Positions 1 through 64,000 of a stretch of 64,000 bases of DNA are shown piece after piece. The notes beneath the pieces are model-generated. The model was not told the DNA's origin. It ran no database searches and worked only from the letters and a program-made list of their open reading frames with translations. The stretch's first letter is position 1; every line of letters begins with the position of its first letter. The DNA comes from Nitratireductor indicus C115 (GTDB lineage: Bacteria; Pseudomonadota; Alphaproteobacteria; Rhizobiales; Rhizobiaceae). The translations under genes and the position numbers were made by a program. Location of the stretch: the NCBI RefSeq assembly GCF_000300515.1, contig NZ_AMSI01000005.1:186001-250000 (forward strand). The letters run 5' to 3'.

Positions 1-44
1 CGGCCGTGCAGAACATGGACCTGATGCTGGAAGGGCGCGACTGA
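1..44 (+). CDS. 3' end of an unidentified upstream gene (partial)
   Basis: The reading frame beginning at base 3 is open and encodes AVQNMDLMLEGRD before a TGA at 42-44. The gene enters from the left edge and only 13 codons are visible. Its stop lies 9 bases before the start of the kinase gene at 54, so the two could be co-transcribed. The fragment is too short to assign a family. Confidence 0.45.
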   Translation, partial: AVQNMDLMLEGRD

Positions 45-53
45 GGCCCTTCC

Positions 54-881
54 TTGAAACCGCCTGCCTTTCCCGTCGCGTGGAACATCGTCTCGGCTCA
101 GCTCATGGCCGATACGCCCGCAAGCTTCGTCTGGGAGGTCCGTCGCGCTGACGGCAGCCGCGCCGTGGTCAAGGACATGAAGCCCGCCGGTCTCGAAAAC
201 GAGAAGACCGGCGCGCGCTTCCTGCAATGGCGCAATGGCCGCGATGCAGTCAGGCTTCTGGGCTGGGAAAACCAGGCCCATCTGCTGGAGTATGCCGGCG
301 ACCGTACGTTGCTCGACGAACTGAACGAGAAGGGTGACGAAGCGGCAAGCGAACTCGCCATTGAAATGCTCGTCCGACTGGGCGACGATTCAGCCCTTGA
401 CACCCCTCAAGGGCTGACTCCCCTCGATGAGCATTTCCGCAGCCTCTTTACCCGCGCCGACCATGATCGGCAAAACGGTCGCGAGACACTCTTCACGGAT
501 GCCGCGGACTGCGCGCGCAAGCTCATCGCGAACCAGCGCGACCTGCGTCCCTTGCATGGCGATTTCCACCACGAGAACATGCTTCACGGCCCGCGCGGCT
601 GGCTCCTGATCGACCCCGCAGGCGTTTACGGCGATGCCTGCTACGATGCGGCCAATCTCTTCTACAACCCGCTCGACAGGGATGATCTGCGCGGCGATCC
701 CGCCCGCGCCGAAAGGCTCGCCCGTCAGCTTGCGCGCCGGCTCGGGCGCGAGGAGAGCGATTTTCTCCTCTATGGTTTCGTGCATGCCTGTCTTTCGGCT
801 TCATGGCATCTTGGGGACGACAACCGGCAAGAGGCCGAACGCAGCCTCAACGTTGCTCGCGCCGTGCACGCCGCGCTTTAG
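54..881 (+). CDS. APH(6)/hydroxyurea-type phosphotransferase (aminoglycoside kinase-like)
   Basis: 275 aa. The fold is that of the aminoglycoside/hydroxyurea antibiotic resistance kinases (StrB-like APH(6)). The catalytic loop is seen as L-H-G-D-F-H-H-E-N around residues 167-175, and the Mg-binding I-D-P segment follows near residue 187, then the G-D-x-x-Y-D motif typical of this family. The family transfers phosphate from ATP to small substrates. Chromosomal members in rhizobia are often of unknown substrate, so real streptomycin resistance is not implied. The proposed start is a TTG at 54 with GAGG upstream; an ATG at 105 is an alternative. The TAG stop at 879-881 overlaps the left end of an IS, but the protein appears full length. 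Confidence 0.8.
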   Translation: MKPPAFPVAWNIVSAQLMADTPASFVWEVRRADGSRAVVKDMKPAGLENEKTGARFLQWRNGRDAVRLLGWENQAHLLEYAGDRTLLDELNEKGDEAASELAIEMLVRLGDDSALDTPQGLTPLDEHFRSLFTRADHDRQNGRETLFTDAADCARKLIANQRDLRPLHGDFHHENMLHGPRGWLLIDPAGVYGDACYDAANLFYNPLDRDDLRGDPARAERLARQLARRLGREESDFLLYGFVHACLSASWHLGDDNRQEAERSLNVARAVHAAL

Positions 882-958
882 GGCTAAAACCCAATCAGAG
901 TATTGAACAGGTTTGGCAAATCAGATTCTCTTCGTGCCAAGGCATGATGGAGGCGTTG

Positions 959-1381
959 ATGAGCAGGCTTTTCTGGTTGAGCGACGAGGCTTGGGCGGTG
1001 ATCGAGCCGCATCTGCCAACCAACCAACCCGGCGCTCATCGCACCGATGACCGCCGGGTCATCAGTGGCATCATTCACGTGCTGCGCTCGGGTTGCCGGT
1101 GGCAGGATTGTCCTGCCTGCTACGGACCGCCAACGACGATCTACAACCGCTTCCATCGGTGGTCGGCGCGCGGAATATGGCGACGATTGTTTGACGCCCT
1201 GGTGCAATCGAGCGATCGGGACATCCACATGATCGACAGCACCACGTCCAAGGCCCATCGATCGGCAGCGGGCGGAAAAGGGGGGCAGACGGCCAGGCAA
1301 TCGGCCGCTCGCGAGGCGGCAGGTCGACAAAAATCCATGCTGTTGTCGATAGCTGCGTCCGTCCCCTCGCGATCAATATAA
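959..1381 (+). CDS. IS5-family transposase, OrfA (N-terminal part)
   Basis: 140 aa from the ATG at 959, which has GGAGG five bases upstream. It begins MSRLFWLSD, as many IS427-type transposases do, and contains the DUF4096-type N-terminal DNA-binding region followed by the first catalytic Asp in M-I-D-S-T. The frame runs on past an A4G6 run at 1276-1285 and then loses similarity to transposases, ending at a TAA (1379-1381). From the A/G run onward the transposase reading continues in the -1 frame (OrfB). OrfA alone should not be a complete enzyme. Confidence 0.85.
   Translation: MSRLFWLSDEAWAVIEPHLPTNQPGAHRTDDRRVISGIIHVLRSGCRWQDCPACYGPPTTIYNRFHRWSARGIWRRLFDALVQSSDRDIHMIDSTTSKAHRSAAGGKGGQTARQSAAREAAGRQKSMLLSIAASVPSRSI
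1276..1285 (+). promoter_or_regulatory. A4G6 slippery run, probable -1 frameshift site
   Basis: Codons of OrfA across this run are AAA-GGG-GGG. Translating the -1 frame just after it gives a plausible continuation into OrfB (G-A-D-G-Q-A-I-G-R-S-R-G-G) that is open to the stop at 1710. IS5-family elements of this group commonly use such homopolymer runs for programmed frameshifting. A simple ancestral one-base indel would look the same, so function is inferred. Confidence 0.6.
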
Positions 1382-1413
1382 CGCCGGGACAGCGGGGGGA
1401 CGCGCCCATTGCC

Positions 1414-1710
1414 GTGCCGCTGCTCGCAACCCTGCCACCCGCCCGCCTATGTGCCGCCGACACCGCCTATGACAGCAATGTCTTGCGCGCGTTTCTCATC
1501 GCGCGCGGCACCGAGCCGGTGATCCCCAACAATCCAACTCGAAAGAACATCCAGCCATTCGATGCTGAAGCTTACAAGCGCAGAAACATCATCGAACGAA
1601 CCTTCTGCCGTCTCAAGGATTGGAGACGCGTCGCGACCCGATATGACAAGCTCGCAATCAACTTCGCAGCAACCTGCTACATAGCCGCAATCTTCACATG
1701 GTGGGCATGA
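1414..1710 (+). CDS. IS5-family transposase, OrfB (C-terminal catalytic part)
   Basis: 98 aa if counted from the GTG at 1414, but the frame is open back to the A/G run near 1276. The true product is therefore probably an OrfA-OrfB fusion (959-1710) made by -1 frameshifting. It supplies the second catalytic Asp (C-A-A-D-T-A-Y-D) and the glutamate motif R-N-I-I-E-R-T-F-x-R-L-K-D-x-R-R-V-A-T-R-Y, which are the D and E of the DDE transposase. No premature stop is seen. The stop codon overlaps the right inverted repeat. Confidence 0.85.
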   Translation: MPLLATLPPARLCAADTAYDSNVLRAFLIARGTEPVIPNNPTRKNIQPFDAEAYKRRNIIERTFCRLKDWRRVATRYDKLAINFAATCYIAAIFTWWA

Positions 1711-1724
1711 TTGAGTCTCGACCC

Positions 1725-1826
1725 TAGAGCATGTTGCAGTCAACTGGGATCACCTGACGTCCGCACAAATGCAAAAGCATGGAGATAGAACGGAGCAGCG
1801 TTTCTGCGAAACGATGAACCGCTCTA
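1725..1826 (-). repeat. Palindromic intergenic repeat, copy 1
   Basis: Read on the minus strand this has the same order as the copies at 18002, 36879 and 58261: an imperfect stem starting AGCGGTTC, a T-rich spacer, then a second stem around CGTCAGGTGATCCCA and TGACTGCAACATGC. It fills the whole gap between the IS (originally the kinase stop) and the heme A synthase stop. Both ends lie in YTAR: TTAG at the ctaA side, where it forms the TAG stop of ctaA, and CTAG at the IS side. It is more diverged than copies 2 and 4. Confidence 0.8.
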
Positions 1827-2948
1827 ATAGATCGCCTCCTCCTCAGCCTGCGGCACGTCACCCGGCATGGGATAAGATCCCTTCGCCGCCCGCCAATGGG
1901 CACAGGCGAAGAAGAGCAGGATAAGCGCAATGCCCTGATGGGTGAGCGCTACATCTATGGGCACAACCATCAAGAGCGTGGTGATGCCGATGGCCGCCTG
2001 AACCACCACCAGAAGAGCAAACAACACGGCACGCCGCGCGTGCGTCGTGCGCGGTTCGGCGCGCAGCACGAAGACCGCCTGCCAGATGGCTAGCGCCAGA
2101 AGCAGATAAGCGCCAAGGCGATGCACGAACTGAACGCTCTTCGGATTCTCGAAGAGATTGATCCAGAAGGGCGACTGGACGAACAGACCGCCGGGCACCA
2201 GCGAGCCGTCCATCAACGGCCAGGTGTTGTAGGTCATGCCGGCCCGCAGGCCCGCCACCAGACCGCCCAGATAGATCTGAAAGAGCACGGCGACGACCAT
2301 CCAGCCAGCAAAACGGCGCACGCCCTCACCGGCCCGACCGCCAGAATGCGGTGCGAGCCCACGCGCCACGAGCGCCGTGGCGGCGAAGATCAGGCAGGCG
2401 ATGGTGAGATGGGTTGCAAGCCGATACTGACTGACATCCACCCTGTCGACCAGGCCGGACGCCACCATCCACCAGCCGACTGCGCCCTGGAAACCGCCGA
2501 GGGCCAGAATGCCCAGAAGCTTGAGCTTCAAGTGGTCTTCCAGGCGTCCCGACAACCAGAAGAAGGCGAGAGGCAGGGCAAAGATGAAGCCGACGCTGCG
2601 GGCCAGAAGCCGATGCGCCCATTCCCACCAGAAAATGGTCTTGAATTCCGACAGGCTCATGCCTTTGTTGACCTGCTGGTATTCGGGAATCTGCCGGTAT
2701 TTGGCAAACTCTTCCTGCCATTCGGCCTCACCGATGGGGGGAATGACGCCGTGGATCGGCTTCCATTCGGTGATCGACAGGCCCGATTCGGTCAGACGGG
2801 TCGCACCGCCCACGAGCACCAGCGCAAAGAGCGTCAGGAGAACGACATACAGCCAATAGCGCACAAGCTTGCGGTTGCGCAGGAGCTGGTCCTGCGCAAC
2901 AGGCGCAGGCGTGGCGGCGGAAACGGTCATGTCCAATGTGGCAACCAT
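1824..2948 (-). CDS. ctaA: Heme A synthase (COX15/CtaA family)
   Basis: 374 aa. It converts heme O to heme A in the inner membrane for aa3-type cytochrome oxidase. About eight hydrophobic segments are present, with the conserved heme-ligand histidines in E-W-A-H-R, A-T-H-L-T, F-V-H-R-L-G and L-T-H-Q-G, and the N-terminal motif G-G-A-T-R-L-T-x-S-G-L-S-I-x-x-W-K-P. This is the alphaproteobacterial/mitochondrial COX15 type. The start is uncertain: an ATG at 2948 was chosen, 2930 is possible, and neither has a strong ribosome-binding site. Its TAG stop is formed at the edge of palindromic repeat copy 1. The small DUF2842 gene is divergent from it. Confidence 0.93.
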
Positions 2949-3093
2949 CTTTGTTGATGTGTTGCAGGTTAGGTGAACCAATGACGCGCATCTTGCAAGA
3001 AGAAGCCGCCTTCGCGCGACAAGCCGCCGCGCCATACGCGCGATTGCATATGCGCCTGCGGCCTTTTATGAAGCGGGGGGAAAGGTTTTTCGA

Positions 3094-3309
3094 ATGCCCG
3101 TACGCCTCAGGAAATTCATCGGCATGGTCGCGCTCGTGGCGCTCGTCATCGTCTATGCAGTGCTTTCAACCGCCGTGGCGGTGGCGCAGCTTGCCGAATC
3201 CGGCCCGCTCGTGCACCTGCTCTATTATCTTCTGACGGGACTTCTTTGGGTCGTTCCGGCCATGGGCATCATCAGCTGGATGGTCGGCAAGCCTGATCCC
3301 AGCGCCTGA
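3094..3309 (+). CDS. DUF2842 small membrane protein
   Basis: 71 aa with two hydrophobic helices (about residues 8-30 and 41-63) and the pattern expected of the alphaproteobacterial DUF2842 family, including the L-L-W-V-V-P-A-M-G-x-I-x-W-M stretch. The family commonly sits next to heme A synthase genes, as here, where it is divergently oriented. The function is unknown. A role near cytochrome oxidase assembly is suggested only by position. Confidence 0.75.
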   Translation: MPVRLRKFIGMVALVALVIVYAVLSTAVAVAQLAESGPLVHLLYYLLTGLLWVVPAMGIISWMVGKPDPSA

Positions 3310-3390
3310 CCGTCGATCATTCCTTCATCTTTTCGGCCTAGCCTGCTTCGACTGCCGCTGCGCGGCGGGCGGAAAAGCGCGCGACACGAG

Positions 3391-4587
3391 ATGAACACCG
3401 AAACCGGAAAGCAGACACAACGGCCTGCCGTCAGCCCGCGAGGGCTTGGCGCAACAATCGCACGCGCCGATGATGCTGGCTTGATGCGCTATCGTGCCGA
3501 CAGCGCGGAGGCGCTTTATATGCCCGCCCAGAGCCCCGAATGGGCGCAAGCCTGGGCATTGGGCGCATCCATGGCAGGCGAGAGCGCGGATATCGTCATC
3601 ATCCGCGTCGCCGACGGGCAAAGGCACATAACGAGCTTTCTTTGCGAAGTGGTACGCCAGGGTCCCTTCAAGGTCGCCCGCTTCCTGGGAGGCAGCCACG
3701 CCAATGGAAATTTTCCACTGCGCGCGCGAACCGAGTTTGCTGTCTCTTCGCAGGAGATCGTTTCGGCCATGACCGAAGCTGCGCGGCGCGAACGGCCCGA
3801 TATCGATCTTCTGATGCTGGAACGCCAGATCGAGAAAATCGAGGGCCTGGACAATCCGCTTCTTGCCTATCCGCACCGGCCAAGCCCGAATGTGTCGCTC
3901 GCCGTCGACCTTGACGGTGGTTTCGATGCCCTTCTTGCCCGCTCCAGCGGAAAGCGCAAACGCAAGCAGAACAGGGCGCAGGTGCGCCGTTTCGAGAGCG
4001 CAGGCGGCTTCCGCCGCATGGCCGCCACCTCGCGGGCTGAAAGCGACGCCCTGCTCGACGCTTTCTTCGCCATGAAGAAAGTGCGTTTCGCAAAGATGGG
4101 CATCCATGACGTTTTTGCACCCGCGGAGGTGAAAAACGCTTTTCGCGAGCTTTTCGGTGCGGCAACCGCTGAAGCCGATCCCAGATTCGTCATGCACGGC
4201 CTGGAGGTGGGGGGAAAGCTTCGCGCCGTGACCGGCTCAAGCCGTATCCGCGACAGGCTCATCTGCGAATTCAGCTCAATCAGCGAAGACGAACTGACCG
4301 ACGCCAGTCCCGGCGCCTATCTGTTCTACGAGAACATTCAGGAAGCCTGTCAGGAGGGGCTGTCCGTCTACGATTTCAGCGTCGGCGACGAATATTACAA
4401 GCGCCTGTGGTGCGATATCGAAACGGTGCAATTCGACACGCTGATCCCCCTCACGACAAAGGGCAGGATGCTTGCGGCGGGGCGCGTTGCTCTTGCCGCA
4501 GCGAAGCGGACCGTTACGTCGAACCCTCGCCTGCTTGCCGCCGCCAAGAGCCTGCGGAGGCGCATCGCATCACTCGGCGGGCAGTAA
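3391..4587 (+). CDS. FemAB/CelD-like GNAT-type acetyltransferase of a polysaccharide locus
   Basis: 398 aa, soluble. The central region (about residues 180-350) has the double-GNAT (Acetyltransf_6, BioF2/FemAB-like) pattern with K-R-K-R-K-x-N-R near residue 190, a conserved D-A-S-P-G-x-Y-L segment near 310 and Y-D-F-S-V-G-D-E-Y-Y-K-R-x-W near 330, typical of CelD-like acyltransferases in bacterial exopolysaccharide clusters. The predicted role is acylation of a surface polysaccharide or its precursor in the cytoplasm. It lies convergently next to the Wzc-like gene. The acyl donor and target cannot be read from sequence. Confidence 0.75.
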   Translation: MNTETGKQTQRPAVSPRGLGATIARADDAGLMRYRADSAEALYMPAQSPEWAQAWALGASMAGESADIVIIRVADGQRHITSFLCEVVRQGPFKVARFLGGSHANGNFPLRARTEFAVSSQEIVSAMTEAARRERPDIDLLMLERQIEKIEGLDNPLLAYPHRPSPNVSLAVDLDGGFDALLARSSGKRKRKQNRAQVRRFESAGGFRRMAATSRAESDALLDAFFAMKKVRFAKMGIHDVFAPAEVKNAFRELFGAATAEADPRFVMHGLEVGGKLRAVTGSSRIRDRLICEFSSISEDELTDASPGAYLFYENIQEACQEGLSVYDFSVGDEYYKRLWCDIETVQFDTLIPLTTKGRMLAAGRVALAAAKRTVTSNPRLLAAAKSLRRRIASLGGQ

Positions 4588-4668
4588 GGCTCTCTTTCGA
4601 GCAGGCGCCGGGGTGATCCCCCTCACCCAGCTTTTGAGGGAGGCCGTGGGCCAGCCCTGGTGGAGAGA

Positions 4669-6822
4669 TCAGGCAGCGTCACGGCCGGGAGGAGCTGGCG
4701 GAAGGGTTACGCCGGAAGGCGTTACCAGCGTGGGGCTTTCAATGCCGTTTGCACGCAACTCCTCAAGCGTCTCCACGGCAATCTCGCCATGATCCGGATC
4801 GAGGACGGCAACCATGACTTCCGTGTCGGCAGCGATAAGCTGACGGATGGCATCCGCATCGGCAGGCCCGCACTCCACGATCACCACATCATAGGCGGCG
4901 CCGAGCGATTCAAGAATGATGGGCAGGCGCGAGGCAGCCCGCATGGCCCGAACCGGGTCGGCGGTTCCGACCGGGATGACATGGGCTTCGGAGAAATGGT
5001 CCGAGTGAATCACATCGGCAAACTGAGCTTCGGAAGCCAGAAGATTGGTAATGCCGGTGAAAGCGATGCTTTCAAGCATGGGAAGAGAGGCAGCGCCCGA
5101 TGAGGTCAGGTCGAGCAAGAGGACGCGCAGGCCGGAATCGGCCACTTCCCGCGCCACGAGAACCGATGCGGCCGCGGCTTCATCCCCCTCAGGCGAAATG
5201 AACAATGCCCGCGAGGCGCCGCCGGAGATGAGCTTGTCGGAGGCCTCTTCCACATCGATCTCGCCGATCTTCGGCACAAGGGGCCGTTCGCTCTCATGCC
5301 GCTCGTCAACCGTGGCATAGCGCCCTGAAAGAAGCGAATTCCGCGCAGGCTTGTCGTCAATTTCGGCGGGCTCGGCGGGCTCCATCGGGACGGCAGGCAC
5401 CGGCTCGACATGATCGCGCTCGTCGCTAGGGCGCATCGCGCGGCCGCTGAAAAGTTCCTGCAACAGCGTGATGACCGCCATGACCAGCAAGGATGCGATA
5501 AAGGCGGCAACGGTGATCGGAACCACCTTCGGGAAATAGGGCTCGCCCGGCGTGATGGCGCGCGAAAAGATACGCACGTCGACAGGCAGGTAATTGCGAT
5601 CGCTGCGCGACACCGCCTCGCGATAGCGGGTCAGATAGGATTCCAGCAATTCGCGCTGGGCAGCCGCCTCGCGCTCCAGCGCACGCAGTTCCACCTGCTC
5701 TTCCTCGGCCTTGGCGGAGACCACCTTCAGGCGGTTCATTTCCGCGGTCAGTTCCGTCTCGCGCCGCCGGGCGGTTTCGGCTTCTGCATCAAGCGCGCCC
5801 AGGACCCGACCGGCCTCCGCGCGAATCTGCCCGTCGATATCGCCAAGCTGCGAACGCAGAGCCCGGATACGCGGGTGATTGCCCAGAAGCGTGGTGGAAA
5901 GATCGGCGATCTCCGCCTGCAATTCTGCTTGGCGCTCGCGCAATCTCTGGATCACCGGAGAAGCAAGGACCTCGGGCTGGGAATCCACTGGTGCGCCGCT
6001 CGACAGCGCAGACCGCACCGCCGACGCCTTTGCCTCGGCATCGGCCCGATTGGCGCGCATGCGCGACAGTTCGCTCGACATTTCCGCAAGCTGCTGCGTG
6101 GCAAGCACCGTATTGTTCTGGCCAAGAAGGAGATCGGATTGCGCGCGGTATTCGGCGACGCGGGATTCAGCGTCCTTCACGCGCTTGCGCAAATCCTCGA
6201 TCTCGGGCTCCAGCCACTGGGTGGCGCTGTTGTTGGATTGCAGCTTGGCCTCGCCTTGCATGGCGACATAGGCATCAGCCACCGCATTGGCGACTTCTGC
6301 GGCAAGGCGCGGGTCCTGCGAGGAGAATTCGATCACGATCACGCGGGAATTCTCGACACGATAGACGGTCAGGCGCTCGCGAAAAGCGCGCAGCACCCGC
6401 TCTTCCTGGGGAGCATTGCCGGGATCGCTCTTGAGGCCGGTCATCACCATGACCCGGGTGGCCAGCGAACCATCGCCACCGGAAAATTCCTCACGGTCGG
6501 CAAGCTTGAGCTTGTCCACCACCTGGGCCAGAAGCTCGGTGGAAGTCAAAAGCTCCACCTGGCTCGCCACCCCTTCCCCGTCAATATTGTTCTGATCGCC
6601 GCCCGTGCCGACCTGCGGCCGGGTAAAGACGGATTCTCGCGTTTCGATGAGCAGTCGGGTCTCGGCCTTGTATTTCGGCGTCGCCATGGACAACAGCGCG
6701 AACACAAGCCCCGTTATGACCAGCGCAGCGAGGAGAAGGCGCAGCCATTTGCGTCGGATGCCGGCGAAAAGCCGCCCGAGATCGACATCCACATCGCCCG
6801 CTGCCATGCTGCCATTGCTCAT
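4669..6822 (-). CDS. Wzc/ExoP/GumC-like polysaccharide co-polymerase with degenerate kinase domain
   Basis: 717 aa. Order: cytoplasmic N-terminus, TM1 (about 25-48), Wzz domain, long coiled coil (about 205-400), a proline-containing Wzz motif before TM2 (about 431-453), then a cytoplasmic BY-kinase-like domain from about residue 540. The family controls chain length and export in Wzx/Wzy pathways. Where BY-kinases have a Walker A motif (G-x-G-K-S/T), this protein reads S-P-E-G-D-E-A-A-A-A-S with no Lys, and there is no C-terminal tyrosine cluster, so autophosphorylation is unlikely. It is divergent from the Wza-like gene across a 325-bp region. The ATG at 6822 has GGGAG upstream. Confidence 0.88.
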   Translation of the reverse strand: MSNGSMAAGDVDVDLGRLFAGIRRKWLRLLLAALVITGLVFALLSMATPKYKAETRLLIETRESVFTRPQVGTGGDQNNIDGEGVASQVELLTSTELLAQVVDKLKLADREEFSGGDGSLATRVMVMTGLKSDPGNAPQEERVLRAFRERLTVYRVENSRVIVIEFSSQDPRLAAEVANAVADAYVAMQGEAKLQSNNSATQWLEPEIEDLRKRVKDAESRVAEYRAQSDLLLGQNNTVLATQQLAEMSSELSRMRANRADAEAKASAVRSALSSGAPVDSQPEVLASPVIQRLRERQAELQAEIADLSTTLLGNHPRIRALRSQLGDIDGQIRAEAGRVLGALDAEAETARRRETELTAEMNRLKVVSAKAEEEQVELRALEREAAAQRELLESYLTRYREAVSRSDRNYLPVDVRIFSRAITPGEPYFPKVVPITVAAFIASLLVMAVITLLQELFSGRAMRPSDERDHVEPVPAVPMEPAEPAEIDDKPARNSLLSGRYATVDERHESERPLVPKIGEIDVEEASDKLISGGASRALFISPEGDEAAAASVLVAREVADSGLRVLLLDLTSSGAASLPMLESIAFTGITNLLASEAQFADVIHSDHFSEAHVIPVGTADPVRAMRAASRLPIILESLGAAYDVVIVECGPADADAIRQLIAADTEVMVAVLDPDHGEIAVETLEELRANGIESPTLVTPSGVTLPPAPPGRDAA

Positions 6823-7147
6823 GCAAACGCTCCCAACGTTACATCGTGGCTGCGAACGCTATGCTTACAGGCCAGACACGATGCACGAAATCAAATCACC
6901 CGCCCGCGCAAGGACAGGCGCGGGCACTCAGGCTCGACCGGCACGGTAAACAGTTATAGTAACCACACGGTTAAGATGCAGCCGGCCTGCGCCCGCCCCC
7001 GGTGCGCCCCCAGGGTGCCACCGGCCCCTTCCCAAAGCTTATGGCCGCATCAGCGCTGGCTTTACCGGGCATTAACCCTAACGGAACGATAAGGGACAGG
7101 TACAGCCCTCATGGGGCGCTGATGACGTCAGAGGTTTGCAGTCGGTC
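6823..7147. promoter_or_regulatory. Divergent intergenic region between Wzc-like and Wza-like genes
   Basis: 325 bases with no credible gene. It must hold promoters for both directions. TATAGT at 6955-6960 resembles a -10 element on the plus strand and lies in the small dyad GTTATAGTAAC (6953-6963). A TTAACC-type motif occurs at about 6971 on the minus strand and at 7073 on the plus strand. No convincing -35 partner was found, so promoter placement is tentative. Confidence 0.35.
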
Positions 7148-7711
7148 ATGAAGAAAACCGTTTCCATTTTGCCGGCCCTTGTCGCAATTGCGGCGCTTGC
7201 CGGCTGTTCCGGTTATCGCCCCGCGCCTGCGGCCTTCCATGAGGCCCTCTACCAGCCCTATGTGCTCGACGCGGGCGACAATCTGCGCATCACCGTGTTC
7301 GACCAGGAAAACCTGACCAACACCTATAGCGTCGACCAGTCGGGCTATGTCGCCTTCCCGCTCATCGGGTCGGTGCCCGCGCGCGGCAAGACCACGAAGG
7401 AGGTCGAACAGGGCATAGCGGCGCGGCTGCGCCAAGGCTATCTGCGCGACCCCGACGTTTCGGTGGAAGTCGAGCGCTATCGTCCGGTCTTCATCATGGG
7501 CGAGGTCGGAGCACCGGGGCAATATTCCTATGTGCCCGGCATGACCGTCCAGAAGGCGGTGGCGGCGGCAGGCGGCTACAGCCCGCGCGCGAGCCAGGAA
7601 AGCGCCGATATCACACGCACCATCAACGGCAAGGTGATGACCGGCCGCGTGGTGACCTCCGACCCGCTTCTTCCCGGCGATACGGTTTATGTGCGCGAGC
7701 GACTTTTCTAG
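7148..7711 (+). CDS. Wza-type polysaccharide export lipoprotein
   Basis: 187 aa. A lipoprotein signal peptide ends at L-A-G-C, with the lipidated Cys near residue 20. A polysaccharide export (Poly_export/Wza N-terminal) domain follows, with L-D-A-G-D-N-L-R-I-T-V-F, then an SLBB-like segment (F-I-M-G-E-V-G-A-P-G-Q-Y). It is shorter than E. coli Wza (about 380 aa), like the rhizobial short export proteins. It is the outer-membrane partner expected for the divergent Wzc-like protein. Similar proteins belong to unipolar polysaccharide loci. An ATG at 7148 is preferred over a TTG at 7136. Confidence 0.88.
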   Translation: MKKTVSILPALVAIAALAGCSGYRPAPAAFHEALYQPYVLDAGDNLRITVFDQENLTNTYSVDQSGYVAFPLIGSVPARGKTTKEVEQGIAARLRQGYLRDPDVSVEVERYRPVFIMGEVGAPGQYSYVPGMTVQKAVAAAGGYSPRASQESADITRTINGKVMTGRVVTSDPLLPGDTVYVRERLF

Positions 7712-7744
7712 AGATTTCGACCTTTCTTGCCCGGACAGGCTTCC

Positions 7745-8875
7745 ATGACCCGGAAATTGCGGATCGTTCATTGCTTCCGCTCACCGGTGGGAGGCATTTT
7801 CCGCCATGTGCGCGATCTTTCAGCCGCGCAGACGGCGGCGGGCCACGCGGTCGGCATCGTGTGCGATTCCACGACCGGCGGCGACTTCGAAGCGCGCCTC
7901 TTTGCGGAGGTGGAGAAGACGCTGGAACTCGGCGTCAAGCGCACACCCATGCAGCGGCATGTTGGCATAGGCGATCTTCTTGCCGCATGGCGCACCTACC
8001 GTATCGTCAAGGCCATGCGCCCCGACATCCTGCACGGCCATGGGGCCAAGGGCGGTGTCTATGCCCGCCTTTTCGGCACGATGATGCGCCTTTCCGGGCA
8101 AAAGCCGGCGCGGGTCTATTCCCCCCATGGCGGCAGCCTGCATTATGATGCGGGGACGACGACGGGCCGCATCTTCTTCGCGCTCGAACGGTTGATGGAC
8201 CGGTTTTCCGACCAGATCCTCTTTGTATCGGATTATGAGAGACGGACTTTCGAGGCGAAAGTGGGCAAGCCGCACTCCCCCTCGCATCTCGTCCATAACG
8301 GGTTGAACGCCGACGAATTCATTCCCGTTCCGCCCAGAACGGGTGCGGCCGATTTCCTCTATATAGGCATGATGCGCGACCTGAAGGGGCCGGACCTCTT
8401 CATCGACGGGCTCGCCCTGGCCGAGAAATCAACCGGCCGCAGGCTCACAGCCGTCATGGTCGGTGATGGCGACGGTCTCGACCGCTACACCGCCCAGGCA
8501 AGAGAGCTGGGTTTTGGCGAGCGTGTCCAGTTTCTGCCGGCCATGCCGGCTCGCGAAGCCTTTGCGCTCGGGAGGATCATGGTGGTGCCCTCGCGCGCCG
8601 AAGCCATGCCCTACATTGTCTTGGAGGCACTGGCAGCCGGCAAACCCATGATCGCAAGCGCGGTGGGTGGCATTCCCGAGGTGTTTGAGGAAAGCTCCCC
8701 CGCCCTGACCGCGCCGGATGCAAGTGCCATTGCAGCGAAGATGAGTCTCGCGCTTGCCGACGAAACCGCCTATCTCGCGGCCATGCCGGCAACAGCGGAG
8801 CTGCGTGCCCGGTTTGGTGCCGATGTGATGGCCCGGGAAATCGAAGAGGCCTATCTGGCCTGCCTATCAAGCTGA
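7745..8875 (+). CDS. GT4-family glycosyltransferase
   Basis: 376 aa. The N-terminal S-P-V-G-G-I-F-R-H-V-R-D-L loop (about residues 13-25), a middle linker and the C-terminal donor-binding half are those of GT-B, family GT4 (Glycos_transf_1). The C-terminal E-x7-E motif is seen as S-R-A-E-A-M-P-Y-I-V-L-E-A-L-A-A-G-K-P near residue 285. It transfers a sugar from a nucleotide donor to a lipid-linked glycan in the cytoplasm. It starts 33 bases after the Wza-like gene and is likely in the same transcript. The ATG at 7745 was chosen over an upstream TTG. Confidence 0.88.
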   Translation: MTRKLRIVHCFRSPVGGIFRHVRDLSAAQTAAGHAVGIVCDSTTGGDFEARLFAEVEKTLELGVKRTPMQRHVGIGDLLAAWRTYRIVKAMRPDILHGHGAKGGVYARLFGTMMRLSGQKPARVYSPHGGSLHYDAGTTTGRIFFALERLMDRFSDQILFVSDYERRTFEAKVGKPHSPSHLVHNGLNADEFIPVPPRTGAADFLYIGMMRDLKGPDLFIDGLALAEKSTGRRLTAVMVGDGDGLDRYTAQARELGFGERVQFLPAMPAREAFALGRIMVVPSRAEAMPYIVLEALAAGKPMIASAVGGIPEVFEESSPALTAPDASAIAAKMSLALADETAYLAAMPATAELRARFGADVMAREIEEAYLACLSS

Positions 8876-8937
8876 TCGTCCCGAAATATTTTCTTCAAAT
8901 TCCTTAAACACCGGAAACAAGTCTTTTATGAAAACTT

Positions 8938-8949
8938 CCGGTTAACCGG
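8938..8949. promoter_or_regulatory. Perfect 12-bp palindrome upstream of the phosphoglycosyltransferase gene
   Basis: CCGGTTAACCGG lies 67 bases before the ATG at 9017, inside a comparatively AT-rich stretch (8880-8945) that is unlike the surrounding GC-rich DNA. The position suits an operator or promoter element for the gene at 9017. The factor is unknown. The core GTTAAC resembles a CtrA half-site, but a second half at the proper spacing is not evident. Confidence 0.4.
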
Positions 8950-9016
8950 TTCCCGAAACAGAACGTTAGCGCGACCAATATAATCTGCCACCAACAATCC
9001 AGGGGCAGACAGTTTC

Positions 9017-10555
9017 ATGAACCAGTTCGATCCGAAGCGCTACTTCGCCTCCAAGGCCAAGGAAAACGCTGCTTCTGAGGAACCCGCCAAGGGCAAGCGC
9101 GCAACGCTGAACCCGGTCGCCATGCAAGTGGCCCAGCAATACAAGCGCGATACCATGTCGCCCGTGATGGTGAGCGGCGTCATGCGGATGGTTGAGCTCG
9201 GCGTGCTCATCGTCGCCGGCCTCGCCCTCTATATTCACTATGTGGGTTTTTCCGAATTGCGGTTCTGGCACTATATGGTGGTGATCGCGGGCGGTTCGCT
9301 TCTGCATGTGGCCATCAGCGAGTTTTCCGACTGCTACCAGATGCCGGCGCTGCGCAACCCAACAGGCAGTCTCGGGCGCATCCTGCTGGCATGGATCGCC
9401 ACTTTCGCCGCACTCGCCCTGACCGGCTTCTTTCTCAAGATTTCGGCGGATTATTCGCGTTTCTGGTTCGGCGCCTGGTTCGTCACCGGCTTCCTGTCAC
9501 TCCTGATTTTGCGCATCATCGCCTCCCAGATGATGCGGCGGTGGGCACGCAATGGCACCATCGAGCGGCGCGCCGTCATCGTGGGTGGAGGCGCCAATGC
9601 CGAGCAGTTGATCCGCTCCATCGAGCAGCAGCCCTATAACGATATCCGCATCTGCGGCATCTTCGACGATCGCGACGACCGCCGTTCGCCGCCCGTGGTG
9701 GCCGGCTATCCCAAGCTCGGCAACATCGCCGAACTGGTTGAGTTTGCCCGTATCGCGCGCATCGACATGCTGATCGTCTCGCTGCCCATCTCCGCGGAAG
9801 GACGCGTTCTTTCGCTCCTGTCGAAACTGTGGGTGCTGCCGGTCGATATCCGTCTTTCGGCCCATTCGAACCATCTGCGCTTCAGGCCGCGTGCCTATTC
9901 CTATATCGGCTCGGTGCCGATGCTCGATATTTTCGACCGGCCGATCCACGATTGGGATTCGGTTGCCAAGCGCATTTTCGACATCGTCTTCAGTCTGCTC
10001 GGGATCATCGTCTTCTCGCCTGTCATGCTGGCGGCGGCAATCGCCATCAAGCTCGACAGCAAGGGACCCGTGCTCTTCAAGCAAAAGCGCCATGGCTTCA
10101 ACAACGAGGCCATCGAGGTCTTCAAGTTCCGCTCCATGTATGCGGATATGTGCGATCCCACGGCCCGTGCCGCGGTGACGAAGGGCGATCCCCGGGTCAC
10201 CCGTGTCGGGCGCATATTGCGCAAGACCTCGATCGACGAATTGCCGCAGTTCTTCAATGCCCTGTTCGGCAGTCTATCGCTGGTCGGGCCTCGCCCGCAC
10301 GCGGTTTCAGCACAGTCACATAATCGCCTCTATGAGGAGGTCGTGGACGGCTATTTCGCGCGTCATCGTGTGAAGCCGGGTGTCACCGGCTGGGCGCAGA
10401 TCAATGGCTGGCGCGGTGAGGTTGATACGGATGAGAAAATCCGCAAGCGCACCGAATACGATCTCTACTACATCGAGAACTGGTCGCTCTGGTTCGACCT
10501 GAAAATCCTGTTCCTGACGCCGATCCGGCTCCTCAACACGGAAAACGCCTATTGA
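9017..10555 (+). CDS. Undecaprenyl-phosphate sugar phosphotransferase (WcaJ/PssA-type)
   Basis: 512 aa. It has a variable N-terminus, four predicted membrane helices (about 55-170), a CoA_binding_3 Rossmann-like domain (I-V-G-G-G-A-N-A-E, about 190-200), a re-entrant/last hydrophobic segment near 320, and a polyprenyl phosphoglycosyltransferase domain (Bac_transf, about 312-512) with F-K-F-R-S-M, D-E-L-P-Q and G-P-R-P motifs. It starts assembly of the repeat unit by moving a sugar-1-phosphate to undecaprenyl phosphate at the inner membrane. The next gene starts at a TTG overlapping its stop. Confidence 0.93.
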   Translation: MNQFDPKRYFASKAKENAASEEPAKGKRATLNPVAMQVAQQYKRDTMSPVMVSGVMRMVELGVLIVAGLALYIHYVGFSELRFWHYMVVIAGGSLLHVAISEFSDCYQMPALRNPTGSLGRILLAWIATFAALALTGFFLKISADYSRFWFGAWFVTGFLSLLILRIIASQMMRRWARNGTIERRAVIVGGGANAEQLIRSIEQQPYNDIRICGIFDDRDDRRSPPVVAGYPKLGNIAELVEFARIARIDMLIVSLPISAEGRVLSLLSKLWVLPVDIRLSAHSNHLRFRPRAYSYIGSVPMLDIFDRPIHDWDSVAKRIFDIVFSLLGIIVFSPVMLAAAIAIKLDSKGPVLFKQKRHGFNNEAIEVFKFRSMYADMCDPTARAAVTKGDPRVTRVGRILRKTSIDELPQFFNALFGSLSLVGPRPHAVSAQSHNRLYEEVVDGYFARHRVKPGVTGWAQINGWRGEVDTDEKIRKRTEYDLYYIENWSLWFDLKILFLTPIRLLNTENAY

Positions 10556-11826
10556 GCGCGCTCCTCAACCTTACGCCGGCGCCTGCCCTGCCCCGGGCTG
10601 TGGTCGATGCGAAGCTCGTCTCGCTTCTGAAGACGGGCGCCATCGGACTTGGCGTTCTGCTGTCAGGCTTCGTGATCCGCGAACCCGCCCCCTATGAGCT
10701 TTACATGGTGGGGCTGATCGCGATCTGGGCGCTGTTCAACCTCAAGATTTCACGGCGCATCGCGCCGCTCCTGACCCTGCTCATTCTTTTCAATGTGGGC
10801 GGGGTGGTGTCGATGTCGCAGCTGGCGCAGCTCGGTACAATTCCGCTCTATATCGCCGTTTCGCTGTTTCTGGCCCTCACCTCCGTCTTCTTCGCGGCCA
10901 TCGTGGAATCCGAAGACGCGTTGCTCGGAACGATCTTCACGGCATGGGTTCTGGCGGCTGTGGCAACCGCCTGCCTCGGTATTCTCGGTTATTTCGGGGC
11001 CTTTCCGGGGGCCTCGATGTTCACGAAGTTCGGCCGCGCCGCCGGTGCCTTTCAGGACCCGAACGTGTTCGGCCCTTTCCTCACATTGCCGGCGGTCTAT
11101 CTGCTCTATCTCATTCTCACGGCCAGGCCGCTTCTGGCGACGGTGGCAGTGCCGGCACTTCTGGTGATCGCAGGCGGCGTCTTCTTCTCCTTCTCGCGCG
11201 GCGCCTGGGGCCTTCTGGCCGTCACCTCCATGCTGACGGTGCTCGTGGTCTTCCTCAACGCGCGCACCGGCAAAGAGCGGCTGCGCGTGACCATGATTGC
11301 GATACTTGCCGCGGCCGGTCTTGCACTGGCGCTGCTTCTGGCCTTGCAGATTCCTGCCGTGGCAGACCTCTTTTCAGAACGGGCCCGGCTCGTTCAGGAT
11401 TACGATGGCGCGCGGCTGGGGCGCTTCGCCCGCTTCGGCATCGGCTTTCTCTGGGCGACGGAACATCCCCTCGGCATCGGTCCGTTGCAGTTCGGCCAGA
11501 TTCTCGGCGAAGACACGCACAATATCTGGCTGAAGGCGCTGCTCGATTACTCCTGGCTCGGCTTTGCCTGCTATCTGACGCTGATACTGTGGACCCTGAC
11601 GGCGGGATTCCGCATCCTTTTCCGCCCACGCCCCTGGCAACCCTATCTCATCTGCGTCTACATCGTCTTTGTCGGCCACGTGGCGCTCGGAACCGTGATC
11701 GACACCGATCACTGGCGTCACTTCTACCTGCTGCTCGGTCTCCTGTGGGGCATGATCGCCCTCGAACAGAAGCACATGGCGCAGAGGTGGCGCGGGACGC
11801 TTCAGCCCCTTGGGGCATCGCGGTAA
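10552..11826 (+). CDS. O-antigen ligase/polymerase-like integral membrane protein
   Basis: 424 aa with about ten to twelve hydrophobic helices and a Wzy_C/O-antigen ligase-type periplasmic loop, including G-I-G-P-L-Q-F and E-D-T-H-N-I-W-L (about residues 312-328). The H-N-x-W/Y-L signature is typical of WaaL/Wzy proteins. It probably polymerises or ligates the glycan in the periplasm. The TTG start at 10552 overlaps the preceding stop as TTGA, which suggests translational coupling. Polymerase and ligase cannot be separated by sequence alone. Confidence 0.82.
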   Translation: MSALLNLTPAPALPRAVVDAKLVSLLKTGAIGLGVLLSGFVIREPAPYELYMVGLIAIWALFNLKISRRIAPLLTLLILFNVGGVVSMSQLAQLGTIPLYIAVSLFLALTSVFFAAIVESEDALLGTIFTAWVLAAVATACLGILGYFGAFPGASMFTKFGRAAGAFQDPNVFGPFLTLPAVYLLYLILTARPLLATVAVPALLVIAGGVFFSFSRGAWGLLAVTSMLTVLVVFLNARTGKERLRVTMIAILAAAGLALALLLALQIPAVADLFSERARLVQDYDGARLGRFARFGIGFLWATEHPLGIGPLQFGQILGEDTHNIWLKALLDYSWLGFACYLTLILWTLTAGFRILFRPRPWQPYLICVYIVFVGHVALGTVIDTDHWRHFYLLLGLLWGMIALEQKHMAQRWRGTLQPLGASR

Positions 11827-11921
11827 TCCCCTGTTTTCGGTTCGCAAAAATAGCTTTTTGCGACCGCAGCGGATTTTGGTCTTGCGCCACATCGGGCGAC
11901 CCTATATGGCTGCTCGCGGTT

Positions 11922-11998
<77 letters not shown>

Positions 11999-12086
11999 TT
12001 TCCTTCATTGTCTTCCGTCAGACATATCACGGGCACAGGCGCCCTTTTGGCGCACAGAGAAAGCTCTGTGCTAGGCTGTCAGAGCG

Positions 12087-12572
12087 ATGGCTGACCAAAG
12101 ATACGATTTTCGCCAGATATGCATGGATGATCTGCCTCTTCTGATGAAGTGGCAGGCGAATCCGCATGTACGCAAATGGTGGGAAAGAGACGAACCATAC
12201 GATCATGAGGAACTAAGCGACACGCGCGTTTCGCGCTGGATCGTCTCAACAGACGAACAACCCTTTGCGTTCATGCAGGACTACACCGTGCACGGATGGG
12301 ACAATCATCATTTTTCCGGACTTCCCGAGGGATCGCGGGGTATCGATCAATATATCGGCGACCCGAAAATGCTTGGCTGCGGGCATGGGTCGGCTTTCAT
12401 CAGAGCACGAATGCAGGCTCTCTTTGATGCGGGCGCGCCAGTGATCGCCACCGACCCGCACCCCGAGAACAAGCGCGCCATCTCGGTTTACCGGAAACTG
12501 GGCTTCGAAACATTCGGACGACCTGAAAGGACATCGTGGGGATTGATCCTGCCAATGCTGGCGAGACGGTAA
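12087..12572 (+). CDS. GNAT N-acetyltransferase, AAC(6')-like
   Basis: 161 aa. It fits the Acetyltransf_8 group that includes AAC(6') aminoglycoside acetyltransferases. The acetyl-CoA-binding motif A is seen as G-C-G-H-G-S-A-F-I, preceded by G-I-D-Q-Y-I-G-D-P, and T-D-P-H-P-E-N-x-R-A-I-x-V-Y-x-K-L-G-F follows. Chromosomal alphaproteobacterial members are common and their substrates are mostly untested; resistance is not implied. It stands alone, about 90 bases after tRNA-Pro. Confidence 0.75.
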   Translation: MADQRYDFRQICMDDLPLLMKWQANPHVRKWWERDEPYDHEELSDTRVSRWIVSTDEQPFAFMQDYTVHGWDNHHFSGLPEGSRGIDQYIGDPKMLGCGHGSAFIRARMQALFDAGAPVIATDPHPENKRAISVYRKLGFETFGRPERTSWGLILPMLARR

Positions 12573-12737
12573 ACGAAGCGCGACAAATGACACCCCCAAG
12601 ACAGCAGGCAGCCCCTTTGGGTGGAACAGGTCGGCTCAGGCTGATCTTCAGCATGAAAGTTACCGCTGCGCCCTCCTGGCAGACCCAGCAAACCGGCATC
12701 CGGCAATTATGTTGCTTTCAGCTTATGCGTTGATGCG

Positions 12738-13259
12738 TCAACGCACCTGATCGAGCAGCCGCTTGCACTCCAGAAGGTCGAACAGGGCTTCCTGAAGAAG
12801 CGCGCGATTGTCACGCGACAGACTCGAATTGTCCGCAGCGACCGGGCCATCGCCCTCGCCGCGACCAAGCCCGAAAAAGCGCTTGTTGGGCTTCACCTTG
12901 GGCGAGCCGATCAACTGCTCCTCATCGGAAGCCTTTTCGCGAGCTTCGGCCTGCTTGGTCTGGGCTATCGCCTCGACGGCCGCCACATCGCCCTTACCGA
13001 CCGCGACGATGAACTGGTTTCCATTGTCGCGCAGAAGCTTCTGGACGCCCTTGATGGTATATCCCTGATCGTAGAGCATATGCCGGATGCCCTTGATCAG
13101 ATCGATGTCCTGAGGCCGGTAGTAACGACGGCCACCGCCGCGCTTCAGCGGCTTGATCTGCGCAAAGCGCGTTTCCCAGAAACGCAGCACATGCTGGGGC
13201 AAATCCAGTTCCTCAGCCGCTTCGCTGATGGTGCGGAAGGCATCCGGGCTCTTGTCCAT
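12738..13259 (-). CDS. MerR-family transcriptional regulator
   Basis: 173 aa. An N-terminal winged helix-turn-helix of the MerR type ([27 protein letters not shown]) spans residues 8-75. A long polar, probably disordered linker and a short C-terminal helix follow. There is no Cys-rich metal site, so it is not a classical mercury or copper sensor. It follows ihfA, as in many rhizobia. The ATG at 13259 is preferred over a GTG one codon upstream. The regulated genes are unknown. Confidence 0.88.
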
Positions 13260-13410
13260 CACTCGGGTACATCTCCATTATGGACAACACGATCACTGGG
13301 CAGGCAAATGCACGCGCGCACATGCACGGCCATAAGCCTGCGATTCGTGGAGTTTAACCCAGTTTCGAGCGCAGAAGAATTCGCGCCGTCCAGAGAGATG
13401 TGGAAGCGCC

Positions 13411-13734
13411 TCAGGCGCTCTTGCGCAACTTACGGCCCTGATGCGCCTTCAAGATGCGCTCCTTCAGCACATTCGAGGCCTTGAAGGTCATGACGCGGCG
13501 GGGAAGGATCGGCACTTCCTCACCGGTTTTCGGATTGCGTCCAACGCGTTCGTTCTTGTCGCGAACCTGAAACGTGGCGAAAGAGGAGAGTTTCACGGTT
13601 TCACCGCGAACGACAGCGTCGCACACTTCCTGGATCACCATTTCAACGAGTTGGGCGGATTCGGTACGCGACAGGCCAACCTTGCGATAAACGGCTTCCG
13701 CCAGTTCGGCGCGCGTCAGTGTCTTTCCCCCCAT
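13411..13734 (-). CDS. ihfA: Integration host factor subunit alpha
   Basis: 107 aa, the usual length. It has the HU/IHF fold: N-terminal helices with T-R-A-E-L-A-E-A-V, then the beta-ribbon arm with [10 protein letters not shown] around residues 63-72, whose proline intercalates into DNA. The heterodimer with IHF-beta bends DNA in transcription, recombination and replication. It lies between fabH (upstream on the same strand) and merR, a gene order shared with other Hyphomicrobiales. Confidence 0.95.
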
Positions 13735-13845
13735 CGGGCCTACCCATCCATGTTTTGAAAAAAGTGCTTAGCCTTAATATGCGGTCGTGACGTTACAAAA
13801 CTTGTTTCCCTGCGGTCAAGGACGATGCAGGCGAATTGATTCCTC

Positions 13846-14817
13846 TTACCAGCGCACCAGCACCGCGCCCCAGGTGAAGCCGCCGCCCATGGCCTCCAGA
13901 AGGACGAGATCGCCTTTCTTTATCTGACCGCGCTCGACGCCTGCGGAAAGGGCGAGCGGGACAGAGGCGGCGGAGGTGTTTCCGTGCAAGTCCACGGTTA
14001 TGATTACCTTTTCATCGGCGATGCCGAGCTTCTTGGCCGATGCGTCGATGATGCGCTTGTTGGCCTGGTGCGGCACGAACCAGTCGATATCGTCTGCCGT
14101 GATCCCTGCCTTTGAAAAGACATCCTCGATCACATCCGTAATCATGCCGACAGCATGTTTGAACACCTCGCGGCCCTGCATGCGCAGATGACCGACCGTG
14201 CCCGTTGTCGAGGGGCCACCATCCACATAGAGCTTGTCGCGCTGGGTGCCGTCGGAGCGCAGGCTCGATGCGAGGATGCCGCGGTCGTCCAGCGTCCCCT
14301 CGCCTTCTGCTGCTTCCAGGACAACGGCGCCTGCGCCGTCGCCGAACAGGACGCAGGTGGTGCGGTCGTTCCAGTCGAGAATACGCGAAAAGGTTTCGGC
14401 GCCAATGACCAGAATGCGTTTTGCCTGTCCGCCCCGAATGTAAAGATCAGCGGTCGTCATGGCATAGACGAAGCCGCTGCAAACCGCCTGCATGTCAAAG
14501 GCATAGCCATGGCGCATGCCGAGCCGTTCCTGGATTTCGACCGCAGTGGCTGGAAACGTGTTGTTGGGTGTCGCCGTCGCCAGAATGATCAGATCGACAT
14601 CGTCCGGCGTGAGGCCCGCACTTTCCAGCGCGCGGCGCGCTGCGGCCTCACCGAGCGATGCCGTGGTCTCGTCCTCGGAGGCAACGTGACGCTGACGAAT
14701 GCCGGTGCGCTGGACGATCCATTCATCGGACGTGTCGACAAGCGTCTCGAATTCGGCATTCTTCATGATGCGGCGCGGCAGGGCCGAACCGATGCCACGC
14801 ACCACGGATCTGATCAT
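13846..14817 (-). CDS. fabH: Beta-ketoacyl-ACP synthase III
   Basis: 323 aa. It condenses acetyl-CoA with malonyl-ACP to start fatty acid synthesis. The catalytic triad is visible: Cys in A-V-C-S-G-F (about residue 112), His in V-P-H-Q-A-N (about 245) and Asn in [10 protein letters not shown] (about 275). It starts at an ATG (14817) 9 bases after the plsX stop, with AGGA upstream, so the two are almost certainly co-transcribed. Together they feed fatty acid and phospholipid synthesis. Confidence 0.96.
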
Positions 14818-14826
14818 CACAACGTC

Positions 14827-15882
14827 CTACTCATTCAGGGCAGTCATGCCGGCCGGGGATTGCGGCTTACGGGCATGATAGAGATCGAGGGTCGTGCGGG
14901 TCTTCTCCAGAAGACGGGCGCGCACCATTTCATAGCCAAGTTCCACGGCAGCCGCGAAGCCTTCAGCATCCGCTCCGCCATGGCTTTTCACAACGATGCC
15001 ATTCAGGCCAAGGAAGACACCGCCATTGATCTTGCGGACATCCATCTTTTCGCCGAGCCGGCGGAACGCCGCACGGGCAAAGAGATAACCGATACGCGCC
15101 ATCAGCGTGCGGCTCATGGCCTCGCGCAGATAGGTGGCGATCTGGCGCGCCGTGCCTTCGGCGGTCTTGAGCGCGATGTTTCCGGCAAAGCCCTCGGTAA
15201 CGACGACGTCAACCGTGCCCTTGCCGATGTCATTGCCCTCGACGAAGCCTTCATAATGCATGGAGCCAAGGGCAGCCTCGCGCAGCATGCGGCCGGCCTC
15301 CCTCACCTCTTCCTGCCCCTTGATTTCCTCGACGCCGACATTGAGCAGGCCCACCGTAGGCCGCTCCACATCGAACAGAGCGCTCGCCATGCCGGCACCC
15401 AGAATGGCGAAATCGACGAGTTGCTGCGCATCGCCTCCGATGGTGGCGCCCACATCGAGAACGATGCTCTCACCACGTACGGTCGGCCAGATGGCTGCGA
15501 TGGCGGGGCGCTCGATATCGGCCATGGTGCGCAGGCAGAATTTGGACATGGCCATCAGCGCGCCGGTATTGCCCGCTGAGATGCATGTGTCCGCCTCGCC
15601 GTTCTTCACGGCCTCTATGGCGCGCCACATGGATGACTTCCAGCGCCCCTGCCGTAAGGCCTGGCTCGGCTTGTCGTCCATGCGAACAGCAACATCGCAA
15701 TGGGTGAACTCGCTCACGTCCTTGACCGAGGGAAGCGCGTTGAGGATCGGCAGAACCGCTTCCTCGCGACCGTAGATCAGGAAGCGCGCGTCCGGGCGGC
15801 GCTCGATCACCTTGGCCAGGCCACGGAGCGTGACCTCGGGGCCGTGATCCCCGCCCATAGCGTCAATCGAAATGCGTACCAC
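14827..15882 (-). CDS. plsX: Phosphate acyltransferase PlsX
   Basis: 351 aa. It makes acyl-phosphate from acyl-ACP for PlsY in phospholipid synthesis. The N-terminal I-S-I-D-A-M-G-G-D-x-G-P signature starts at residue 4, followed by the S-A-G-N-T-G-A-L-M and E-G-F-x-G-N-I-A-L-K-T-x-E-G segments typical of the family. It is the first gene of a plsX-fabH pair and ends in TAG. Confidence 0.96.
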
Positions 15883-15992
15883 GCGCGAAGTGCCTCAAAA
15901 TTTGTTCGATGCCGGTTCCGGCTTCAAAGGTGCGGCGAAAATAGCGTTTTTACCCGCCCGCACAACCACGTTTTACCACACGCAATGCCGAT

Positions 15993-16574
15993 TCAGTCTT
16001 TTTGCCCCAGCTTCCGCAACCCTTCGGAGAGTGGGCCGGCATGTTCCTCGCCCTCATCGGGAGGAGATGACGCCGCAAGCGCGGTTCCCGGCTTTCGCGG
16101 ATAGGGATCGATGCCAAGCTCGAAAAATTCTTCCGCGAGCGCGCCGAGATCCACCGTATCGCCGACAAAAGGCTCGGGCATGTCCGCCCCTTCGGCATCG
16201 AGGACGAACTCGCCGCCTTCGATATCGTTGCGAGCAAGCCGCGATCCTTCCGGAACAAGGGTCGCCGAAATCTCTTCCTCAACCTTGGCGCTGAGCGGCT
16301 CGAGCGTCACCACGCATTCCTGCGTGATGCGCGCGCTGACGTGACCGAGAACGCGGATGCCATCCGCTTTCCAGGGACGAACCGTCAATTCGGCACGAAA
16401 CGATTCGACCGAAAGAAGCCCGTGTTGCTCCGCCAGCGCCTGACGCTGCGCTTCATCGGCTTCAATCTCAACCGGCATGCCCTTGCGCGGCAACCGCAGC
16501 ACATTCACCTTGAAGGAAACGGGTGTGTCGAGAGAAAGAGCGCCACCAGCATTGTTGTTCCGTCTTGTCGCCAT
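15993..16574 (-). CDS. YceD/DUF177 family protein
   Basis: 193 aa from the ATG at 16574. The central C-V-V-T-L-E-P-L motif and acidic C-terminal half (D-L-G-A-L-A-E-E-F-F-E-L-x-I-D-P-Y-P-R-K-P-G) are those of DUF177/YceD. Homologues in other bacteria are linked to 23S rRNA metabolism and are often near rpmF-plsX; here plsX follows after 110 bases. An N-terminal poly-polar stretch is probably disordered. It starts 4 bases after the bc1 chaperone stop, so the two are coupled. Confidence 0.85.
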   Translation of the reverse strand: MATRRNNNAGGALSLDTPVSFKVNVLRLPRKGMPVEIEADEAQRQALAEQHGLLSVESFRAELTVRPWKADGIRVLGHVSARITQECVVTLEPLSAKVEEEISATLVPEGSRLARNDIEGGEFVLDAEGADMPEPFVGDTVDLGALAEEFFELGIDPYPRKPGTALAASSPPDEGEEHAGPLSEGLRKLGQKD

Positions 16575-16578
16575 AGCC

Positions 16579-17124
16579 TCAATCCTCCGCATTTGCAGTG
16601 GGAAAGGATATATCGGCAGCCAGCAGGCGCTCAAGCGGCTGGGAAGCAAGAGCATCGGCCGCCTTCAGCGCATAGGCTGCAATCGGCGCGGCCCCGTCCC
16701 AATCGGCCAGATCCGGCTTGACGTTTCTTGCCAGCGCCTGGGCAAGCGCATCGGCGTCGCCCGCATCGATGGCCTCGCTATAGGTTGCAGCGCGGCCATA
16801 AAACATCCGGGCCAGCTTCTTGATGCGCTTGGGGACCCCCAGATCGCCGATGCCCAGTTCGCGAATCGCATGTTCCACATCGCGGAAGAAGACGTCAGTC
16901 ACTTCCTGGGCGACATCGCGGGCCGTCCCCGGCTCCTCACGCAGGCGGCGCAAAAACAGGATCATATGCACGCCGATCATCTCGAAACGGCCAAGCGGCG
17001 TATCCGGAACCTGCCAGTCCGCATAAAAAACAGGCTGCCGCGAGGCCGCCACGATTCGTTCATACAAGGCGTCGATAACCACGCGGCGCGAACGTTGCCC
17101 AAAGCCGAACAGCTTCTGGAACAT
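16579..17124 (-). CDS. Ubiquinol-cytochrome c chaperone (CBP3-like)
   Basis: 181 aa from the ATG at 17124 (M-F-Q-K-L-F-G-F). The CBP3 region contains F-Y-A-D-W-x-V-P-D-T-x-x-G-R-F-E-M and L-x-D-V-F-F-R-D-V-E type segments. In mitochondria Cbp3 assists cytochrome b and bc1 complex assembly; in alphaproteobacteria the role is inferred by homology. It is divergent from the BamE gene at 17247 and followed almost directly by DUF177. Confidence 0.85.
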   Translation of the reverse strand: MFQKLFGFGQRSRRVVIDALYERIVAASRQPVFYADWQVPDTPLGRFEMIGVHMILFLRRLREEPGTARDVAQEVTDVFFRDVEHAIRELGIGDLGVPKRIKKLARMFYGRAATYSEAIDAGDADALAQALARNVKPDLADWDGAAPIAAYALKAADALASQPLERLLAADISFPTANAED

Positions 17125-17246
17125 GAAAAACGCCCTCCCTTGGGGCTCGATTGGGACAGGATCAGGTTGCATCGGCGCGTTAGCTGGTTTACCCGTTTTG
17201 CCGGCGGGGACAAGGCTTTTGCCAAAATGCCAGGCGCCGGGGACTT

Positions 17247-17768
17247 ATGGAGATGTCGTTGCAGGTGATTAAAATCAACAGCAATCCTGTTGGGCGTTTG
17301 GTTCTGGCGGCCGGTCTTGCCGGCGCGGCCGCAGTCTTATCCGGCTGTAACGCAGCACACACGCTCGATGCGAGTGAAACGTTGACGCAGGGCTATGTCA
17401 TCGACGAACAGGCCATCGAGCTCGTGCCGGTCGGATCCAGCCGCGAACAGGTGACGCTGGCGCTCGGTACGCCATCCACCACGGCCACATTCGACAATGA
17501 GGCTTTCTATTATATTTCACAGAAGCGGGTTCGAAGCGCAGCTTTCATGCGCCCGCGACTGGTCGACCAACGCATTCTGGCCGTCTATTTCGGACCGGAC
17601 GAACGCGTGTCCAAGATCGCCAATTATGGGCTGAAGGACGGCAAGGTGTTCGACTTCATCTCGAGCGCCACGCCCACAGGCGGCAAGGAACAGACATTCA
17701 TCGGTCAGATTCTGGCCGGTGCATCGAAGAGCGGCCCACCCTCGGGCATGTTCGGCGGCGGGGGCTGA
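17247..17768 (+). CDS. bamE: BamE/OmlA outer-membrane assembly lipoprotein
   Basis: 173 aa. A lipoprotein signal ends with L-S-G-C (Cys near residue 34). A SmpA/OmlA domain follows, with V-G-S-S-R-E-Q-V-T-L-A-L-G-T-P-S and a C-terminal F-x-P-D-E-R-V-S-K-I-A-N-Y-G-L-K-D-G-K-V segment. It is a nonessential subunit of the BAM complex that inserts beta-barrel proteins. The glycine-rich tail is longer than in enterobacteria. A strong terminator follows at 17798. Confidence 0.9.
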   Translation: MEMSLQVIKINSNPVGRLVLAAGLAGAAAVLSGCNAAHTLDASETLTQGYVIDEQAIELVPVGSSREQVTLALGTPSTTATFDNEAFYYISQKRVRSAAFMRPRLVDQRILAVYFGPDERVSKIANYGLKDGKVFDFISSATPTGGKEQTFIGQILAGASKSGPPSGMFGGGG

Positions 17769-17797
17769 CCGAAGCAACAGTTTTCTCAGGCAACAAC

Positions 17798-17836
17798 GGA
17801 GCCCGCAGACCCCAAGTCTGCGGGCTCCAACTTTTT
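17798..17836 (+). terminator. Rho-independent terminator of bamE
   Basis: A perfect 13-bp stem (17798-17810 with 17816-17828) closes a CCCAA loop and is followed by AACTTTTT. It lies 30 bases after the bamE stop. Confidence 0.9.
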
Positions 17837-17864
17837 CATGCCCTCGTTCAGGAAGAAGCAGAAC

Positions 17865-17890
17865 AAAAAAGCCGGGCACGAATGCCCGGC
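17865..17890 (-). terminator. Minus-strand terminator downstream of hppA
   Basis: GCCGGGCA/TGCCCGGC with a four-base loop, followed on the minus strand by six Ts (17870-17865). It lies about 210 bases beyond the hppA stop, past palindromic repeat copy 2, and faces the bamE terminator. Confidence 0.8.
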
Positions 17891-18001
17891 TGCGCGGTGT
17901 AAAATGCTGGCACGCTTACAGTTCAGGTTGTTGCACCCGCCCTCATCCCCCCGCGGGGAGAAGGTAAGGTGAAGCGCGGGCGCAACTGAAACCTGAATAT
18001 C

Positions 18002-18107
18002 CTAGATCGGCTCACCGTTTCACGGAAATCCTGAACCGATCTATCTCTTTGTTTTTCCGCATTTATGCAGACATCAGGTGATTCCACCTCACTGCAAAAT
18101 GCGCTAG
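18002..18107 (+). repeat. Palindromic intergenic repeat, copy 2
   Basis: 106 bp bounded by CTAG at both ends (18002-18005 and 18104-18107). Stem 1 is GATCGGCTC paired with GAACCGATC around an inner GTTTC/GAAAT. A T-rich spacer (CTCTTTGTTTTT) follows, then stem 2 with TCAGGTG-ATTC-CACCT and flanking TGCAG/CTGCA and GCATTT/AAATGC arms. The right-hand CTAG contains the TAG stop of hppA, which reads on the minus strand. Confidence 0.9.
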
Positions 18108-20236
18108 TGCGCCAGCACCGCAAGCAACAGAAGCGCGATGATGTTGGTGATCTTGATCATCGGATTTACGGCAGGACCCGCCGTATCCTTGTAAGGATCG
18201 CCGACAGTATCGCCTGTGACCGAGGCCTTGTGAGCTTCCGAGCCCTTCTCGTGCTTCACCCCATCGGCATCGACAAAGCCATCCTCGAAGGACTTTTTCG
18301 CGTTGTCCCATGCACCACCGCCCGCAGTCATGGAAATCGCCACGAAAAGGCCCGTGACAATCACACCGAGAAGCATAGCGCCAAGGGCGGAGAAGGCCTC
18401 GCTCTTGCCACCAATCGCATAGATCACCGCGAAGACCACCAGCGGCGAAAGCACAGGCAGCAACGAAGGAACGATCATTTCCTTGATCGCTGCCCGGGTG
18501 AGCAGGTCGACGGCGCGGCCATAGTCCGGCTTTTCCGTCCCCGCCATGATGCCCGGCTTTTCCCGGAACTGCCTGCGCACCTCCTGCACGATGGCGCCGC
18601 CAGCCCGGCCAACGGCCGTCATCGACAGGCCACCGAACAGGAACGGCAGAAGGCCGCCGAACAGGAGACCGACCACCACATAGGGGTTCGAGAGGGAGAA
18701 ATCGACGCTCACGCCTTCGAAGAAGGATCCAGGTTGAGCGTTGGCGGAGAAGAACTTCAGATCTTCCGTGTATGCGGCGAACAGGACCAGCGCCCCGAGA
18801 CCCGCCGAGCCGATGGCATAGCCCTTGGTAACAGCCTTGGTGGTGTTGCCTACCGCGTCAAGTGCGTCCGTTGTCTTGCGCACTTCTGGCGGCAGGTCGG
18901 CCATCTCGGCGATACCGCCGGCATTGTCTGTCACCGGGCCAAAGGCATCGAGCGCGACGACCATGCCGGCAAGGGCGAGCATGGTCGTCACGGCGATCGC
19001 GATGCCGAACAGGCCCGCCAGATTGAACGAAAGCAGGATGCCGGCGATGATGACGATGGCCGGTAGCGCCGTCGCCTCCAGTGAAACGGCGAGGCCCTGA
19101 ATGACGTTGGTGCCATGGCCTGTAACCGATGCCTGGCTGATGGAGCGGACCGGGCGATAGCCGACACCGGTATAGTATTCAGTGATCCAGATAATGAGAC
19201 CGGTGACCGCCAGGCCGACCACACCACACCAGAACAGCGTCGCTCCGGTGAAGGCGGTGCCATTGGAGGCGGTGAAAGTGGTCGCGCCACCGAGCCAACC
19301 CCATACGATGATGGCAAGCGCCACCACGGACAGAGCGGCAGTGGCCCAGAACCCCTTGTAAAGGGCGCCCATGATCGAATTGTTCGCACCGAGCTTCACA
19401 AAGAAAGTGCCAATGATGGAAGTGACCACGCAGGCGCCCCCGATGACCAGCGGGAACAGCATCAGCGTCAGAGCTGTGGCTTCGGTGAAAAAGATCGAGG
19501 CGAGCACCATGGTCGCCACCACCGTCACCACATAGGTTTCGAACAGGTCCGCGGCCATGCCGGCGCAATCACCGACATTGTCGCCCACATTGTCGGCGAT
19601 GGTTGCGGGGTTGCGGGGGTCGTCCTCGGGAATACCGGCTTCCACCTTACCTACGAGATCGCCACCGACATCGGCGCCCTTGGTGAAGATGCCGCCGCCA
19701 AGGCGGGCGAAGATCGAAATCAGCGAAGCGCCGAAACCAAGCGCCACAAGGGCATCAATCACCGTGCGTTCCGTTGCCGTATAGCCCAGCGGACCCGTGA
19801 GCACCCAGAAATAGACCGACACGCCCAGAAGCGCGAGGCCAGCCACCAGAAGCCCGGTGATGGCGCCGGATTTGAAGGCGATGTCCAGACCGGCCGCCAG
19901 GCTGTTGGATGCAGCCTGGGCCGTGCGCACATTGGCACGCACCGAAACATTCATGCCGATGAAACCGGCAACGCCCGAAAGAATCGCACCGATCAGAAAG
20001 CCGATGGCCGCCACGGGCGTCAGAAGCCACCAGGCGATGAGGAAGACCACGACGCCAACAACGGCGACGGTGGTGTATTGCCTTGTCAAGTAAGCCTGCG
20101 CCCCCTCCCGGATGGCACCGGCGATTTCCTGCATGCGTGCATTGCCCTGGTCGGCGGCCAGCACCGACTGGGTTGCCCATATGGCATAGATGACAGAAAG
20201 CACACCGCAGGCCATGACGACGTAAAGCATTGTCAT
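18104..20236 (-). CDS. hppA: Membrane-bound proton-translocating pyrophosphatase (K+-independent type)
   Basis: 710 aa, about 16 membrane helices. It couples PPi hydrolysis to H+ pumping. The substrate-site motif [11 protein letters not shown] and the [16 protein letters not shown] motif are present, as is [12 protein letters not shown]. Around residue 465 it reads [10 protein letters not shown]; Lys at the position that is Ala in K+-dependent enzymes marks the K+-independent class. The ATG at 20236 was chosen over a GTG at 20242. Its TAG stop coincides with the CTAG edge of repeat copy 2. Confidence 0.95.
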
Positions 20237-20601
20237 TGCCACTCTATCCCTTGATTTCGGCCCGCGACTGAAACCCCTCCCGGGCCACGCTGAAAAAGAC
20301 CGTCGGCATTCGCGCCCCTCCCGGTCTAATTGTCGCAGCTTGGGCGATGCGATAACGCAACGTCAAGGACCAGTTCGGGAATTTGCCCCGCTTTTGGGTG
20401 ATCGCAATCCGCCGTTTCGGACCGAAATCAGGGAATTCAAGGGTTACCCGGCTTTGGAAAACGGCAAAATGGCGCCGGATGAGCTGGATCCGGCACAAAC
20501 GGGACCAAGCGCCCGACGCCCCCAAAGCCCCAGGATGCTGATCTTCCTGTTTTCCGGATTCATGCGCACGTCAGGTAAAATCGGCTGACTGCGGAAACGT
20601 T
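20237..20601. other. Intergenic region upstream of hppA
   Basis: 365 bases between the MFS stop and hppA. No supported gene is seen; overlapping open frames look like noise. The part nearest the MFS gene (20537-20605) holds degenerate repeat copy 3. The hppA promoter should lie here on the minus strand; TTGACG at about 20369-20364 is a possible -35, but no good -10 at standard spacing was found. Confidence 0.5.
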
Positions 20602-20605
20602 CTAG
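20537..20605 (+). repeat. Palindromic intergenic repeat, copy 3 (degenerate)
   Basis: Only the right part aligns clearly: GATCTTCCTGTTTTCCGGAT, then CATGCGCACGTCAGGT, GCTGACTGC and a terminal CTAG at 20602-20605. The first stem is absent or too diverged to recognise. The CTAG contains the TAG stop of the MFS gene, the same placement as the other copies. Confidence 0.65.
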
Positions 20606-21819
20606 GCGACGGCCCTGCTGCGGCGCCTCAGGGCCTGCACGCCAAGTGCGGCAAGGCAGAAGATCGAAACCGGCAGGACGATGATGGCCAGCATGTCCCA
20701 GCCATAGGCATTGTAAATCTGGCCGGACATGAGCGAAGCAACCGCCGTGGTCGAGAAGAGAATGAAATCGTGCACGCCCTGCACGGCGCTCTTTTCGGAT
20801 GCATGATAGCAATCGGCCACCATGGCCGTCGCACCGATGAAGCCGAAATTCCATCCTACGCCAAGCAGGATAAGCGCCGTCCAGAACTGCCACAACGCAA
20901 TGCCCGACAAGGCAACGACGGCACAACCGATGAGAAGCAGGAGACCGGTGGCGACGATGGTCTCCTTGCCAAAACGGGCAATCAGCCTGCCGGTGACGAA
21001 GCTTGGCGCGAACATGGCCATGACGTGCCAGGAAATGCCCAGCGTCGCCTCGTCCGGTGTGAACCCGCAACCGACCATGGCCAGCGGCGCGCCGGTCATG
21101 ACGAAGCTCATCAGGGCATAGGCTGCAACGCCGCATAAAAGCGCCACCAGAAAGCGCGGCTGCGTCATGATGGCGAGAAGCGGGCGGGCGGGCTGATGAT
21201 CGTCGAGCTTGGCTGAGGGCGCATCCTTCGACGCGCGCAGCAGCGACAGAACGGCTGCCCCCAAAAGGCCGATCACGATCAGTGAGGCAAAAGCACCCGC
21301 AAACATGATGGGGGCGAAAAGATCGCGCGTATGGATCACGATCTGGGGACCTATGATGGCCGCGAAGACGCCGCCGCCCAGAACCCACGATATGGCCCGT
21401 GCCTTGAAGTCGGACGGTGCGTTGTCGGCTGCGGCAAAACGGTATTGCTGGAGAAAGGCGTTGCCCATTCCCACCAGCAGCAAGCCAAGGGCAAAGAGCC
21501 AGAAATTGGCCTGGAACAGCGCCAGTGCGGCCACGAAACCACCGCAGGCTGTGACGAGCCCTCCCGACATGAGACTGTTGCGCCGGCCTATGGCCCTTGT
21601 CAGAGCGGCGGCGGGCAGAGCGCCCACGGCAACCCCGATGTTGAAACCGGTAACCGGTGCCGTTGCCAGGGATTTGTCGCTGCCCAGCAGATAAAAACCC
21701 GCAAGCCCGCCCATGGAAATGGCGATGGGAGCCGCCGATCCGACCACGGCCTGCGAGACAGCCAGAATGAGCGCGGTGCGCTTTGCTTCCCTGTAAAGAT
21801 CGCCGCGCTCCGCCAACAT
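20602..21819 (-). CDS. Major facilitator superfamily transporter
   Basis: 405 aa from the ATG at 21819, with about 12 hydrophobic helices and an R-A-I-G-R-R-N-S-L-M-S-G-type loop 2-3. A polar cytoplasmic loop near the middle (D-A-P-S-A-K-L-D-D) separates the halves. It resembles YnfM/arabinose-efflux-like MFS proteins of unknown substrate. It begins two bases after the nusB stop with AGGG upstream, so it is probably translated from the rib-nusB transcript. In many rhizobia, as I recall, thiL occupies this slot. The TAG stop lies in the edge of repeat copy 3. Confidence 0.82.
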   Translation of the reverse strand: MLAERGDLYREAKRTALILAVSQAVVGSAAPIAISMGGLAGFYLLGSDKSLATAPVTGFNIGVAVGALPAAALTRAIGRRNSLMSGGLVTACGGFVAALALFQANFWLFALGLLLVGMGNAFLQQYRFAAADNAPSDFKARAISWVLGGGVFAAIIGPQIVIHTRDLFAPIMFAGAFASLIVIGLLGAAVLSLLRASKDAPSAKLDDHQPARPLLAIMTQPRFLVALLCGVAAYALMSFVMTGAPLAMVGCGFTPDEATLGISWHVMAMFAPSFVTGRLIARFGKETIVATGLLLLIGCAVVALSGIALWQFWTALILLGVGWNFGFIGATAMVADCYHASEKSAVQGVHDFILFSTTAVASLMSGQIYNAYGWDMLAIIVLPVSIFCLAALGVQALRRRSRAVA

Positions 21820-21821
21820 GC

Positions 21822-22319
21822 CTAATCCCTGCTCTTTTCCTTGCCCTTGCCTTCGTCGCGGCAACGCTTTGCGACACGGTCGAGAACCGCGTTGACGAGC
21901 TTGGGCTCGTCTTCCGTGTAGAAGGCCTTGGCGATATCGACGTATTCAGATACCGCCACGGCAACGGGCACGTCCTTGCGCCGCGTCAATTCATAGACGC
22001 CGGCACGCAGGATTGCGCGCAGCGTCGAATCGAGACGCGACAGCGGCCAATCGTCCATCAGCGCCTGGCGGATGATCGGGTCGATGACCTTCTGATCTTC
22101 CACGACGCCCGCAAGGATGGCGCGGAACCATTGCGGATCGGCATCGCGGTAAAGCTCGCCGTCGATTTCCTTGCCGAGGCGGAAGAGCTCATATTCGGAG
22201 GTGGTCTCAAGGAGGCCCGTGCCGGCCACATCCATCTGATAGAGCGCCTGGACGGCGGCGAGACGGGCTGCACCGCGTTTGTTGGCCGGTCGGGGGTGTT
22301 CGGCGGTCGGTTCGTTCAC
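21822..22319 (-). CDS. nusB: Transcription antitermination factor NusB
   Basis: 165 aa from the GTG at 22319, which has GGAG six bases upstream and sits just after the ribH TGA. A TTG at 22331 would be an alternative. It has [12 protein letters not shown] at the start and [15 protein letters not shown] and K-L-V-N-A-V-L-D near the end, the family hallmarks. It acts with NusE on boxA in rRNA antitermination. ribH-nusB is a common pair. Confidence 0.93.
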
Positions 22320-22320
22320 T

Positions 22321-22788
22321 TCAGGCTCCAAAGCGCTGTTTCAGCGCAATCATCTTGAGGGCGGCCATGGCGGCGAAATAGCCCTTGCCCATCGCCTCGC
22401 CCGTTGTTCCTTCGCTGCGTTCGATACGGGCCAGTGCCTGGGTCTCGTTTTCGACGGTAAGAATGCCATTGCCAATGGCCAGCCCCTTGTGGATCGCCAG
22501 ATCCGTCAACCCACGCGCAGATTCATTTGCGACAATGTCGAAATGATAGGTCTCGCCACGGATCACGCAGCCAAGCGCCACGTAACCATGATAGAGGGGG
22601 CCGCTGTTGCCACCGGCGGCAAAGGCAATCGCACCGGGCACTTCCAGCGCCCCAGGCACGGTCACGACATCATAAGCCGCTCCAGCCTCGGTCAACGCTG
22701 CCTTGGCGCCCGCTAAAAGACCATCGGCAAGATGATCGTAGAACCGGGCCTCGACAATCAACAGCCGTAAAGGGCGCGCATCGGCCAT
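22321..22788 (-). CDS. ribH: 6,7-dimethyl-8-ribityllumazine synthase
   Basis: 155 aa, the normal length. It joins 5-amino-6-ribitylaminouracil with 3,4-dihydroxy-2-butanone-4-phosphate. Conserved segments: V-E-A-R-F-Y-D near residue 13, [25 protein letters not shown] with the catalytic His, and G-I-L-T-V-E-N. Located between ribE and nusB. The 45-base gap to ribE is compatible with one operon. Confidence 0.95.
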
Positions 22789-22833
22789 GGAAATACTCCG
22801 CTCGCAAACAGTTCCAGAAGGGAAAGCGCTGCC

Positions 22834-23448
22834 TTAAGCCTCTTTGGCCGCATCCGCAAGACGCGCTGCGTATCGCGCCATGGTATCGATCTCGATATTC
22901 ACCATATCGCCCTCGGCGCGTTCGCCCCAGGTGGTGACGGCGAGCGAGTGATGGATCAGCAACACGTCGAAACGATTGCCCTCCACGCGGTTTACGGTGA
23001 GTGAGGTACCGTCAAGAGCCACCGAACCCTTGGGGGCGATGAACTTTGCCAGTTCCGCCGGGGCTTCCAGGACGAAGCGCACGGCCTCCCCCTCTTCCCG
23101 ACGCTCCACAATGCGCGCCATGCCATCCACATGACCGGACACGATATGGCCCCCCAGTTCATCACCGACCTTCAGGGCGCGCTCCAGATTGATGCGACAG
23201 CCAGGCTCCCAGGTGGCGAGCGTGGTGAGCCGCAAAGCCTCCTCCCATGCCTCCACCTCGAACCAGCGCCGGTTCGCCCCCTCCTCGGGAAGGCTCACCA
23301 CCGTCAGGCAGACGCCTGAGCACGCGATCGAAGCGCCAATGTCGATGGTCGACGGATCGTAGTTCGTCTCGATGCGCAGGAGAACGCCTTTCTCGAGCGG
23401 AGAAACCGAATGAACGGTTCCCACATCGGTCACAATCCCGGTGAACAT
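22834..23448 (-). CDS. ribE: Riboflavin synthase alpha subunit
   Basis: 204 aa in two lumazine-binding repeats. The first starts M-F-T-G-I-V-T-D-V-G with I-A-C-S-G-V-C-L-T-V; the second has G-G-H-I-V-S-G-H-V-D-G and G-S-V-A-L-D-G-T-S-L-T-V-N. It dismutates two lumazines to riboflavin. Its ATG shares one base with the ribD stop (TGATG), so translation is coupled. Confidence 0.96.
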   Translation of the reverse strand: MFTGIVTDVGTVHSVSPLEKGVLLRIETNYDPSTIDIGASIACSGVCLTVVSLPEEGANRRWFEVEAWEEALRLTTLATWEPGCRINLERALKVGDELGGHIVSGHVDGMARIVERREEGEAVRFVLEAPAELAKFIAPKGSVALDGTSLTVNRVEGNRFDVLLIHHSLAVTTWGERAEGDMVNIEIDTMARYAARLADAAKEA

Positions 23449-24569
23449 CAGCCGGCCCTCACATATTCACGATAATGATCATCGCCGAACCGCGCCTCGC
23501 GCAGCAGACGAAAGCCAGCCGGACCATGAGCCGGATCGAGCGGCGCAGCAATGCCGCCAGGGCCGATTTCGGCTGGTCCTGTGAAAAGACACAGCCGATC
23601 CACCAAATCCTCGTCAAGAAAGGCCGAAGCCGTGTAGGCGCCGCCTTCCACCATCAGGGTCATGATGCCGCGCGCGGCCAGGTCTTCCAGCAGCTCGGGC
23701 AAGGCGATGTGCCCCTCATGAACATCCACCGCAAGAAAATCGACGCCCTGCTCAGCCAGGGCGATCCGCCGCGGCGTCGGGCAATCGCTTGCCGCCGTCA
23801 CAAGAACGGGCACCTCGCGCGCCGTCCGCGCCAGCACGCTGCCGGGCGGCAGGCGTGTGTCACGGTCGAGCACAATGCGCAGCGGAGAGCGCGCGGACAG
23901 GCCCGGCAGGCGGCAGGTCAGCGCCGGATCATCGGCAAGTGCCGTGCCTATGCCCACGAGGATGGCATCGCTTTCAGCCCGCATCATGTGCACCTGAGCG
24001 CGCGATATCGCGCCTGTGATGGCGACCTGCCCTTCCCCCCGGCGGCCAATCATGCCATCGGCGGAAAGAGCAAGCTTGAGAGTCACTTCAGGGCGTTTTT
24101 TCAGAGAACGCGTGAGATAACCGCGCATCAGGTCGGCGGCCTCATCGGCAAGAACGCCCTCGAAGACCTCGATGCCCGCCTCGCGCAGGATCGCATATCC
24201 CTTGCCGCTGACACGCGGATCGGGATCGGAGGCGGCGCCCACCACCCGACTGATTCCGGCTGCAACAAGCGTATTCGCGCAGGGAGGCGTGCGGCCATGA
24301 TGGGCGCAAGGCTCAAGCGTCACATAGGCGGTGGCGCCACGTGCGGCTTCCCCGGCTTCTTCCAGTGCCTGCGGCTCCGCATGCGGGCGTCCGCCGATGG
24401 CGGTCACGCCGCGCCCGACGATGCGCGGGCCTGCGCCATCATCGCGGACAATCAGCGTGCCAACGGAAGGGTTGGTGCCGGTCAGGCCAAGATGGCGGCG
24501 CGACAGGCGGATCGCAGCGGCCATGAAGCGCCGGTCGGCGTCACCCGCTAAGGCCCCCGCCTCCGTCAT
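23448..24569 (-). CDS. ribD: Bifunctional diaminohydroxyphosphoribosylaminopyrimidine deaminase/reductase
   Basis: 373 aa. The N-terminal cytidine deaminase-like domain has H-A-E-P-Q-A-L and P-C-A-H-H-G-R-T-P-P-C as zinc and catalytic motifs. From about residue 155 the C-terminal reductase domain follows (L-K-L-A-L-S-A-D-G-M-I-G, V-E-G-G-A). It catalyses two steps of riboflavin synthesis. It starts one base after the nrdR stop and overlaps ribE by one base. Confidence 0.96.
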   Translation of the reverse strand: MTEAGALAGDADRRFMAAAIRLSRRHLGLTGTNPSVGTLIVRDDGAGPRIVGRGVTAIGGRPHAEPQALEEAGEAARGATAYVTLEPCAHHGRTPPCANTLVAAGISRVVGAASDPDPRVSGKGYAILREAGIEVFEGVLADEAADLMRGYLTRSLKKRPEVTLKLALSADGMIGRRGEGQVAITGAISRAQVHMMRAESDAILVGIGTALADDPALTCRLPGLSARSPLRIVLDRDTRLPPGSVLARTAREVPVLVTAASDCPTPRRIALAEQGVDFLAVDVHEGHIALPELLEDLAARGIMTLMVEGGAYTASAFLDEDLVDRLCLFTGPAEIGPGGIAAPLDPAHGPAGFRLLREARFGDDHYREYVRAG

Positions 24570-24570
24570 C

Positions 24571-25035
24571 TCAATCCTCGTCCTCTTTGCCCTTCAACTC
24601 GCCCAATACATCCTGGAAATCCTTCGCCTCGCGGAAATTGCGGTAGACGGAAGCAAAGCGGACATAGGCGACGTCGTCGAGGCCCTTAAGCGCATCCATA
24701 ACCAGAAGACCAATGTCGTCGGATGCAATCTCGGTTTCGCCGGAACTTTCCAGCTGGCGGACGATGCCGGTCACCGCGCGCTCGATGCGTTCGGGATCGA
24801 CATTGCGCTTGCGCACGGCGATATCGAAGGAGCGCATCAGCTTGTCGCGGTCGAAAGGCACCTTGCGGCCCGTCTTCTTGACCACGACGAGATCACGCAG
24901 CTGCACACGCTCGAAAGTGGTGAAACGTCCACCGCAAACAGGGCAGGCCCTGCGGCGGCGGATGGCTGCTCCATCTTCGGCGGGGCGGGAATCCTTCACC
25001 TGCGTGTCTTCAGACTGGCAATACGGACAGCGCAT
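24571..25035 (-). CDS. nrdR: Transcriptional repressor NrdR
   Basis: 154 aa from the ATG at 25035. The zinc ribbon C-P-Y-C ... [13 protein letters not shown] starts at residue 3, then an ATP-cone domain (about 46-136). It represses ribonucleotide reductase genes when dATP is high by binding NrdR boxes. It is coupled to ribD with a one-base gap, the conserved glyA-nrdR-ribD order. Confidence 0.96.
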
Positions 25036-25098
25036 AATCGCCTTTCGAATGCGAGGGCAATCGCAACGCAAAACAAATCCGCGTTGCGTGAGGCTTAA

Positions 25099-25140
25099 CG
25101 CATTGGCCCGAAAACCGGTATCGTTTTTCGGGCCGATGCG
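25099..25140. repeat. REP-like hairpin between glyA and nrdR
   Basis: Sixteen bases at 25099-25114 (CGCATTGGCCCGAAAA) pair with 25125-25140 with one mismatch around a ten-base loop. It has AAAA/TTTT at the loop side and is unlike repeat copies 1-5. It resembles the dispersed GGCCCGAAAA-type palindromes of rhizobial genomes. It lies downstream of glyA, whose TAG stop at 25191 is also in a CTAG. Confidence 0.7.
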
Positions 25141-25190
25141 CGTTCAAGAACCTATAGCGTTCCTAAAACGCCCGAAAGGGCATACAGGCT

Positions 25191-26507
25191 CTAGCCCAGA
25201 TAGGGGTAAAGCGGGAAGCGGTCGGTCATCGAGATGACCTTTTCCTTCACAGCCGCCTCGACAGCCGCATTGCCCTCGTCGGAATTTGCCACCTTCAGGC
25301 CATCCAGAACCTCGGCGATGAGCTGTCCGATCTCGCGGAATTCGGCCGTACCGAAACCGCGCGTCGTGCCAGCCGGCGTCCCCAGGCGAATACCCGACGT
25401 AACGAACGGCTTTTCCGGGTCGAAGGGAATGCCGTTCTTGTTGCAGGTGATGTTGGCGCGGCCAAGAGCAGCTTCGGCCCGCTTGCCGGTGGCGTTCTTC
25501 GGGCGCAGGTCGACCAGCATCAGATGGTTATCGGTGCCACCCGAAACGATATCGAGGCCGGTTTCCTTAAGGCTTTCGGCGAGCGCACGCGCATTGGCAA
25601 CCACGTCGCGGGCATAGGTCTTGAAGTCGGGCTTCAGCGCTTCACCGAGCGCCACCGCCTTTGCGGCGATGACATGCATCAGCGGACCGCCCTGCAGACC
25701 GGGGAAGACAGCGGAATTGAACTTCTTGGCCAATGCTTCGTCATTGCACAGGATCATGCCGCCACGCGGACCGCGCAGCGACTTGTGCGTGGTGGTGGTG
25801 ACCACATGGGCGTGCGGCAGCGGCGACGGATGCTGTCCGCCCGCGACGAGGCCCGCAATATGGGCCATGTCGACCATGAGATAGGCACCGACCTCGTCGG
25901 CGATCTCGCGGAAGCGCTTCCAGTCCCAGACACGCGAATAGGCCGTGCCGCCGGCAAGGATGAGCTTTGGCTTGTGCTCGCGGGCAAGGCGGGCCACCTC
26001 GTCCATGTCGAGGAGGTGGTCGTCCTTGCGCACGCCATAGGAAATGACGTTGAACCACTTGCCCGACATGTTGACCGGAGAACCATGGGTCAGGTGACCG
26101 CCGGAATTGAGGTCCAGACCCATGAAGCTGTCGCCCGGCTCGAGAAGCGCCAGGAACACGGCCTGGTTCATCTGGCTACCGGAATTCGGCTGAACGTTGG
26201 CGAAGTTGCAGCCAAACAGCTTCTTGGCGCGCTCGATCGCCAGTTCCTCGACGATATCGACATACTGGCAACCGCCGTAATAGCGCTTGCCTGGGTAACC
26301 TTCCGCATATTTGTTGGTCAGCACCGTTCCCTGCGCTTCCATGACGGCGCGAGAAACGATGTTTTCGGAGGCAATCAGCTCGATCTCGTGACGCTGACGG
26401 CCCAGCTCCTGGCGGATCGCGGAGAAGATTTCGGCATCGCTTTCTTCGAGCGGCCGGGTGAAGAACGGATCGGCCTCGACGGAAGCGGCGGCGGTCGCGG
26501 TTGCCAT
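25191..26507 (-). CDS. glyA: Serine hydroxymethyltransferase
   Basis: 438 aa from the ATG at 26507. A PLP enzyme interconverting serine and glycine with tetrahydrofolate. The PLP lysine lies in [21 protein letters not shown] near residue 40 and [13 protein letters not shown] are also diagnostic. Length is normal. The region 25072-25190 between it and nrdR holds the hairpin at 25099 and no gene. Confidence 0.97.
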
Positions 26508-26685
26508 GGCGGATTTACCCCTTGCGCAATGTATCGAATGGCGGAATGGGGCCTCTAGCACTTTTCTTTGAAAGCCACCACGCCCCCGAACGAAAATTCG
26601 TTCTCAAATGCACGACAGCCGCCCATTGCGGGGCGGCTGTGGATATGCGGCAGGGCCTTCCGGCGGACTTTTATGCCGTGACGGC

Positions 26686-27936
26686 TCAGAGAGCCGTCGA
26701 AATCTGCAGTTCGCTCGCGCCGTCCCGACCATAAATATCATCGCGGAAATGCACGACGCCATCGCCGGTGGACCATGCCGAGACATAGGTGAAGTAGACC
26801 GGCACCGGATCGGCCAGCGCCACATGCACATCCTCTTCAGACTGGATCGTCTGCTCGATGCGCCGGCGATCCCAGCCCGAATTCTTGAGAAGCCAGGTAA
26901 CCAGATCGCGCACGTTCTGCACGCGCACGCAGCCGGACGAATAAAACCGGTCCAGATCGCGGAACAGCGCCTGCTGCGGCGTGTCGTGCATATAGACGGC
27001 GTGTTCGTTGGGGAAATTGATCTTGATCGAGGCCATGGCGTTGATGCGACCCGGATCCTGGCGGAAACGGTACTGTGCGGCATCATCCGTGGACCAATCG
27101 ACAGTCAACGGATCCACCTCGTTGCCATCGGGCGCGATCAGGCGGATGTTGTTGTCCGTCAGATAATTGGGGTTCTTGCGCATCAGCGGAATGATGTCCT
27201 TGCGGACAATCGACACCGGCGCATTCCAATAGGGATTGATGATGACCTCGTTGATCTTCGAAGTCAGGAGCGGCGTCTGGCGGTCGACCTTGCCGACAAT
27301 AGCGGTGTGGCGCAGCGCGACGCGGCCGTTTTCGACAGCTTCGATCTCGGCTGCGGGAATGTTCACCATCACCAGACGGTTTGGCAGGGAAGCGGTGATC
27401 GAGCTGAGGCGTTCCAGATTGGTCTGGAGCTGGCCGAGACGAACGGCAGCCGGCACGTTGAGGGCGGAATAGGTGTAGCGGCCGGTCACACCATCGGCAG
27501 GCAGACCATGGCGCGCCTGGAAGCGCTTCAACGCCGAATCGACATAGGAATCGAAAGCGTTGGACATGCCCGCGCTCTGCGACAGATCGCCGGACACCAT
27601 CAGGCGGCGGCGCAATGCCTCGACATCGGGGTCCACGACGCCGAGCTGTAATTTCTTGGTGTCGGGTACGCGCTGCCAGCCGCCCTGAGCCGCAATGTTC
27701 TGGTATTCCATGATCGCCTGCTGGACGTAGAACACCGTCTCCTGGCTGAAAATGGGCTGATTGGACGAAACGCGTCCGCCACGGCTCACGCGGGCGTCGA
27801 ACTGATCATTCCATGCGCCGCGACGCGGCGAGCGGATGATTTGATCGATAAGGTTCTGTGCGCTCGCACCGCCTGCAACGGCAGACAGGGCAGCCGCGCT
27901 GGCGGCAGTGAGGAAGATGCGGCGGTTGGTCTTCAT
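26686..27936 (-). CDS. L,D-transpeptidase (YcbB-like, YkuD domain), secreted
   Basis: 416 aa from the ATG at 27936. A twin-arginine-like signal peptide (N-R-R-I-F-L-T-A-A, cleavage after A-S-A near residue 27) is followed by a PG_binding_1 domain (about 125-180) and a YkuD catalytic domain (about 205-370). The catalytic Cys is in F-Y-S-S-G-C-V-R-V-Q-N; the His in Y-M-H-D-T-P precedes it. It forms 3-3 crosslinks or attaches proteins to peptidoglycan in the periplasm. The LdtR-type regulator lies upstream on the same strand. Confidence 0.88.
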   Translation of the reverse strand: MKTNRRIFLTAASAAALSAVAGGASAQNLIDQIIRSPRRGAWNDQFDARVSRGGRVSSNQPIFSQETVFYVQQAIMEYQNIAAQGGWQRVPDTKKLQLGVVDPDVEALRRRLMVSGDLSQSAGMSNAFDSYVDSALKRFQARHGLPADGVTGRYTYSALNVPAAVRLGQLQTNLERLSSITASLPNRLVMVNIPAAEIEAVENGRVALRHTAIVGKVDRQTPLLTSKINEVIINPYWNAPVSIVRKDIIPLMRKNPNYLTDNNIRLIAPDGNEVDPLTVDWSTDDAAQYRFRQDPGRINAMASIKINFPNEHAVYMHDTPQQALFRDLDRFYSSGCVRVQNVRDLVTWLLKNSGWDRRRIEQTIQSEEDVHVALADPVPVYFTYVSAWSTGDGVVHFRDDIYGRDGASELQISTAL

Positions 27937-28273
27937 TCGCTTTCCCGAACTTTCCATGCCCGATCCCTTTGCAGGATGACGCGGGGCAATCGATGCGCCA
28001 GGACAATGGCGCCACAGCGTTAAGAATTCGCCAACCCTCTTCGGGAAAGCCCCCTGCCCGGCGGCCCCACCCGGCGCGCGCCTTTAAGGGCTCGCCTGAG
28101 GCGGCCTCTCAACCATTCCAATTCCATCGGATTATGACCTTAACGTGACCAGGCGTCACGGGGTTGAGAAATCGGGGAGAATAACGAAAGTGTGAAGGCC
28201 GGCGTCCCGCCACGCCGACCTTCCATTTTCGGCTGCACACCGGCGAGCAGCCAAGGTGAATCAAAGGCGAGAC
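27937..28273. other. Intergenic region between ldtR-like and L,D-transpeptidase genes
   Basis: 337 bases, no gene. Seen on it: a hairpin at 28194-28223 (12-bp arms, one mismatch), which could end the ldtR transcript; the dyad CGTGAC-N5-GTCACG at 28144-28160; and GC-rich sequence towards the L,D-transpeptidase start. The size and the dyad suggest an own promoter for the transpeptidase. Confidence 0.5.
28144..28160. promoter_or_regulatory. CGTGAC-N5-GTCACG dyad, candidate regulator site
   Basis: A perfect 6+6 inverted repeat about 208 bases upstream of the L,D-transpeptidase start and about 114 bases beyond the stop of the MarR-type gene. The arrangement would suit binding by a dimeric winged-helix regulator such as the adjacent LdtR-like protein, but no binding motif was verified. 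Confidence 0.35.
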
Positions 28274-28789
28274 CTACATGCGGTATGCGATGGTGTCGTT
28301 CCAGAAGCGGTCCAGCCGCTGCAGGGCACGGTTCATCTGCTCGAACTCGTCGGTGCTGATGCCGCCGACCTGTTCGATGGACCCGATATGCCGGTTGTAG
28401 AGGCCGACCACCACCTTGGCGATATCGGCACCCTTCGGCGTCAGGCTAATGCGAACCGAACGACGGTCCACACGCGAACGCTGGTGGTTGATGAAGCCGA
28501 GATCGACGAGCTTCTTCAGGTTGTACGACACGTTGGAGCCAAGATAATAGCCACGCGAGCGCAGCTCGCCTGCCGTAAGCTCCGAATTGCCGATATTGAA
28601 AAGGAGCAATGCCTGGATGGCATTGATGTCGCTGCGGCCGTTGCGTTCGAATTCATCCTTGATCACATCAAGCAGACGGCGATGCAGACGCTCGACCAAC
28701 TGCAGGGATTCAAGATAAAGCGAACGCAGAGCGTCCTTGTGTTCTTCTTTCGGTGCGGCATTATTCGCCGCGGGGCGCGAATTAATCAT
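28274..28789 (-). CDS. ldtR: MarR-family regulator, LdtR-like
   Basis: 171 aa from the ATG at 28789 (GAGAGG eight bases upstream). Winged helix-turn-helix with L-T-A-G-E-L, S-N-V-S-Y-N-L-K-K-L-V-D-L-G-F-I and D-R-R-S-V-R-I-S-L-T-P-K-G. In Sinorhizobium and Liberibacter, LdtR activates an L,D-transpeptidase gene in osmotic stress tolerance. The same gene pair here supports the name, though identity was not computed. Confidence 0.8.
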   Translation of the reverse strand: MINSRPAANNAAPKEEHKDALRSLYLESLQLVERLHRRLLDVIKDEFERNGRSDINAIQALLLFNIGNSELTAGELRSRGYYLGSNVSYNLKKLVDLGFINHQRSRVDRRSVRISLTPKGADIAKVVVGLYNRHIGSIEQVGGISTDEFEQMNRALQRLDRFWNDTIAYRM

Positions 28790-29037
28790 TACTGTAGCCT
28801 CTCGTTTGACGCCGGTGATTTTTGTTTTTTGTCTCACCTTGGCCCAACCCTATCGAATGCCTCTAAAATTCGACTTAAACGCCAAGCTTAACAACGTCTT
28901 ACGGATGAACAGGGCTAACGGGCGGTAAATCCCCTCAATTGCATTCGAACGGCCTGCCGCACGGCATGCTGCCAACCCGCGCCAATGCTGGGTTTTCGGC
29001 ACACACTTTCGAGAAAGATATTCCGGCAGGGAGCGCC

Positions 29038-29460
29038 CTATTTCTGGGCGAGGCGGTTGCGCCGATAAAGCGCGAGGCGCAGGCCGACATAAATAACGGC
29101 GACGCAAAGATGAAAAACGAGAAGCGGCGTGCGCGTGCCGAAATAGCTCGACAGCGGTCCATACATCGCCAGTTCAGCACCCGCACACAGGAACCAGATG
29201 ACGGGCCCCCAGGATGCGACAAGCCAGAGACCCACGGCGGCGAAAGGATAAAGTACGGACAGAACGACGCTTGCGATCTTCCAGTGGATCGGCATCAGGT
29301 CGAAGCGCCAGAGCAGGCCGGGGTAAAACCCGATCAGGCGAATCCAGTAAAAGACACCCATTGCGAGGCAGGCAAGCGCCACCAGCCGGTGAAACCAGCT
29401 ATAGGCGCTGTCGAGCTGCGATGGCCGCATCGCCGCCATGCCTGCCACGCCATCTCCCAT
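29038..29460 (-). CDS. Small integral membrane protein (DUF6163-like)
   Basis: 140 aa from an ATG at 29460 that shares one base with the preceding TGA (TGATG). Four hydrophobic helices (about 22-45, 60-82, 86-103, 112-131) are seen. It resembles a conserved Hyphomicrobiales-only membrane family (recalled as DUF6163). The function is unknown. Translational coupling to the hydrolase gene may reflect operon history rather than shared function. Confidence 0.65.
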   Translation of the reverse strand: MGDGVAGMAAMRPSQLDSAYSWFHRLVALACLAMGVFYWIRLIGFYPGLLWRFDLMPIHWKIASVVLSVLYPFAAVGLWLVASWGPVIWFLCAGAELAMYGPLSSYFGTRTPLLVFHLCVAVIYVGLRLALYRRNRLAQK

Positions 29461-30497
29461 CACAGCACCAAATCCCCCTCATCGAGAGGAGCGAAATAGG
29501 CATCGACGTCGTCTTGCGAAACATCCTCCAGACGTGCGGGACGCCATTGCGGCGGAGTACTCCTGTCGATCAGTGCCGCACGAATGCCCTCATAGAATTC
29601 GTGCCCCTCCAGCATGCGCTGAAGAATGCGGTATTCCATGCGCATGCATTCATCCATGGTCATGGCTGCGCCGGCGCGAACCTGCCGAAAGGCAACGCGA
29701 AGACTGGTTGGGCATCGCGAGAGGATCGTGTCATGCACGGAGTGCAGCCACTCATCACCCGAATCCCTGAGGGCTGCGACGATATCGTCGAGCGCGTCAT
29801 AGGAAAAATGGCGGGCTATCGCATGCATACGCGCATCGTCCGTCTCGCGCGGAATATCCTCGGCAAATCCGGCAAGCGCCGCATCCAAATTGCCGGCCTC
29901 GCAAAGCGCCTCAAGCAGTTCGGGAAGCCGTTCGGAGCGCACCGCATGCGTGGCAAGGCCAACAGCTGCGGCATCGCCCCAGCGAATGCGGCTTCCGGTA
30001 AGCGCGAGATACATGCCGAATTCGCCGGGCAGCCGCGACAGGATGTGGCTCCCCCCGACATCGGGAAAGAAGCCGATGCCCACTTCCGGCATTGCATAAA
30101 CGGCCTTTTCGCTCATGACCCGGTGTGAGCCGTGGCCGGAAATACCGACCCCGCCACCCATGACAATGCCGTCGATCAGCGAGACATAGGGTTTTTCATA
30201 ACGGGCAATCGAGGCGTTGAGCCGGTATTCGTCAGCGAAGAAACCGGGTTTCGGCTGTCCTGCACGCCCGGCCTCATAAACATCCAGAATATCGCCGCCG
30301 GCGGAAAAGGCCCGCCCCTCGGCCTTCAGAACGATGTGAGCCACCGCATCGTTCGAGCGCCAGGCATCGAGAGCGCGCGAAAGGGCCGCCACCATTCGTT
30401 CGTTCACCGCATTCAGCGCGGAGGGCCGGTTGAGGGTCACAATCCCCGCCCTGCCCCGGACTTCGAAGAGAATGTCGTCAGCGCCGCCGAAGTCCAC
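29460..30497 (-). CDS. 3-hydroxyisobutyryl-CoA hydrolase-like enoyl-CoA hydratase/isomerase family protein
   Basis: 345 aa from the GTG at 30497 (GAGGAGG eight bases upstream); a longer frame reaches 30575. The crotonase fold shows T-L-N-R-P-S-A-L-N-A-V, G-x-G-R-A-F-S-A-G-G-D-I and G-G-G-V-G-I-S-G-H-G-S-H-R-V, with P-E-V-G-I-G-F-F-P-D-V-G-G. This HIBCH-type pattern and the long C-terminus suggest the valine catabolic thioesterase step. Other CoA substrates remain possible. It is divergent from hemB. Confidence 0.83.
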   Translation of the reverse strand: MDFGGADDILFEVRGRAGIVTLNRPSALNAVNERMVAALSRALDAWRSNDAVAHIVLKAEGRAFSAGGDILDVYEAGRAGQPKPGFFADEYRLNASIARYEKPYVSLIDGIVMGGGVGISGHGSHRVMSEKAVYAMPEVGIGFFPDVGGSHILSRLPGEFGMYLALTGSRIRWGDAAAVGLATHAVRSERLPELLEALCEAGNLDAALAGFAEDIPRETDDARMHAIARHFSYDALDDIVAALRDSGDEWLHSVHDTILSRCPTSLRVAFRQVRAGAAMTMDECMRMEYRILQRMLEGHEFYEGIRAALIDRSTPPQWRPARLEDVSQDDVDAYFAPLDEGDLVL

Positions 30498-30663
30498 AGT
30501 CACATCCTCCTCATCCCAACGCCGAAAACCACCATATCCGTGATTATTGGGGCGGCAGGGGTCCGTCAATGGCACAGGCGGCTGCGACCACAGGACACTT
30601 TTGCCTGACTTGGTTGATTATGCCCGCTATGATAGACAGGCGGCGCATCAGGAGCATCATGTC

Positions 30664-31710
30664 GTGAACAAATTCAGCCGTTCGCCCGCCACGACGCCGG
30701 CGATAGCCATCACGCCCGAACGCAGCGTCGACGAGATTACCGGAAGCCGCCGCCTGCGCCGCATGCGCAAGGCCGACTGGTCGCGCAGGCTGGTTCAGGA
30801 AAACCACCTGACGGTGGACGATCTCATCTGGCCGCTGTTTCTGATGGAAGGATCAAACGCCGAAGAGCCCATCTCGGCCATGCCCGGCGTTGCGCGCCAT
30901 ACGATCGACCGGGCGGTGCGCCAGGCGGAGCGCGCCGCAAAGCTCGGCATACCGGCAATCGCCACCTTTCCCCGCATCGAGCAGAGCCTTCGCGACGAAA
31001 CGGGATCGCATGCGCTCGACGCCGACAACCTTATCAACCGTGCCACCCGCGCCATCAAGCAAGCGGTGCCGGAAATCGGCATCATCACGGATGTCGCCCT
31101 CGATCCGTTCACGAGCCACGGTCATGACGGCATTCTGCGCGATGGCGAGATCATCAATGACGAAACGGTGAGCCAGGTGGCGGCGGCAGCCGTCGAACAG
31201 GCGGCCGCCGGCGCGGATATCATCGCCCCCTCCGACATGATGGACGGTCGCATCGGCGCCATCCGCGACGCGCTCGACCGCAATGGCTTCCAGAATGTCG
31301 CGATCATGTCCTATGCGACCAAATTCGCTTCCGCGTTCTACGGCCCTTATCGCGAGGCGATCGGCACCGGTTCACTGCTCAAGGGCGACAAGAAAACCTA
31401 TTACATCGACCCCGCCAACACGGACGAAGCGCTGCGCGAGGCAGAACAGGACCTTGCCGAAGGCGCCGACATGCTGATGGTGAAGCCAGGCCTTCCCTAT
31501 CTCGACATCGCGCGACGGCTGAAGGACACCTTCGCCGTACCGACCTTCGCCTATCAGGTGTCGGGCGAATACGCGATGATCAAGGCCGCTTCGGCCAATG
31601 GCTGGATCGACGGCGAGAAGGCCATGTTCGAAAGCCTGCTCGCCTTCAAGCGCGCCGGCTGCGACGGGGTTCTCACCTATTTCGCGCTGGATGTGGCCGA
31701 AAAGCTCTGA
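30664..31710 (+). CDS. hemB: Delta-aminolevulinic acid dehydratase (porphobilinogen synthase)
   Basis: 348 aa from the GTG at 30664 (GGAG nine bases upstream). It condenses two ALA into porphobilinogen for heme. Active-site lysines are in M-S-Y-A-T-K-F-A-S-A-F-Y-G-P and M-V-K-P-G-L-P-Y-L-D. The metal site reads D-V-A-L-D-P-F-T-S-H-G-H-D-G, Asp-rich rather than Cys-rich, so it belongs to the Mg-type enzymes of alphaproteobacteria rather than zinc-dependent ones. The RDD gene follows 74 bases later. Confidence 0.96.
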   Translation: MNKFSRSPATTPAIAITPERSVDEITGSRRLRRMRKADWSRRLVQENHLTVDDLIWPLFLMEGSNAEEPISAMPGVARHTIDRAVRQAERAAKLGIPAIATFPRIEQSLRDETGSHALDADNLINRATRAIKQAVPEIGIITDVALDPFTSHGHDGILRDGEIINDETVSQVAAAAVEQAAAGADIIAPSDMMDGRIGAIRDALDRNGFQNVAIMSYATKFASAFYGPYREAIGTGSLLKGDKKTYYIDPANTDEALREAEQDLAEGADMLMVKPGLPYLDIARRLKDTFAVPTFAYQVSGEYAMIKAASANGWIDGEKAMFESLLAFKRAGCDGVLTYFALDVAEKL

Positions 31711-31784
31711 CACCGTTTGTGCCGATACCTTGAAGTAACCGGGCAAATCCCCATCTCTTTCCTGCAGGAAGGAAAGGTTTTGTG

Positions 31785-32255
31785 ATGGGTGCACAGATTA
31801 TCGAGCACGATGCAGGCACGAATATGCTGGATGAGCCATGGCTTTTCCGCGGGGTGCGCACGCGACGCGTCCTAGCCTTCTTGATCGATTACCTGCTGAT
31901 CGGGCTTTTGATGATTCCGGTTGCCATCCTGGTCGGCTTTCTCGGCATCATGACGCTTGGCCTCGGCTGGCTTCTTTTCGGCATTCTCGCTCCCTTGACC
32001 GCCCTCCTCTATGTCGCCAGCACGCTTGGCGGGCGCAACCAGGCGACGCTCGGCATGCAATTCGCCGATATCCGGCTGGTGCGCCTGGACGGCGCACGCG
32101 TGGATTCTTTGCTGGCCGTGGTGCACACGGTGCTTTTCTGGGCAGGAAACGCCGTTCTGACACCGCTGATCCTGTTGATCACGCTTTTCACCGACCAGAA
32201 GCGCACGCTGCACGACCTGCTTCTTGGAACGGTGGTGGTGCGCGCGTCGCACTGA
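31785..32255 (+). CDS. RDD-family membrane protein (first of two)
   Basis: 156 aa from the ATG at 31785, with GGAAAGG upstream. Near residue 25 it reads R-T-R-R-V-L-A-F-L-I-D-Y, the R-x-x-A-x-x-I-D RDD signature; the protein has three hydrophobic segments, a G-G-R-N-Q-A-T-L-G-M loop and a terminal Q-K-R-T-L-H-D-L-L-L-G-T-V-V. RDD proteins are of uncertain function; some have been linked to Na+/H+ antiport. It follows hemB as in other rhizobia. Confidence 0.85.
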   Translation: MGAQIIEHDAGTNMLDEPWLFRGVRTRRVLAFLIDYLLIGLLMIPVAILVGFLGIMTLGLGWLLFGILAPLTALLYVASTLGGRNQATLGMQFADIRLVRLDGARVDSLLAVVHTVLFWAGNAVLTPLILLITLFTDQKRTLHDLLLGTVVVRASH

Positions 32256-32338
32256 ACGGGACACGCGCCCGCGAAGGGTGATTAAACCATCACCGAAAAT
32301 CCCGCTTACACAGGTTCCGCACAAAATGCGGAGACCCC

Positions 32339-32878
32339 ATGATGCTGGATCGGTTCTCGGGTTCGGGTATGCTGGATTTGGACGAGCGACCGAACGGACC
32401 TGATCTGAAATGGGTCCGGTTGAAGCGGGCAATCGCGTTCCTCATCGATTTCGTTCTCTACGGGCTTATTGCCGCCGGCTTATCGATAGCTCTGACCCTC
32501 GCCATGGAAAATCTCGTGTCGCTTTTTCTCGACCCATCCGAGGGAAACGGCGTTAACGGGCTTGGCACACACACAGCCGACAGTCTTTATGATCTGACAC
32601 GCTATGTGTCCGGATTGGCTGCTCTGGCGGTCGCCGGCATTTATGTCGCAAGAACATTAGGAGGCCCCGCACAATCGACCTGGGGCATGCGATTGTTGGG
32701 GCTGCGATTACATAGGCTCGACGACAGACCGATTACGCCGCGTTATGCCCTTGCCCACGGCTTGCTCTTTATAGGCCTGACGGCGATCTTCGCGCCCTTC
32801 CTGCTTGCGCCGCTTTTCCTGTCCCGCAAACAGACCCTGCACGACCGCCTTCTCGATACGGTGGCCATCAACAAATGA
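32339..32878 (+). CDS. RDD-family membrane protein (second of two)
   Basis: 179 aa. The RDD signature K-R-A-I-A-F-L-I-D-F lies near residue 30, then a longer periplasmic loop (G-N-G-V-N-G-L-G-T-H) than the first copy, G-G-P-A-Q-S-T-W-G-M-R-L and a terminal R-K-Q-T-L-H-D-R-L-L-D-T-V-A. The two RDD genes share layout but are clearly diverged, consistent with an old duplication. They are separated by 83 bases. Confidence 0.85.
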   Translation: MMLDRFSGSGMLDLDERPNGPDLKWVRLKRAIAFLIDFVLYGLIAAGLSIALTLAMENLVSLFLDPSEGNGVNGLGTHTADSLYDLTRYVSGLAALAVAGIYVARTLGGPAQSTWGMRLLGLRLHRLDDRPITPRYALAHGLLFIGLTAIFAPFLLAPLFLSRKQTLHDRLLDTVAINK

Positions 32879-33069
32879 TTGCAGGCAGGCCCGTAATCAA
32901 AAGGAAGCAAAACGGTTCTCCATATCCGGCGCCTGCGGCATCGTCACCACTGACTTCCTGTTTCCAAAGGTAAATCGATGCTTGCGGCGCGCCATCTCGT
33001 GCTTATGCTCCGAGCCAGTGAGCAGCCGCACAAGGCGGCATTGCCTGTTCATGTTGCTACGGGAACCGA

Positions 33070-34881
33070 ATGGCGGATTTTCATCTCTGGGCCACCTATG
33101 CGATCATTGCCGCCACGGTGGCTGCCTATGTTTCCGAGCGGTTCACGCTTGAGCTTGTGGCACTCGGCAGTCTTGTCGCCTTTCTGGTACTCTTTGCGCT
33201 CTTTCCCTATCAAGGGTCTGCTGGCAGCCTGCGTCCTGACGACCTTTTGACCGGTTTCGCCAATCCGGCGCTTGCTACGGTGCTTGCCCTGCTCATCGTC
33301 GGACAAGGCCTCTTTGCGACCGACGCGCTCGACCGGCCAGCCCGGCTTCTGGCGCGTTCGGCAGGCGGATCAGCCGGGCGCACCATCGCCATATCGCTGC
33401 TGACGGCCGCCTCCCTGAGCGCCATCCTCAACAACACGCCGGTGGTGGTGATCTTCATCCCGATCCTGATCGTCTTTGCCGCACAGAAGCGCTTTGCCGT
33501 CTCCAAAGCGCTCATGCCCTTGTCGTTCATGACGATACTGGGCGGCATGACGACGCTGATCGGCTCCTCGACCAATCTTCTGGTGGCGGGTGTCGCCGCC
33601 AAGGCCGGGATAGGTCTCGGCTTCTTCGACATCACCATTCCCGGCCTGATGCTTGCCTTTGCGGGCAGCCTCTATGTACTGACCCTGATGCCTCGCATCC
33701 TGCGCGACTCAAGCACCGAGAAGGGCTTCCGACAGATGCAGTCGGGCACGCAGTTCATCGGCGAAATCCGAATCGGCCCCGGCCATCCCTTCATTGGCAA
33801 GGAATCGCGGGCCGGCCTTTTCCAGGGACTGGGCGATCTGATGCCGCGGCTGATCGTGCGGCGCGGGATGAGTTTTCATCCCCCCTTCGAGAATGTCGTC
33901 CTTTCGGAAGGCGACCGGCTGATGGTGACGGCCACGCGCCGCGCTTTCACGCAAGCGCTGTCGCGGGGGGCTGCCGGCCATATGGCCGACACGGATGACG
34001 ACAACGGCCCAACAACCGTCGGCCCTGATTACCATATCGCCGAGGCCGTCATCCCGCCGGGTTCACGCCACGCGGGCAGAACCATTCGCAATGCGGGTAT
34101 CGAGACAGAGCATGGCGTGCATATGCTCGGCGTGCAGCGCAAGAGCCGGATGGGACGCACGCCCGTCGCCGAGATCAGACTGGAACCAGGCGACACCATC
34201 CTCATCGGCGGTTCCGACCGCGCTTTCGAGGAATTGCGCGAAAGCCATGACCTCCTCGTTCTGGAATGGTCGGCAGAACCCGTTCCTCAGCGCCGCAAGG
34301 CCTGGATCGCCTTCGTCATATTCGCCGGCATCGTGGCCACAGCGGCCCTCGACCTGGCGCCTATCGTGGCGACCTCTATTGCCGGCGCCTTTGCTATGAT
34401 CGCCACGGGCTGCCTAACCCTTGCCCAAGCGGGTCGCTCCTTCGACCGGCAGATATTCCTTCTCGTCGGATCGGCTATCGCTGCCGCTACCGCCCTGGAG
34501 CGGACGGGCGGTGCCGACCTGATTGCGCAATCGGCTGTCGGCATTCTCTCCGGGCAAGCACCGGCAATCATCCTTTCGGGCTACTTCCTCATCGTTGCAG
34601 TGCTCACCAATTTTCTTTCCAACAACGCGACGGCAGTGCTTTTCACGCCTATCGGGCTCGGCATCGCTTCGGCCATCGGCGTGCCGGGGGAAGCCTTCGT
34701 CGCCGCGACGATCTTTGCCGCTAACTGCTCCTTCGCCACGCCCATCGGCTATCAGACCAATCTCATGGTCATGGGTCCCGGCCACTACTCGTTCCGCGAC
34801 TTCATGAAGGCCGGCATGCCGCTGGTCGTAATAATTTGGTTGACGTTTTCTTTTGTCGGGCCATGGTATTATGGGCTGTAA
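33070..34881 (+). CDS. SLC13/ArsB-type permease with two TrkA-C (RCK_C) domains
   Basis: 603 aa. N-terminal transport half with N-N-T-P-V-V-V and L-I-G-S-S-T-N-L-L near residue 160, two soluble TrkA_C domains in the middle (about 225-390), then a C-terminal half with L-S-N-N-A-T-A-V and Y-Q-T-N-L-M-V-M-G-P-G. The two S/T-N signatures are those of divalent anion:Na+ symporters. The substrate may be sulfate, dicarboxylate or another anion. The 191-base gap upstream holds no clear gene. Confidence 0.87.
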   Translation: MADFHLWATYAIIAATVAAYVSERFTLELVALGSLVAFLVLFALFPYQGSAGSLRPDDLLTGFANPALATVLALLIVGQGLFATDALDRPARLLARSAGGSAGRTIAISLLTAASLSAILNNTPVVVIFIPILIVFAAQKRFAVSKALMPLSFMTILGGMTTLIGSSTNLLVAGVAAKAGIGLGFFDITIPGLMLAFAGSLYVLTLMPRILRDSSTEKGFRQMQSGTQFIGEIRIGPGHPFIGKESRAGLFQGLGDLMPRLIVRRGMSFHPPFENVVLSEGDRLMVTATRRAFTQALSRGAAGHMADTDDDNGPTTVGPDYHIAEAVIPPGSRHAGRTIRNAGIETEHGVHMLGVQRKSRMGRTPVAEIRLEPGDTILIGGSDRAFEELRESHDLLVLEWSAEPVPQRRKAWIAFVIFAGIVATAALDLAPIVATSIAGAFAMIATGCLTLAQAGRSFDRQIFLLVGSAIAAATALERTGGADLIAQSAVGILSGQAPAIILSGYFLIVAVLTNFLSNNATAVLFTPIGLGIASAIGVPGEAFVAATIFAANCSFATPIGYQTNLMVMGPGHYSFRDFMKAGMPLVVIIWLTFSFVGPWYYGL

Positions 34882-35104
34882 CAGGAATATCAGGGCGCAG
34901 GCAGGCCTCAACGCCGCGATTGTTTCGCCGTAATTGTACGGCATAAAGAGGTTCCGCCGCGCAGCATACTCGTTCAGGGTGCCTTGCTTATGCGCGAGCG
35001 CGCCATGTGTCGAAGGAACGCCTTGTTTTGTTATTTTGCGCGTTCGTGCGAGCGCCGGCTGGCCCGCACGACTGCAGAATGCCCAGGAGCACCACCCGAC
35101 AGAA

Positions 35105-35851
35105 ATGACGCAACAACCCGTTCAATCCCCGCAGTTTTTCCTGACCGCGCCGTCGCCCTGCCCCTATCTTGAGGGGCAATTCGAGCGCAAGGTCTTTACC
35201 CATCTGGTGGGTGACAAGGCTCCGGAAATGAACGACCTTTTGACGCAAGGTGGGTTTCGCCGGTCGCAGAACATTGCCTACAGGCCTGCTTGCGAGACAT
35301 GCCGCGCCTGCGTTTCCGTGCGCATACTGGCGCAGGAATTCGAGCCGAACAAAACCATGCGCCGGGTTTTGAAGCAAAATGCCGATCTGATCGGCACTGC
35401 CCATGGCGCCGAACCTTCCAGCGAGCAATATTCGCTTTTCCGTTCCTATCTGGACGCCCGCCACAAGAAGGGCGGCATGTCGGACATGACGGTGCTCGAC
35501 TACGCCATGATGGTGGAAGACACCCATGTGGGCACGCAGGTGATCGAGTATCGCCGCCGCGGCCCCGACAGCTTCATCACCGGCAAAGGCGAAGGCGAGC
35601 TTCTGGCGGTTGCGCTGACCGACATGATGAGCGACGGGCTCTCGATGGTCTATTCCTTCTACAATCCGGCGCTCACAGACCGTTCGCTCGGCACATTCAT
35701 GATCCTGGATCACATCCAGCGCGCGGTTGCCGCCGGTCTGCCGCATGTCTATCTGGGCTATTGGGTCAATGGCTCGCGCAAAATGGCCTATAAGGTGCGC
35801 TTCAAGCCGCAGGAGCATCTGGGGCCGCAAGGCTGGGCCCGCTTCGAGTGA
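35105..35851 (+). CDS. bpt: Aspartate/glutamate leucyltransferase (bacterial protein transferase)
   Basis: 248 aa from the ATG at 35105. It attaches Leu from Leu-tRNA to N-terminal Asp/Glu, the N-end rule pathway that leads to ClpAP. The ATE N-terminal Cys motif is seen as C-P-Y-L ... C-E-T-C-R-A-C, and the ATE C-terminal domain has M-I-L-D-H-I-Q-R-A and [15 protein letters not shown]. The region 34882-35104 upstream has no supported gene. Its stop overlaps the next start as GTGA. Confidence 0.93.
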
Positions 35852-36810
35852 CAGCCCAAAGCGGCACCTCTCCCGCATCGCAAGATTTTTTGCCGAGGTG
35901 CACCGCCGTGTCAGACCCCGCTTCCTTCACGCACGCCAAGGGGCTGGCCATAACCGCCATAGGCGGCATGATCCTGACCATCGATATTCCGCTTATTCGC
36001 CTCGCCGGGGGCGATCTCTGGCCGATCCTCATGGTCCGAAGTGGCATGACCGTGCTGGCGGCGCTGGTGATGTGGAGCGTGTGGCGCTCGATCTCAAGCA
36101 AGGCACCGCCGCTCGTTCCGGGTCGCACCGGCCTTATCGTCGCGCTTCTTTATGCGCTCTCCGGCCTGTGCTTCATCATTGCGGTCTACAACACCACGAC
36201 TGCCGATCTCGTGTTCATCCTCGCCTTCAACTCGGTATTTGCCGCCCTTCTTTCCTGGGTTTTCCTGAAGGAACGCCCGAAGCCTGCAACGCTTCTCGCC
36301 ATGGGGGCCATGATCGCGGGTGTTGCGATCATCGTCGGTGGAGGCATCGGCAGCGGCAATCTGTTCGGCAACGCCATGGCGCTTGCCACTGCCTTCCTGC
36401 TCGCCTCGGCCCTGACAGTGACACGTGGAAGCGGGCGCGACATGGGTTTCACAGCACTGATCGCGGTGGCGATCCCTTTTGTTATTGCCGCTTTCATGAC
36501 TATGCGAACGGGCTATCGCATCGAAGCGCCCTGGTGGATCATCCTCAACGGGGCGGTCGTCATGCCCATCGCCTTTTTCTGCCTCTCCAACGGGCCGAAA
36601 TATATTTCCAGCCCGGAAGTGGCGATGTTCTACCTGCTTGAAACGGTGCTCGCACCGGTCTGGGTGTGGATGATCTTTGCGGAAGTGCCCAGCCAGGCAA
36701 CGCTTGCCGGCGGGGCCGTTCTCATCCTCACCTTGATCGCCCACTCGCTCTGGCAGCTTCGCGATGGTCAGAGAAAGCGTGCACGGGGCGCGATAAGGCA
36801 TCCCGTGTGA
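35848..36810 (+). CDS. EamA/DMT-family transporter
   Basis: 320 aa with ten hydrophobic helices in two EamA repeats (about 30-155 and 175-305). The GTG start overlaps the bpt stop (GTGA), but a later GTG at 35908 is also possible because the first 20 residues are polar. Members export or import small metabolites; no substrate can be named. Confidence 0.82.
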
Positions 36811-36862
36811 TGTGCCCCGCAATAGCCTTCTGCATGATTCGAAGCGCTGAACCCTGCTTGCC

Positions 36863-36882
36863 CTGACTGCAAAATGCCCTGG
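36863..36882 (+). repeat. Remnant of a tandem palindromic-repeat copy
   Basis: CTGACTGCAAAATGCCCTGG equals the right end of repeat copy 4 (36965-36984) apart from TAG changed to TGG. It directly abuts copy 4, sharing the CTGG junction. It is best explained as the residue of an adjacent copy in the same orientation. Confidence 0.75.
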
Positions 36883-36984
36883 ATCGGTTCACCGTTTCAC
36901 GGAAACCCTGAACTGATCTATCTCTTTGTTTTTCAGCATTTATGCAGACGTCAGGTGATTCCACCTGACTGCAAAATGCCCTAG
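36879..36984 (+). repeat. Palindromic intergenic repeat, copy 4 (best preserved)
   Basis: Stem 1: GATCGGTTC (36882-36890) with GAACTGATC (36910-36918) and inner GTTTC/GAAAC. A T-rich spacer lies at 36919-36934. Stem 2: GCATTT (36936-36941), TGCAG, GTCAGGTG, loop ATTC (36958-36961), CACCTGAC, TGCA, AAATGC (36974-36979). The terminal CTAG (36981-36984) contains the TAG stop of parC on the minus strand. Confidence 0.92.
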
Positions 36985-39239
36985 CCGAACTTGCCCGTAC
37001 GCGGGAAGCCCTTCGGGGTCATGCGGCCGGCCGATGCGCGGGCACCGATCCACTCGGCCAGTTCCTCGCGCGATTTCACGAAGGTTCGCTCGGCCGAATC
37101 CTGCCAGGACAGGCCCTGCTCCATGGCAAAGGTCTTGATGTCGGAAACGCCGCCATCCTTGTAACGCTGGAGACGTACGCCCTTGCCACGCCCCATTTCC
37201 GGCACCTCCGCCAGCGGGAACACGAGGAGCTTGCGGTTCTGGCCGACAATCGCCACGTGATCGCCCGTAACAGGCACGCAAATCTGCGCCTCGTCGGGCG
37301 CCTTCACATTCACCACCTGCTTGCCCTTGCGGGTGTTGGCGATGATCTCCTTCTCCGCCACCACGAAACCATTGCCCAGATGCGAGGCAACCAGGAGCTT
37401 GCGCTCCGGATCATGCGCGAAGGCGGTCACAATCGCCTGGTCGTTTTCCATGTCGACCATGATGCGTACCGGCTCGCCATGGCCGCGCCCGCCCGGAAGG
37501 CGGTCGGCGCCGAGCGTGTAGAACTTTCCGCCCGTGGTGAACAAAAGGATCTTGTCGGTGGTCTGTGCCGGGAATGCCAGCTTCAGCCCATCGCCTTCCT
37601 TGAAGGAAAGCGAGGAATAATCCGACAAATGCCCCTTCATGGCGCGCAGCCAGCCCTTTTCCGACAGGACCACGGTGATCGGCTCGCGCTCGATCAGCGC
37701 CTCATGCACCTCTTCGAGATCGTGGGTGGGCGCATCGGCGAAAGTGGTGCGCCGCGCACCGAGGCCTGGATTCTTTTCCGGATCGAAGGTCTGACGGACT
37801 TTCGCCACCTCCCAGCGCACGGTCTTCCACTGGCGCTCGGTGGAAGCAAGCAGCGCCTCGATGCCCGCCTTTTCCTCCGACAGCTTGTCGAACTCTGTGC
37901 GGATTTCGAATTCCTCGAGCTTCCGCAAGGCCCGCAGGCGCATGTTGAGGATCGCCTCGGCCTGTGTATCGGTGAGGTTGAAGCGGGTCATCATGACCTG
38001 CTTGGGCTCATCCTCCTCGCGGATGATGCGGATCACCTCATCGATGTTGAGATAAGCGATCAGGTAACCCGAGAGGATTTCCAGCCGTCTCTCGATCTCG
38101 GCCAGGCGATGCCGCGAGCGGCGCAGAAGCACATCGCGTCGATGGTCGAGCCATTCGCGCAGCACCTGCTTGAGCGACATGACGCCCGGCACCTTGCCGC
38201 GCGAAAGGACGTTCATGTTGAGCGGGAAGCGGCTTTCCAGATCCGTCAGCTTGAAGACCGATTCCATCAGGATTTCGGCTTCAACGGTGCGGCTCTTCGG
38301 CACGAGCACGATGCGGATGTCTTCCGCGCTCTCGTCACGAATGTCTTCTAGAAGCGGCAGCCGCCGCGCGATGATCAGTTCGGCGATCTTCTCGATCAGT
38401 CGGGACTTCTGGACGCCGTAGGGAATTTCGGTGACAACCGCATTCCAGGTGCCCCTTCCCTGATCTTCCTTGTGCCATCGGGCGCGCACGCGAAAACCGC
38501 CCCGCCCGGTCGCATAGGCCTCGCGGATCGAGGCCTGATCCTCGACGATGATGCCGCCGGTCGGGAAATCGGGACCCTTGACGAACTCAAGAAGCTTGTC
38601 TTCCTCGACATCGGGCGTGTCGATGATGGCAAGCGCTGCATCGCAGATTTCGGCAGCATTGTGCGGCGGGATCGAGGTCGCCATGCCGACGGCAATGCCG
38701 GAGGACCCATTGCAGAGCAGGTTCGGGAAAGCGCCGGGGAGCACGGTGGGCTCCTCGTCTTCCTCGTTGTAGGTCAAGCGGAAATCGACCGCGTCCTCGG
38801 TGATGCCGGAGAGAATCTCCACGGCCACCTCGGTCATGCGCGCTTCGGTGTAGCGCATCGCCGCAGCGTTATCGCCGTCAATATTGCCGAAATTACCCTG
38901 CCCGTCGACCAGCGGGTAACGCATGGCGAAGGGCTGGGCGAGGCGCACCAGCGCGTCATAGATGGATTGATCGCCATGCGGATGGAACTTGCCCATCACG
39001 TCGCCCACGATACGGGCGCATTTGGCAAACCCCTGATCCGGGCTTAGGCGCAAAAGGCGCATCGTGTGGACGATGCGGCGGTGCACGGGTTTCAGGCCGT
39101 CGCGCACATCCGGCAGCGCACGGTGCATGATGGTCGACAGCGCATAAGCGAGATACCGCTCTTCGAGCGCCTTCTTGAGGTCAACAGGCTCGATGGCATC
39201 TCCGCCGTCGCTGCCGGGCGGAATTAGATCTTTTCCCAT
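36981..39239 (-). CDS. parC: DNA topoisomerase IV subunit A
   Basis: 752 aa. It decatenates chromosomes with ParE. The catalytic Tyr lies in [10 protein letters not shown] (about residue 128). The DNA-gate helix reads [10 protein letters not shown] (about 80-90), with Gln where E. coli ParC has the quinolone-interacting Ser80. Six ParC-type C-terminal blades follow. It ends in a TAG supplied at the edge of repeat copy 4. In many rhizobia parC also lies near hemB and bpt. Confidence 0.96.
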
Positions 39240-39337
39240 GGGTTCCGGTTAGACCACCGGCTGATTCGCGGCAAGCCGCAGCATTGAAAAAGGCCGGTAT
39301 TTCACGGGTTCACGACGCGATTGACGTTCGGCGCCGC

Positions 39338-39730
39338 CTATTCCTCATGGCGCGCGGAATGATCGCGGTCGCGCTCGTAGCGCCGGGCCAGCGGAAAGGG
39401 TGGCAACCAGGATTCGCGGCGAATGGTCCAGCTCTCATACGTCGGCATGAACAGGTCAGGCGCATCGAGCGATCCCAGATTCACCTCGATCTCATCGCCG
39501 GTGCGCGCAAACACGGAAGAACCGCAGCGCGGACAGAAATGCCGCCCCTGATAATGGCGCGTCTCGCCTTCAATCTCCACGGCACTCTCAGGAAAGATCG
39601 CCGAGGCGTGAAAAAGAGCGCCGTGATGCTTGCGGCAGTCCATGCAATGGCAAAGACCGACCCGATGGGGGCGCCCCGTGAGTGCCATCCGAACATCGCC
39701 GCAGAGGCAACCGCCCGTAACCCGGTTCAT
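39338..39730 (-). CDS. GFA/CENP-V (DUF636) family protein
   Basis: 130 aa from the ATG at 39730. The zinc-binding pattern C-L-C-G-D near residue 8, C-H-C-M-D-C-R-K near 30 and C-P-R-C-G-S-S near 75 is that of the glutathione-dependent formaldehyde-activating enzyme-like family. The family binds two zinc ions; catalytic roles are mostly unproven. It stands alone between parC and a secreted esterase, all on the same strand. Confidence 0.88.
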   Translation of the reverse strand: MNRVTGGCLCGDVRMALTGRPHRVGLCHCMDCRKHHGALFHASAIFPESAVEIEGETRHYQGRHFCPRCGSSVFARTGDEIEVNLGSLDAPDLFMPTYESWTIRRESWLPPFPLARRYERDRDHSARHEE

Positions 39731-39791
39731 GCTTTTGCTCCTTGAAAAAGCGGGAGCGCCGAGCGTCTTTTTAAACGCCCAACCGGCGCCT

Positions 39792-40655
39792 TTATCGCGT
39801 GACCTGCGCCAGAAAACGCTCGACCGCCGCCGTTGCCGCATCGCCTGTCTGACCAAGCTTGCGGGCAATGGAACCGTGAGTATAGCGCCCGCCGTTGAAG
39901 ACGCTGACATGGGTTCCGCGCGACCGCAGCAGATTTGCATAGCCGTTGGTAAGCGCCTTGCGGCGCGCGCCATCGGAGCCCGAATGCATGAAAAGATGCG
40001 GCGGAAAGCCCGAACGCTGGCGCGCATAGGTCACCGGGGACCAGCGCACCCAATCGCGCGGATTGGAACCGAAGGCATCGAGATAGGGATAGCCCAGGGA
40101 ACCACGCATGCCCGCATAGGCCACCATGTCGTAAGCCTGAACATCGTTGGGGATCACCCCGCGAACGGACCCCGCAAGATTACGCGCGGCGGCCATGGCG
40201 ACCAGATGGGCGCCGGCCGAATGCCCCATCAGCACGATACGCGACGGATCGCCGCCATAACGCGAGATGTTCGAGCGCACCCAGGCAATCGCCGAGGACA
40301 AATCGTTCACCTGTCCGTCGATGGTCGTCTCTGGAACCTTGCGGTAGTCTATGGCGACAAGCATGTATCCGCGCGAGGTCAGCCATTGCGGCATGGAATA
40401 GACCTTCTTGCGCGACCCCTTAACCCAGCCTCCGCCATGCGCGTAGATGACGACAGGCACCCGCTGACCACCGCCTGCGAAAGAAAAGAGGTTCATGCCG
40501 GCGCGCGAGGCACCGCCCGGCTTGTCGGGGGCGTGGATATCGAGCTTGAGACCCGCGCGATATGTGATGCCCTCGTACAGCTCTTCCGCCCGGACCGACA
40601 GGGTCCCCAAAAACATGACCAGAATTGCAAGCCCCACATGCCATGCCATCCGCAT
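39792..40655 (-). CDS. Secreted alpha/beta hydrolase (hormone-sensitive lipase-like esterase)
   Basis: 287 aa from the ATG at 40655 (AAGGA seven bases upstream). A signal peptide of about 22 residues is followed by the alpha/beta fold. The oxyanion motif H-G-G-G-W is near residue 75 and the nucleophile elbow G-H-S-A-G-A near 147; H in Y-T-H-G-S near 265 probably completes the triad. It likely hydrolyses a small ester in the periplasm. The substrate is unknown. Confidence 0.83.
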   Translation of the reverse strand: MRMAWHVGLAILVMFLGTLSVRAEELYEGITYRAGLKLDIHAPDKPGGASRAGMNLFSFAGGGQRVPVVIYAHGGGWVKGSRKKVYSMPQWLTSRGYMLVAIDYRKVPETTIDGQVNDLSSAIAWVRSNISRYGGDPSRIVLMGHSAGAHLVAMAAARNLAGSVRGVIPNDVQAYDMVAYAGMRGSLGYPYLDAFGSNPRDWVRWSPVTYARQRSGFPPHLFMHSGSDGARRKALTNGYANLLRSRGTHVSVFNGGRYTHGSIARKLGQTGDAATAAVERFLAQVTR

Positions 40656-40842
40656 CGATCGTTCCTTCTGCCCCTCGCCTTCCAAAAGTTGTTTTGCGGT
40701 CGGAATTTCCGCGAAAACGGCGTTGAATCAACTTACACTCGAAATTGACACAGCCTTCGCTAATCGTCATCTTCCCAACGCAATTTTCGACCAAAAGGTC
40801 GAAAACCAATCGTAATTCCAAGTTATTGCAAGGAACAACCCC

Positions 40843-42033
40843 ATGCTTAGCCCCTCTTCGAAGCTGAAGTTATTTCCGGTTGCGGCACTTTTCTCTGCAA
40901 CAGCGCTGCAGTCGGCCTTCGCATGGGAGGCCGAGGAAGTGGCCGAGCGCTACAAGGACCTGATGGGGCGCCAGGGCGTCACGCTCAGCTGGAGCAACGT
41001 CAGCAAGGACGGCGATTCCGTGCTTTTCGACGGGTTCAAGATCGCGCTCGCCACCATTGGCAAACCCGTAGAGATCGGGGAATTCGCACTTCAGAATGTC
41101 AGCGAGACCGACGACACCTATCAGGTTGGCCTGATCGAAGTCGATTCCTTCGAACATACCGAAGATGAGGCAACCGTCGCCCTGGACGGGCTGGAAATGA
41201 CCGGCGTCCTGATCCCCAAGGAAGGGTCCAACAGCCCCTATGCCGGCATCACCACCTACAAGACCTTCGCGCTCGGTTCCTTCAAGCTGGCGATGGGAAG
41301 CAACGACGTGTTCTCATTCAATGACCTGAAGGCAGATACCGGGCTGCAGGACAATGACGGGACGATGAAGTTCAACGCCAATGTCAGGGATTTCTGGGTC
41401 AATCTGGATGCGCTTGTCAAAGATGCCAAGGGCCGCTCGGTGATCGAGGAATTCGGGTACAAGGAACTGAACGGGCACGTCGACATGGTGGGCGACTGGC
41501 GGCTGGAAGATGGCCTCATGACCATCTCCAAATATGACATCGTCGTGGACAAGGCCGGGGCCCTGGGCATCACCGGAGAAGTGAGCGGCTACACGCCCGA
41601 CTTCATAAAGACCCTTCAGGACATGCAGAACAAGATGGAAAGCGCGACACCGGAGCAGAAACAGGCTCAGGGTCTCGCCATGCTCGGCCTGATGCAGCAG
41701 CTTAACCTGCACGGTCTTTCGCTGCGCTTCGACGATGCCTCGCTCACCAACAAGGTTCTGGCACTCGTTGCGAAACAGCAGGGCGTGCAGCCGGGCGACG
41801 TCGCCAATCAGGCCAAGGCCATCGTTCCGCTTCTGGCCGCACAGTATCTTGGGTCGGACCTGACACAGAGCCTTTCCAAGGCGGTGGCCAGCTATATCGA
41901 CAACCCGAAGAATATCGAGATCCGCGCGGCACCGCCCGAGCCAATGCCCTTTGCCGTGCTAATGGGCACCGCGATGGGCTCGCCGGAGACACTCGCCAAA
42001 CAGGTTGGGCTTGAGGTCGTGGCAAACCAGTAG
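40843..42033 (+). CDS. Exported protein of unknown function
   Basis: 396 aa. Signal peptide (about 27 residues, cleavage after S-A-F-A). The mature protein starts W-E-A-E-E-V-A-E-R-Y-K-D-L-M-G-R-Q-G and is rich in beta-type alternation, with recurring patterns of the form L-x-G-x-x-x-T-G and hydrophobic strands. A helical region with Met and Gln (about 265-290) follows. No Cys, no lipobox. It looks like a rhizobial periplasmic protein family; I do not recognise a function. It stands alone, with its own terminator. Confidence 0.7.
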   Translation: MLSPSSKLKLFPVAALFSATALQSAFAWEAEEVAERYKDLMGRQGVTLSWSNVSKDGDSVLFDGFKIALATIGKPVEIGEFALQNVSETDDTYQVGLIEVDSFEHTEDEATVALDGLEMTGVLIPKEGSNSPYAGITTYKTFALGSFKLAMGSNDVFSFNDLKADTGLQDNDGTMKFNANVRDFWVNLDALVKDAKGRSVIEEFGYKELNGHVDMVGDWRLEDGLMTISKYDIVVDKAGALGITGEVSGYTPDFIKTLQDMQNKMESATPEQKQAQGLAMLGLMQQLNLHGLSLRFDDASLTNKVLALVAKQQGVQPGDVANQAKAIVPLLAAQYLGSDLTQSLSKAVASYIDNPKNIEIRAAPPEPMPFAVLMGTAMGSPETLAKQVGLEVVANQ

Positions 42034-42073
42034 GCCCGGCTTCGGCCACCGGAAACCTAAATCCAAGAACAGC

Positions 42074-42112
42074 GAACGCCGCGTATCCCGACCGGATGCG
42101 CGGCGTTCTTTA
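42074..42112 (+). terminator. Terminator after the exported-protein gene
   Basis: GAACGCCGCG (42074-42083) pairs perfectly with CGCGGCGTTC (42099-42108) across a 15-base loop, followed by TTTA, 40 bases after the stop codon. Confidence 0.75.
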
Positions 42113-42145
42113 TGCTTCAGCCGCACAGCACCCGGCAGAAACGCC

Positions 42146-42175
42146 GCCGCCGGATCCCTTATGGGACCCGGCGGC
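42146..42175 (-). terminator. Strong hairpin downstream of aspS
   Basis: Thirteen-base arms (42146-42158 with 42163-42175) with a single mismatch close a TTAT loop. On the minus strand it is followed by only GTTTCT, so it is a weak intrinsic terminator for aspS, or a general 3' stabiliser. Confidence 0.6.
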
Positions 42176-42212
42176 AAAAATTCAAAGTCGATGCGGCCCA
42201 AACCGCCTGCGG

Positions 42213-44000
42213 TCAGTCCTTGCGTGTGGGCGCAAGTCTCAGGTTCAGTTCGCGCAGTTGCGCCGGGGTTGCCTCGGAAGGCGCGCCCATAAGAAGATCC
42301 TGCGCCTGCTGGTTCATAGGGAACATGGTGATCTCGCGTAGATTGCGCGCTCCGAGCAGAAGCATGACGATGCGGTCGATGCCTGCCGCCATGCCGCCAT
42401 GGGGCGGTGCGCCATACTGGAAGGCACGGTAGAGACCGCCGAAGCGTTCTTCCACTTCCGCCTTGTCGAAACCAACGATCTCGAAGGCCTTTACCATGAC
42501 TTCCGGCAGATGGTTGCGGATGCCACCGGAGGCGATCTCATAGCCGTTGCAGACCAGATCATACTGATAGGCCTTGATGGTCAGCGGATCGGCACCCTCG
42601 AGTGCCTCCATACCGCCCTGCGGCATGGTGAAGGGGTTGTGGCCGAACTCAACCTTCTTCTCGTCCTCGTCCCATTCGTAGAAGGGGAAGTCGACAACCC
42701 AGGCAAGCGCAAAGCGCTCCCTGTCGACGAGGTCAAGCTCCTCGCCTGCGCGTGTACGCGCAGCGCCGGCAAAAGCGACGAACTTCTTCGGATCGCCTGC
42801 CACGAAGAAGCAGGCATCGCCATCTTCAAGACCGAGCTGCGTGCGGATCGCGTCGGTGCGTTCCGCACCGATGTTCTTTGCAATCGGCCCCGCACCTTCG
42901 AGCGTCTCACCTTCCTTGCGCCAGAAGATATAGCCAAGGCCCGGCTGACCCTCGCCCTGCGCCCAGGAATTCATGCGGTCGCAGAAAGCTCGGCTTCCGC
43001 CGGTCCTGGCGGGAATGGCCCAGACCTCGGCCTTCTCGTCATTGGCGAGAATGTTGGCGAACACCTTGAAGCCCGAACCCCGGAAATGCTCGGAGACGGC
43101 TTCCATCTCGATCGGGTTGCGCAGGTCCGGCTTGTCGGAGCCGTATTTGCGCATCGCCTCGTCATAGGGAATGCGCGGGAATACATCTGTCACCGGCTTG
43201 CCGTCGGCAAAGGCCGCAAAGATACCGCGCATGACAGGCTCCATCGTCTGGAACACGTCTTCCTGCTCGATGAAGCTCATTTCCAGATCGAGCTGATAGA
43301 ATTCGCCCGGCAGACGGTCGGCGCGCGGGTCCTCGTCGCGGAAGCAGGGCGCGATCTGGAAATAGCGGTCGAAGCCCGACATCATGATGAGCTGCTTGTA
43401 CTGCTGCGGGGCCTGCGGCAGCGCATAGAACTTGCCTTCGTGCAGACGCGAGGGCACCAGGAAGTCGCGCGCGCCTTCCGGCGAGGACGCCGTCAGGATA
43501 GGGGTCGAATATTCGGTAAAGCCCGCCTCGCCCATGGCGCGGCGCATCTCGGCTATGATCTTCGTGCGCTGCACGATGTTCTTGTGCAGCGTCTCGCGAC
43601 GCAGATCGAGGAAGCGGTATTTGAGGCGGATGTCCTCGGGATAGTCCGGCTCGCCGAACACGGGCAGCGGCAGTTCCTTCGCGGAGGAAAGCACCTCGAT
43701 GTCGCGGGCGAAAATCTCCACCTCACCGGTGGGCAGGTTCGCGTTCACGGTTTCGGCAGTGCGAGCCTTCACCTCACCGTCGACGCGAATGACCCATTCG
43801 CCGCGCACCGTCTCGGCGGTCTTGAAGGAGGGCGAGTCCGGATCGACGACGATCTGGGTGAGACCGTAATGGTCGCGCAGATCGATGAACAGAAGGCCGC
43901 CATGGTCGCGCACCCGGTGGACCCAGCCGGAAAGGCGGACCGTTTCGCCGACATTCGATTTTCTGAGTTCGGCGCAGGAATGGCTGCGGTAGCGATGCAT
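42213..44000 (-). CDS. aspS: Aspartyl-tRNA synthetase
   Basis: 595 aa from the ATG at 44000 (M-H-R-Y-R-S-H). N-terminal OB-fold anticodon domain ([11 protein letters not shown], residues 24-34), class II motif 2 ([12 protein letters not shown], about 220) and motif 3 ([12 protein letters not shown] near 540), with the bacterial-type GAD insertion. Length is normal. The 253-base gap to the divergent MFS gene at 44254 carries no supported gene and should hold both promoters. Confidence 0.97.
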
Positions 44001-44253
44001 GGTCAAATCGTCCGTGTCTGGAATGCGTAACGGGCCGGCGAAAGCCAGCCTCAAGATCGGCGGGAAAAGCGCATGTGGGGTGCGATTTGTCAAGGTGCAG
44101 GCGCCAATGCCCGCAAAGCCGGCGCGCGTTCGGCCCATGCTGTAACCATGGGCCACGACATTTGGCCCAAGCAGATTAAGCCAGAGCATCCTATAGGGGA
44201 TTCTCAGGTGGTGCGACTGGCGCGCTGCCGGAGCTTTCAACGGGCCTGCCCTC

Positions 44254-45498
44254 ATGACCGATCTTCGCCCGCTGATCCCGCTTCTGCTTGCAGCCGGCAT
44301 TCTTCTGGCCGGCAACGGCTTGCAAGGAACGCTGATCGCGCTGCGCGGCGCGGCGGAGGGCTTTTCGCCGTCTCTCATCGGCCTCATGGGCAGCGCCTAT
44401 TTCGCCGGTTTCCTGATCGGCTGTCTCTACGTGCCGCGCCTTTTGCGTGCCGTCGGCCATATCCGCGCCTTCGCCACGCTTGCCGCAATCGGCGCCGCCG
44501 GCGCGCTGCTTCTCGTGCTTTTCGTAAACCCTGTAGCCTGGATCGTGGTTCGCTTCCTGTCGGGCATCTGCTTCTCGAGTCTTTTCACCACGATTGAAAG
44601 CTGGCTCAACTCGGCGGCAACGAATTCCAATCGTGCCCGCGTCCTTGCCATCTATCGTATCATCGACATCGGCGCCGTCACCGGCTCGCAATACATGATT
44701 CCGGGCCTCGGCATCGAAGGCTTCACGACATTCGCGGTCATGGCGATGATGATCACCCTGTCGCTCGTGCCCGTTTCCATGGCGGACCGTTCCAACCCGC
44801 AGCCTCCGGCAGAGTTTCGGCTCGACCTTTACGAGGTCTGGCGCATCTCGCCCCTCGCCTCAATCGGTGCATTGGCCGTCGGTCTCACCAATGCGGCTTT
44901 CCGAATTGTCGGCCCGATTTACGGGCAGAGCATCGGCCTTTCGGTTTCCGGCATCGCGACCTTCATGAGCGCGGGCATTGTCGGCGGGGCGATCATGCAA
45001 TATCCGCTCGGCGCCATTTCCGACCGCTATGACCGGCGGGTGGTGTTTCTTTTCACCACCATCGGCGCGCTGATTTCGGCGGTGGCCATCACCTGGTTTG
45101 CAGGCGACGACTATACCGCCAACATGGTGCTGGTGTTTCTGTTCGGCGCTTTCGCCATGTCGCTTTATTCGCTCTCCGTCGCCCATGCGAACGATCATGC
45201 GCGCAAGGACCAGTTCGTGCTTCTGGCAGCCGGACTACTCTTCTTCTATTCGGCGGGCGCCATAGCGGGGCCGCCGGCGGCCTCCTTCCTGATGCAGATG
45301 TTCGGCCCGCAGGCGCTGTTTTCCTATACGTCAGTCGTCTATGCGGCTCTTATCGCCGTCACGCTCTACCGCATGGGTGTGCGCCCGTCGGTTCCTGCTT
45401 CGCAGCGCCGGCGCTTTGCCGCCCTGTTGCGCACTTCGCCCGTCTTCATGCGCATGGCGCGCCGTGGGCGAAACCGGGACGCGGCGGACGATCATTGA
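44254..45498 (+). CDS. MFS transporter (YcaD-like)
   Basis: 414 aa with 12 hydrophobic helices. It reads like the UMF1/YcaD-type MFS proteins of alphaproteobacteria: [12 protein letters not shown] in TM2, [19 protein letters not shown] in TM4 and [14 protein letters not shown] in loop 8-9. The substrate is not evident. The last 35 residues are basic and cytoplasmic. It is followed 55 bases later by rnd. Confidence 0.82.
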
Positions 45499-45553
45499 AG
45501 CCCCCGCGAAACGCTTCCTTTCCTTTTGGCCGAGCATGACATAAAGAAGCGAA

Positions 45554-46732
45554 ATGGACCTAATTACGAAGCAAAAAGACCTGGAAGCTGCAATTGCAGC
45601 GCTCAAAAAGTCCGATTTCGTCACTGTCGACACGGAATTCATCCGCGAAACGACCTTCTGGCCAGAACTCTGCCTCATCCAGATGGCCACCGCGGACATA
45701 ACGGTTCTGGTCGACCCACTGGCGAGCGACATCGACCTGAAACCCTTCTTCGAGCTGATGGCCGATGAGAATGTGGTCAAGGTTTTCCATGCCGCAAGAC
45801 AGGATATCGAAATCATCCATCATCTGGGCGGTCTCATCCCGCATCCGGTTTTCGACAGCCAGGTGGCTGCGACTGTTTGCGGTTTTGGCGACAGCGTTTC
45901 CTACGATCAGCTCGTCTCCAAGATCACTGGTGCGCATATCGACAAGTCGTCGCGTTTCACCGACTGGCGCCGCCGCCCGCTGACCGATAAGCAGCTGAGC
46001 TATGCCGCCGCCGACGTGACGCATCTGATCGACGTGTACAAACATCTGCGCGAAGAACTGCAACGGGAAGGCCGCGCTCACTGGCTCAACGAGGAAATGG
46101 CGGTTCTGACGGCGCGCGAGACCTACGACCCGCATCCCGACGATGCCTGGAAGCGGCTCAAGCTGCGCATCAAGAAGCCGATCGAGCTTGCGGTGCTGCA
46201 GCAGGTGGCGGCATGGCGCGAACGCGAGGCGCGCGAACGCAATGTGCCGCGCGGTCGCGTTCTGAAGGACGACGCGATTTACGAGGTCGCCCAGCAGCAA
46301 CCGAAGGACACCGAGGCGCTTGGCCGTCTGCGCACAATCCCCAAGGGGTGGGAGCGCTCCTCCACCGCCGCGTCATTGCTCGGCGCCGTGGCGCGTGCCG
46401 TGGCGACCCCCAAGGAAGAACTGCCGCGCCTGCCGCGCCCGCAGCAGGCGCCCGAGGGTGCAGCGGCAGCCGCGGAACTTCTGAAGGTCTTTCTGAAGCT
46501 TGTGGCCGACCGCGAAGGCGTTGCACCCAAAATGCTCGCCTCCAGTGATGATATCGACCGCATCGCCGCCGATGGCGAAGACGCACAGGTTCCGGCCATG
46601 TCGGGATGGCGTCGCGACGTGTTCGGCAATGAAGCTCTGAGGCTTGTGCGCGGCGAGCTTGCCCTGCGCTTCAACAAGCGACGGATCGAGATATTCGAGC
46701 CGGCAAGCAGGCAGAACGAAGCCGCGGAATAA
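45554..46732 (+). CDS. rnd: Ribonuclease D
   Basis: 392 aa. A DEDD 3'-5' exonuclease acting on tRNA 3' ends. Catalytic residues: D26 and E28 in V-D-T-E-F, D in H-A-A-R-Q-D-I-E (about 84), and Y/D in S-Y-A-A-A-D-V-T-H-L (about 150). An HRDC domain (about 215-290) follows. It lies convergent with ppx; rnd, ppx-ppk and aspS also cluster in other rhizobia. Confidence 0.94.
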   Translation: MDLITKQKDLEAAIAALKKSDFVTVDTEFIRETTFWPELCLIQMATADITVLVDPLASDIDLKPFFELMADENVVKVFHAARQDIEIIHHLGGLIPHPVFDSQVAATVCGFGDSVSYDQLVSKITGAHIDKSSRFTDWRRRPLTDKQLSYAAADVTHLIDVYKHLREELQREGRAHWLNEEMAVLTARETYDPHPDDAWKRLKLRIKKPIELAVLQQVAAWREREARERNVPRGRVLKDDAIYEVAQQQPKDTEALGRLRTIPKGWERSSTAASLLGAVARAVATPKEELPRLPRPQQAPEGAAAAAELLKVFLKLVADREGVAPKMLASSDDIDRIAADGEDAQVPAMSGWRRDVFGNEALRLVRGELALRFNKRRIEIFEPASRQNEAAE

Positions 46733-46795
46733 CCTGTACCCGGCGGGCTTCGCTGCCCAGCGGGGCGCGATCACGAGTATTCCGAAATCCAAGGA

Positions 46796-46819
46796 GGCCG
46801 CCGTATCCATACGGCGGCC
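46796..46819. terminator. Perfect hairpin between convergent rnd and ppx
   Basis: GGCCGCCGTAT (46796-46806) and ATACGGCGGCC (46809-46819) are perfectly complementary. There is no clear T-tract on either side. It lies 63 bases after rnd and 16 bases after the ppx stop, a position suited to ending or protecting both transcripts. Confidence 0.6.
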
Positions 46820-46834
46820 GAAACATGCCGTCTC

Positions 46835-48352
46835 TCAGCTCTCGGCCACTTCAAGAGCAAGGTCAAGACCGGTCAGCCTAGCCAGATGCGCCATACGCCC
46901 GACCGGGCGTTCCCCCATCAGCGCCGCATGGGACGCGGGAATGACAAGGACGATCTTGCCGCCGTCCCGCTTTTCCCATTTCAGCTTGGGAATAATGCCG
47001 GGCATGGATGCGCTGAGCAGATAGACCACCCGCAGAATGCCGCCGAGCAACCGCGCACGCTCCACATAATGCGGCGTTGCCAGTTCGCGCATCTGCGGCG
47101 AAAGGGCATCGTTGAAAAGCCCTTCATGGCGGAAGAGATTTGTGAGCGCGATGAAGGCCCGGCCGGGATGATCGATGCCGATGAATGAGCCGTGCGCAAT
47201 GATGTTGAGCGATTGCGTGCCGCGATATTCGGGATGAGCCCGCCAGCCGATATCGGCAAGCAGACAGGCCGCCCGGCGATAGCGCGCATCGTTTTCCGTT
47301 TCCTCGACACCGAGTGCGGCAAGTGCCGTGCCCGTCCAGTCGGCAAGCTCGCGCGCATGGGTCACGGAGCGCGAACGCAGGATCGCCAGTTCCTCGGCCG
47401 CAGAAATGAGCGGATCGACATCCCGCTCTTCTTCCGAAAGCAGGGAATAGAGATAGCCCTCGCGGACGCCCAGCGCGGAAAAGATGATGCTCGAGGGTTG
47501 GGAGGCGCGGATGATCTCCTGCAGAACCGCCGCACCATAGGGCAAAAGCGAGCGACGGTTCTTGGAGATGCGGTCGATGCCCTGAATCTTGTCGGCGTCG
47601 GTCGCGACCCGTTGGAGGAAATCGGCTGACTGTTCGATACCCAGTTCGTAGTGATGCATGACTTCCAGCGGGTAGCCGGTTTCAAGCATGTGCAGGCGGG
47701 CGAGATTTCGCCAGGTGCCGCCTACGCAATAGAAGGGACGCCCTGCTCCCTCCTTCATCCACGGGGCGCGGGCCAGTTCCTTGCGGGCGATGCGCGCAGC
47801 GCGGGCGACCGAGCTTTTCGCCATTTCGCGCAGACGCAGGCCACCGAGGGGCAATGTGATGCCATCGCCCATGGAACGGCCATCCACTTCCACCAGTTCG
47901 AGACTGCCGCCGCCAAGATCGCCAACGATCCCATTCGGCCGGTGGAAGCTCGACATGATGCCGAAGGCGGAATATTTCGCCTCCTCGCGACCGGAAAGGA
48001 CATGGATTTCCGTGCCGAGTATTTCCTCGGCACGCTGGATGAAATCTGGCCCGTTCTGCGCCTCACGTGCGGCAGCCGTAGCGAGCACATGCAGCGCCTC
48101 GGCGCCGGCCTGTTCCGACAGGGCGCGGAAACGGCCGAACTCAGCGACGGCGCGTGTCACGCCCTCCGGATCGAGCTCACCCGTAGTGACGATGCCCTTG
48201 CCGAGGCCGGCCAGCATCTTTTCGTTGAACAACATGGTCGGCGCACGGACAACTCCCTCGTAGATCACGAGACGAATGGAGTTGGACCCGATATCGATGA
48301 CCGAGACGGGGCGGCGGTCCCTAAGACGGCCCTGAGATTCTGGAATACCCAA
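46835..48352 (-). CDS. ppx: Exopolyphosphatase (Ppx/GppA family)
   Basis: 505 aa from a TTG at 48352; the start is uncertain, and an upstream ATG inside ppk would give 534 aa. ASKHA fold with V-I-D-I-G-S-N-S-I-R-L-V near residue 20, the acidic A-x-x-A-x-R-E-A, and G-D-L-G-G-G-S-L-E-L-V near 165. It removes terminal phosphate from polyphosphate, opposing Ppk encoded directly upstream. An HD-like C-terminal region (H-P-E-Y-R-G) is present. Confidence 0.92.
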   Translation of the reverse strand: MGIPESQGRLRDRRPVSVIDIGSNSIRLVIYEGVVRAPTMLFNEKMLAGLGKGIVTTGELDPEGVTRAVAEFGRFRALSEQAGAEALHVLATAAAREAQNGPDFIQRAEEILGTEIHVLSGREEAKYSAFGIMSSFHRPNGIVGDLGGGSLELVEVDGRSMGDGITLPLGGLRLREMAKSSVARAARIARKELARAPWMKEGAGRPFYCVGGTWRNLARLHMLETGYPLEVMHHYELGIEQSADFLQRVATDADKIQGIDRISKNRRSLLPYGAAVLQEIIRASQPSSIIFSALGVREGYLYSLLSEEERDVDPLISAAEELAILRSRSVTHARELADWTGTALAALGVEETENDARYRRAACLLADIGWRAHPEYRGTQSLNIIAHGSFIGIDHPGRAFIALTNLFRHEGLFNDALSPQMRELATPHYVERARLLGGILRVVYLLSASMPGIIPKLKWEKRDGGKIVLVIPASHAALMGERPVGRMAHLARLTGLDLALEVAES

Positions 48353-48365
48353 ACGAGGCGGCCTG

Positions 48366-50585
48366 CTATTCCACCGGTGCGTTCTGTTCGAGGTCCGCTT
48401 TCCTGCGCTTCTTGAAAGCGGCAATCCGCTTTGGCGCATGGGACTTCAAGGCATTGCCGCGACCGGAAAGGCTCGGATTTGTCATGAAATATTCCTGAGC
48501 GTTGAACGGTTCTTCCCCCTCTTCCGGCATCATGCGCCGAGAGGTTCCATCCGGCAATACTTCAAAGCTTTGTTGGTTGTCCATGATGTTTCCGAGCATA
48601 ATCTGGCCCAGAACCTGCTCATGCACAGTCGGATTGGTGATCGGCACCATGGTTTCCACGCGCCTGTCGAGGTTGCGCGGCATGATGTCGGCAGACGCGA
48701 TATAGACAATCGCCTCATCGGAAGGCAGGCCGTGACCATTGCCGAAGCAATAGATGCGGCTGTGTTCCAGGAAGCGCCCCACAATGGACTTGACGCGGAT
48801 GCGCTCGGACAGGCCCGGCACCTGCGGACGCAGACAGCAGATGCCGCGCACAACGAGATCGATCTCGACGCCGGCAGCGCTCGCCTCGTAGAGCCCATCG
48901 ATCACGAGCGGATCGACGAGTGAATTCATCTTCATCCATATCTGCGCGGGCCGGCCGGCGCGCGCATGGTCTATCTCGCCGCGAATGTGCTCCAATAGTC
49001 GGTTGCGCAGCGAGAAGGGAGAGACCGCAATGCGCATTTCATGATCCGGCTCAGCATAGCCGGTGATGAAGTTGAAGATCTGCGCCACATCGCGGGCGAT
49101 TTCCGGATCGACCGTGAAATAGGACAGGTCGGTGTAGATGCGCGCGGTGATGGGGTGGTAATTGCCCGTGCCCAGATGGCAGTAATTGCGCAGCTTTCCA
49201 TCCTCGCGCCGCACCACCAACGACATCTTCGCGTGGGTTTTCAGCTCGATGAAGCCAAACACCACCTGAACGCCTGCGCGCTCCAGATCGCGCGCCCAGC
49301 GGATGTTGGCCTCCTCATCGAAACGGGCCTTCAGCTCGACCAGCGCCGTTACCGATTTGCCGGCCTCCGAAGCCTCGATCAGCGCGCGCACGATGGGGCT
49401 GTCGTTCGATGTGCGGTAGAGCGTCTGCTTGATCGCTACCACTTCGGGATCGAGCGAGGCCTGACGCAGGAACTGCACCACCACATCAAAGGATTCATAA
49501 GGGTGATGGACGATGATGTCCTTCTCGCGAATGGCGGCGAAGCAATCGCCATTATGCTCGCGAATGCGCTCGGGGAAACGCGGATTGTAGGGCGCGAAAA
49601 GCAGGTCCCCACGCGGCAATTTGACGATCTCGGAAATCTGGTTGATGGCGAGCGGCCGCTCAAGAACCGTGACACGGTTCTCCGCGACGCCCAGTTCGCT
49701 GGCCACGAATTCACGCAGGGCATGGGGCATTTCATTGTCGAACTCGATGCGGATCACCGATCCGCGCCGCCGTCGTTTCAGCGCCGTTTCGAAGAGGCGC
49801 ACCAGATCCTCGGCCTCTTCCTCGACCTCGATATCGCTGTCGCGAATGATGCGGAACGTGCCTGACCCTATGACCTGGTAGCGCGGGAAGAGCTTGCCGA
49901 TAAAGAGATTGACCACATCCTCCAGCGTGATGAAGCGCACCGAAGCCCCGCGCTCGGGCAATTCGATGAAGCGCTTGAGCGCGACCGGCAGACGCAACAG
50001 CGCCGTCATGGTCTCGCGCTCGCCCTCGTGTTGAAGCTCCAGGGCGATGGAAAAGCCGAGATTGGGGATGAAGGGGAAGGGATGCGCCGGGTCGATTGAA
50101 AGCGGCGTCAGAACCGGAAAAATCGTTTCCATGAAATGGTCCTCCAGCCATTTCATGTCAGATTGATTCAACACATCCGGGCGCACCAGCTCAATGCCTT
50201 CGGCCTTCAGCAGATCCAATAGAACCGTCAGGCTCTGGTGCTGGTCGTGCTGCAGGCGGCCCACTTCACGCAGGACCTGTTCCAGTTGCTCTTCGGGCGT
50301 GCGGCCGTCGGCGCTGCGGGTTGCGATATGTTCGCGCACCTGACCGGCAAGCCCGGCGACGCGCACCATGAAGAATTCGTCGAGATTGTCGGCCGAGATC
50401 GACAGGAAGCGGACCCGCTCGAGCAGCGGATGATTGGGGTTCTGCGCCTCGTCCAGCACCCGGCGATTGAACTGGAGCCAGGAAAACTCGCGATTCACGA
50501 AGCGGTCCGGGCTCGCGCCGGCGATCTCACCCTTGGGCCCCGTGTCTACGGAGAAATCTGTGTGCACAGGCTTCAGTTCATTCAT
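48366..50585 (-). CDS. ppk: Polyphosphate kinase
   Basis: 739 aa. It reversibly polymerises ATP phosphate into polyphosphate. N-terminal [10 protein letters not shown]-x-F-N-R-R-V (about 28), middle domain F-I-P-N-L-G-F, then two PLD-like catalytic domains with the autophosphorylated His in [11 protein letters not shown] (near 470) and K-x-N-S-L-V-D. The Lys/Arg-rich C-terminus is short. It precedes ppx by 13 bases on the same strand. Confidence 0.96.
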
Positions 50586-50747
50586 CGTCTGCTCGCGCCC
50601 CCTTTCATGCGCTGGCCGGTATCCTGCCGGTCATCCTATCTGGTGACACGCTTTTGCGACAGTTTCATATCATAGGCTTGCAAAGATGCGCTTTATGCTA
50701 CAAACGCTAGCAACTTCCTATGCGAACAAGGCAAGCTGGAGACGACG

Positions 50748-50990
50748 ATGGCAGGATCGGCCATTCCCCATTTTCAGAATACGAGCGGCCACCGGGTGAT
50801 CGAGATCGGCGTGAGGGAATTCATGTGCGTCGGCGCAAACCCGCCTTTCGACCATCCGCATGTCTTCCTCGACATGGGCGACGAAAACGAGCGCGTCTGC
50901 CCCTATTGCTCGACATTGTACCGCTATAATGCGGCCCTCAAGCCTGCCGAAACCAAGCCGGAAGGCTGCATTTTCGACGAAGCGGCGTAA
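50748..50990 (+). CDS. Zinc-finger protein (zf-CHCC, NDUFS6-like)
   Basis: 80 aa. The zinc site reads C (F-M-C-V-G, residue 27), H-P-H (about 36) and C-P-Y-C (about 52-55), the zf-CHCC pattern of the mitochondrial complex I 13-kDa subunit and its alphaproteobacterial homologues. A role in complex I is inferred from that homology. It is followed 12 bases later by the flavin monooxygenase, so they may share a transcript. Confidence 0.88.
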   Translation: MAGSAIPHFQNTSGHRVIEIGVREFMCVGANPPFDHPHVFLDMGDENERVCPYCSTLYRYNAALKPAETKPEGCIFDEAA

Positions 50991-51002
50991 GCGGTTCCTC
51001 CC

Positions 51003-52211
51003 ATGGTTGCGGATCCGGCTATCGTCATCGCGGGCGCCGGTATCGGCGGCCTGACAGCAGCGCTTGCGCTGTCGCGCGAGGGAATTCCCGTGCGCGTCTA
51101 CGAACGCGCGGAAAGTCTGCGCGAAGTGGGAGCCGGCCTGCAGCTCTCGCCCAATGCGACACGCCTTCTCGAAAGGCTGGACGTTCTCGAAGGGCTCGCC
51201 CCGCAGGCGGTGCAGCCCGTTTCGGTCACCCTCAAAAAGGCTTCAACGCTTGCCACCCTTGCCGAAGTGCCGCTTGGCGAGGCGGCACAGACCCGCTGGG
51301 GCGCTCCCTATATGGTGGCGCACCGGGCCGATCTGCAGGCAGCCCTTGCGGAACGCGTGCGTTCAGACGAGCGAATCGCGCTTGTCACGGGTGTACTCGT
51401 TGAGAAGGCGGAGTTCGCCCGCAATGGCGGTATCCGCGCCGTGTTGCGCCGAGGCGAAGAAAGCGAAGAGGCCAATTTTCCCCTGTTGATCGGGGCGGAT
51501 GGCGTCTGGTCGCATCTGAGGCGGCTTGCCCGCACCTCCGTGCGCAGCCGTTTCACCGGTTATATCGCCTGGCGGGCTACCCTGCCCGCAGACACAGACA
51601 ACCTTTCCGAACTCGTGCCGACCGACCGTGTGACGGCTTTTCTCGATCCGCGTTTTCATATGATCGCCTATCCCGTGCGCGGTGGGCGCCTCATCAATCT
51701 CGTGGCTATCATACCGGGCGAAGTGCCCCTGAACGCCTGGGAGCAGGATGCCGACGATGCTCCCCTGCGCAAGGTTCTGACGGCAGCCCATCCCCTTTTG
51801 GCCAGGCTTTCCGCCGCCACGCCCTCATGGACTGTGTGGCCGGTTCATCAGGTCGATCCAGCCGATGCATGGACACGGCCCGAGGGCTTGGCGCTTATCG
51901 GAGACGCAGCACACGCGGTTCCGCCCTTTGCCGCGCAGGGCGCGGCCATGGCCATCGAAGATGCGGTGGTGCTTGCCAGGCTCATTGCCCGGCAGAGGGA
52001 CAATCCGGCCCAGGCGCTTGCCGCTTATGAACGTATCCGCAAGCCCCGCGTCACGTCCGTGGCAAAGCGCGGCGCCTTCAATCGCTTCACCTGGCATGCG
52101 GGCGGGCCTGTCGCAATTGCACGCGATGCAATCCTCAGGCTTCGCAGCGGCAGCAAACTCATGGGCGATTTCGACTGGCTTTACGGCTTCGACGCCGAAG
52201 CCGGAATTTAG
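51003..52211 (+). CDS. FAD-dependent monooxygenase (UbiH/salicylate hydroxylase-like)
   Basis: 402 aa. Rossmann motif G-A-G-I-G-G-L-T-A-A (11-20) and E near 39, D-G motif G-A-D-G-V-W-S near 165, and G-D-A-A-H-A-V-P-P-F-A-A-Q-G-A near 300. These are the hallmarks of group A flavoprotein monooxygenases, which use NADPH or NADH to hydroxylate aromatic rings. The substrate is not readable. It ends in TAG at 52209-52211. Confidence 0.87.
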   Translation: MVADPAIVIAGAGIGGLTAALALSREGIPVRVYERAESLREVGAGLQLSPNATRLLERLDVLEGLAPQAVQPVSVTLKKASTLATLAEVPLGEAAQTRWGAPYMVAHRADLQAALAERVRSDERIALVTGVLVEKAEFARNGGIRAVLRRGEESEEANFPLLIGADGVWSHLRRLARTSVRSRFTGYIAWRATLPADTDNLSELVPTDRVTAFLDPRFHMIAYPVRGGRLINLVAIIPGEVPLNAWEQDADDAPLRKVLTAAHPLLARLSAATPSWTVWPVHQVDPADAWTRPEGLALIGDAAHAVPPFAAQGAAMAIEDAVVLARLIARQRDNPAQALAAYERIRKPRVTSVAKRGAFNRFTWHAGGPVAIARDAILRLRSGSKLMGDFDWLYGFDAEAGI

Positions 52212-52280
52212 AGTGGCTTCGCAAGGTCATCAGATGCTTCGGGTGGGCCGTGAAACCCGAGGGCAACATTGCCATCGCAG

Positions 52281-52320
52281 GTTCCGGCATGGATCCTCGG
52301 GGCAAGCCCGAGGATGACGA
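52281..52320 (+). repeat. Dispersed hairpin repeat, copy A
   Basis: GTTCCGGCATGGATCCTCGG followed by GGCAAGCCCGAGGATGACGA. Within it CCTCGGG and CCCGAGG form a stem across a short loop. The same unit, inverted, is at 52377-52420. Such C-C-C-G-A-G-G-A-T-style repeats are familiar from many alphaproteobacterial intergenic regions. Confidence 0.8.
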
Positions 52321-52376
52321 ATTGTATGAACGAATGCTGCCATCGCGACGGCTGGAGGATGACCTGAACGCCCTTG

Positions 52377-52420
52377 TCGTTAGTCATCCCCGAACTTGAC
52401 CCGAGGATCCATGCCGGAAC
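52377..52420 (-). repeat. Dispersed hairpin repeat, copy B (inverted relative to copy A)
   Basis: On the minus strand it begins GTTCCGGCATGGATCCTCGG, identical to the start of copy A, and continues GTCAAGTTCGGGGATGAC; the inner stem is thus partly decayed. The two copies are 56 bases apart and could pair over their whole length. They lie between the convergent monooxygenase and metC genes. Confidence 0.78.
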
Positions 52421-52460
52421 GGCTCAGCTACACGAGCTTCTCCCGCCGGTTCCCTCTCAC

Positions 52461-53630
52461 TCAATGCCCGGCAGCGGCCAGGCCACGTTCGAGATCGGCC
52501 TTGAGGTCTTCCACATTCTCCAGACCGATCTGCAACCGGACGACCGGACCTTCCTGCGGCGCATGCGCCACCTGCCGATCGTCGAGCTGCACATGGACGG
52601 CAAGGCTTTCATAACCGCCCCATGAGTAACCAAGGCCGAATATCCGCAGCGCATTGAGGAAGGCGTGGGCCTTCTTCGCATCGCCGCCGTCCAAAACGAT
52701 GGAAAACAGGCCGCTCGCCCCCTTGAAGTCGCGCTTCCAAATCGCGTGGCCAGGATGGGATTCGAGCGCGGGATGCAGCACACGCGCCACCCCCGCCCGC
52801 CCTTCCAGCCATCGGGCAATGGCAAGCGCGCTTTCCTGATGGCGTTCCAGACGCACGCCCATGGTCCTGAGCCCGCGCAGAACCTGATAGACATCGTCGG
52901 GCGCAGCGCACATGCCGAGCGCGCCATGGCAGGCGAGCAGCTGTTTCCAGGTGGCTTCGTTGGCCGAGACGGTGCCCAAGAGAATATCGGAGTGTCCGCC
53001 GGGATATTTCGTGGCGGCCTGAATGGAAATGTCGACCCCGAAGTCCAGCGGACGGAAGAAAAGCGGTGTCGCCCAGGTGTTGTCGAGCATCACCACGGCT
53101 CCCCCCTTGTGCGCCGCTTCGACGATGGCGGGTATGTCCTGCATCTCGAAAGTGCCCGAACCGGGCGCCTCGGTGAGTACAACTTTGGTATTAGATTTCA
53201 TCAAATCCGCGATCCCCGCACCCACCATGGGATCGTAATATGTCACCTCGACGCCGAGGCGGACGAGCATCGTATCGGCAAAATGCCTGGTTGGATTGTA
53301 GACCGAATCCACAATCAAAACGTGGTCTCCAGACGACAAAAACGCGAGCAGCGGAACCGTCACCGCGGCGAGGCCCGAGGGCACGAGGATGGTTCCGGCA
53401 GCCCCCTCCAATTCGTTCATCGCGTCGGCCAAGGCATCAGAAGTCGGCGTTCCGCGTGTGCCGTAAGTGTATCTTTGCTTACGGGAAGCCATGGTTTCCG
53501 CGTCCGGAAACAAAACCGTCGAGGCGTGCACGACAGGCGGATTGACGAAGCCGAAATAGTCGTGCGGGTCGTTGCCGATATGCGCGAGCCGGGTGTTGGC
53601 TCCCGCGTTCATTTCGATTTTCTTGCTCAT
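52461..53630 (-). CDS. metC: Cystathionine beta-lyase
   Basis: 389 aa from the ATG at 53630 with GAGGAA upstream. A Cys/Met metabolism PLP enzyme: Y-T-Y-G-T-R-G-T-P-T near residue 55, D-N-T-W-A-T-P near 185, PLP Lys in A-A-T-K-Y-P-G-G-H-S-D near 206. Cleaves cystathionine to homocysteine in methionine synthesis. Adjacency to aapJQMP is as in Rhizobium leguminosarum. Divergently transcribed from aapJ. Confidence 0.92.
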   Translation of the reverse strand: MSKKIEMNAGANTRLAHIGNDPHDYFGFVNPPVVHASTVLFPDAETMASRKQRYTYGTRGTPTSDALADAMNELEGAAGTILVPSGLAAVTVPLLAFLSSGDHVLIVDSVYNPTRHFADTMLVRLGVEVTYYDPMVGAGIADLMKSNTKVVLTEAPGSGTFEMQDIPAIVEAAHKGGAVVMLDNTWATPLFFRPLDFGVDISIQAATKYPGGHSDILLGTVSANEATWKQLLACHGALGMCAAPDDVYQVLRGLRTMGVRLERHQESALAIARWLEGRAGVARVLHPALESHPGHAIWKRDFKGASGLFSIVLDGGDAKKAHAFLNALRIFGLGYSWGGYESLAVHVQLDDRQVAHAPQEGPVVRLQIGLENVEDLKADLERGLAAAGH

Positions 53631-53946
53631 GATTCCTCGATGCATGCTTGCGCGACGGGCGATTTTTCGGGGGCAAGGTCAGGGGGCATACCCGGCCGGA
53701 AGCCGGAGCGGATGGAACGGTATTGTCCGTCCGGCGTCAACCGCTGGCCTGCCTGGAGCAAGCGTCATTCGCTCTTGACCCAAACCGATTTATGCCCTTC
53801 GATACTGCTAGTGCGTGGGAGAGGAAGCGCGTGTCCGCCTGCCCTGAGAGGCATCGCCCGGTTCGGGTGGAAATGAGACATTCGCCTGCTTCCGCATGAC
53901 GATCAGGGGATAAGCCCTAAAACATAAAGATCAAAGGGTTCATGAC
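53631..53946. promoter_or_regulatory. Divergent intergenic region metC-aapJ
   Basis: 316 bases without a credible gene. It should carry the aapJQMP promoter. TTGACC at 53775-53780 resembles a -35, with GATACT about 20 bases later as a poor -10. No clear NtrC or sigma-54 (GG-N10-GC) promoter was found by eye, although aap operons are nitrogen regulated in rhizobia. Confidence 0.35.
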
Positions 53947-54975
53947 ATGAAGACAATCTACAAGGCGTTGCTCGGTTCGGCAGTGGTGGCGTGGATGGCT
54001 GCGCCCGCAGCAGCGGCGACGCTCGACGACGTGAAGGCCAAGGGCCACGTCCAATGCGGAGTGAGCACGGGTCTGGCCGGTTTCAGCGCGCCGAACGACA
54101 AGGGCGACTGGACGGGCCTCGATGTGGATTTTTGCCGCGCGGTCGCGTCCGCGATCTTCGATGATCCAAATGCCGTTCAGTTCACACCGCTTTCCGCAAA
54201 GGAGCGCTTCACCGCCCTGCAGTCCGGCGAAGTCGACATTCTCTCGCGTAACACCACATGGACCATCAGCCGCGACACCGCGCTTGGCCTGAATTTCGCG
54301 GGCGTGACCTATTATGACGGCCAGGGCTTCATGATCAATTCGAAGAAGCTCCAGGGGATCAATTCCGCATTACAGCTTTCGGGAGCGGCGGTCTGCGTGC
54401 AGGCCGGAACGACGACCGAGCTCAATCTGGCCGATTACTTCAAGGCCAACAACATGGAGTACAATCCGGTCGTCTTCGAGAAGCTCGAAGAGGTCAATAC
54501 CGCCTATGATTCGGGACGTTGCGACGTTTACACGACCGACCAGTCCGGCCTCTATGCCATCCGCCTCACGCTCTCCAGCCCCGATGACCATATCGTGCTT
54601 CCGGAGATCATCTCCAAGGAGCCGCTCGGCCCGGTGGTGCGCCATGGCGACGACCAGTGGTTCGACATTGCCAAATGGGTCTATTACGCGCTGCTGAATG
54701 CGGAAGAGCTCGGCATCAACCAGGGCAATGTGGAAGAAAGCCTCAAGTCCGACAAGCCGGAAGTCCGCCGCCTGCTTGGCACGGAAGAAGGTGGCAAACT
54801 CGGCACCGATCTCGGCCTGACCAATGACTGGGTCGTGCGGGTGATCAAGCATGTGGGCAATTACGGCGAGATTTTCGAGCGCAATGTCGGCGCCGAGAGC
54901 CCGCTGAAGATTTCACGCGGCATCAATGCCCTGTGGACCAAGGGTGGCCTGCAGTACGGCATGCCGATCCGCTGA
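53947..54975 (+). CDS. aapJ: General L-amino acid ABC transporter, substrate-binding protein
   Basis: 342 aa. A Sec signal of about 23 residues (cleavage after A-A-A) precedes a bacterial solute-binding family 3 domain: V-Q-C-G-V-S near 36, G-L-D-V-D-F-C-R-A-V-A, L-Q-S-G-E-V-D-I-L-S-R-N-T-T-W, G-V-T-Y-Y-D-G-Q-G-F. This is the AapJ type, which captures many L-amino acids in the periplasm. A strong hairpin separates it from aapQ. Confidence 0.95.
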   Translation: MKTIYKALLGSAVVAWMAAPAAAATLDDVKAKGHVQCGVSTGLAGFSAPNDKGDWTGLDVDFCRAVASAIFDDPNAVQFTPLSAKERFTALQSGEVDILSRNTTWTISRDTALGLNFAGVTYYDGQGFMINSKKLQGINSALQLSGAAVCVQAGTTTELNLADYFKANNMEYNPVVFEKLEEVNTAYDSGRCDVYTTDQSGLYAIRLTLSSPDDHIVLPEIISKEPLGPVVRHGDDQWFDIAKWVYYALLNAEELGINQGNVEESLKSDKPEVRRLLGTEEGGKLGTDLGLTNDWVVRVIKHVGNYGEIFERNVGAESPLKISRGINALWTKGGLQYGMPIR

Positions 54976-55012
54976 TCGCGCACAAGCCGCTGTATAACGG
55001 ACCAACCGATGC

Positions 55013-55040
55013 GTGAAAGGCGGGCATTTCCGCCTTTCAC
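55013..55040 (+). promoter_or_regulatory. Perfect hairpin between aapJ and aapQ
   Basis: GTGAAAGGCGG (55013-55023) pairs perfectly with CCGCCTTTCAC (55030-55040) over a six-base loop, no T-tract. It lies 38 bases after aapJ and ends 20 bases before aapQ. Such structures after binding-protein genes commonly protect the upstream mRNA or stop part of transcription so that the binding protein is made in excess. Confidence 0.75.
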
Positions 55041-55060
55041 CATCCACATTGAGGATAGCC

Positions 55061-56251
55061 ATGGCCACCCGGCAAACCATTGCGGAGGGCGCGGCGCCTC
55101 GCGTGCCGCTCTTTTATGATCCGCGTGTGCGAGGCATCGCATACCAGTTACTGGTTTTCATAGGCCTGTTCGCCTTTGTCTACTGGATCATCGGCAATAC
55201 AGCCGCCAATCTCCAACGGGCCAATATCGCCTCGGGCTTCGGATTTCTCGAAGGACGAGCCGGCTTCGACATCGGCGACAGCCTGATCGAATATTCTTCC
55301 GATTCCACCTATGGCCGCGCTCTGGTCGTGGGTTTCCTGAACACATTGCGCGTCGCCTTCTTCGGCATCATCACGGCCACGATCGTCGGTTTTCTCGTTG
55401 GCATCGGGCGCTTATCGAAGAACTGGCTCATCAACCGCATCTGCCTCGTCTATGTCGAGGTGTTCCGCAACATCCCGCCATTGCTCGTCATCTTCTTCTG
55501 GTATTTCGGCGTTCTCTCGGTGCTCCCGTTGCCGCGTGATTCCATCGGCCTGCCCTTCGGCTCCTATCTCAATAGCCGCGGCTTCTATTTTCCGAAATTC
55601 CTATGGGGGGACGGCTCCTGGCTCGTGCTTCTGGCGCTCGGTCTTGCGCTCGTCTTCTCCTGGTTCGTGAGACGCTGGGCGTACAAACGACAGATGGCGA
55701 CGGGTGAACCGTTCCCGGTGCTTTGGACGTCGGTGGCGCTCATCATCGGGTTGCCCCTCCTGGCCTTCGTCGTCACCGGCTTTCCGCTGAACTTCGAGTT
55801 CCCGGCGCTGTCGACCTTCAACCTGCGCGGCGGTGTGCAGATCCGGCCGGAGTTCCTGTCCCTCTATCTGGCCCTCTCCTTCTACACGGCGGCCTTCATT
55901 GCCGAGATTGTGCGGGCGGGCGTGCTCGGGGTAAGCCGGGGACAGACGGAAGCGGCCCATGCGCTTGGGCTGCGCAACGGCCAGTCATTGCGCCTGGTGG
56001 TGATCCCGCAGGCTCTGCGCATCATCATTCCGCCGCTCACCAGCCAGTATCTCAACCTGACCAAGAACTCGTCGCTGGCCGTGGCCATCGGTTATCCGGA
56101 CCTGGTGGCGACAGGGGGAACGACCCTCAACCAGACAGGTCAGGCCATCGAAATCGTGGCCATCTGGCTTATCGTCTATCTGGGCCTCAGCCTTGCGACA
56201 GCCGGCCTGATGAACTGGTACAATGCGCGCATGGCGCTGGTGGAGCGATAA
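55061..56251 (+). CDS. aapQ: General L-amino acid ABC transporter, permease
   Basis: 396 aa from the ATG at 55061 (GAGGAT upstream). About eight membrane helices with a HisM/GlnP-type domain. The EAA loop reads [24 protein letters not shown] near residue 310. The long N-terminal extension and large periplasmic loop are typical of AapQ. Works with AapM and AapP. Confidence 0.95.
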
Positions 56252-56252
56252 G

Positions 56253-57410
56253 ATGCAAGAGCACGATCTTTCCTTCGTCCGCGCCGAAATGGCAGCCGTC
56301 GAGCCGCCGCCTACGGCAGATCGCGGGCTTGTCTCCTGGATGCGGCGCAACCTTTTTGCCAGCGCGACCGATACGATCTTCACCATTATCGGCATCGCCC
56401 TTGTCGTGATGATCGTTCCTCCCCTCATCCAATGGGCGTTCATCAATGCCCAATGGACGGGCACCGACCGGTCGGCCTGTGCCACCGTTGCGCAGGGCGG
56501 CAACCAACCTGATGGCTGGTCCGGCGCGTGCTGGGCCTTCGTTGACGCGAAGTTCCAGCAGTTCATGTTCGGCCGTTACCCGGTGGATGAGCGCTGGCGC
56601 GTCTACCTGGCGGCTTTCCTGTTCGTGATCCTGCTCGTTCCGATGCTCGCACCGCGCGTGCCGCGCAAAGGGCTCAATGCGATCCTGCTCTTCATCGTCT
56701 TTCCGATCGTGGCCTATTTCCTGCTCGTGGGCGGTGCCTTCGGCCTCGTGAGGGTCGCAACCCCGCTTTGGGGCGGCCTGATGGTGACACTGGTTCTCGC
56801 CTATGTCGGCATCACCGTTTCGCTGCCGCTCGGCGTTTTGCTCGCACTCGGGCGGCGCTCGCACATGCCCGTGGTGAAGCTTGTCTGCGTTGTCTTCATC
56901 GAGACAATACGCGGCATACCGCTCATCACAGTGCTCTTCATGGCGAGCGTGATGCTGCCGCTGTTCCTGCCGCCAGGGACGAGCTTCGACAAGCTGTTGC
57001 GGGCCCTTATCGGCGTGGCGCTGTTTGCCTCGGCTTATATGGCGGAAGTTATCCGCGGCGGCCTGCAGGCCATTCCGAAAGGCCAGTACGAGGGCGCCGA
57101 CGCCCTCGGCCTGAGCTACTGGAAGAAGATGAACCTCGTGGTGCTGCCGCAGGCGATCAAGCTCGTCATTCCAGGCATCGTGAACACATTCATCGGCCTA
57201 TTCAAGGATACAAGCCTCGTCTACATCATCGGCATGTTTGATCTTCTGGGCTCCGTGCGCCAGAACTTCTCGGACGCCAACTGGGCCTCGCCCCAGACAC
57301 CGATCACGGGACTGGTCTTTGCCGGCTTCGTGTTCTGGCTGTTCTGCTTCGGCATGTCGCGCTATTCAATATTCATGGAACGCCGGCTCGATACCGGCCA
57401 CAAACGATAG
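56253..57410 (+). CDS. aapM: General L-amino acid ABC transporter, permease
   Basis: 385 aa from the ATG at 56253, two bases after the aapQ stop. N-terminal polar tail, then about eight helices. The EAA-type loop reads [17 protein letters not shown] near residue 285 and ends with [12 protein letters not shown] periplasmic insert (about 65-130) with two Cys residues is present as in AapM proteins. It forms the membrane channel with AapQ. Confidence 0.95.
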
Positions 57411-57460
57411 GGTCACCGGACCCGGCAAATGACAGGGTCAATGGACCCAAGGGGAACCCA

Positions 57461-58264
57461 ATGGTTGCAGAAAACACCGTCAAGGCCGACGAAATCCAGG
57501 CCAACCGGGGCAAGATGCAGATCTCGGAGACCGATGTGGCGATCGAGCTCATCGGCATGAACAAATGGTATGGCGACTTTCATGTGCTGAGGGATATCAA
57601 TCTCAAGGTCATGCGGGGCGAACGCATCGTCGTTTGCGGCCCTTCCGGCTCCGGTAAGTCGACCATGATCCGCTGCATCAACCGGCTGGAGGAACACCAG
57701 AAGGGGCGGATCATCGTCGATGGCATCGAGCTCACCAACGATCTCAAGAAGATCGACGAGGTGCGGCGCGAAGTGGGGATGGTGTTCCAGCACTTCAACC
57801 TGTTTCCGCATCTTACAATTCTGGAAAACTGTACGCTCGCCCCGATCTGGGTGCGCAAGACTCCCAGGAAGGAAGCTGAAGCCACGGCAATGCATTTTCT
57901 GGAACGGGTGCGCATTCCCGAACAGGCGAACAAGTATCCCGGCCAGCTTTCGGGAGGCCAGCAGCAGCGCGTGGCAATCGCCCGCGCCCTGTGCATGAAC
58001 CCGCGCATCATGCTTTTCGACGAACCCACTTCCGCGCTCGATCCCGAAATGATCAAGGAAGTGCTCGACACGATGGTCGATCTCGCCGAGGAAGGCATGA
58101 CCATGATCTGCGTCACCCACGAGATGGGCTTTGCGCGTCAGGTCGCCAACCGCGTCATCTTCATGGATCAGGGACAGATCGTCGAGCAGAACACGCCCGT
58201 CGAGTTCTTCGACAACCCCCAGCACGAACGCACCAAGCTGTTCCTCAGCCAGATATTGCATTAG
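57461..58264 (+). CDS. aapP: General L-amino acid ABC transporter, ATP-binding protein
   Basis: 267 aa. Walker [10 protein letters not shown] (60-68), Q-loop F-Q-H-F-N-L-F, signature L-S-G-G-Q-Q-Q-R near 164, Walker B I-M-L-F-D-E-P, His switch T-H-E-M-G-F-A. It powers AapQM. An N-terminal 25-residue extension precedes the usual start of the domain. Its TAG stop at 58262-58264 is the first TAG of repeat copy 5. Confidence 0.95.
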
Positions 58265-58361
58265 ATCGGTCACCGTTTCACGGAAACCCTGAACCGATCT
58301 CTTTGTTTTTCTGCATTTATGCAAACGTCAGGTGGTTCCGCCTGACTGCACAATACTCAAG
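58261..58361 (+). repeat. Palindromic intergenic repeat, copy 5
   Basis: Starts with TTAG holding the aapP stop, then stem 1 (ATCGGTCACC ... GAACCGATC, inner GTTTC/GAAAC), T-rich spacer CTTTGTTTTT, and stem 2 GCATTTATGCAAACGTCAGG with CCTGACTGCACAATAC. It ends with CAAG, a decayed CTAG. A five-base deletion in the spacer (the TATCT after GATC) distinguishes it from copies 2 and 4. Confidence 0.88.
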
Positions 58362-58410
58362 AGCGTCGCCCTCTCTCTCGAAGGCAGACGCCTTGGGGGT
58401 GTCGCTATCT

Positions 58411-58439
58411 GGAAAAGCCGGGCCCTGCCCGGCTTTTCC
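58411..58439. terminator. Bidirectional terminator hairpin after the aap operon
   Basis: Thirteen-base perfect arms (58411-58423, 58427-58439) with a three-base loop. The 3' arm contains TTTT and the 5' arm AAAA, so it can act as an intrinsic terminator in either direction. It lies downstream of aapP and repeat copy 5. Confidence 0.75.
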
Positions 58440-58551
58440 CGTAAAACGCGGCGCAATTTCCACATTTTATGCGCTGCAGCGCAAAATTTTCCCGGAATTC
58501 CACCGAAAACACCTCGCCTGTCACAAAACCGTAGACAAACCCGGCTAAATG

Positions 58552-58565
58552 TGGAAACGTTTCCA
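58552..58565. promoter_or_regulatory. LacI-family operator overlapping the regulator's leader
   Basis: TGGAAACGTTTCCA is a perfect 14-bp palindrome with the central CG step typical of LacI/GalR operators. It ends two bases before the ribosome-binding site and 18 bases before the GTG start at 58584. Binding here would block transcription of the regulator and the operon behind it, so autorepression is likely. Confidence 0.8.
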
Positions 58566-58583
58566 TAGGGAGGAGGAGAATCC

Positions 58584-59696
58584 GTGAGTGGTTCTTCGAA
58601 ATACAGAGAAGTCACGATCAAGGACGTCGCCAAGCGGGCCGGATGCGGCATCGCGACGGTAAGCCGCGTCTTGAACAAGAGCGGGTTTTCCAGCAAGGAG
58701 ACCCGTGAAAAAGTGCTCGCTGCGGCCAAGGATCTGGGCTTCGAATTCAACGAGATCGGTCGTTCCTTGAAGCGCAAGGGAACGCAGGCCATAGGCTGCG
58801 TCATCCCATCGCTCATCAATCCAGTTTTTGCCTCTGCCCTTCAGGGCATTCAGGACGAGCTCGACAAGAACGGCTATCAGCTGCTTCTCACCTGCACCGA
58901 TTACGACCTCAAGCACGAACTCGATGCAGTCCGCACCTTTCTGCAGAAGAAGGTGGCGGGGCTGATCATCACCACCGGACGGCTTGAGGGCAATGCCTCG
59001 CTCAATCTCCTGAAGGAGCGCGAGATTCCCTACAGCCTGTTGTTCAACTATCTCCCCGGCTCGGTTTCGGGCGTTGCCGTCGACAATCGCGCGGCCGGCT
59101 ACGAGGTGGGACGGCGGCTTGCGGGCTTCGGTCATAAGGCTTGCGGATATGTATCGGTCAATTTGTCGGGTTCCGACCGTTCTCAGCAGCGCCTGCAGGG
59201 GTTCCGGCAAGCATGCGAGGATTTCGGCCTCAACGCCCCGACCATTGTCGAAGTGAGCGATGCGAGCACCAAGACGCAGGACGAGCTGTGCGACTATCTG
59301 TGCGCCAACAGTGGCCTGACCGCCTTCTTCGCATCAAACGATTTCATCGCGCTGTCGCTTATTTCTGCGGCGCGCCGGCTGGGGCTACGTGTTCCCCGGC
59401 ACCTTTCGGTCGTTGGTTTCGACGGTATCGAGATGGGCCTGCTGGTCGATCCGCCGCTTGCGACCATCGTCACGGACCCGCGCGGCATGGGGGGTGTTTC
59501 AGCACTCCGGCTTCTGATGGAGCTCAATGTCGATGTGGAAAATGCGCCTCCGGAAGCGGAGGCGCCCTACAGTTTCCGAGAGGGAGGCAGCTTGGGGCGG
59601 CCGCCTTCCGGAAAAAGTGTGGCGGAGAAGCTGCAACTTCTCCGCCAGTGCTCCGAATTCTCCAGACATGGAATCGCTGAAAGGAACGAAGCATGA
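58584..59696 (+). CDS. LacI-family transcriptional regulator
   Basis: 370 aa from a GTG with GGGAGGAGG upstream. N-terminal LacI helix-turn-helix V-T-I-K-D-V-A-K-R-A-G-C-G-I-A-T-V-S-R-V-L-N (residues 10-31), then a periplasmic-binding-like effector domain (Peripla_BP_3). The last 45 residues are an extra tail. It is the first gene of an operon with an ABC importer, whose start overlaps its stop as ATGA. It presumably senses the imported substrate or a derivative. Confidence 0.92.
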   Translation: MSGSSKYREVTIKDVAKRAGCGIATVSRVLNKSGFSSKETREKVLAAAKDLGFEFNEIGRSLKRKGTQAIGCVIPSLINPVFASALQGIQDELDKNGYQLLLTCTDYDLKHELDAVRTFLQKKVAGLIITTGRLEGNASLNLLKEREIPYSLLFNYLPGSVSGVAVDNRAAGYEVGRRLAGFGHKACGYVSVNLSGSDRSQQRLQGFRQACEDFGLNAPTIVEVSDASTKTQDELCDYLCANSGLTAFFASNDFIALSLISAARRLGLRVPRHLSVVGFDGIEMGLLVDPPLATIVTDPRGMGGVSALRLLMELNVDVENAPPEAEAPYSFREGGSLGRPPSGKSVAEKLQLLRQCSEFSRHGIAERNEA

Positions 59697-60709
59697 AATA
59701 CAATATGGTTTATTCTGCGGTGTTCGCAATCGGGCTCGCCTCGTCGTCGGCCATCGCCACTCCTTCAATGGCTGCTGACGCGGTCTGCTACAACTGCCCG
59801 CCGCAGTGGGCGGATTGGGCATCGATGCTCGAGGCCATCAAGGAAAAGCTCGACATCCAGATGCCGCACGACAACAAGAACTCGGGCCAGACCCTGAGCC
59901 AGCTTCTTGCCGAGCGCAGCAACCCCGTGGCCGATGTCGCATATTATGGCGTGACGACGGGCATCAAGGCGGGCAAGGAAGGTGTGGCCGCAGTCTACAA
60001 GCCCGCCGGTTTCGATGATATTCCTGAAGGGCTGAAGGATCCCGAAGGCCACTGGTTTGCCATTCACTATGGAACCATCGGCCTTTTCGTGAATGTCGAT
60101 GCGCTGGGCGGCGCGCCGGTTCCGCAGTGCTTCGCGGATCTTGCAAAGCCCGAATATCAGGGCATGGTCGGCTATCTCGATCCGTCCTCGGCCTTTGTCG
60201 GCTATGCCGGCGCCGTGGCCGTCAACCTGTCCATGGGCGGCGATCTCACCAATTTCGACCCGGCCATCAAATTCTTCAAGGATCTCGCCAAGAACGGCCC
60301 GATCGTTCCCAAGCAGACCTCCTATGCCCGCGTGGTTTCAGGCGAAATCCCGATCCTGTTCGATTATGATTTCAACGCCTATCGCGCCAAGTATGAGGAA
60401 GACGGCAATTTCGAATTCGTGCTTCCCTGCGAGGGATCGCTGCGCGTTCCCTATGTGATGAGCCTCGTGGAAGGCGCACCGCATGCCGAGGAAGGCAAGA
60501 AGGTGCTCGATTTCGTTCTGTCGGACGAGGGTCAGGCAATCTGGGCGAATGCCTATCTGCAGCCTGCGCGCCCGGTGAAACTGCCGGAGGAAATCTCCAG
60601 CAAATTCCTGCCCGCTTCCGAATATGAGCGCGCCGTCGCTGTGGATTATGCCGAGATGGAAAAAGCCCAGGAAGGCTTCGGCAAGCGCTACCTCGAAGAA
60701 GTGAACTAA
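59693..60709 (+). CDS. ABC transporter substrate-binding protein (Fe3+/polyamine/2-AEP-type)
   Basis: 338 aa. Signal peptide ending S-M-A-A-D-A near residue 28. Family-1/6-type periplasmic binding fold: L-L-A-E-R-S-N-P-V-A-D-V near 75, G-L-F-V-N near 123, G-Y-L-D-P-S-S-A-F near 157. The mature N-terminus carries C-Y-N-C-P-P, and two further Cys are present. The class includes ligands such as iron, polyamines, thiamine and phosphonates; the true ligand is unknown. Starts within the lacI stop (ATGA). Confidence 0.85.
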   Translation: MKYNMVYSAVFAIGLASSSAIATPSMAADAVCYNCPPQWADWASMLEAIKEKLDIQMPHDNKNSGQTLSQLLAERSNPVADVAYYGVTTGIKAGKEGVAAVYKPAGFDDIPEGLKDPEGHWFAIHYGTIGLFVNVDALGGAPVPQCFADLAKPEYQGMVGYLDPSSAFVGYAGAVAVNLSMGGDLTNFDPAIKFFKDLAKNGPIVPKQTSYARVVSGEIPILFDYDFNAYRAKYEEDGNFEFVLPCEGSLRVPYVMSLVEGAPHAEEGKKVLDFVLSDEGQAIWANAYLQPARPVKLPEEISSKFLPASEYERAVAVDYAEMEKAQEGFGKRYLEEVN

Positions 60710-60724
60710 ACGACGCAAGCATTC

Positions 60725-60778
60725 GGGGGCCGCGCTCTTCTCCCTGGCCGAAAGGTCCGGGGGAACGCGGCCCCCTTT
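60725..60778 (+). promoter_or_regulatory. Long hairpin between binding-protein and permease genes
   Basis: GGGGGCCGCG (60725-60734) pairs with CGCGGCCCCC (60766-60775), followed by TTTG, with a further inner structure. It starts 15 bases after the binding-protein stop. It may reduce read-through into the permease genes, giving more binding protein, much as the aapJ-aapQ hairpin does. Confidence 0.7.
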
Positions 60779-60797
60779 GAACCAAGGATACGGAACC

Positions 60798-61601
60798 ATG
60801 TCCTCCGCAACCTTCGTCAGGCTCTGCTTCGTGCCGCTGATCGCCTTCACGCTGGCGTTTCTGGCGCTGCCCCTGGTGCGCCTGTTCTTCGCTTCCAGCG
60901 AGAGCAGCGCGGGATGGGGCATCTATCTGGAGATCCTGACGACACCGCGCTATCTGCAAACCCTCGTGCAGACAGTGCTGGTCTCTCTCGCCGTGACGGC
61001 GGCTGCCCTCGTGATCTCGACGACGGCCGGGCTTTTCCTGGCGCGCAACCGATTTCCCGGCCGCGGCATCCTGCTCGCCATCCTCACCCTGCCGCTCGCC
61101 TTCCCAGGTGTCGTGATCGGCTTCCTCATCATTCTCCTGGGCGGACGGCAAGGCTTGGTAAACCAGCTTACATCGGGCCACGTGGTCTTTGCCTATTCGC
61201 TCTTCGGGCTGTTTCTCGGCTATCTCTATTTCTCGATACCGCGCGTTCTCCTGACGGTGATGGCGGCAACGGAGAAGCTCGACCCTGCCCTTGAGGAAGC
61301 CGCCCGCTCGCTTGGCGCTTCGCCCGCTCGCGTCGTGCTCGACGTGATCCTGCCTGGCCTCGCCCCGTCGCTGGTCGCTGCCGGCGCCATCGCCTTTGCA
61401 ACGGCCATGGGCGCCTTCGGAACGGCGTTCACGCTCGCCACCGACATCGATGTGCTGCCGATGGTCATCTACACGGAATTCACCCTGTCGGCGAATGTCG
61501 CCATGGCCGCCGCCCTTTCTGTGGTGCTCGGCATCGTGACCTGGGTTCTCCTGGTGCTCGCGCGCAACTTCTCCGGCGCGACCGTTGCGGGAGGGGGCTG
61601 A
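60798..61601 (+). CDS. ABC transporter permease (first of two)
   Basis: 267 aa from the ATG at 60798 (AAGGA nine bases upstream). Six hydrophobic helices in a BPD_transp_1 domain. The EAA loop reads L-E-E-A-A-R-S-L-G-A-S-P-A-R-V-V-L-D-V-I-L-P-G-L near residue 170. It is of the PotB/CysT/FbpB class. It pairs with the permease at 61603. Confidence 0.9.
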   Translation: MSSATFVRLCFVPLIAFTLAFLALPLVRLFFASSESSAGWGIYLEILTTPRYLQTLVQTVLVSLAVTAAALVISTTAGLFLARNRFPGRGILLAILTLPLAFPGVVIGFLIILLGGRQGLVNQLTSGHVVFAYSLFGLFLGYLYFSIPRVLLTVMAATEKLDPALEEAARSLGASPARVVLDVILPGLAPSLVAAGAIAFATAMGAFGTAFTLATDIDVLPMVIYTEFTLSANVAMAAALSVVLGIVTWVLLVLARNFSGATVAGGG

Positions 61602-61602
61602 G

Positions 61603-62391
61603 ATGAGACTGACATTTGCCAAAACGCTGCAACTTGCGGTCACGCTTCTTGCCTGCGCCTTCCTTTTCATTCCCACGATGCAATCGGTGCTCGCGGGCCT
61701 GACCGCGAATTACTTCCGGGGCATTTCCTCCGGGTTGACACTGAAATGGGTCGCCCAGGTGTGGGACCTCTATGCCGACAGCATCTTCCTGTCGATCTGG
61801 CTCGCCATTGCCTGCCTTGCCTGCACGCTGGTGATCGGCATTCCCGCCGCCTACGGGCTGGCGCGAAATCCCGGCCGCGTCAGCCGCATTCTGGAAGAGT
61901 TCATCTCTCTGCCGCTTGCAGTGCCTGGCCTTGCGCTGGCACTGGCGCTGTTGCAGCTTTACGGCTCCATGAAGGGGTTTCGCACAAGCTGGACCTTCAT
62001 TCTGGTCGGCCATGTGCTCTACACCCTGCCCTTCATGGTGCGTTCGGTGCTGGCGGTGCTTTCGGCAATGGACCTGAAGACGCTTGAGGATGCGGCCGCT
62101 TCTCTGGGGGCCTCCCCTTGGCGGCGTTTCGCCGACATCGTCGTTCCCAACGCCATGCCCGGCATTCTGGCCGGCGCGCTGACGGTGGTTACGCTTTCCA
62201 TCGGCGAGTTCAACCTCACCTGGATGCTGCACACCCCCTATCTGAAGACGCTGCCCGTGGGCCTTGCCGACAGCTACGCCTCGATGCGGCTGGAAATCGC
62301 CTCGGCCTACACGCTGATCTTCTTCGTCATCATCATTCCCATGCTCGTCGCCATGCAATGGGCGTCGCAGAGGGCTCAAAGGATCAAGTAA
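61603..62391 (+). CDS. ABC transporter permease (second of two)
   Basis: 262 aa from the ATG at 61603, one base after the previous stop, with GGAGG upstream. Six helices of the PotC class; EAA loop L-E-D-A-A-A-S-L-G-A-S-P-W-R-R-F-A-D-I-V near residue 165. Its TAA overlaps the ATPase start as TAATG, so translation is coupled. Confidence 0.9.
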   Translation: MRLTFAKTLQLAVTLLACAFLFIPTMQSVLAGLTANYFRGISSGLTLKWVAQVWDLYADSIFLSIWLAIACLACTLVIGIPAAYGLARNPGRVSRILEEFISLPLAVPGLALALALLQLYGSMKGFRTSWTFILVGHVLYTLPFMVRSVLAVLSAMDLKTLEDAAASLGASPWRRFADIVVPNAMPGILAGALTVVTLSIGEFNLTWMLHTPYLKTLPVGLADSYASMRLEIASAYTLIFFVIIIPMLVAMQWASQRAQRIK

Positions 62392-63425
62392 TGTCCATCG
62401 CACTCAAGAATGTTGCGAAAACCTATCCGGACGGCACAAAGGCGCTGCAGCCGACGGATCTGGAGTTTCGCGCCGGGGAGATCGTCTCCCTGCTCGGCCC
62501 CTCGGGCTGCGGCAAGACCACGCTTCTGCGCCTCATCGCCGGCCTGGAACGGCCGGATGCGGGAAGCAGCATCCATTTCGACACGGACGACGTGACCCGG
62601 CTGCCGGTGGAGCATCGCCGCGTCGGCATGGTGTTCCAGTCCTATGCGCTGTTTCCGAACATGTCGGTGCTCGCCAACATCTCATACGGGCTGAAGATGC
62701 AGAAGCTGCCGGCGGCTGAAATCCGCGCTCGGGCGGACGAAGTCATCAAGATGTGCCAGCTCGAACCCTATGCCAATCGCAGCATCGACGCGCTGTCGGG
62801 CGGCCAGCGACAGCGCGTGGCGCTGGCGCGGGCCTTTGCGCCGCGCCCGCGCATCCTGCTTCTCGACGAGCCGCTTTCCGCCCTCGATGCCGCCCTGCGC
62901 GACAAACTGCGCGACGAACTGGCAGCCCTTCTGCGCCGCTTCAAGATCACCGCGATCTTCGTGACTCACGACCAGGACGAGGCACTGGCCATTGCCGACC
63001 GGGTGGCGGTCATGCGCAACGGTCGCGTGATGCAGATCGGAACGCCTGAGGACCTCTACCACAATCCACGCGTTCCCTTCGTGGCCGAATTCGTCGGCCA
63101 CGCAGTGGAGCTTTGCGGCACGGTGGAAGACGGCAAGCTCAACACGCCCGGCGGACGTCTCGCCCTGCCCAGAACTGACGCCGACTATCAGGTCTATGTG
63201 CGGGCCGACGACGTGAAGCTTTCGCAGGATGGATCGCTCAGAGGCACGGTCGAAAGCGTGACCTTCCTGGGCACCCATTACCGGGTCGGCGTCAGCGGCG
63301 TGGTCCAGGGCCTTCTTTATGCCAATCACACCGGCACCACGCCGCCCAAGCCGGGCGACACCGTTCGGATGGAGATCGCACCCGAGGCGCTGCTTCTTCT
63401 TCCGCGCGAAAGGCATGCCGCATGA
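62391..63425 (+). CDS. ABC transporter ATP-binding protein (PotA/FbpC/UgpC-type)
   Basis: 344 aa. Walker A G-P-S-G-C-G-K-T-T (36-44), Q-loop F-Q-S-Y-A-L-F, signature L-S-G-G-Q-R-Q-R near 135, Walker B I-L-L-L-D-E-P, His switch T-H-D-Q-D-E-A. C-terminal TOBE_2-type domain (about 240-340). It energises the two preceding permeases. The next gene begins inside its stop (ATGA). Confidence 0.93.
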   Translation: MSIALKNVAKTYPDGTKALQPTDLEFRAGEIVSLLGPSGCGKTTLLRLIAGLERPDAGSSIHFDTDDVTRLPVEHRRVGMVFQSYALFPNMSVLANISYGLKMQKLPAAEIRARADEVIKMCQLEPYANRSIDALSGGQRQRVALARAFAPRPRILLLDEPLSALDAALRDKLRDELAALLRRFKITAIFVTHDQDEALAIADRVAVMRNGRVMQIGTPEDLYHNPRVPFVAEFVGHAVELCGTVEDGKLNTPGGRLALPRTDADYQVYVRADDVKLSQDGSLRGTVESVTFLGTHYRVGVSGVVQGLLYANHTGTTPPKPGDTVRMEIAPEALLLLPRERHAA

Positions 63426-64000
63426 GCAAGATACTGCAGCTCTCGGACACGCATATCGTCCGGGAAGGCCACCGCGCCTATGGCGTGGTCGACACCGGCG
63501 CCGCCCTTGCCGAAGTGGTGGAGGCTGCAAGGCGCAGCCTGCCGCTCGTCGGCCCGGTCGATCTTGCCGTGGTGACGGGCGATCTCGTGGATTATGGGAT
63601 CGAGGAAGAGTATGAACGCTTCAAGAGCCTCATGGCGCCGCTCGGCATTCCCTACCGCGCATTGCCCGGCAATCACGATGACCGGGAGATGATGCGGAGT
63701 GCCTTTGCCGAGGCAGACTGGATGCCGGAGAGCGGCCCTATCAACTGGGTCGCCCATCTTGAGCATTTCTCGGTGATCGGTCTCGATTCACTCGTTTCGG
63801 GAGCGCCGTATGGGCTTCTGGAAGACGAGACGCTGGCATTTCTCAAAGCCGAGCTCGACGCGCTTTCGGGAAAGCCCGTTCTGGTGGCCATGCATCACCC
63901 GCCCTTCGCGACCGGCATCGAGGCCATGGACATCAACAATCTGCGCAACGCGCCGGCGCTGCTCAATCTGATCGACACCCATGCGGGTGAAGTCCGGATC
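63422..64000 (+). CDS. Metallophosphodiesterase (GpdQ/CpdA-like), partial at right edge
   Basis: The frame is open from the ATG at 63422 to the window end (193 codons). Calcineurin-like binuclear metal motifs: D and H in L-S-D-T-H (about 8-10), G-D-L-V-D-Y-G near 53, G-N-H-D-D near 86, and M-H-H-P-P-F near 160. The overall pattern resembles the glycerophosphodiesterase GpdQ. It is translationally coupled to the ABC transporter, suggesting that the imported compound is or contains a phosphodiester. The C-terminus is outside the window. Confidence 0.88.
   Translation, partial: MSKILQLSDTHIVREGHRAYGVVDTGAALAEVVEAARRSLPLVGPVDLAVVTGDLVDYGIEEEYERFKSLMAPLGIPYRALPGNHDDREMMRSAFAEADWMPESGPINWVAHLEHFSVIGLDSLVSGAPYGLLEDETLAFLKAELDALSGKPVLVAMHHPPFATGIEAMDINNLRNAPALLNLIDTHAGEVRI

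What the first reader, a model, noticed from the sequence alone, without database searches (positions are those of the whole stretch)
1725..58361. A double-hairpin repeat family whose CTAG/TTAG edges supply stop codons of the flanking genes
Five copies (1725-1826, 18002-18107, 20537-20605, 36879-36984, 58261-58361) share order and sequence: stem 1, T-rich spacer, stem 2. Most ends lie in CTAG/TTAG. In every copy the edge tetranucleotide overlaps the TAG stop of an adjacent gene: ctaA, hppA, the MFS gene, parC and aapP. The kinase at 54 originally had the same relation at the other end of copy 1. Either end of the repeat can touch the gene, so this is not simply a terminator with fixed orientation. 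It suggests insertion at YTAR sites at gene ends, selection for tolerated insertions, or a role in 3' processing. Similar-sized Bru-RS elements are known in Brucella; the stop-codon placement is what I find striking.
Basis: partly seen in the sequence, partly recalled or inferred. Interest (0 to 1): 0.75.

Follow-up and report, generated by a model that had tools for sequence, protein, structure and literature searches.

The report
Mobile repeats docked on stop codons
A mobile repeat of about 105 bases in a Nitratireductor bacterium often lands exactly on the stop codon of a gene and leaves the protein unchanged, because its favoured landing site contains a stop codon and its own first base completes one; the type of repeat is known, the landing rule seems not to have been reported.

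Summary
Of 108 copies examined, 56 have the stop codon of an inbound gene exactly on an edge TA (57 stops, 52 of them TAG); random placement in the same gaps predicts about 4. The base before the stop, which belongs to the gene, is C or T in 56 of 57. Empty sites in sister species point to insertion into Y-TA-R with TA duplicated; in the cleanest case TAA became TAG and the gene ends at the same codon. The target TA is the first two bases of the old stop and the element's terminal G the third. Given a YTAR target and loss of harmful insertions, 37-47 of 101 copies should sit on stops anyway, so stop-seeking machinery is not required. An IS5-type insertion sequence with TA duplication sits in the edge of window copy 1, as IS711 does in Brucella Bru-RS1. 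The repeat resembles the Bru-RS / CIR / RIME repeats of alphaproteobacteria; sequence identity to them was not tested. Against: 6 of 16 empty sites lack TA, most element-free orthologues end in TGA, and an edge bias is unexplained. Novelty of the rule is provisional: the founding papers could not be read.

The parts
1725..1826 (-). repeat copy 1, minus strand; left edge TA (1826-1825) is in the ctaA stop TAG; right edge TA (1725-1726) is shared with an IS
   Evidence: R1 97.9 bits at 1723-1828; sequence
18002..18107 (+). repeat copy 2; both edges CTAG; right edge overlaps the hppA stop
   Evidence: R1 119.8 bits; DNA fold z -6.75
20528..20606 (+). repeat copy 3, degenerate, mainly stem 2; right edge CTAG overlaps the MFS stop
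   Evidence: R1 20.8 bits; alignment to copy 4
36879..36984 (+). repeat copy 4; left edge CTGG, right edge CTAG overlaps the parC stop; what looks like the remnant of an older right end (ctgactgcaaaatgcc) abuts on the left
   Evidence: R1 128.2 bits; sequence
58261..58361 (+). repeat copy 5; left edge TTAG is the aapP stop; right edge reads CAAG
   Evidence: R1 101.7 bits; sequence
1824..1826 (-). ctaA (COX15-CtaA, PF02628) stop TAG on the edge of copy 1
18104..18106 (-). hppA (PF03030) stop TAG on the right edge of copy 2
20602..20604 (-). MFS gene (PF07690) stop TAG on the right edge of copy 3
36981..36983 (-). parC (PF00521, topoisomerase IV/gyrase subunit A family) stop TAG on the right edge of copy 4
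58262..58264 (+). aapP (ABC transporter ATPase, PF00005) stop TAG on the left edge of copy 5
881..1724 (+). 844-bp IS with a DUF4096 (IS4/5 family) transposase domain, TA on both sides (879-880, 1725-1726), imperfect ends (12 of the first 17 bases identical), in the edge TA of copy 1
   Evidence: PF13340; boundaries
879..881 (+). stop TAG of the kinase gene (PF04655): TA plus the first G of the IS
17870..17891 (-). intrinsic-terminator-like hairpin with T tail downstream of hppA, beyond copy 2

Best explanation
The repeat is a non-autonomous, MITE-like mobile element of the Bru-RS/CIR/RIME kind. It inserts into Y-TA-R and duplicates the TA, leaving Y-TA-[GATC or GAGC ... two hairpins ... GCTC]-TA-R. 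YTAR reads as YTAR on both strands, and TAR in frame is always a stop (TAA or TAG). Both ends usually begin with G read inward (99 of 108 left, 92 of 108 right). A copy landing on a gene's stop therefore rebuilds it, usually as TAG, at the same codon, whichever end faces the gene. The protein does not change. Copies in coding sequence or promoters are lost and YTAR is scarce (window GC 61%; CTAG 17 seen, 48 expected), so stops are a large share of the sites where a copy can survive. Shown: TA on both sides of a site that has it once when empty (10 of 16 sites keep TA in an empty relative), stop position kept, TAA to TAG in one clean case, the C/T rule before the stop, stop share near YTAR availability. 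Inferred: mobilisation in trans by an IS5/IS427-type transposase; loss of harmful insertions; decay of edges that are not stops.
For: 56 of 108 copies on stops; 52 of 57 edge stops TAG against 121 of 557 background stops. C/T before the edge stop in 56 of 57, against 86 of 197 background TAA/TAG stops and 266 of 360 TGA stops. Empty site L278: flanks aligned without gaps at 92% in two sister species, GCA-TAA empty, GCA-TAG occupied, TA on both sides; RefSeq ends the gene on that TAG. L293 is a second TAA-to-TAG case at 79% identity. 9 of 12 alignable stop sites have TA in at least one empty relative (read by eye). YTAR null: 37.0 (unweighted) or 46.8 (weighted) of 101 expected, 56 seen. Only 4 of 108 copies lie between divergent genes. 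Seen again in G003 (14 of 30 copies), in four other species (14 of 30, not all independent), and with RefSeq gene calls in 5 of 11 annotated plasmid copies. IS711 duplicates TA at YTAR and inserts in Bru-RS1 (passages of PMC2266754 and PMC3163539).
Against: TA is absent from every empty relative at 6 of 16 alignable sites (control YTAR sites at stops and in gaps: 19 of 86; p=0.21), most clearly at L273 (CTAG against CGGG/CGAG in four species at 88-97% identity) and L284. Element-free orthologues of edge genes mostly end in TGA (45 of 67 rows); matched Y-TAG control genes do too (23 of 34), but against all TAA/TAG controls, those preceded by A/G included, edge genes have fewer TAA/TAG orthologues (p=0.017). 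Stops stay over-used against YTAR availability (P 0.0001 unweighted, 0.04 weighted). Only 31 of 66 right and 41 of 93 left edges that are not stops read TA. Own copies favour the right edge (41 to 14, p=0.0004), G003 does not (6 to 10). The gene-caller-free test is clear in the own genome and the other four species, weak at right edges of G003 (8 of 30 against 13 of 60). No transposase with matching ends was found.
Confidence: 0.73

Rival explanations
1. Insertion rewrites the stop: the element carries its own TA/CTAG ends and replaces whatever dinucleotide was at the site, so TGA stops become TAG at the moment of insertion.
For: Element-free orthologue rows of edge genes: TGA 60, TAG 16, TAA 8. 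The TAA/TAG share of orthologues of edge genes (0.28) is like that of TGA genes (0.23, p=0.49) and below all TAA/TAG controls (p=0.017). Empty sites without TA at L273, L284, L335, L339, L349, L361.
Against: Matched Y-TAG control genes show nearly the same share (0.33; all Y-TAA/Y-TAG controls 0.41, p=0.19), so fast stop turnover may suffice. 10 of 16 empty sites do have TA. C/T before the stop is enriched even over TGA stops (56 of 57 against 266 of 360).
Confidence: 0.14
2. The repeat is kept at gene ends because it works there, as a transcription terminator or as a 3'-end hairpin protecting mRNA.
For: Hairpins show changes on both sides in 27 of 33 pairs, 146 cells against 50.1 in shuffles, on an alignment fitted to the model. 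Convergent gaps are common (54 of 108). Orientation bias in the own genome.
Against: No terminator is called inside the two copies scanned. A terminator-like hairpin of hppA lies beyond copy 2, and G001, G002, G005 and G009 show one after hppA without the repeat (by eye). The orientation bias is absent in G003. Stem maintenance is also expected if movement needs the hairpins. No expression data were at hand.
Confidence: 0.08
3. A dedicated stop-codon homing mechanism places the element, for example a transposase that recognises terminating ribosomes or gene 3' ends.
For: Stops are used 1.2-1.5 times more than YTAR availability predicts; 41 to 14 edge bias in the own genome.
Against: The target tetranucleotide explains most of the enrichment; 52 of 108 copies are not on stops.
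Confidence: 0.04

Closest known systems
Bru-RS1 / Bru-RS2 of Brucella (Halling and Bricker 1994; known here only from passages of later papers)
   Same: 103-106 bp, palindromic, intergenic; IS711, which duplicates TA at YTAR, inserts into Bru-RS1
   Different: Sequences not compared (no Brucella sequence fetched); no note on stop codons in the passages seen
CIR, CcrM-associated intergenic repeats of Caulobacter and Brucella (Chen and Shapiro 2003, as summarised in PMC2229807, passages)
   Same: About 110 bp, two inverted repeats joined by a linker, GANTC at the loop of one stem, 5'-TA-3' at the termini
   Different: PMC2229807 marks the target-site duplication with a question mark; here it is TA. 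GANTC sits in the stem-2 loop of 45 of 108 own copies, 22 of 30 in G003, 18 of 30 in the four-species set. Sequences not compared
RIME elements of rhizobia (Osteras et al. 1995, not held)
   Same: Repeated rhizobial intergenic mosaic elements (passages of PMC2573895 and PMC2245857); the present family occurs in Sinorhizobium and Rhizobium plasmids and swaps stem modules
   Different: RIME1 sequence not available; its size and two palindromes are recalled
Other bacterial MITEs: Correia/NEMIS, RUP, ERIC/RU-1, Coxiella QMITE2
   Same: Short, non-autonomous, stem-loop forming; most with TA at the termini
   Different: Two separate hairpins and only a short shared end; in the passages seen, RU-1 or QMITE2 at a gene's 3' end removes the stop or extends the protein, the opposite of what is seen here
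IS5/IS427-type insertion sequences such as IS711
   Same: TA duplication (window IS; IS711); the window IS also begins with G at both ends
   Different: Carry a transposase; the ends of the window IS and of L447 are unlike those of the repeat; the ends of IS711 were not checked

Membership tests
CIR / Bru-RS type repeat | about 100-110 bp with two inverted repeats and a linker | tested here: met
CIR / Bru-RS type repeat | GANTC at the loop of one stem | tested here: met
   GATTC in the stem-2 loop in 45 of 108 own copies, 0.04 expected per 27-base stretch; absent in the other 63
CIR / Bru-RS type repeat | 5'-TA-3' at the termini | tested here: met
   consensus YTA...TAR; single copies have often lost it
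CIR / Bru-RS type repeat | sequence homology to the published Bru-RS or CIR sequences | not tested
   Chen and Shapiro 2003 not held; no Brucella or Caulobacter copy was fetched
RIME1 | occurs in rhizobia, intergenic, mosaic | tested here: met
   plasmid copies in Sinorhizobium, Rhizobium, Martelella, Nitratireductor, Shinella; alternative stem modules
RIME1 | identity to the published RIME1 sequence | not testable with these tools
   paper not held
MITE | target-site duplication | tested here: met
   TA at both edges with single-copy empty sites, cleanest at L278; 10 of 16 sites have TA in an empty relative, 6 do not
MITE | terminal inverted repeats shared with an autonomous IS | tested here: inconclusive
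   seven DUF4096 loci in four genomes; ends read for two (window IS, L447) and unlike the repeat; other IS families not searched
REP/REPIN | two inverted copies of one hairpin | tested here: not met
   the two stems differ in sequence
REP/REPIN | partner RAYT gene | not tested
   no search made
intrinsic terminator | stem followed directly by a T run | tested here: not met
   two copies scanned

The most novel reading that the evidence does not exclude
A transposable element that writes its own stop codon: insertion at a gene's terminal codon replaces whatever stop was there, TGA included, with an element-borne TAG, so the element can settle on gene ends regardless of the target dinucleotide and without changing the protein.
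Probability: 0.14. Interest if true: 0.85.

Novelty: new member of a known kind. Interest (0 to 1): 0.55.

Why it matters
It offers a simple, testable rule for why a compact genome tolerates a hundred or more such repeats: the target tetranucleotide contains a stop codon and the element's end restores it. It proposes a TA target duplication where a 2007 review had a question mark for CIR repeats, and it may put Bru-RS, CIR and RIME-like repeats and YTAR-targeting insertion sequences under one landing rule. It also warns that TAG stops next to such repeats can reflect insertion and not codon preference.

Tried and rejected
Rfam at gathering thresholds: only a tRNA in the window. Terminator role: none called in the two copies scanned. 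Conversion of TGA to TAG looked strong at first (32 of 35 orthologue rows TGA in the window); it weakened against matched Y-TAG controls (p=0.19) but not against all TAA/TAG controls (p=0.017), so it is kept as a rival. Autonomous partner: seven DUF4096 loci in four genomes; a terminal-repeat scan of these loci gave a TA-flanked pair in L447 only, with ends unlike the repeat. Other transposase families were not searched.

Rows dropped: for the 16 empty sites (TA judged by eye) I left out L281 (no TA at either edge), L282, L350 and L358 (junction gapped or unclear); I kept L283, L293 and L299, which have TA at one edge only, and sites such as L300, L337 and L361 with gaps near the junction in some rows. 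The 86 control sites leave out YTAR in coding sequence (15 of 56 with TA in a relative). Of 57 edge stops, 31 had orthologue rows, one of them a paralogue match at 60% identity. Rows differing by more than one residue at the C-terminus were dropped. In the YTAR null, 4 divergent-gap copies and 3 unassigned copies, none on a stop, were left out. Of 31 plasmid records hit, 14 were fetched; H6, H11 and H20 had no annotation.
Full report
WHAT IS THERE. The window lies in a 4.99-Mb genome (G000:C5:186001-250000). The genus is inferred to be Nitratireductor: the nearest named hppA relative is an uncultured Nitratireductor (89% identity), and the same-genus genome G002 carries a copy at the position seen in the N. 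kimnyeongensis plasmid NZ_CP078144. The repeat is about 105 bp: stem 1, a T-rich linker, stem 2. A covariance model of 10 copies (R1) gives 148 hits at E<=0.1 in the own genome (150 candidates scored, a few hits overlap on opposite strands). In a search of 41 genomes, the own one included, 23 carry it. On 104 aligned copies, 27 of 33 pairs show changes on both sides and 146 cells do, against 50.1 in shuffles (the alignment was fitted to the model, which favours it). Copies differ in stem 1, and in other genera also in stem 2, by whole modules, so the element is a mosaic.

ENDS. In 108 copies with flanks the consensus is Y-TA-G... at the left and ...C-TA-R at the right. The left Y is C in 73 and T in 25 of 108; the right R is G in 68 and A in 35 of 108. 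Read inward after the TA, the left end is GATC in 45 and GAGC in 30, the right end GAGC in 65 of 108. Edges that are not stops have often lost the TA: 31 of 66 right and 41 of 93 left ones still have it.

STOP CODONS. Genes were called with a codon-usage scorer trained on the window. An inbound gene's stop lies exactly on the edge TA at 42 right and 15 left edges, 56 copies of 108. Within 30 bases, the next most frequent offset at right edges occurs three times. The stops are 52 TAG, 4 TAA and 1 TGA; background stops in the same loci are TGA 360, TAG 121, TAA 76. Placing each copy at random within its own gap predicts 3.8. Without gene calling, in-register frames open for >=150 codons occur at 67 of 216 edges against 21 of 432 shifted frames. 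The base before the stop is C or T in 56 of 57, against 86 of 197 TAA/TAG and 266 of 360 TGA background stops. That base belongs to the gene, so this is target preference.

IS IT MORE THAN THE TARGET? Outside copies, the fetched loci hold 83 YTAR sites on stops, 322 in gaps and 229 in coding sequence. YTAR sites on stops are 19 of 42 in convergent gaps and 47 of 173 in tandem gaps; copies on stops are 34 of 53 and 22 of 48, and 0 of 4 in divergent gaps. The expected total is 37.0 of 101 with equal weights (simulated P 0.0001), or 46.8 when weighted by the tetranucleotides of the 37 copies with both edges intact (P 0.04); 56 were seen. The weights come mostly from stop-site copies (27 of 37), so the truth lies between. 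Target identity plus loss of harmful insertions explains most of the pattern; a 1.2-1.5-fold excess remains.

EMPTY SITES. Joined flanks were aligned to sister genomes. At L278 both empty relatives read GTC GCA TAA GGA with flanks aligned without gaps at 92%; the occupied allele reads GCA TAG AGC... and ...CTC TA AGGA. TA is duplicated, TAA became TAG, the protein is unchanged, and RefSeq ends the gene on that TAG. L293 is a like case at 79% identity. Judged by eye, TA is present in at least one empty relative at L277, L278, L283, L291, L293, L299, L300, L337, L340 and L345, and absent at L273, L284, L335, L339, L349 and L361: 10 of 16 (stop sites 9 of 12, others 1 of 4), against 67 of 86 control YTAR sites at stops and in gaps (p=0.21). 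The six are the best support for the rewriting rival. At L273 four species at 88-97% identity read CGGG or CGAG where the occupied allele reads CTAG.

ORTHOLOGUES OF EDGE GENES. For 31 of 57 edge stops, orthologous ends were found in same-genus genomes, mostly G003, G008 and G010: 77 of 102 rows end at exactly the same residue, 91 of 102 within one. Element-free rows read TGA 60, TAG 16, TAA 8; rows with a copy nearby but not on the stop TGA 8, TAG 4; rows with a copy on the stop TAG 5, TAA 1. Against G003, G008 and G010 alone, 12 of 28 edge genes have a TAA/TAG orthologue (mean share 0.28). Controls: Y-TAA/Y-TAG genes 9 of 18 (0.41), Y-TAG alone 6 of 14 (0.33), A/G-preceded TAA/TAG genes 10 of 13 (0.72), TGA genes 11 of 35 (0.23). 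Edge genes do not differ from the matched Y-controls (p=0.19) nor from TGA genes (p=0.49), but do differ from all TAA/TAG controls pooled (p=0.017). Stop turnover is fast; conversion at insertion is neither shown nor excluded.

OTHER GENOMES. In G003 14 of the 30 best copies sit on stops (6 right, 10 left edges, two at both), although the gene-caller-free test there is weak at right edges (8 of 30 against 13 of 60) and better at left ones (12 of 30 against 10 of 60). In G001, G002, G004 and G009 it is 14 of 30 fetched copies (59 matches listed), several of them the same ancestral site; the test gives 16 of 30 against 1 of 60 and 12 of 30 against 6 of 60. Of 14 plasmid copies fetched, 11 have annotation and 5 have a RefSeq stop exactly on the edge: N. 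kimnyeongensis, N. thuwali and S. americanum CCGM7 (TAG), Nitratireductor sp. OM-1 and S. meliloti LMB1 (TAA). Six do not.

THE INSERTION SEQUENCE IN COPY 1. Between the kinase gene (PF04655) and copy 1 lies an 844-bp IS with a DUF4096 transposase domain, flanked by TA at 879-880 and 1725-1726; its ends share 12 of the first 17 bases and begin with G. The kinase stop is again TA plus G. Passages of PMC2266754 and PMC3163539 report that Brucella IS711 (842 bp) duplicates TA at YTAR and inserts in Bru-RS1. The relation here is alike.

FUNCTION. No terminator is called in copies 2 and 4, while a terminator-like hairpin for hppA lies beyond copy 2 at 17891-17870. G001, G002, G005 and G009 have such a hairpin soon after hppA and no repeat there (by eye); G003 has a copy about 10 bases after its hppA stop. 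The repeat seems to have come in between stop and terminator. In the own genome 41 copies touch a stop only with the right edge and 14 only with the left (p=0.0004); G003 does not show this. I have no explanation.

LITERATURE. PMC2229807 (passages) summarises CIR repeats: about 110 bp, two arms and a linker, GANTC at a loop, TA at the termini, target duplication marked '?', mobility mechanism unclear. The present family matches these features; GATTC is in the stem-2 loop of 45 of 108 own copies. PMC2267715 lists Bru-RS (passages); PMC2573895 and PMC2245857 name RIMEs as rhizobial repeats (passages). Ten paper searches, seen as listings, and passages of the papers opened show no report of stop-codon placement for this kind of repeat; for other MITEs the passages seen tell of lost stops or changed C-termini. 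Halling and Bricker 1994 was not looked up; Osteras 1995 and Chen and Shapiro 2003 are not held. The negative is therefore weak.

VERDICT. A real and striking regularity, explained mainly by a target that contains a stop codon and an element end that completes it. Known kind of repeat, apparently new rule.

Noticed in passing
window 881-1724: IS with a DUF4096 transposase inserted in the edge TA of copy 1, next to a gene of the aminoglycoside/hydroxyurea kinase family (PF04655); described only
   Followed up: partly
L187 (G010:C163), after the hppA stop: A different palindromic sequence (core GATCTTGGATTGAATCAATCCAAGATC) follows a TAG stop at the gene end where the own genome has copy 2; several repeat families may dock on the same stop
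   Followed up: no
G010 genome; query bases 2508-2584 (right flank of the copy in L356): A separate sequence of about 77 bp with some thirty hits listed in G010, abutting a copy of the present family in G003
   Followed up: no
copy 4 left flank (window 36864-36879); left flanks of C17:74392, C1:323726, C9:114060, C1:104985: What look like remnants of an older right end abut the left edge, as if new copies insert in the edge TA of old ones
   Followed up: no
left flanks of C3:266209, C18:60480, C5:330922: Similar flanks (GAGAYATGCGYTAG), perhaps the end of another repeat family used as target
   Followed up: no
108 own copies: The stem-2 loop carries GATTC, a GANTC methylation site, in 45 of 108 copies
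   Followed up: partly
108 own copies; G003: The right edge touches stops far more often than the left (41 to 14) in the own genome but not in G003 (6 to 10)
   Followed up: partly
L010 13271-13349, L027 8141-8248, L028 9388-9494: Weaker R1 hits (44.8, 30.6, 30.1 bits) near hppA in Mesorhizobium, Rhizobium and Bradyrhizobium: 3 of 33 named loci searched
   Followed up: no
window 34973-35088 (+): Weak R1 hit (17.7 bits), possibly a decayed copy
   Followed up: no
own-genome edges: Non-stop left edges often read CTGG or CCAG instead of CTAG, as if CTAG decays by transitions
   Followed up: no
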